Shown here piece by piece: positions 1 through 22,973 of a stretch of 22,973 bases of DNA. Numbering within the stretch: the first letter of the stretch is position 1; each line of letters starts with the position of its first letter. The stretch is from the IMG/VR virus record IMGVR_UViG_3300025085_000199, positions 1 to 22,973 of that record. One strand, given 5' to 3'. The notes under the pieces were generated by a model that saw nothing but the letters and a program-made list of their open reading frames with translations, ran no database searches and was not told where the DNA came from. The translations under genes were made by a program, and so were the position numbers. The stretch comes from a virus.

Positions 1-1295
1 TAAAATTCATTTAATCCATCTGAATCATCTCTTAATCCATCTGCTTCATTTTCCCAATGCTCTACTACTCCAACATCGATTTTATCACCGTGGGGTCCTT
101 CGACAGGAGTTCCGGGCGTATCGAATACAGGTAATCCAAAAGAATCAATGAATCCCTCGTAGTTCCATTCCATAGGTATGAACAAACTATAGAGTCCACT
201 GCTAGTCTGTCCATTGCGGTTTCTTTTTGTAACGTCTGAGTCATTGTATAATTTTTTAAAGTTATCTCCACCTTTATCTAAAGCGTTTGATGTTGAACCC
301 ATCATACACTTTCCTATTATCCTACTTCCTAATCTCAGCGTTGTTTTTGTAACACGCCAATTGTTTAATATATTATCTGGTCTTTCCCATTTACCAGATT
401 CATCGTGAACAAGTAATCTTAACTTTTCACCATCATAAGAGTTATCTCCTGTATTCTTCCAGTCTATCGTTGTATCGAGCCCGTCGAGGTCTTTCCTCCC
501 GCTGGCGCTGGTTGTACTGGTGATGGACTTCCTTGTGAGTTTGGATGCTGGGACACGGTAGGCAAGCTCTGTCTTGGGACGGTCCATCCCGTCTTGTATT
601 GGCTTAAAGAAGAATGGATAGTGTGATGAAATTGGTACGACCTTGTCGGTAAACATCTTCTTTGCATCGCTACCAGTCTTCGATAAGATTCCGAATCTAG
701 CATCTGAAGTGAGTGTAGCTTGATTAACTGTCTCGCTGCTTGACATGAAACTAAACCCAGACCGTCTATTCTTAAGGTAGCATATTCCATAACATCTTTG
801 ATCTGCCTTGCATGCCTCCCAGAATATGAAGAATAATCTGTTTGCTTCTCGAAAGTCTGGCTTCCCAACATCAATCTTGGACCACTGCAAGTAATTGTAG
901 TGAGAGCCAGTGATATAAGTATCAACGCCTTTATTGCGGAACCAATATCCCTCTTCTCTCCTAGTAAATTCTTTATCAATGTACCCATACCAATCTTTTT
1001 TAAATTCTTCTGGATATGTTTGCCAGTCAAATATTGTTCTTATGTTTTTTAATTCTTTAGGGTAATCTGTCGCAACCCACTTATCGTGTTTGCTATACAC
1101 ATCTTCTGCAGGTGGTAAAGCAATCTTAAGATTTTGTATTTCATATATATCACCAATCTTACCTGTTTTACTTATAACAATTACATCATGTTCTTTGTTA
1201 TATCCATATTCCCAGTATTTCTTTTTATTCAGTCTATGTATCGTTGTACGCTTAATAGGTTCAATGATTTTATATAATGTTTGCTTATATGACAT
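1..1295 (-). CDS. Second terminase large subunit, T4/crAss-like lineage, partial at the left edge
   Basis: An open frame with no stop runs from an ATG at 1293-1295 to the left edge, giving 431 N-terminal residues. It reads as the ATPase half of a DNA-packaging motor. There is a degenerate Walker A-like segment KNRRSGFSF (about residues 175-183), a Walker B-like LRLLVHDES (292-300), and a coupling-type motif MMGSTSN (331-337). These are followed by NGQTSSGLYSLFIP (361-374), which I recognise from terminases of large T4-like and crAss-like phages. The long N-terminal region before the ATPase core also fits that lineage. The nuclease domain would lie beyond the left edge. The ATG overlaps the stop of the preceding gene (TAATG), implying translational coupling. 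Base composition is richer in G+C than the neighbours, peaking near 57% at 481-600. It is clearly different from the terminase at the right end. Family assignment is from recalled motifs, not a search. Confidence 0.8.
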   Translation of the reverse strand, partial: MSYKQTLYKIIEPIKRTTIHRLNKKKYWEYGYNKEHDVIVISKTGKIGDIYEIQNLKIALPPAEDVYSKHDKWVATDYPKELKNIRTIFDWQTYPEEFKKDWYGYIDKEFTRREEGYWFRNKGVDTYITGSHYNYLQWSKIDVGKPDFREANRLFFIFWEACKADQRCYGICYLKNRRSGFSFMSSSETVNQATLTSDARFGILSKTGSDAKKMFTDKVVPISSHYPFFFKPIQDGMDRPKTELAYRVPASKLTRKSITSTTSASGRKDLDGLDTTIDWKNTGDNSYDGEKLRLLVHDESGKWERPDNILNNWRVTKTTLRLGSRIIGKCMMGSTSNALDKGGDNFKKLYNDSDVTKRNRNGQTSSGLYSLFIPMEWNYEGFIDSFGLPVFDTPGTPVEGPHGDKIDVGVVEHWENEADGLRDDSDGLNEF

Positions 1296-1570
1296 TATTT
1301 AGACCTTTTTTCTGCAAAACCACTAAAAGCTTTTTCTTTATCCTGTGGTTTGTTTTCTAGCATTGCTTTTTCAGATTCAATCCTATTTAATATTTCAAAA
1401 GCATCAAAGATAGCTAACTTTTTAGTTGCTGCCGCGTTCTTTAATCTATCTGCTGCTAACTCATCTGCTGCATCTTCTACTATGATTTCTTCTTCAGCGA
1501 CTTTGATTAACTCTTGTACAGCTTTATAACCAGCTCGTATTATAGAGTTTTTCTGTTCCTTTGTGTTCAT
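1295..1570 (-). CDS. Small helical protein directly upstream of the second terminase
   Basis: A 91-residue, charged, Ala- and Glu-rich protein predicted to be almost entirely helical, with segments AADRLKNAAATKKLAIFDAF and RIESEKAMLENKPQDKEKAF and no membrane segment. The function is not recognised. Its place immediately 5' of a terminase large subunit gene, with stop and start overlapping as TAATG, is where a small terminase subunit or packaging accessory protein often sits, but no DNA-binding helix-turn-helix is obvious. The chosen ATG at 1570 makes it overlap the upstream GroES-like gene by 47 nt, which is long. The only later in-frame Met is far inside, so the start is probably right. The reading frame is real, judging from tight packing and charged composition; the role is inference. 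Confidence 0.7.
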   Translation of the reverse strand: MNTKEQKNSIIRAGYKAVQELIKVAEEEIIVEDAADELAADRLKNAAATKKLAIFDAFEILNRIESEKAMLENKPQDKEKAFSGFAEKRSK

Positions 1571-2108
1571 ACTTTATTGAAATATCATTTAATTTTATTC
1601 TATACAATCTTTTATCACCTACTATAAATTCAAATTCAGAGTATGGTGTAAATCCAACAAGCTCTCCTTTTTTTACAATATCAGAGCCGTCTGTATAAAC
1701 CACAATACCTTTTAAAGGTTCTTCTTTGTTTTCCCATTTATCTTCCGATTGTATGGGATTTACAAAACAGTAACCTGGCATTGCTACCCAGTCTTCATTT
1801 CTTTTGTACATGTACACTTGATCTAAATAACAAAAGTACATATCTTCTTTGAAATAATTACCACTATTTTTTTCAACTCCTCTAACATCGTAGTACCTTC
1901 TAAATATATTATGATGTACCATTACTTCATCGGACTCTTGTAGAGGCGTTTTAAACGCACCTGGGAGCGCTTTTACTATAGCTTCTTTACTTACATACCT
2001 ATGGTCGCTAATCGACGTGTTTAGGATTAAGTTTTTATCAGATACTTTTTTAGTGTTTTTGTAGCGGTTTTCTTTGGGTTGTATTATTAAAGCGTATGGA
2101 TTATTCAT
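1524..2108 (-). CDS. GroES-like co-chaperonin candidate (T4 gp31 analogue)
   Basis: A 194-residue soluble protein. The centre, LQESDEVMVHHNIFRRYYDV (about residues 57-76), looks like the GroES strand 'GDeVlv' followed by the His-Asn-containing insertion typical of phage co-chaperonins. The segment MPGYCFVNPI and the C-terminal KKGELVGFTPYSEFEF then RLYRIKLNDISIKY match the end of the GroES beta barrel (normally 'GDkVlf...yaG.evei...yliirEeDIla'). It is about twice the length of bacterial GroES (about 97 aa), as phage versions with extra loops can be. Such proteins cap host GroEL to fold the phage capsid protein. It lies in a tight minus-strand cluster just before a terminase gene. A barrel protein of another family is the main alternative. 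Confidence 0.5.
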   Translation of the reverse strand: MNNPYALIIQPKENRYKNTKKVSDKNLILNTSISDHRYVSKEAIVKALPGAFKTPLQESDEVMVHHNIFRRYYDVRGVEKNSGNYFKEDMYFCYLDQVYMYKRNEDWVAMPGYCFVNPIQSEDKWENKEEPLKGIVVYTDGSDIVKKGELVGFTPYSEFEFIVGDKRLYRIKLNDISIKYEHKGTEKLYNTSWL

Positions 2109-2331
2109 AATCTAAATTATACTCAATACTTATTCCCATGTTTTTATTAAAAGATTTCCAAAGCAACACTTCTTTATCCTTTTCTATATATATTTGGTAA
2201 TCGTGATCTTTCTCAAGTATATTCGTTATAATGTGGTTTCCATAAACCGCTTGTCCTATTTGATAGTGCATTGCATTATCTTTATAGTCTCTTCCTACAC
2301 TAATCTTCCTTATTAGTTTCATTTGATTCAA
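2101..2331 (-). CDS. Small unknown protein in the left cluster
   Basis: A 76-residue protein with a basic N-terminus (MNQMKLIRKI), a probable all-beta core (AVYGNHIITNILEKDHDYQI) and an acidic tail. No family is recognised. It overlaps the GroES-like gene by 8 nt and its own start lies 32 nt inside the preceding coiled-coil gene. An internal Met at residue 4 is an alternative start. Overlap with both neighbours on the same strand argues for a genuine operon member. The function is unknown. Confidence 0.6.
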   Translation of the reverse strand: MNQMKLIRKISVGRDYKDNAMHYQIGQAVYGNHIITNILEKDHDYQIYIEKDKEVLLWKSFNKNMGISIEYNLDYE

Positions 2332-2545
2332 TTTTATCTATCTCACCTGTTTCAATATTTATGTTGATTTTACCATAAGTATTTTCAAGGTCAGACTTCA
2401 TTGTATTTAATTGCATTTCTAATTGTGAGAAATTATGGGCTAGCTTGTGTCCATTGACTGTGTTTAACCCTATTTCATTTTGAGTTGTAGCAACTCTTTC
2501 TATTAAAGATTTTAAATCTTTGTGCTCTTTTTCTGTTAATTTCAT
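2300..2545 (-). CDS. Small coiled-coil protein at the head of the left cluster
   Basis: An 81-residue, charged, probably coiled-coil protein: residues 1-55 are helical with hydrophobic heptads (DLKSLIERV, LAHNFSQLEMQLNTMKSDLE). They are followed by YGKININIETGEI, an ending I recall from small conserved proteins of Bacteroidota phages. No catalytic or membrane feature is present. It is the first gene after the giant fibre genes, separated from them by 48 nt of AT-rich DNA in which I see no clear terminator. Role unknown; a scaffold or assembly accessory function is possible but only a guess. Confidence 0.65.
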   Translation of the reverse strand: MKLTEKEHKDLKSLIERVATTQNEIGLNTVNGHKLAHNFSQLEMQLNTMKSDLENTYGKININIETGEIDKIESNETNKED

Positions 2546-2593
2546 AAACTATTGAATTTGATTAAATTATATTATTATGTATATTACACGCTT

Positions 2594-5500
2594 TTAGTTT
2601 ATTTTGAATGCCATGTATATATAAGTTTGTGCGTTTTGATTAACCGCTGCACTTGAACCTAAACTAAACCCATCGCTACCGAATGCTGTTAAAGAATCAC
2701 TTGCAGTAGATTCAGTACTATCTGTATCCGGGAATAATCTTTTATTTACACCTCTTACGCTATCAAACAATCTCCAGGATTCTGCAGCTGATGTTTCTTT
2801 AATTAAAACCCAATCCGGTTGAAATCCAAGCCCTGTAATACTCTGTGTACTTCCATTACCAGTATAACTTCCAATCTTACTATAACCACTTACTGAATGG
2901 AAACAATAAGCAATGTAATCACCACCACTTGCATTTGAACCGCCACTATCACCGACTCCAATAGTTGTAGCAGATGGTACATTTCCACCCCATAAATTTG
3001 TAGCACTTCCTGCAGTTACTTTTGCAGCACTGCTGTTTAAAACCATATAATCAGATGCACTTCCTGTAATACTCATAACAGGTGTAGCCCAAACATACCA
3101 ATCAGAAGATGAATCAGTTCTTTTTACAAATACCATTTCCGGTGCTGCTGAAAGCCCGTGAGGTATTTTTGCAGTTGTAGCACCATCACCTTTATACTTA
3201 ACAATACTAAATCCTGCATTAGCATTTGCACTAACTATTGATTCTATTGATGTATTTTCATCTGTTCCAATATCAAGTGTATTGTTTTGTGAAGTAGTTT
3301 CATTATATAAATTAGTTACACTTGCTGCATCAAGTTCTCCATTATAGATTCTTACTTGGTCTAACTCACCACTATACCAATATGAGTTACTTGGTCTATT
3401 TCCTATAGCTATATTTGAAATTGTTTTTATAGTTCCATTATAATCTAAAGAACCTTTTAAATTACCATTTTCATATAATTTAATTTTACCATTTCCAAAA
3501 GTTGCTACGTGATGTTGCCACACTCCAGTTGTATAAGCATTTGTTACATCTAATTGAAAAGCAGTTTCACTTGTATTTTTAACACCAACTCTTAATCCTT
3601 GACTACCTGCTCCACCACCTGTGTGAATCATAAATACATCTGCTGCATTTGCTTCAAACAAAAAATCTATAGTAGTACCACTTGTGTTTGGTTTCCACCA
3701 CCAAGATATACTACAAGCACTACCTGTTCCTAAATCAGATGTAGCTATAGGTAAAGTGATCGTAGAACTTGAACCATTAAATTCTGCTGATTTATTAAAT
3801 TTACCACTTGCATTGTATGTAATATTAGATGTTGATGAGGCATTAAAATTGCCTGTTACATCATTTGTGTTATCTTCAAATTTATATATAGCAATAGCAT
3901 CTATATCTGTTGTGGTTTGAGTTATCGTAGGCTCATTGTCATCAGCTTTCCAAGCCCAAGAAACCCAATTTCTACTACTTTGATTTCCATCATTGCCTGT
4001 ACCAATAGTATAACTTGTATCATTGTACGACAATATTTGGTCAGTTGCTCCATATTGGGCAATCGTTGAATTAGGTCTAATAAAGTTTTTACCTCTAATT
4101 ATATCCCCTATATTGTGGTCACCTGAATCTCTTGACTTCCACCAAACCATACCAGGCTTAAAACCTGTTCCAATATCTCTTTGTGTACCACTACCAGTAT
4201 ATGTTACCGCATTAAAGCTATCCGCTAGTGTTGGTGCCGTAGTATCTGGATCTGCTGCAAAAGCTATGTAAATATATTTATCCCCATCAGCATTTACATA
4301 TCCTTCTGTTCCAGATGGTCTAAACCCATTGCTAAAAAAATCAAGTTGAGGTGCCGCATCTCCTGCACTTCCCGCCTCTGCACTTGTCTCATTAGCCATT
4401 AGATAAGAATATCTTGGATTTGTTGTGTTCCTTTTATTATCGTAAATCACCCAATTAGAAGTAGCATTATATCTTTTTACCATTATAAATGCCGGTTCAA
4501 ATCCGGTTTCAATAATAGGTCCGTTAGCGTTTCCGTTCCCTGTGTATGAGCCAATCTTTGAAAAGCCATCGACTGAATGAAAACAGTATGCTATCTGTCC
4601 TGTGCCAAGACCAACATCTCTTAATGTAAACACAGATGATGTAGGACTTGTACTATCAAACCTTGTTGTGCTTGAAGATGCAGCATTTGTATTTAAAGCT
4701 AATTTGTTACCATTTCCAGTTACTGATGAATAAACCTGCCAATCTGCTGTTGAATCTAAACCTTTATTTAAAATTAATTCAGGTGCAGCTGAAAGACCGT
4801 GTCCTACTGTATTTATAGCACCAGTTCCGTCCCATTTTACTATTGAAAATCCTAATGTCGGATTCGCTTGAACTGTTGATGTAATTGTTCCAGCGGTATT
4901 ACTAGATGTTGTTCCTCCATTTGCTTTAAAACACCAAGAAACATAGGTTTGTGAATTTTGGTTCATATCCCCCCAGGTTCCTATAGACCAACCATCATTA
5001 TTGAACGATGTTAAGGAATTTGCTTGAGCAGCTTCGGAATGTGTGTCAGTTAAATAAAGTCTTTTGGTTACCCCTCTTGTAGAATCAAATACATTTATTT
5101 TTTCAGCGTAGCTTCTTGATTTTGTTAATACTAAATCTGGTTTAAATCCTAAACTTGTAAATGATCTAGCAGTAGCATTACCTGTATAAGTAACTATTCC
5201 AAAATGTTCTGAGGGAAGAGGAGGTGTTACAGTTATACTGTATGCTCTTGCAGTTGATTGATTTTCATTATCTGTGGCTGTAACGGTAAAGTTACTTGTT
5301 GTTGAAGCACTAACATCTGGTGCTGTGCCTGTAATTGCCCCCGTCGATGTATTTAAAGAAACCCCCGAAGGTAAAGCGCCTGATGTTACAGCGTAAGTTA
5401 TTGCACCCCCATCTGGTTCTGTTGCCGCAGCTGAAACGTTTATTGTGGTGCCCGACTTAACACTCGCTAAGCTTCCTGCTGCGTTTGTAAATGCTGGTAC

Positions 5501-5881
5501 ACCATTATAAGATACATTTGTACTAGCACTTCCACCGTCTGTATTAGTTATTACTAAAGCTTGTGATCCTGCACTTTTAGCAGGTGTTGTAACTGTTAAC
5601 TGTGTAGCACTGTTTCTCGTTATTGAAGATGGTGTTGTACCACCTATAGTTACAGTTACGTTAGGATTAAAACCTCCACCGTTTATAACTAAGCTTTGGC
5701 CTCCTGCTGGATCTAAAGCCGTATCATCTCCCGGGTAATCAAAAGAAGAAAATGTAGGGTTTATAATAACTTCTCCCCATTCCATTGTACCATCACCTTT
5801 TGATTTAAGTACATTACCATCACTTCCGTTGTCTCCTCCTACCATATGAAGGTTACCTGATTTTAATCTAGTTTGTGCCAT
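2594..5881 (-). CDS. Giant modular tail-fibre/adhesin protein with IPT, Ig-like and LamG domains
   Basis: A 1095-residue protein, probably a virion adhesin binding a host surface glycan. The N-terminus (SGNLHMVGGDNGSDGNVLKS) matches the start seen in marine phage fibre proteins. Residues about 43-127 look like an IPT/TIG domain (LVINGGGFNPNVTVTIGG). Residues about 128-218 look like a putative-Ig domain (ALPSGVSLNTSTGAITGTAP). Then come repeated beta modules: A (from about 224, YTGN..GFKPDLVLTKSR), B (from about 344, GFSIVKWDGTG), C (from about 440, SKIGSYTGNG) and A' (from about 557). A LamG/concanavalin-like domain follows (about 659-864, AIYKFEDN...SISWWWKP), then B' (about 889) and C' (about 1000 to the end). 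The same order occurs in the neighbouring 1503-aa protein. The start ATG follows TTAATAA with no Shine-Dalgarno. No signal peptide or membrane segment is seen, as expected of a virion protein. Confidence 0.85.
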   Translation of the reverse strand: MAQTRLKSGNLHMVGGDNGSDGNVLKSKGDGTMEWGEVIINPTFSSFDYPGDDTALDPAGGQSLVINGGGFNPNVTVTIGGTTPSSITRNSATQLTVTTPAKSAGSQALVITNTDGGSASTNVSYNGVPAFTNAAGSLASVKSGTTINVSAAATEPDGGAITYAVTSGALPSGVSLNTSTGAITGTAPDVSASTTSNFTVTATDNENQSTARAYSITVTPPLPSEHFGIVTYTGNATARSFTSLGFKPDLVLTKSRSYAEKINVFDSTRGVTKRLYLTDTHSEAAQANSLTSFNNDGWSIGTWGDMNQNSQTYVSWCFKANGGTTSSNTAGTITSTVQANPTLGFSIVKWDGTGAINTVGHGLSAAPELILNKGLDSTADWQVYSSVTGNGNKLALNTNAASSSTTRFDSTSPTSSVFTLRDVGLGTGQIAYCFHSVDGFSKIGSYTGNGNANGPIIETGFEPAFIMVKRYNATSNWVIYDNKRNTTNPRYSYLMANETSAEAGSAGDAAPQLDFFSNGFRPSGTEGYVNADGDKYIYIAFAADPDTTAPTLADSFNAVTYTGSGTQRDIGTGFKPGMVWWKSRDSGDHNIGDIIRGKNFIRPNSTIAQYGATDQILSYNDTSYTIGTGNDGNQSSRNWVSWAWKADDNEPTITQTTTDIDAIAIYKFEDNTNDVTGNFNASSTSNITYNASGKFNKSAEFNGSSSTITLPIATSDLGTGSACSISWWWKPNTSGTTIDFLFEANAADVFMIHTGGGAGSQGLRVGVKNTSETAFQLDVTNAYTTGVWQHHVATFGNGKIKLYENGNLKGSLDYNGTIKTISNIAIGNRPSNSYWYSGELDQVRIYNGELDAASVTNLYNETTSQNNTLDIGTDENTSIESIVSANANAGFSIVKYKGDGATTAKIPHGLSAAPEMVFVKRTDSSSDWYVWATPVMSITGSASDYMVLNSSAAKVTAGSATNLWGGNVPSATTIGVGDSGGSNASGGDYIAYCFHSVSGYSKIGSYTGNGSTQSITGLGFQPDWVLIKETSAAESWRLFDSVRGVNKRLFPDTDSTESTASDSLTAFGSDGFSLGSSAAVNQNAQTYIYMAFKIN
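2821..2871 (-). repeat. Copy 1 of the fibre repeat encoding SYTGNGSTQSITGLGF
   Basis: The coding strand reads a near-identical peptide to two copies inside the neighbouring gene (about 6990-7039 and 7950-8000). Nucleotide identity is high enough to suggest recent duplication or gene conversion. It is the start of module C' of the 1095-aa protein. Confidence 0.7.
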
Positions 5882-5894
5882 TTATTAATTTATT

Positions 5895-8800
5895 TTAACT
5901 GTGTACATAAGTTCCACTTCCTGTATATTTTATTATTGTATGATTTCCATCTGTTGTAACTGTCGGTGAACCTGTTGTTGTTCCTGAATATTCAGATGTA
6001 AGTAACCTTAATATTACTACACCAGATCCTCCAGCTCCTGAATATCCACCATCATAAGTAGTTCCACCTCCACCACCTCCGGTATTTGCTGTACCAGACC
6101 CACCTGTATTAAGATTTCCAGCACCGTCACCTCCACCACCATTACCACCGGTACCTCTTGCACTATGATTCGTAAAAGATGAACCACCACCTCCACCAGC
6201 ATAAGCTACTGAAGAACCTGTAATTTCAACTGCTAATCCTGCACCACCGTTTCCACCACCACTTCCTGAACCATTATTTCCAATAGCTGAAGCACCACCA
6301 CCTCCAGCACCACCATAGTCTGGTGCGTTTTGTCCTCCTCCATCTCCTCCATTGTAACCTTGATTTGCAGTTCCAACACCTTTAGAAGAGGCTGAACCAC
6401 CACCACCACCAGAACCACCATCAGAGCCGTCTATGTGTGCGCCTGTTGGTTGATGATATATACCTCCACCACCTCCCCCAGTAGATGATATTGTTGTTAA
6501 TCCACTTGCTGCTATTGAAGATACTGCTCCATTGTTTCCTGCAGTTGTATTGTAAGTTGTACCTGCTCCACCTGCACCTATTGTAATTGTATATGTTCCT
6601 GCTGATAAAGTTATATCACTTTCAGCAGATGCACCACCACCTGATGTATTACCATAAGATGTACGAAACCCTCCGGCTCCACCACCACCTCCGTGTCTGT
6701 TACCACCTGAACCTCCTCCTGCAATAACAAGGAATGACATATTACCTGTTAAAGGTAAAGGCGTTGGGTTCATTTTAAATGCCATATATACGTAAGTGTC
6801 CCCATTTCTGTTTTCTCCGGCACCTGAACCTAATGTAAACCCATCACTGTCGAACGAAGTTACTCCTGTATCTGCATATTCTGCTGCATTTAAATTTGCA
6901 TTTACTGTAACAGAATCTCCTCTTACTGAATCAAATATAAACCAATTATCAGCACTTGTTCTGCCTTTAGTCATTACAAAGTCTGGCTTAAATCCAAGAC
7001 CAGTAATACTTTGCGTACTTCCATTACCTGTATAACTTGAAAACTTGCTATATCCACTTACTGAATGAAAAACATAAGATATATACTCACCACCACTTGT
7101 ATTTACAGTTCCATCCGAACCTATTTGATTTGTTGTGGAACCTATTGTTTTATATGCATTAGCGTCTGTTCCTCCTGTTCCACTACTATTTAAATACATA
7201 TAATTACTTGCTGGCAAAGAACTAAACCAAACTAACCAACCTTCAGAGGCATCTAATCTTTTTGTAATTATAAGATTAGGCGATGATGATAATCCGTGAC
7301 CATACGTGCCTGTACTCCCTGTTCCTGTGTATTTTACAATACTTAATCCATTTGCAGTATTTGTATTTGTTATACTTGGTATTGTCCCATCAATATTAGA
7401 TTGCCAAGTATTACCTGCTTTCCAAGCCCAAGCTACATAGTTTGTTCCTGTGTTATTATAGTTACCTGCATTTGTACCAAATTGTAAATATCCATCACCT
7501 ACACCTGTGAAATATTGTGATTCATTTACTTCTGCAGCAATATCACTTGATTTTAATGTCTGCCCAATACCTCTGGCAGCATCGTGTAATTGATGAGTAT
7601 TTGTTGTACTTCTTGATTTAATCCAAACCAAATCAGGTCTGAAGCCTAAACCTTCAACTTTTTGATTTGCACCTGTTCCAGTATATGTTAATATTTTAAA
7701 GCTATCCGCTAATGTTGTGTTAATTGGTATGTTTTTAGCTATTGCCCAGTAGATATAAGTTGAACCACTTGCATTTCTGTCTGCATCATTATCTTCTAAT
7801 TTAAAACCATCAGATTCAAAAGATAATCTTAAACCACTAAATTCTGAATTATCAGTATTTGCTCTTAACATTGGTTGTCCTCTACGAGAATCATAAATAT
7901 TCCAATTTCCTGTGCCACTACTTCTTTTTAACATTACAAAGTCAGGTTTAAAACCTAACCCAGTAATACTTTGCGTGCTTCCATTCCCGCTATAACTTCC
8001 AAATTTCTGGTAACCTGTTACATCGTGGAAACAATAAGCGATAAAGTCTTCATTATTTACATTAACATCATTATCAGTGCCTATGCTAAATGATGTTGAT
8101 GATGGTGCAGTATCATTCCAAAAAGCACTTGATGTTCCTTCCGCATTGTCCCTATTTAAATAAATAACTTTTGTTGCACCTACACTTGTATGATAAACCG
8201 CCCAATGAGCATTTCCGCTATGAGTGTTAGAAAGGTTTTTCACTAAAATCATATTAGGGGCAGCTGATAACCCATGAGGAACTGTCGTTGCACTACCTGT
8301 TCCTTCATATTTGACAATTGAGAAACCTGCATTTGCATTTGCACTAACAATTGATTGCGTACCAGCAACATAAGTCATTCCTAAACTTAAACTATTGTTT
8401 TGTGCTGCTGTTTCTGCATATAGTGTTGCTACATTAGAAGCTGTCAATGCTTTATCATAAATTCTAACTTGATCCATTCTACCGTCCGTTCTCTGACCCC
8501 CATTATCAGCCCTATACATTAAGCCATAATCAGATGAATGATTACTTGCGTTGCCTGTATAAGAATTAGTTCCTTCTAATGAACCATTTATGTAAAGAGC
8601 CATACCATTTGTAGTATCAAATGTTATAACAATATGATACCAAGTACTTGCAGATAAAGTTGTTGATGAATTTATATCGTAAGCTGTATTAACTAAATTT
8701 CTTCTATATTTTACTGAATAATTACCCCTTAATCTAACATTAGTATCGTGGTTATAAAACAACATATCTTCATCTTGTAATGTATCAAGATATACCCAAC

Positions 8801-10406
8801 CTGAAATTGTGTGAGATTCATTTATATTAATTGTTTCTTCAGGATAAGTAAAATTAGATGTAGAACCATTAAAATCCCCTGCTTTATTAAACTTACCGCT
8901 TGCGTTGTATGTTACATTAGAAGCTGTTCCATCAAAGTTTCCTGTTACATCATCTGCATTGTCTTCAAATTTATATATTGCTACTGCATCTAAATCTTCT
9001 GTAACTTTTCCTATTGTTGCTTCGTTATCATCGGTTTTCCAAACCCAAGCAACATGATCTGCGTTATTTACATTTATATTATTCCAGTCGCCAATACTAA
9101 ATCCATTATCATTAAAAGAAGATACACCATCAAGACGAATAGTTGGGTTTTCAGCATGTGTTGTATCACTATAAACTGTCCAGCCTGCGCCTCTTACTAT
9201 ATCCCATAATTGATGATGATCAGAATAACTTCTGGGTTTAGTCCATATTAATCCAGGTTTAAACCCTGTGTTTATATCTAATGAGGTACCATTCCCTGTA
9301 TAAGTTTCTATATTAAAGCTACTTTCAAGTGTTGGTGCTTCTGTGTCAGGATCTGCTGCAAATGCCATATAGATATATGTGCCACCTGTAGCATTAAATC
9401 CAGCACTTGAACTTGGAATATCATCAAAAGAAAAACCATTAGACAAAAACTTAACATCTATATCTCCATTTGTTACTGTTGATTCTGCATCTGCTGAATT
9501 TGCTCTTAATATTGTATTTCTGTAATCTATTGGATTTCTTTTGTTGTCTAATATATACCAATCATAATTTGCAGCATCAGTTCTTTTAATCATTAAATAT
9601 GCAGGTTCAAATCCTGTTTCTACAATTAAATTACCTCCTGTACCTGTATATGAATCAAACTTTGAAAAATTTTCAACATTTTTAAAAGCATACATTATAT
9701 AAGTATCGCCTTGAAGATTCCACGGACCTAAAGTAACTTTACTTGCGTCTGGCGCAGTTCCATTCCAAACATTACTATTGCTTCCTTTTGCACCTGTTGT
9801 TTGAAGCTGTAGATAATCATTACCGCTTGTAAATGAATTATGCCAAACCCACCAAGCCTGTTCAACAGCAGTAATTCTTTTCATTATAATAAAATCAGGA
9901 GTAGAATCTAATCCGTGAGTTGTGGTAGAACCACCTGTTGAAGTATTAGGAACAGTAAATTTAGTAATACAAAAACCTGCATCGCTATTAAGTTGATGAG
10001 TTACACTTGACACACCTCCTGTTCCTGTTCCTGATGTTGTAGTTCCCTCGTTTGCTTTCCAACACCAAGCTACATAAGTTTTACCGCTATTATTAACAAG
10101 ATTATCAGAACCAATACTAAAACCAGTTGAATCAAATGAAGTTATAACTGTTGATTTTGTATCTTGTGCATTTTGAGCATTACTGAATAACTGTGAATTT
10201 GTTCCTCTTGTTGAATCTGATAGCATGTGCCACTCTCCTGCAGAAACTCTATCTTTTGCCCAAATAAAATCTGGTTTAAAACCAACTTCAATAGTTTGAG
10301 AAGAACCGTTACCAGTCCAAGTAACTACCTTAAAGTTTTCACTTGGAGTTATACCACCTGCTCCTGCTGTAGCGCCTGCACCAATTAATCTTTTATTTAA
10401 ACCCAT
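5895..10406 (-). CDS. Giant modular tail-fibre/adhesin protein with LamG and glycine-rich tip
   Basis: A 1503-residue protein, 13 nt upstream of its shorter paralogue. Module order with rough residue starts: A (22), B (142), C (249), A' (364), LamG (472-664, AIYKFEDN...HTISGWVYL), B' (695), C' (799), then an extra A'' (904), B'' (1020) and C'' (1122). A modules read YTGNG...GFKPDLIWTKPR and end VAWxWK. B modules read GFSIVKYxGTG...HGLS. C modules read GSYTGNGSTQSITGLGF and end TYIYMAF. I believe these belong to a domain family common in marine phage fibres (DUF7483-like). Residues about 1222-1462 are glycine-rich with runs such as GGGGGG and finish GSGVVILRL, as in glycine-rich tip domains. 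The paralogue lacks this tip. Likely the main receptor-binding fibre; the glycan target is unknown. Confidence 0.85.
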   Translation of the reverse strand: MGLNKRLIGAGATAGAGGITPSENFKVVTWTGNGSSQTIEVGFKPDFIWAKDRVSAGEWHMLSDSTRGTNSQLFSNAQNAQDTKSTVITSFDSTGFSIGSDNLVNNSGKTYVAWCWKANEGTTTSGTGTGGVSSVTHQLNSDAGFCITKFTVPNTSTGGSTTTHGLDSTPDFIIMKRITAVEQAWWVWHNSFTSGNDYLQLQTTGAKGSNSNVWNGTAPDASKVTLGPWNLQGDTYIMYAFKNVENFSKFDSYTGTGGNLIVETGFEPAYLMIKRTDAANYDWYILDNKRNPIDYRNTILRANSADAESTVTNGDIDVKFLSNGFSFDDIPSSSAGFNATGGTYIYMAFAADPDTEAPTLESSFNIETYTGNGTSLDINTGFKPGLIWTKPRSYSDHHQLWDIVRGAGWTVYSDTTHAENPTIRLDGVSSFNDNGFSIGDWNNINVNNADHVAWVWKTDDNEATIGKVTEDLDAVAIYKFEDNADDVTGNFDGTASNVTYNASGKFNKAGDFNGSTSNFTYPEETININESHTISGWVYLDTLQDEDMLFYNHDTNVRLRGNYSVKYRRNLVNTAYDINSSTTLSASTWYHIVITFDTTNGMALYINGSLEGTNSYTGNASNHSSDYGLMYRADNGGQRTDGRMDQVRIYDKALTASNVATLYAETAAQNNSLSLGMTYVAGTQSIVSANANAGFSIVKYEGTGSATTVPHGLSAAPNMILVKNLSNTHSGNAHWAVYHTSVGATKVIYLNRDNAEGTSSAFWNDTAPSSTSFSIGTDNDVNVNNEDFIAYCFHDVTGYQKFGSYSGNGSTQSITGLGFKPDFVMLKRSSGTGNWNIYDSRRGQPMLRANTDNSEFSGLRLSFESDGFKLEDNDADRNASGSTYIYWAIAKNIPINTTLADSFKILTYTGTGANQKVEGLGFRPDLVWIKSRSTTNTHQLHDAARGIGQTLKSSDIAAEVNESQYFTGVGDGYLQFGTNAGNYNNTGTNYVAWAWKAGNTWQSNIDGTIPSITNTNTANGLSIVKYTGTGSTGTYGHGLSSSPNLIITKRLDASEGWLVWFSSLPASNYMYLNSSGTGGTDANAYKTIGSTTNQIGSDGTVNTSGGEYISYVFHSVSGYSKFSSYTGNGSTQSITGLGFKPDFVMTKGRTSADNWFIFDSVRGDSVTVNANLNAAEYADTGVTSFDSDGFTLGSGAGENRNGDTYVYMAFKMNPTPLPLTGNMSFLVIAGGGSGGNRHGGGGGAGGFRTSYGNTSGGGASAESDITLSAGTYTITIGAGGAGTTYNTTAGNNGAVSSIAASGLTTISSTGGGGGGIYHQPTGAHIDGSDGGSGGGGGSASSKGVGTANQGYNGGDGGGQNAPDYGGAGGGGASAIGNNGSGSGGGNGGAGLAVEITGSSVAYAGGGGGSSFTNHSARGTGGNGGGGDGAGNLNTGGSGTANTGGGGGGTTYDGGYSGAGGSGVVILRLLTSEYSGTTTGSPTVTTDGNHTIIKYTGSGTYVHS
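6000..6745 (-). repeat. Glycine-codon-rich low-complexity segment encoding the fibre tip
   Basis: The plus strand shows dense CCACCACCA/CCTCCACC tracts, which on the coding strand are runs of GGT/GGA glycine codons. They encode about 240 residues of the 1503-aa fibre with multiple G4-G7 clusters. Long frames here in other registers are artefacts of this composition. By analogy with the S16 phage gp38 adhesin, such segments may form polyglycine-II-type helix bundles that display variable loops. That analogy is inference. Confidence 0.8.
6990..7039 (-). repeat. Copy 2 of the fibre repeat encoding SYTGNGSTQSITGLGF
   Basis: Start of module C'' in the 1503-aa fibre; the peptide is the same as in copies 1 and 3 with scattered third-base changes. 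It is a candidate site for recombination between the two fibre genes, or for assembly collapse. Confidence 0.7.
7950..8000 (-). repeat. Copy 3 of the fibre repeat encoding SYSGNGSTQSITGLGF
   Basis: Start of module C' in the 1503-aa fibre, about 960 nt from copy 2, which is the length of one A-B-C block (about 320 residues). The spacing supports expansion by whole A-B-C blocks. Confidence 0.7.
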
Positions 10407-10409
10407 TTA

Positions 10410-10889
10410 TTAAATGTTTGGGAAATCGTATGTTATAACACCTGCTTTAGTTGTAATTTCATTTATTTCCGATTCAACTGTATCTGATAATTCTCTTAAA
10501 GCCACTCTTGCATCTACAACATCTGCAGGTACATCTGCTCCATTATCTGCTTCTCTTATTATATACCAATCTGTTTTTGCAAGTTCGCCACCTATTCTAT
10601 GTTTAAAGTTGTTTATTGATTGCTCTTTTAATTCGCTTAATGACTTTTCCCAAGTTTTATTAGACTTGTCTTTTCTAAAACAAGTAGCTTGTGTATCCCA
10701 ATATATTTCACCTAAATCGTGTATTCTTTCATCATAACTATCATCTATGATTACATCAAAAAGACCATTGTCTTTCATATCTTGGTTAGACCATCCTTTT
10801 ACGTTTAAATGTAAACCTGTTGATGACCTAAATGAATTTGGCACTGATTGATAAAAAGTTATTACACCTGCGTTATTTACTGCTTTCAT
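10410..10889 (-). CDS. Putative tail-fibre assembly chaperone-like protein
   Basis: A 159-residue protein sitting 3 nt before the 1503-aa fibre gene. The C-terminal half reads ELAKTDWYIIREADNGADVP followed by VALRELSD and a Pro-containing end. This resembles the 'LaxTDWxxxRxxExGxxvPxxxxxyR' pattern of phage tail-fibre assembly (TAC-type) proteins. The N-terminal half (VITFYQSVPNSF, YWDTQATCFRKDKS) also has the flavour of that family. Such proteins help trimerise and fold distal fibres. Adjacency to two giant fibres fits this. The overall match is from memory of the pattern, so the role is moderately supported; a small structural fibre protein is the alternative. Confidence 0.55.
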   Translation of the reverse strand: MKAVNNAGVITFYQSVPNSFRSSTGLHLNVKGWSNQDMKDNGLFDVIIDDSYDERIHDLGEIYWDTQATCFRKDKSNKTWEKSLSELKEQSINNFKHRIGGELAKTDWYIIREADNGADVPADVVDARVALRELSDTVESEINEITTKAGVITYDFPNI

Positions 10890-10891
10890 AA

Positions 10892-11662
10892 TTATGCTAC
10901 TTTATTTATTGTTGCGAATTGCTCTGTGTTTCCATTTGTAGAAACTATACTTATTAAATTTTCTCCACTTCCATCATACGTTGAAGCATTTGTAAGTTCT
11001 TTTACACTTGTTGGTAAAGTTAAAGTGTAATTACCACTAATAACTAAATTGATTTGCATACCAGTCGAAACATTAGCAAAAGTTAATGTTGTATCAGCTC
11101 CTAATGTTTTAGTAAATGTTGTAGCAGTTGCCCAATCTACTGAAGTTCCACTTAATGCTGCTGCAGTAGTAAACTCTGCACCTAATTTGGCATAAGTAAC
11201 TCCATTATCTTTTATTCTTAAAGCATCTGCATTTGTTTCTATTGTAGAATCATCAACACTAACTGTTAAAGTCACATCACCACTCGAACCACCCCCTGTT
11301 AGGCCATCACCTGCAACGACACTTGTAATATCACCTGCAGATAAAGTTTGCCAAGAAAAACTACCATCACCATCACTTATAAGATATTGTCCTGATGTTC
11401 CATTTCCACTTACATTTAATCTTTGTGCATCTACTGCATTATCTGCAATCATTGCTGAACTTATCTCACCAGTTGATGATGTTCCGATCATAGTTCCTTT
11501 TGCAGTAGATACAATCACACCAGTGTTTGTTAATGTTAAACCAAGAGCATTACCCGCACCATCTGTTAATGCTTGTGCTGAACTATCAATCACACCATTA
11601 TCACCCACTTTAAGTAGCGATGTATAAGTATCTTTTATTTTATTACCTGTTAAACTTGCCAT
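10892..11662 (-). CDS. Tail-fibre-like structural protein
   Basis: A 256-residue protein, rich in Thr, Ser, Gly and Ala, low in Cys, without signal peptide. The N-terminus MASLTGNKIKDTYTSLLKVG and the segment SGNGTSGQYLISDGDGSFSW (about residues 85-104) are typical of the shaft and attachment regions of marine phage fibre proteins. The stretch DGLTGGGSSGDVTLTVSVDD also fits beta-helical shaft repeats. The C-terminal part (TLTFANVSTGMQINLVISGN) looks like a small beta domain. It ends 2 nt before the assembly-chaperone-like gene, so the two are probably co-expressed. It is likely a short fibre or a connector between baseplate and the large adhesins. Confidence 0.75.
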   Translation of the reverse strand: MASLTGNKIKDTYTSLLKVGDNGVIDSSAQALTDGAGNALGLTLTNTGVIVSTAKGTMIGTSSTGEISSAMIADNAVDAQRLNVSGNGTSGQYLISDGDGSFSWQTLSAGDITSVVAGDGLTGGGSSGDVTLTVSVDDSTIETNADALRIKDNGVTYAKLGAEFTTAAALSGTSVDWATATTFTKTLGADTTLTFANVSTGMQINLVISGNYTLTLPTSVKELTNASTYDGSGENLISIVSTNGNTEQFATINKVA

Positions 11663-11672
11663 AATTTATTTT

Positions 11673-11804
11673 TTATAATGATTCCCAATTTTTATTTACG
11701 TTTTGCCATTGTTGTTGATTCTTATTCCAATATTGTCTTACCTTTTGAATAGCAATAGAAACCTTGTTGCCCATTTTCGCTAAATTTAACCCAAGTCCTA
11801 ACAT
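11673..11804 (-). CDS. Small unknown protein, 43 aa
   Basis: A short frame filling exactly the gap between the 90-residue gene (its stop is 1 nt away) and the fibre-like gene (10 nt on). It starts MLGLGLNLAKMGNKVSIAIQ and ends in an Asn/Gln/Trp-rich basic helix (WNKNQQQWQNVNKNWESL). The N-terminal third is hydrophobic and the rest polar. The function is unknown. Support comes from position and tight spacing only. Confidence 0.5.
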   Translation of the reverse strand: MLGLGLNLAKMGNKVSIAIQKVRQYWNKNQQQWQNVNKNWESL

Positions 11805-11805
11805 A

Positions 11806-12078
11806 CTACTCTATGTAAGAAATTACTTTACCTGATGCACAACTTATCGTATGGAATGATCCATATATAATAATACCTGCTGATAATTCTAAACTTGTTA
11901 TTGATGTATCACCACCAGTTGCTGCATTTGTACAAGTTATTGTTGAATCTTCCATTGCTTGAATAGCATTGTATTTTTCACCAACTGTACTTGTTCCACT
12001 TGAAGCAATGACTCTTAAACCAAATTCTCCAAATGCTGCTTTTTGATAATTTCCTGTATTATATAAATCGTTTGACAT
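11806..12078 (-). CDS. Small structural-type protein, 90 aa
   Basis: A 90-residue protein, probably all-beta: KAAFGEFGLRVIASSGTSTV, then STITCTNAATGGDTSITSLE, then GIIIYGSFHTISCASGKVIS. Thr/Ser/Gly-rich composition and the GxIIYG...SGKVxxY ending recall small virion proteins found near fibre genes in marine phages. Two Cys residues could pair but the environment is cytoplasmic or virion. No family is named with confidence. It lies between the lysis block and the fibre genes, and a minor virion or fibre-base protein is the best guess. Confidence 0.6.
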   Translation of the reverse strand: MSNDLYNTGNYQKAAFGEFGLRVIASSGTSTVGEKYNAIQAMEDSTITCTNAATGGDTSITSLELSAGIIIYGSFHTISCASGKVISYIE

Positions 12079-12115
12079 AACTAAATAATTTACTACAAAA
12101 ATAACAAATTAATAA

Positions 12116-12247
12116 TTAATGTTTTCGACCTTGACCTATGTATTTTTTTTTGTAACCATTTTGGCCTCTTGAAGCATTTTTACTATGCCTTCCTGGTCTT
12201 TTCTTTTTTGGCTTTTCAATATAAGAAACAAAAACTTTTTGTGCCAT
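12116..12247 (-). CDS. Tiny basic protein with RPGRHSK motif, 43 aa
   Basis: A short frame from an ATG at 12245-12247, which overlaps the end of the preceding holin-like gene. The protein is strongly basic: MAQKVFVSYIEKPKKKRPGR, then HSKNASRGQN and a Lys/Arg-rich end YKKKYIGQGRKH. The KKRPGRHxKxxx(K/R)...K.Y.GQGR pattern recurs, as I recall, in small proteins beside lysis and fibre genes of marine phages. It could bind nucleic acid, but no function is established. Conserved appearance and position make it likely to be real. Confidence 0.65.
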   Translation of the reverse strand: MAQKVFVSYIEKPKKKRPGRHSKNASRGQNGYKKKYIGQGRKH

Positions 12248-12621
12248 TAGTTTGCTTTATTATTAAACTTTTCAAAAGTCCTCATTCCACCAAGACCAAG
12301 CATTCCAATTAAAACAGTCATTAAGTGTTCCATTTGCAGGGCAGGGGGTGCTGATTCAACCCCAACATACCATACAAGTAAATCTCTTAATACAAAATTA
12401 TATGCAAGTGCAAAACCACAAACCCAACCAATAAAAGGGCGCCATCCAGCCACAAAAATTGTTCTGTGTTTTGCTTCTTGTTCGTTAATCTGTGCTTGTA
12501 ATTCAATTAACTTTTGTGGATCAATCTCTTTCCCCTTTATAAGTTCTCTTATTTCAAGCCCAAGCCCACCAATGTCGTTTTTATCTGAAAAACCTAATAA
12601 TCTTTTTAATAATTTAAGCAT
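12247..12621 (-). CDS. Holin-like membrane protein (GTA-type 3TM holin family)
   Basis: A 124-residue protein with a cytoplasmic helical N-terminus (residues 1-55, ending NEQEAKHRTIF) followed by AGWRPFIGWVCGFALAYNFV (about 58-77). A second hydrophobic stretch runs from about 78 to 88, and a third is HLMTVLIGMLGLGGMRTFEK (99-118). The 'GWRPFIGW' and 'GMLGLGGMRTFEK' signatures match the holin family described for gene-transfer-agent release (three transmembrane segments). It would permeabilise the inner membrane and time lysis. The gene overlaps the peptidase/endolysin gene by 8 nt, a typical lysis cassette arrangement although here the enzyme comes first. Confidence 0.8.
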   Translation of the reverse strand: MLKLLKRLLGFSDKNDIGGLGLEIRELIKGKEIDPQKLIELQAQINEQEAKHRTIFVAGWRPFIGWVCGFALAYNFVLRDLLVWYVGVESAPPALQMEHLMTVLIGMLGLGGMRTFEKFNNKAN

Positions 12622-13114
12622 CTTGAATTTTATCTAAATTAAATGAGTGATATGTAGAATATCCTTTTCCCTCTTTTCTTTTTGCTTGATACACTAATTT
12701 TCGGTTATTACCCTTTACATAAGAAACATGAATCCAAGCAGGGTTGTTATCATCTCCTAACTCCCAAATAAGTTTATCAAAATCTAATTCGTTTTTAATT
12801 ATATAAAATAATTCACAATTAGAAACACCTGTTGCATCTAAATCAATTGCACACCCATCTATATGTTGTGATGTTGTTGCAGCACCTGAAATAGCATTAT
12901 TTAATTTCTCTGACCTAAAAAAGCTATTTACAATGATTGGTTCACCTACTTTTTCTCTTAAAGGTTCAAATAGTTCTTTAGCTAAAATTTTCATATTTGC
13001 TAATTGTTCATCGTTAGGTGTGTTTTTAATTTTTAATTTTTTAGCAGTTGCAGAACCAAATGCTTCTTTCCAAGATATATTTGTACTAAAGTTTTCTTTT
13101 TTAGATTTTGCCAT
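12614..13114 (-). CDS. Endolysin-type M15 peptidase
   Basis: I choose the ATG at 13112-13114 (MAKSKKENFS), 4 nt after the stop of the tail-completion gene; a longer frame to 13207 would overlap that gene heavily. This gives 166 residues. The fold signature of the M15 (VanY/L-Ala-D-Glu endopeptidase-like) zinc peptidases is present. SFFRSEKLNNAISGA (64-78) carries the conserved Arg. SQHIDGCAIDLD (82-93) has His84 and Asp91 as zinc ligands. WIHVSY (127-132) has His129 as the third ligand. It would cleave peptidoglycan cross-links at the end of infection. No signal peptide is present, so it needs the adjacent holin for export. M15 enzymes can also be virion-borne, but the pairing with a holin favours lysis. 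Confidence 0.88.
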   Translation of the reverse strand: MAKSKKENFSTNISWKEAFGSATAKKLKIKNTPNDEQLANMKILAKELFEPLREKVGEPIIVNSFFRSEKLNNAISGAATTSQHIDGCAIDLDATGVSNCELFYIIKNELDFDKLIWELGDDNNPAWIHVSYVKGNNRKLVYQAKRKEGKGYSTYHSFNLDKIQDA

Positions 13115-13118
13115 AATT

Positions 13119-13556
13119 TTAATTTTGTTGAACTCTGTTTGCAATGTCAATGATTGCTCTGTAATAAGTTTTTTCATCATCATTTTCTTCACTATAAGCA
13201 ACCCCATTTATGTTACTTGTGAATACATTAAAATTGTTTGATGTTAGGTCAAAGTAATCTGTCGTAGATGTCTTAACTAACTCTAAAATAGATTCTACGA
13301 TGTCATTCACTTGTAATTCTCCACCATCATCAGAAAAGAAAGCAGTAACGACCTCAATTCTTGTAATACATTCTACTATAAAATCACTTTGATTTTGATT
13401 TGTTTGTGCAGTATCTGCTGAATAAACAATTATATAAGGTTCGCTTTGAGTAGATGGAACACGATTATATACAGGTACATTTGCACCACCATAACTTACA
13501 TTCCCATTTAAAAGTGTAAATATCTTTTGTCTTATAAATCGTATTGGTTCTTTCAT
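13119..13556 (-). CDS. Tail completion protein (DUF3168-like, HK97 gp17 type)
   Basis: A 145-residue protein. The N-terminus (KEPIRFIRQKIFTLLNG, then VPVYNRVPSTQSEPYIIVYS) and the following strand-rich core match the family of tail terminator/completion proteins found after the gp10-like gene in HK97-type head-tail modules. QSDFIVECITRIEVVTAF and VNDIVESILELV are part of this core. It would cap the tail tube and join it to the head connector. Its start overlaps the upstream gp10-like gene by 4 nt. Normally the major tail protein gene would follow; here an endolysin does. Confidence 0.75.
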   Translation of the reverse strand: MKEPIRFIRQKIFTLLNGNVSYGGANVPVYNRVPSTQSEPYIIVYSADTAQTNQNQSDFIVECITRIEVVTAFFSDDGGELQVNDIVESILELVKTSTTDYFDLTSNNFNVFTSNINGVAYSEENDDEKTYYRAIIDIANRVQQN

Positions 13557-13900
13557 CTTAAACTTCTTTTAATTGCATTGTTTAAATCTAACATTAACCT
13601 TTTTAAGCCTGTGTTTATTTTACCAAAGAAATAAGGTTGTGCTTTTTGAAATCTTGTACCAAATTCAAGAAACCCTGAATATGGTGCTTTAGATTCTATT
13701 GATTTGTCTTTTGCATTATAAACAACATTGTTTCTTAAATTACCTGTATCAACTGGAATAGGTGGCAATTTTATATCTCTTGATATTAATAATCCATTTT
13801 TATCTATTATCATATCAACACCTTTTGCACCAAGAGCATCTAACTTGTCAAACATTTTATTGACTTTACGAAGATCAGATTTATTAACTCTTATTTCCAT
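13553..13900 (-). CDS. HK97 gp10-like head-tail joining protein
   Basis: A 115-residue protein showing the recognisable gp10-family core PVDTGNLRNNVVY (about residues 49-61) followed by YSGFLEFGTRFQKAQPYFFG (74-93). This is the 'vDTGrLrnSi...ya.yvEfGT....qPfm' pattern. The N-terminal helix (LRKVNKMFDKLDALG) is also typical. The protein belongs to the head-tail interface set and indicates a long-tailed (siphovirus or myovirus) morphology. It starts on the last base of the head-closure gene's stop (position 13900), so translation is probably coupled. Confidence 0.88.
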   Translation of the reverse strand: MEIRVNKSDLRKVNKMFDKLDALGAKGVDMIIDKNGLLISRDIKLPPIPVDTGNLRNNVVYNAKDKSIESKAPYSGFLEFGTRFQKAQPYFFGKINTGLKRLMLDLNNAIKRSLR

Positions 13901-14226
13901 TACTCCCTCTTTGTTGCCGTTATCGTTGTATAATACTTGTAATTACTATCAAACATATTATTTATTTGGAACTGTCCGCTTTCATTTTCTATTTCTAACA
14001 AATCTGTTGTGTTTATATCATCAGCAGTTTTTTTCCTAACAGTAAGTTCAATTACAAGGTTTCGATCTCTTTTACCATTTTTTGTGGCAATATCACCACC
14101 AGTATAATTAACCATTGCCCAAATTGTTGTTTGTGTTGCAAGGGTAGATGAAAAACCACCAAACCCATCAGCAGATTTAGATTGTCTTTTTATTAAAACC
14201 CTTGTGTCTAATTTTCCTGAATTCAT
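13900..14226 (-). CDS. Head closure protein (SPP1 gp16 / HK97 head-tail adaptor type)
   Basis: A 108-residue protein, small and beta-rich: GKLDTRVLIKRQSKSADGFG at the N-terminus, then TIWAMVNYTGGDI. Later come ELTVRKKTADDINTTDLLEI and YKYYTTITATKRE at the C-terminus. This is the classic layout of head-tail adaptors ('rv.i.....t.DgfGg....w.....waki....g.E'). It closes the portal channel after packaging. The gene shares one base with both neighbours (14226 and 13900), a strongly coupled operon. Confidence 0.85.
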   Translation of the reverse strand: MNSGKLDTRVLIKRQSKSADGFGGFSSTLATQTTIWAMVNYTGGDIATKNGKRDRNLVIELTVRKKTADDINTTDLLEIENESGQFQINNMFDSNYKYYTTITATKRE

Positions 14227-14771
14227 TATATAAACATTGTTTTATATGAATTTAATATATCTTTTACACTTGTAGGTAAATCTGTTACAGTTTGACCAAT
14301 AACAAAATCTGCTCTATTATCATACAAAGTAGAAACAAGTTGTAGGTTAGCTTGTATTAAAAAGCTATCATTCATACCTGCCGTTGTGTAACTCACTATG
14401 ACTTCTTTTGATGGTAAACTATTAAGTTCAATGATTGTATCATCAAGCCCATACTCCGTAAATGCAGTTGTTGCAGTTCCCTCAACAGTTATTGATTGAA
14501 TTGATGCTATGGGCGAAAATGGTAAAACAAACCTTTCATCAACACTCGCTAAATACAATTTCCTTGTTTTAGCCGCTATGTCTTTCGTAATGTAGTTTTC
14601 AATTATAATCCTTGCCTGTGTTATCATTTGACCTATTAGAGTATCATCAGCAGTTGTATCAACCCTTAAATATGATTTAGCGGTTGCCGTATTGATTATT
14701 TCTGATCCTGTCGTAGCAGTAATTTTAATTTGTGTATGAAAACGATTTAAAGGATTGCTATAATATGTCAT
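14226..14771 (-). CDS. Head-tail connector protein (HK97 gp6 / gp15 type)
   Basis: A 181-residue protein. The core AKSYLRVDTTADDTLIGQMI then TQARIIIENYITKDIAAKTR is the helical start of the gp6-like connector family ('k.hLRvd...dD.lI..li.aAr..iE.yt.r'). It is followed by the family's usual beta segment (PFSPIASIQSITV) and C-terminal helices (ANLQLVSTLYDNRAD). It forms the ring just below the portal. Its ATG overlaps the stop of the small upstream frame (TAATG). In canonical modules it directly follows the capsid gene; here about 1.35 kb of other genes intervene. Confidence 0.88.
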   Translation of the reverse strand: MTYYSNPLNRFHTQIKITATTGSEIINTATAKSYLRVDTTADDTLIGQMITQARIIIENYITKDIAAKTRKLYLASVDERFVLPFSPIASIQSITVEGTATTAFTEYGLDDTIIELNSLPSKEVIVSYTTAGMNDSFLIQANLQLVSTLYDNRADFVIGQTVTDLPTSVKDILNSYKTMFI

Positions 14772-14884
14772 TACTTATTTTTTTTAATTTTTTTCTTGTA
14801 TGCTTGTTTTAGTTCCTTTGTTTCTTTTGTCTTTTTAGCATCTCTTTCTATGATACCAAAAAACTCTAATATATCTTCTAACAT
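14771..14884 (-). CDS. Small lysine-rich protein or leader peptide, 37 aa
   Basis: A short frame starting MLEDILEFFGIIERDAKKTK and ending in a Lys-rich helix (KQAYKKKIKKNK). It begins 18 nt after the terminator-like hairpin at 14902-14943 and its stop overlaps the connector start as TAATG. The tight coupling suggests it is translated and may mainly serve to start translation of the connector operon. No family is recognised. The TATTTTTG sequence at 14901-14908 just upstream fits the Bacteroidota -7 pattern TAnnTTTG, though no -33 partner is clear. Confidence 0.5.
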   Translation of the reverse strand: MLEDILEFFGIIERDAKKTKETKELKQAYKKKIKKNK

Positions 14885-14901
14885 AATTTATTATTTAAAA
14901 C

Positions 14902-14943
14902 AAAAATACAAAAAAAATGCACCATAAAGTTTACAGTGCATTT
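14902..14943 (-). terminator. Strong hairpin terminator downstream of the endonuclease gene
   Basis: The arms are 14915-14922 and 14936-14943 (AAATGCAC/GTGCATTT, perfect). Pairing continues inwards with two G-U and three A-U pairs to leave a 3-nt loop, about 13 bp in total. On the minus strand it is followed directly by a run of T (14907-14914). It sits 48 nt past the endonuclease stop, so it would end that transcript before the connector genes. No comparable T-run follows on the plus strand. Confidence 0.8.
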
Positions 14944-14991
14944 GATTGAATTAGAATAAAGAAAGAAAAACTATTTAAGACAAACAATGTC

Positions 14992-15354
14992 TTATTTAAA
15001 ATCAAAGTTATTAAAATATTTTGAATTATCATTTTTCATATTTAATCTTATACACAATCTTTTGCCATTATTTTTAAATATAAAAAAGCCTTTATATAAT
15101 TTCACATATATTGCAAAAAAGTCAACATCATTTAAAGAATATTTTTTATTCCAATTAACTGAAACTGTATGCCTGTTTTTAGCCTCACTTTGCCATGAAG
15201 ATTTTACTTGTATTTTATATAATCCATTTGGTGTGTCTACTATGCAGTCATAAGGTGATGAATCTAATAATGGGAAAGAAACAATAATATTATGTTTTAA
15301 ACATTCTGTACCAAATAAATATTCAGCATAACAACCTCGTATATTATTATCCAC
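14992..15354 (-). CDS. PD-(D/E)XK endonuclease, probably a free-standing homing or intron-type enzyme
   Basis: A 120-residue protein starting at a GTG (15352-15354). The PD-(D/E)XK nuclease core is visible: helix with E11 (RGCYAEYLFGTECLKHN), then SSPYDCIVDT with D36, then KIQVKSSW with Q49 and K51, giving a D...QxK active site. NDVDFFAIYVKLYKGFFIF is the family's later strand pair. This matches the PD-(D/E)XK endonucleases annotated as group I intron endonucleases and archaeal resolvase relatives. It is a lone gene between two terminators, inside an otherwise continuous head operon, which suggests an acquired mobile nuclease. A Holliday-junction resolvase role is the alternative. Confidence 0.75.
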   Translation of the reverse strand: MDNNIRGCYAEYLFGTECLKHNIIVSFPLLDSSPYDCIVDTPNGLYKIQVKSSWQSEAKNRHTVSVNWNKKYSLNDVDFFAIYVKLYKGFFIFKNNGKRLCIRLNMKNDNSKYFNNFDFK

Positions 15355-15365
15355 AAAAATAAAGT

Positions 15366-15399
15366 TACAAAAAAAGTGGCTAACCGAAATTAACCACTT
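15366..15399 (-). terminator. Hairpin terminator just upstream of the endonuclease start
   Basis: The arms are 15374-15383 and 15390-15399, 10 bp with one G-U pair, with a 6-nt loop TTTCGG on the minus strand. A run of seven T follows. It lies 32 nt past the zinc-ribbon gene's stop and only 11 nt before the endonuclease GTG. It would end the small-gene operon, and may keep late read-through from expressing the nuclease. Confidence 0.75.
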
Positions 15400-15431
15400 A
15401 ACTAATAAAACTAACTAATATGAAAAAAAAA

Positions 15432-15575
15432 TTACTCTAATGTACTATAATAACAAACATTAGAACAATACTGTCTTGGAATATCAATATGACTTTTAAA
15501 CTTAACGCCACAATTCAAACATTCCTTTGTTTCTATTTCTTCTCTTTGATATCTTTCAATCTCTAAGTGATCCAT
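15432..15575 (-). CDS. Small zinc-ribbon protein, 47 aa
   Basis: A short frame starting ATG at 15573-15575, overlapping the preceding small gene by 20 nt in another frame. The protein has a CxxC...CxxxC arrangement: KECLNCGVKF (about residues 18-27) and QYCSNVCYY (35-43). This is a typical treble-clef or zinc-ribbon-like knuckle pair. Such mini zinc fingers are common in phage early or accessory proteins and may bind nucleic acid or a host protein. It is the last gene before the terminator at 15366-15399. The exact role is unknown. Confidence 0.6.
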   Translation of the reverse strand: MDHLEIERYQREEIETKECLNCGVKFKSHIDIPRQYCSNVCYYSTLE

Positions 15576-15726
15576 CTTTTTTCTTTTTACTTTCGATTAT
15601 AGTGTCCTCTATTCCATAAGCATAAGTCAAAACCTTAAAATAAGTATCTTGTGTTATGTCCTTTATATCCCAATGATTAGATATAATCTTCATTATTTTT
15701 GGTGCTATTTTTTTTGGTGCTGCCAT
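15556..15726 (-). CDS. Small basic helical protein, 56 aa
   Basis: A short frame starting MAAPKKIAPKIMKIISNHWD, continuing DTYFKVLTYAYGIEDTIIES and ending in a Lys-rich tail. The ATG overlaps the upstream stop as TAATG. It has no membrane segment and no recognised motif. It belongs to the four-gene mini-operon between capsid and endonuclease. Confidence 0.5.
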   Translation of the reverse strand: MAAPKKIAPKIMKIISNHWDIKDITQDTYFKVLTYAYGIEDTIIESKKKKDGSLRD

Positions 15727-15881
15727 TATCTAAATAACCAAAATAAAAAGTTAATTGCTAATGCTACCCAAAACGTAAACACACCTAATCCCCAACAAGC
15801 ATACTTAATGATTCTTTTTTGCAAGTTTAAATCAACTGGCATATTTATATCTTGTTTTGTTGCTTTATATATTACTTTCAT
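15726..15881 (-). CDS. Small single-span membrane protein, 51 aa
   Basis: A short frame with a hydrophilic N-terminus (MKVIYKATKQDINMPVDLNL), then KRIIKYACWG and a strongly hydrophobic C-terminal helix GVFTFWVALAINFLFWLF (about residues 33-50). This makes a one-span inner membrane protein. Start and stop both overlap the neighbours as TAATG. It could be a superinfection-exclusion or lysis accessory peptide, but nothing in the sequence decides this. Confidence 0.55.
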   Translation of the reverse strand: MKVIYKATKQDINMPVDLNLQKRIIKYACWGLGVFTFWVALAINFLFWLFR

Positions 15882-15988
15882 TACACACTAAATATTACGG
15901 ATATTGACCATAAACAAAAAAACATTCCTACGCCTATTATTGTATATGCGATAAATGTTAATGCTTCAATTATTTGTTCTTTATTCAT
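15881..15988 (-). CDS. Small membrane peptide, 35 aa, first gene of the mini-operon
   Basis: A short frame starting MNKEQIIEALTF followed by one hydrophobic helix (IAYTIIGVGMFFCLWSISVI). The stop overlaps the next ATG (TAATG). It is preceded by an A-rich leader without Shine-Dalgarno and a possible Bacteroidota-type promoter at about 16005-16040. No family is recognised. The chain of four TAATG or overlapping frames with consistent composition supports expression. Confidence 0.5.
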   Translation of the reverse strand: MNKEQIIEALTFIAYTIIGVGMFFCLWSISVIFSV

Positions 15989-16004
15989 ATTTTCTAATTT
16001 TATT

Positions 16005-16040
16005 CAAAGTAAACCAATTTATTTGATATACACAAATATA
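16005..16040 (-). promoter_or_regulatory. Possible Bacteroidota-type promoter for the small-gene operon
   Basis: On the minus strand TATATTTG (16033-16040) matches the -7 consensus TAnnTTTG exactly, about 45 nt before the first small ATG, but no TTTG lies at the proper distance upstream. An alternative pairs that TTTG as a -33 element with TACTTTG (16005-16011), 21 nt downstream. A promoter is expected here because the capsid gene ends in a terminator, but AT-rich DNA makes chance matches likely. Confidence 0.25.
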
Positions 16041-16073
16041 TTTTACATTATTTAATATTCTTTAATGTTTAGG

Positions 16074-16102
16074 TATAAAAAAAGGGGCAATTAAGCCCCT
16101 TT
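16074..16102 (-). terminator. Rho-independent terminator after the major capsid gene
   Basis: There is a perfect 8-bp stem AAAGGGGC/GCCCCTTT (16081-16088 and 16095-16102) with a 6-nt loop. On the minus strand it is followed by a T-rich run (16077-16083). It is placed 22 nt past the capsid stop codon. The G+C-rich stem stands out from the surrounding AT-rich DNA. It also has an A-run on the other side, so weak function on the plus strand is possible. Confidence 0.88.
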
Positions 16103-16123
16103 AATTAATTACTACTCGATTAC

Positions 16124-17341
16124 TTATGCAGTTTCAAGTGCTGTTTTAGCAGTGCTAAACGTTCCTTGTACTATTGCATTTGGTTGGTAGTTAGTTAAAG
16201 CAACTCTTTCAGATACTTTAACAGTTACGAAACCATCTCTAAAGTTAGTAGAATCTTCTCTTGAGAATTCAACAGAAAGGTTTTCTCTAATCCAAAGTTG
16301 TGTCGCTTGGTTTAAATCTCCCACGAGGAATTTTCCTGCAGTAACTGCCGTATTTGCAACGACTGGCACTCCCATTATAGTTGGAACTAAACCTGAATAA
16401 ATTTGATTTCTCAAATACTCATTAGTAGTTGCCTTTAATAATGCGATTTTGTGCATATCAGTTGGGTTTACTAAAATACTACTTGCAGTATAGTTTGATA
16501 ATGCTAACTGGTTTAAAGCAGCTACAAGCACATCATACTCATTTGCTGATTCAACTGCATGGTAAAATGCACCAGTATCAGCAGTTACAAAAGCAGTACC
16601 ATCAGTAAATAATCCATCAAGATTAGGTGCTGAACCATCTCCGTTAAGGATTTCATTATCTTCAATTGCTAAAACTTTACCAGGAACTCTTGCAGAAAGG
16701 TAAGATGATAATTGTGGTGTATCAGCTAACATTTCTTCTGTAATTCTCATGAAAGTACCAATTTTTTCAACATTTACTGAAGTTGCAGTAATGTCAAAAT
16801 CTGATGCAGGAAGGGTTGAACCTTGAGCCGTAGCAGCTGCACCATCATCATAAGCAGATTCTTTTGGGAATCTAATTGTTTGTGCATTTGTGCTTCCATT
16901 AGGAATTAAATTTCTAATGTTTACGCTTCTTGATGGATCGTATTTAATCCCAGGAACAACTGTTTCACCTGCAACAACTCCTGTGTAGGAATTTGCCATA
17001 GTCATATCCCCTGCTTTCATCTCAAACTTTGCAGCGTTTGAGTTACCTTTTAATAATCCTTCAATTACACCTTCATTGATGTTTTTAATTAAAGAACTTT
17101 TAAAGTTAGTTGGTTCATTTGAAGTAATTGCTTTTTTTTGTGCAACTTCAAAACTGTCCATTCTTTTTGTAGCATCATCGTGTTTCGCTAAAAACTCTTT
17201 GCTTAGGTTATCAATCTCACTTTTTAGTGAAGTTTCGACTTCTCCTTTAGCGTTATCTTTAGCTTGACCGAATGCTTTTTCAATTTTAGAATCAACCAAA
17301 TTTCCTATTTGATCTAATTCTTTTTTAATTTCATCGTTCAT
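16124..17341 (-). CDS. Major capsid protein, HK97 fold
   Basis: A 405-residue protein. Residues 1-105 are a charged helical delta/scaffold domain (EIKKELDQIGNLVDSKIEKA, FLAKHDDATKRMDSF). It is removed by the prohead protease in this family, probably near residues 100-110. The mature part begins about SYTGVVAGETVVP (118-130) and has the family's SVNIRNLIP strand. RITEEMLADTP marks the spine-helix region and AIEDNEILNGDG the later core; near the C-terminus is the P-domain strand IMGVPVVANTAV. It assembles the icosahedral shell. The gene directly follows the protease (3 nt) and ends in a strong terminator, as highly expressed capsid genes often do. The start ATG lies in an A-rich context. Confidence 0.95.
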   Translation of the reverse strand: MNDEIKKELDQIGNLVDSKIEKAFGQAKDNAKGEVETSLKSEIDNLSKEFLAKHDDATKRMDSFEVAQKKAITSNEPTNFKSSLIKNINEGVIEGLLKGNSNAAKFEMKAGDMTMANSYTGVVAGETVVPGIKYDPSRSVNIRNLIPNGSTNAQTIRFPKESAYDDGAAATAQGSTLPASDFDITATSVNVEKIGTFMRITEEMLADTPQLSSYLSARVPGKVLAIEDNEILNGDGSAPNLDGLFTDGTAFVTADTGAFYHAVESANEYDVLVAALNQLALSNYTASSILVNPTDMHKIALLKATTNEYLRNQIYSGLVPTIMGVPVVANTAVTAGKFLVGDLNQATQLWIRENLSVEFSREDSTNFRDGFVTVKVSERVALTNYQPNAIVQGTFSTAKTALETA

Positions 17342-17344
17342 TTT

Positions 17345-18046
17345 TTACGAATTTAATTTATTAAACAAATAATTATATATATCACTATTATCAGCTTTTA
17401 CCTGTGTCGGCTCTGTAACATCAATTTCAGTTGGCAAAGTGGCACTATCGTTAAAAATAGATTTTAGCTTAATGAGTTCTGCTTCGATAGCATAACCCAT
17501 ATTGTCAGAAATGTTACCCTTGCGAATTAATTTCACAAGTTTATCAAATCTTTTCAATACTTTTTCCTTATCTACATTTCCTTTTACATCTAATATCATC
17601 GCTTCATCATTTGCAGCAAGTGTAACGGCAGAAATCTCATAAAGTTTTACTTCCGTTAATTTTCTATTATATCCATCATCTACTCCCGCTTCTTTTTGTA
17701 GTGGTAATATACCAACGCTATTTTCGGTAATTACCCCTGCTTTCATAAGTTCTAATACATCAGTTCCAAGTTGAGTTTTAGGTATTTTTGCTTCAAACAT
17801 TAATCCTTTATCATCTTCATATAGGTTTACCATTTTACCTAAAGGTTGATCCATATTGTGTTGATATAAATACTTTACACGACTTCCATTCTCCATAATC
17901 GTTTTTGTATATGCACCTGGTGTAATTATATCACCATCGCTATCAACATTATTAAATACAGAACCATAACCTTTTACGATTCCACTCTTTTCATCGGCAT
18001 CAACTAATTCACCGATTGGACTTGACTTATATATTATATTTTCCAT
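17345..18046 (-). CDS. Prohead maturation protease, HK97/S78 family
   Basis: A 233-residue protein. The family blocks are visible: VKGYGSVFNNVDSDGDIITP then GAYTKTI (about residues 24-50), and YLYQHNMDQPLGK (about 59-71) with the catalytic His. VITENSVGILPL carries the nucleophilic Ser, and LYEISAVTLAANDEA follows near residue 135-150. It cleaves scaffold or delta domains during head maturation and also itself. The C-terminal third is charged helix, likely the autocleaved or scaffold-binding tail. It is encoded immediately before the capsid protein, the canonical order. Confidence 0.93.
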   Translation of the reverse strand: MENIIYKSSPIGELVDADEKSGIVKGYGSVFNNVDSDGDIITPGAYTKTIMENGSRVKYLYQHNMDQPLGKMVNLYEDDKGLMFEAKIPKTQLGTDVLELMKAGVITENSVGILPLQKEAGVDDGYNRKLTEVKLYEISAVTLAANDEAMILDVKGNVDKEKVLKRFDKLVKLIRKGNISDNMGYAIEAELIKLKSIFNDSATLPTEIDVTEPTQVKADNSDIYNYLFNKLNS

Positions 18047-18058
18047 TTTACAAAGATA

Positions 18059-18262
18059 TTAATTTTCTATATATTTATATTCTACTAAATCAAAAGCATT
18101 TATATCTTCTATTGCTTCTATTTTTCTTCCATTGGCATTTTCTAACATTTCTATCAGTTTATCAATATCACCACCTGGAAAACTTATATCAGGAACTTCT
18201 GAATTAGGGTGAAGCTCTAAATATTCATCTTGTAATTTTAATAATTTTTCAAAATCTTCCAT
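18059..18262 (-). CDS. Small acidic protein between MuF and protease genes
   Basis: A 67-residue acidic protein (MEDFEKLLKLQDEYLELHPN, then SFPGGDIDKLIEMLENANGR), predicted helix-turn-helix-like in layout but with no DNA-binding signature. It lies 2 nt after the MuF-metallopeptidase gene and 12 nt before the protease. Its position directly next to a MuF fusion with a putative effector domain raises the possibility of an immunity or inhibitor protein. Small acidic immunity proteins are common for MuF toxins, but this is inference. Otherwise unknown. Confidence 0.65.
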   Translation of the reverse strand: MEDFEKLLKLQDEYLELHPNSEVPDISFPGGDIDKLIEMLENANGRKIEAIEDINAFDLVEYKYIEN

Positions 18263-18264
18263 AA

Positions 18265-19890
18265 TTATATTTTTGTTGGTGTAAACTGTCCAGTTTCTAA
18301 TAATTCATCTAATAAATCCATTGCTTCTTCAAAGAGTTTAGGAAAATATTTTTCCATCACTGGATTTCCATTGTATTTCCAGTCATACATATTCGCAAAG
18401 ACCTCTGCATAATCACCACCTTTTGTTTTTAAATAATAACCTTTCTTATGACCATATCCAAAGTTCTTCATTTTATTAATTGCACCAAAAAAATCGTTAG
18501 TCGACACAAAGTACCATCTCAATTTATTATATGGTATGTTTGGCATTAATTTTTTTAAGTTTTGTAAGGGTGTATAAGTTGAAACACCTCGATTAATACT
18601 TCTCGCTAAATTATCGCTTTGTAAAACTAATATTCCATTAGGATCAAGTTCTTTAAACATTTTTGACATTTGAGATGACAACCTCTTATTACTCATAAAC
18701 CTTTCTTTCCAATCGTTCATTTTGGCTTTAAATTTTGGGTGTGCTAAATATTCAGAACCTTGTCTATATGCTAATTTTCTTGTAGTATGTATTGAATGAC
18801 CTATTTCGTGAACAAGAACTCGACTTCCGTTACCAATAGTCCACCAATTATTTTTTACTTTTTTTAAACCCAAATTAACACTATTTTTGGTTGGGAGATA
18901 AAAGTTACTTGTTCTGTTTTTATTAAGTATAAAGTTTACAGGTTTTACAAAATTTCTTAAATATCCATCATCTTTTGGTAGTTCAAAACCTAATCTTTTT
19001 AATTCATCAATTTCTTTTGGATAAAAATTTGGTTTTCCTTCTTGCACCACTCTTTGCCTTGGAACTCTCACGGGAGTTGGTTCAATTCTTTGTGGAATAC
19101 TTCCCTCAATAATTGCTTCTTTTGGAAAAGGTGCATTTGTACATCTACAATTTATTACATTAGCAGCACTTCCTCTACTATCACCTGGATATGCTAATTC
19201 CTCACCACCCACTAAAAAGTTTTTATCCATATCGACTACTTGTCCATTTGCTTGAATATGATCTATTCTTGTTCTATTATCAAAAGTTGCAATCCATTCT
19301 TTTTGAAGATTCTCTTTTCCAAAAACATCGGTGGCACTTTGATTAGTAGCATAGTTCGCAGCATTAACACTTTCGGTTCTTACAATTCGTTTTGCATTTA
19401 CAACCGACATATCTTTAAACTTCTTTCTTAATATTCTACCCGCTTGTACCTCATTCATTGATTGAAAGTCGGGGTCTGCCATATATCTTTTTAGTGTTTT
19501 TGTTAATTCTTTTTTACGATTACCACCAACACTAACAACTCTTGTTCCCGCCACTTGACTACCTATGTATGCAAATTTTTGATTCCAAATATCCTCATAT
19601 TCAACATCAATATTTTTAGTAATGTATTTGTCAAAGTTTTGTGCATACCACCTGGCAAACTTATTACCAACCTCTTGATAAAGTTCAACATAAAGATTTA
19701 TTAAGTCGCTATTCTTGAATTTAGATTGTAGGTCAGGTATTTTTTTATTAGCTTTTAAAAACTCATCAATTATCTGATTATTTTCACTAACAAGATATTT
19801 TACCCATTTCTTATCTTGTTTAGCTTCTGCAATATCTAATTGATTAAGCCAATCTTTTTGATAATTTTTTTTGAATTTTTTAGTCAGCAT
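18265..19890 (-). CDS. MuF-type minor head protein fused to an HExxH metallopeptidase-like domain
   Basis: A 541-residue protein. The N-terminal half is a head morphogenesis (Mu gpF/SPP1 gp7) protein. AKRIVRTESVNAANYATNQS (166-185), FDNRTRIDHIQANGQVVDMD (203-222), LAYPGDSRGSA (232-242) and INCRC (246-250) are the MuF signature. After a Pro-rich linker (about 253-290), residues 300-541 form a second domain with HEIGHSIH (361-368) and a later acidic candidate ligand, GGDYAEVFANM (E496). This is the layout of a gluzincin-type zinc metallopeptidase. MuF proteins with C-terminal effector domains are known as phage polymorphic toxins. The gene overlaps the portal gene by 11 nt. The domain could act in the head, be injected with DNA, or process capsid proteins. 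Confidence 0.85.
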   Translation of the reverse strand: MLTKKFKKNYQKDWLNQLDIAEAKQDKKWVKYLVSENNQIIDEFLKANKKIPDLQSKFKNSDLINLYVELYQEVGNKFARWYAQNFDKYITKNIDVEYEDIWNQKFAYIGSQVAGTRVVSVGGNRKKELTKTLKRYMADPDFQSMNEVQAGRILRKKFKDMSVVNAKRIVRTESVNAANYATNQSATDVFGKENLQKEWIATFDNRTRIDHIQANGQVVDMDKNFLVGGEELAYPGDSRGSAANVINCRCTNAPFPKEAIIEGSIPQRIEPTPVRVPRQRVVQEGKPNFYPKEIDELKRLGFELPKDDGYLRNFVKPVNFILNKNRTSNFYLPTKNSVNLGLKKVKNNWWTIGNGSRVLVHEIGHSIHTTRKLAYRQGSEYLAHPKFKAKMNDWKERFMSNKRLSSQMSKMFKELDPNGILVLQSDNLARSINRGVSTYTPLQNLKKLMPNIPYNKLRWYFVSTNDFFGAINKMKNFGYGHKKGYYLKTKGGDYAEVFANMYDWKYNGNPVMEKYFPKLFEEAMDLLDELLETGQFTPTKI

Positions 19891-21784
19891 TTTGAGAAAT
19901 CTTTTTAGCCCAAGAAATCATTGCTTTACCACCCCAAAGATTATAAGCTACATACCCTTTGTCTTTATAAGGTTCGTTTCTATATTCTTCAGATATTTTT
20001 GCATTATCCTCGTGTCTTGCTAAAAAGCTATGAATTCTTTTTACAGTATCAAGTGATATTGATTCTCTATTAGCTAATTGATTTGCTCGTTTCCAACCAA
20101 CCTCTGTGCCACCTTTAACAACATCACGACCATATTTCTTTCTCCACTCTAACATTCTCTTTGCATTGTTAGTAGCACCTTGTGGATAATTATTATATGA
20201 ATTTTGTTTAGATGTATATTCGTTGTCGTTTGTCTTTAATTCGTTTCCAGTTATTCTTTCATATTCTTCGTGTGATGCACACGGCATATAAACCTTATTT
20301 CCATTATCATCGTGTGAATGAACACCTTGACAACCAATATCTTCTGCTCTTTCACTTGCTTCAACTCGAGTTGTATAAACATCTCTACGAACCTCTCTCT
20401 TAACATCAAGAAGTTCATTATAATCTACTTTAACACTTTTAAAGTCCTCGCTAATAACCTCATCTTGTAATGGTACAAGGTTCATTGGAATATAATAATC
20501 GTTAAGTTTTTCATTGTCAGATTCAACACCATAACTCATTGCTTGTCTTTTTTCGTTTGGAGTTAGCCACCACGCTTGACTCATTTGCCCAACCACTTTA
20601 TCCATTTCTTCTTGCATTTCAGAAATACTGGAGTAATCAAAATCAATGTATAGTTTCTCGCCATAAGCAGGAACTAACCATCTGTTTAACTCATCTTTGA
20701 TTTTATTAAGTTCAGGGATTACTGCATTTTGATACAATGTCTTTTTAGCTTCGATTACATTGTTGTATGTAGAAGATTCCGTGTTGTTTAAAAGAACGGC
20801 AGGTACAGAATAAATATTACATAAATCTTTAATACTTGCATTGTATTGTTCTATAAGAGATAAATCAGATGCAGACATTCCAAAGTTTATCCAAGATAGT
20901 TTCTTTGGTGTTATTACAATATCACCTGCACTGTTAGAGCCTTGATAGTTTTGTCTAAACTTCTCTTTTAATTGTTGTGCTTGTACTTCATTAATATCCC
21001 CCTCATCACTCATAAGCACACCTCTTGCGGTTTGATTCTGTAAATACTTCGCACCAGTTGTAACTGCTTCGTTATTTGTATCTAATGATCTTAAACCTGC
21101 TTTAAGTGGCGACATTCCATACAAATGACTACCAGTTCCATCATAATAAGGGTTAAAATCTTTTATATGGCAAATATCCTCTGCTGCCATTTGATATTGT
21201 CCGTTATAATCTAATGAGTATGATTTAACTGGGTCAAATATTCCACCACTATTAATTTCTACCTTTTGACTTGGTAATACATATAATTCTTTGAATTTAC
21301 CTTGATTAGCACCTGTATCAGGTTTTAAACCATAGATATATCGATTTCCAGTTAGTTTACCAAATGCAATTATTTCTTGAATCCAAGAATTGTATGATTG
21401 TGCAGGATTAGGTCTTGATAGTAATTCGTGCAATTCAGTATCTGCTACTTCTTCAAGAGCGTGTTTTCTTAATACCTCTGCTTTGTGTAACGCTGAACCA
21501 TTTGCAATACCACTTGTCATAGATTTATACTTCTTTAAATCATTCTCACTTTTTATTTCATATATCTGAAATGGAATAGTCGCTGCCGTTTTTGCAATTA
21601 GATTTACAATAGAATAAATTGTTGTGTTTTGTTGATACCCTTTTTCAATATATGTGTTATCGTTTTCAGGATTCCAAACAATACTGTTTCCTATGTAGTT
21701 ATATATCGCTTTATTAAACTCTACATTAGTTTGTTGAAAATTCTTTGATATGAGTTTCTGAAATCTTGATAAAATTGATGCCAT
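19880..21784 (-). CDS. Portal protein, HK97 family, with C-terminal extension
   Basis: A 634-residue protein, about 200 residues longer than a typical HK97 portal. Residues about 1-440 carry family features: YQQNTTIYSIVNLIAKTAAT then IPFQIYEI, LLSRPNPAQSYNSWIQEIIA, and FGKLTGNRYIYGLKP. QTARGVLMSDEGDINEVQAQ and VPAVLLNNTESSTYNNVIEA follow. The extension has a Cys/His-containing stretch GCQGVHSHDDNGNKVYMPCA (about 482-501). A final domain of about 105 residues, AKRMLEWRKKYGRDVVKGGT, then ANQLANRESISLDTVKRIHS and GYVAYNLWGGKAMISWAKK, is one I recall fused to other head proteins of Bacteroidota phages. It forms the dodecameric DNA channel. The gene is 30 nt after the terminase and overlaps the MuF gene by 11 nt. 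Confidence 0.93.
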   Translation of the reverse strand: MASILSRFQKLISKNFQQTNVEFNKAIYNYIGNSIVWNPENDNTYIEKGYQQNTTIYSIVNLIAKTAATIPFQIYEIKSENDLKKYKSMTSGIANGSALHKAEVLRKHALEEVADTELHELLSRPNPAQSYNSWIQEIIAFGKLTGNRYIYGLKPDTGANQGKFKELYVLPSQKVEINSGGIFDPVKSYSLDYNGQYQMAAEDICHIKDFNPYYDGTGSHLYGMSPLKAGLRSLDTNNEAVTTGAKYLQNQTARGVLMSDEGDINEVQAQQLKEKFRQNYQGSNSAGDIVITPKKLSWINFGMSASDLSLIEQYNASIKDLCNIYSVPAVLLNNTESSTYNNVIEAKKTLYQNAVIPELNKIKDELNRWLVPAYGEKLYIDFDYSSISEMQEEMDKVVGQMSQAWWLTPNEKRQAMSYGVESDNEKLNDYYIPMNLVPLQDEVISEDFKSVKVDYNELLDVKREVRRDVYTTRVEASERAEDIGCQGVHSHDDNGNKVYMPCASHEEYERITGNELKTNDNEYTSKQNSYNNYPQGATNNAKRMLEWRKKYGRDVVKGGTEVGWKRANQLANRESISLDTVKRIHSFLARHEDNAKISEEYRNEPYKDKGYVAYNLWGGKAMISWAKKISQNAD

Positions 21785-21814
21785 CGAATAACTTTTATTT
21801 TACAAAAATACTAA

Positions 21815-22973
21815 TTAAATTACAAAAAAGTTTTCTTTCTTACCAAAGGAGGAATAAACTGCATAACGAATAGAATCCATTAAATGATTTTCCTTGTCTT
21901 GTGGCTTATTTATTATTGTTCCATCTTTTAATTGTTCCCAATAATAGCTTTGATATTCTCGTAATATATTCTTTGATTCATTGCTTACATAAATATCAAA
22001 CTCTTTTAACTTAGATATTCCCGCATTTATACTTCCTTGCCCTTTTGTTGCAGGTTTTATATACAATCCCAATCTTCTCATCTCCTCAATAGATTTAGGT
22101 TCAGCAGAATCAGCGTAAGTAATTACCTCGCCATACCCTTTAGCTTTTAATATATCTACAATGTCGCTATTGGTTAAACCCTTTTGGTATAATATCTCAT
22201 GCAAATAAACCCTGTCATGCTTTTTAAAGACAAGAACACAAGCAGTTGGATCATTACTATACCCATAGTCAATTCCGACTATTCCCTCTACATCTAAATC
22301 AAATTCAGGAAACTCATCATAATCAATGAATGTCCAGTTGTTAAATATTTGTCTTGCACTAAAGATTGCTTTTAATCCCTCTCCATATACTCTCCAATAA
22401 TCAGGATCACGAAGTTTCATTCTTTCTATTTCATTGACCAGTTCTTTTGATAAGAAGTTGTTGTCCTTGTATGTTGTTACCCAAGTATCGCAATCATCTC
22501 TTGGAATTAGGTCATTATATATCCAGTGGATTGGATCTGAAGGATTAAAATCAACAATAACCATATCGGTTGTTCTCATATTGATTTGGCGAAAATCCTC
22601 TATGTTTAATTCATTGCCCTCATTTAAGAATGCAATGTTTCTTTTACGACCACGAATCTTTTGAGGTTCATCTACCGAAAGAAACTCAATAAGATGATTA
22701 TTATACTTAAAAGTATTATCGGCTTTGTTATGTACTCCTGAAAAATAGATGCCCGTTTCTTGTAGCACTATCATTATATCTCTCATTACAGAACCTCTTA
22801 ATGCAGGTAGTGTCTTACGGACAATAGATATGGTCAAAGGTTTCTTTGATGTTGTAATAAGATAAACCAGGTATTGACAAACGGCTACTGTTTTTCCTGA
22901 CCTTGTTCCTCCTTGATGGACTTTAAATCTTTTGTTTGATCTAATAAGGTCGTAGAATTGCCTATTGCATCTT
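21815..22973 (-). CDS. terL: Terminase large subunit, PBSX/HK97-module type, 5' end outside the window
   Basis: The frame is open to the right edge; 385 residues are visible and probably only a few N-terminal ones are missing. Translation upstream of 22837 gives FKVHQGGTRSGKTVAVCQYL, a clear Walker A (GGTRSGKT), so starting at 22837 would be wrong. IAFLNEGNEL is the Walker B region and VDFNPSDPIHWIY the coupling segment. The nuclease domain shows GIDYGYSNDPTACVLVF, then TYADSAEPKSIEEMRRLGL and ENHLMDSIRYAVY, the metal-binding acidic residues of the RNase H-like fold. It cuts concatemers and drives DNA into the prohead through the portal encoded next. Confidence 0.95.
   Translation of the reverse strand, partial: RCNRQFYDLIRSNKRFKVHQGGTRSGKTVAVCQYLVYLITTSKKPLTISIVRKTLPALRGSVMRDIMIVLQETGIYFSGVHNKADNTFKYNNHLIEFLSVDEPQKIRGRKRNIAFLNEGNELNIEDFRQINMRTTDMVIVDFNPSDPIHWIYNDLIPRDDCDTWVTTYKDNNFLSKELVNEIERMKLRDPDYWRVYGEGLKAIFSARQIFNNWTFIDYDEFPEFDLDVEGIVGIDYGYSNDPTACVLVFKKHDRVYLHEILYQKGLTNSDIVDILKAKGYGEVITYADSAEPKSIEEMRRLGLYIKPATKGQGSINAGISKLKEFDIYVSNESKNILREYQSYYWEQLKDGTIINKPQDKENHLMDSIRYAVYSSFGKKENFFVI

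Follow-up and report, generated by a model that had tools for sequence, protein, structure and literature searches.

A marine viral contig with two unrelated terminase large subunits is very probably an assembly chimera of two phages joined in a tail-fibre gene

The window analysed here, a linear contig of 22,973 bp that is an entire IMG/VR virus record with no further flanking sequence, is very probably chimeric: two marine phages appear to have been joined by the assembler inside a similar tail-fibre gene carried by both. The window is composed of sequence from two phages, with the junction in a fibre cassette that they have in common; that the join was made by an assembler and not by nature is what independent assemblies lead us to infer. 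The initial annotation was correct in seeing two terminase large subunits (TerLs) on one contig, and the most likely cause of this observation is an ordinary assembly artefact. Four explanations had been offered for it (abutting phages or prophages, a natural recombinant with a second set of head genes, a chimeric contig, or one phage with two packaging motors). The chimeric contig is the best supported of these, while the two-motor phage and the second head-gene set did not find support.

The proposed origin of the contig is as follows. The left part (1 to 9665) would derive from phage A, a marine podovirus-type phage with a genome of ~60-70 kb that is a distant relative of the Flavobacterium elemo phages. 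The right part (to 22973) would derive from phage B, an HK97/Terminase_3 siphovirus-type phage of 30-34 kb, certainly from 10852 and probably from 9666. Both phages carry a homologous cassette of a DUF7483 fibre, an assembly chaperone and a fibre-tip gene, with long identical stretches. In a mixed sample, the assembler would have crossed between the phages within this cassette, so that the resulting contig has a fibre gene that is hybrid but in frame, together with the packaging motors of both phages; each phage has one TerL.

Gene content and the two terminases

All main genes of the window are carried on the minus strand. Its features are listed below, with profile matches where found.

3..1295, minus strand: terminase large subunit of phage A; truncated at the contig end after 431 of 739 aa; phrog_6681 (8.2e-87)
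1295..1570, minus strand: 91-aa gene beside TerL, phage A; 57-100% identical and adjoining TerL in most A-type loci
1524..2108, minus strand: GroES-like co-chaperonin, phage A; phrog_13932 (1.6e-12); same site beside TerL in Elemovirus
2101..2331, minus strand: 76-aa gene, phage A; order with TerL and GroES kept in A-type loci
2300..2545, minus strand: 81-aa gene, phage A; 100% identical in G080, 97% in G088 (see below)
2594..5881, minus strand: fibre gene 1, phage A; TIG, He_PIG, three DUF7483 and Laminin_G_3 domains (DUF7483 9e-161, Pfam)
5895..10406, minus strand: hybrid fibre gene 2; 1503 aa, in frame; phrog_19943/24898
9600..9700, no strand: junction between A and non-A sequence, after 9665; adjoins a motif kept in A-type and B-type fibres alike, with exact runs of 22-27 nt at 9600-9627 in B-type and other fibres
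10410..10889, minus strand: tail fibre assembly-type protein, in the cassette common to A and B; phrog_4912 (0.0018)
10845..10921, no strand: 77 nt without a difference between A and the B side; L261 and L280, contigs of other assemblies, terminate within this stretch
10892..11662, minus strand: fibre-tip type protein, phage B; 100% identical in the separate contig L261, 56-90% in B genomes
12247..12621, minus strand: holin, phage B; phrog_3427 (1.7e-26)
12614..13207, minus strand: endolysin of M15 peptidase type, phage B; phrog_894 (2.6e-27)
13119..14771, minus strand: tail terminator, tail completion, head closure and head-tail adaptor, phage B; phrog_176, phrog_5, phrog_25, phrog_442
16124..17341, minus strand: HK97-type major capsid protein, phage B; phrog_10 (1.1e-52)
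17345..18046, minus strand: head maturation protease, phage B; phrog_80 (2.1e-53)
18265..19890, minus strand: 541-aa gene between portal and protease, phage B; position kept in B genomes
19880..21784, minus strand: portal protein, phage B; phrog_12 (6.2e-65)
21815..22972, minus strand: terminase large subunit of phage B; Terminase_3 (1.6e-20), Terminase_3C (6.9e-20), phrog_2 (7.8e-39)

The description of two unrelated TerLs, both on the minus strand, was borne out by the profile search that had been recommended as a check: the left translation matches the TerL family phrog_6681, the right one matches Terminase_3/3C and phrog_2, and no similarity between the two could be detected (BLASTP E 0.43). 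The left fragment lacks the C-terminal 308 aa, which fall beyond the contig end, but the protein is full-length in G080, an A-type record (739 aa, 28731-30950), where it matches phrog_6681 at 2.5e-161. No Pfam model matched the fragment, and a PDB sequence search with the left TerL returned nothing significant. Membership of the left protein in a non-terminase ATPase family had been named as a possible refutation; a non-terminase identity is ruled out by the phrog_6681 matches of both the fragment and the full G080 protein. The named relatives nearest to the left TerL are podoviruses of Flavobacteriia: the Flavobacterium elemo phages (Elemovirus, 37% identity, with a GroES-type gene adjoining TerL as in the window), Cellulophaga phi18:3/phi46:3 (36%) and phi38:1 (33%). 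The TerL of MW202828.1, likewise a phage with a phrog_6681 terminase, is 62% identical.

The right TerL comprises 385 aa, its N terminus being cut by the contig end (relatives have 394-399 aa). Its translation contains the Walker A motif GGTRSGKT, and both the ATPase domain PF04466 (74.0 bits, cut-off 23.2) and the RNase H-like nuclease domain PF17288 (72.4 bits, cut-off 26.7) were identified. No named isolate is close; the best matches are Bacteroides phages, at about 39% identity. GroES-like and HK97 head genes had been described as lying side by side. Both are indeed present in the window, but they are 14 kb apart (1524-2108 and 16124-17341), with the join between them.

Relatives of the two halves in other assemblies

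Each of the two TerLs, the two fibre genes and the fibre-tip gene was used to gather loci of relatives. In DNA comparisons, A-type loci match only the left end of the window, plus scattered matches to the fibre genes and a few weak ones to the lysis genes, and B-type loci match only 10.0-23 kb, plus fibre homology. The right TerL was found in none of 42 A-type records and the left TerL in none of 37 B-type records (positive controls matched, and many of the records are fragments). Both TerLs together were found in none of 27 fibre-match and control records and in neither of two named A relatives; no double case occurs among about 100 related records. In each A-type record of 61-72 kb, the left-type TerL occurs exactly once and the right type is absent. 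Searching the literature for two-TerL phages brought up no related case. A and B occur as separate contigs both in 3300025103 (G080 and L147) and in 3300025084 (L179 and L261).

The two halves of the window are near-identical to different, separately assembled genomes, neither of which has the other's TerL, which speaks against both the two-motor phage and the second head-gene set. On the left, G080 (IMGVR_UViG_3300025103_000045, 44,447 bp, from another metagenome) is 99.96% identical to the window over 1-9668, with four mismatches and no gaps; its TerL (phrog_6681 terminase) and its fibre gene 1 are both 100% identical. Past the junction, G080 has its own different fibre start, followed by an A-type chaperone and fibre genes, and a portal gene (phrog_6547) and virion structural genes of its own lie downstream of TerL. 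Ribonucleotide reductase is also encoded in G080. An independent 61-kb A-type record, G088, has a TerL-GroES block that is 96-97% identical and the same gene order as G080, and HK97 head genes are absent from it. We considered whether G080 might itself be the chimera. This was ruled out, as the A gene order on either side of the fibre region is the same in G088, which is free of HK97 genes. Because G088 agrees with G080, the latter represents the normal A arrangement and the window the odd one. Portal and structural genes follow TerL in the A-type relatives, and none of those examined whole carries an HK97/Terminase_3 head module.

On the right, identity to separately assembled B contigs is 97-99% over most of 10852-22973: 98% for L082 (15849-22973), 99% for L083 (17806-22973), L084 (17874-22973) and L147 (16670-22300), and 97% for L261 (10852-15878), including 1002 nt that are exactly identical. 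Five B-family records of 30-34 kb (G049, G052, G060, G072 and G076) have TerLs that are 85-97% identical to the right TerL. The order TerL, portal, protease, capsid, connectors, endolysin, holin, fibre tip, chaperone, fibre is the same in these B genomes and in the window. After the fibre, the B genomes continue with a major tail protein (phrog_1407), a tape measure protein and replication genes before returning to TerL. At this site the window instead has A genes, including GroES and TerL, and B's major tail and tape measure genes are absent.

Several of the B genes vary within the family. L105, L109, L115, L116 and L117 have major capsid proteins 88-94% identical to the window's, but the figure is only 53-55% for L091, L093, L100 and L138, whose TerLs are 95-97% identical to the right TerL. 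As the window's capsid allele is also present in the 98% identical contig L082, capsid genes seem to have been swapped naturally between members of the B family. The gene at 18265-19890 encodes 512-516 aa in G049 and G072 and 291-297 aa in G052, G060 and G076. In the 541-aa product, the additional C-terminal part contains a HEIGH motif, as in zinc metallopeptidases, and the protein is possibly a protease fused to a MuF-like head protein. Similarly, the portal has a C-terminal extension (about residues 530-631) that matches phrog_2859 and varies in length, the portals being 736 aa in G049, G052 and G072 and 538 aa in G060. The region between the capsid and connector genes (14992-16100) is AT-rich (about 25% GC), variable and poorly kept among B-type contigs; its 120-aa gene (14992-15354) is usually 52-63% identical, and 95% identical in L116.

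The junction and the shared fibre cassette

The fibre region had been named as the place to look for a break, and it is there, at 9665 within fibre gene 2, that the junction was found. The exact match to A in 9600-9665 stops abruptly at 9665. Across this point, DNA identity to A goes down from 100% to 32-50% and that to the B-type locus L315 goes up to 80-85%. The C-terminal part of the gene product, encoded up to 9665, is thus that of phage A, and the N-terminal ~246 aa are of B type, with 72% aa identity to L315 and to the B-family genome G072 as compared to 52% to A. Known B-type fibres share only about 20-27 nt exactly with A at 9600-9627. No near-identical B sequence was found to the left of 10852, and the comparison gave no exact overlap at 9665 long enough to explain the join. 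A 32-mer immediately right of the junction (9685-9716) matched no other contig in all of IMG/VR, neither a second copy of the junction nor an intact B copy. Composition gave no useful step at the junction (GC about 0.26-0.44, with strand skew of one sign throughout).

The junction lies in sequence common to both genomes. Over 10037-11209, A and the B side of the window are 82% identical, and the tail fibre assembly-type protein is 83% identical (aa) in A and 75-86% identical in most B-type genomes. Exact runs of at least 25 nt shared by A and the B side are confined to 10037-11142 (40, 84, 29, 45, 77, 50, 26 and 25 nt), with none in the 11.8 kb from 11143 to 22973. The B contigs L261 and L280, from other assemblies, end at 10852 and 10856, within the 77-nt run, as would be expected at an assembly-graph branch that the assembler cannot resolve.

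The cassette is also shared more widely. In the regions corresponding to 10037-11209 and 2594-10406 of the window, DNA identity is 82-94% among phages with unrelated head and packaging genes, namely the A type, the B type and G087 (only 30% identity between its TerL and the right TerL); exact runs reach 101 nt. Loci with the shared cassette include L159, L187, L262, L265, L296, L299 and L301. The cassette may be a receptor-binding module that passes between phages with the same hosts. Such close similarity across unrelated heads and motors suggests common hosts and recent exchange, and makes contigs prone to false joins.

Origin of the join

An assembler origin of the join is indicated by the co-occurrence of A and B together with contigs broken at the same place in other assemblies, by the near-identity of both halves to separate phages, and by the loss of B's tail genes. 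The main competing explanation in nature is a single crossover between A and B in their homologous fibre genes, giving a hybrid genome or cointegrate with both motors. This is consistent with a fibre cassette that is exchanged in nature, that both types carry with runs of up to 84 nt and 82% identity, and with a hybrid fibre gene that is intact and in frame with its domains in register. However, with halves 99.96% and 97-99% identical to separate phages, the recombinant would need to have arisen very recently while still reaching the abundance required for assembly. B's major tail and tape measure genes are missing from their usual site, and no second example was seen among the records compared. 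We therefore regard such a crossover as improbable. A genuine recombinant of a podovirus with an unrelated siphovirus, abundant in the sea and equipped with two unrelated motors and two head-gene sets, is more doubtful still.

Stable use of two packaging motors and two head-gene sets by a single phage lineage is highly improbable. Its sole support is the presence of both TerL genes on one contig, and it is contradicted by A-type records of up to 72 kb with one left-type TerL, by B-type records with the right type only, and by G080 and G088; in the former, the only B genes are those of the shared cassette and a distant M15 endolysin homologue. Two prophages side by side in a bacterial chromosome would likewise explain why one contig has two sets of phage genes, both oriented alike. 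This reading is effectively refuted: the halves meet within one fibre gene and are not separated by bacterial or integration genes, a search of 84,980 bacterial and archaeal genomes gave nothing close to the family of the right TerL (29-31% at best), and both phages are found as viral contigs. Rather less unlikely, though still not favoured, is a contig with three sources and two joins: A to 9665, the fibre start and chaperone of a third phage from 9666 to about 10,880, and then B. Consistent with this are the lack of any near-identical independent contig over 9666-10851, the ends of L261 and L280 at 10852-10856 and the similar cassettes of other phages such as G087, with its different TerL; the fibre start is nevertheless closest to a B-family genome, which makes B the simpler source. 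Such an arrangement would be a sub-case of the chimera, with the verdict unchanged.

With the assembly chimera as the preferred reading, the claim of two-motor phage biology should be dropped, and the window matters as a note on quality. As it stands, the record would place two TerLs, GroES and HK97 genes in one virus, and could mislead host prediction, taxonomy and surveys of "hybrid phages". Chimeric contigs are a known product of virome assembly, and in simulations they usually account for less than 2.5% of assembled datasets and, among contigs of at least 10 kb, for less than 5% (PMC5610896); this known rate also argues for an assembler origin here. The join in the window is deduced from independent assemblies. 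As in the chimeras of that study, two genomes are joined in the window where co-occurring viruses are highly similar.
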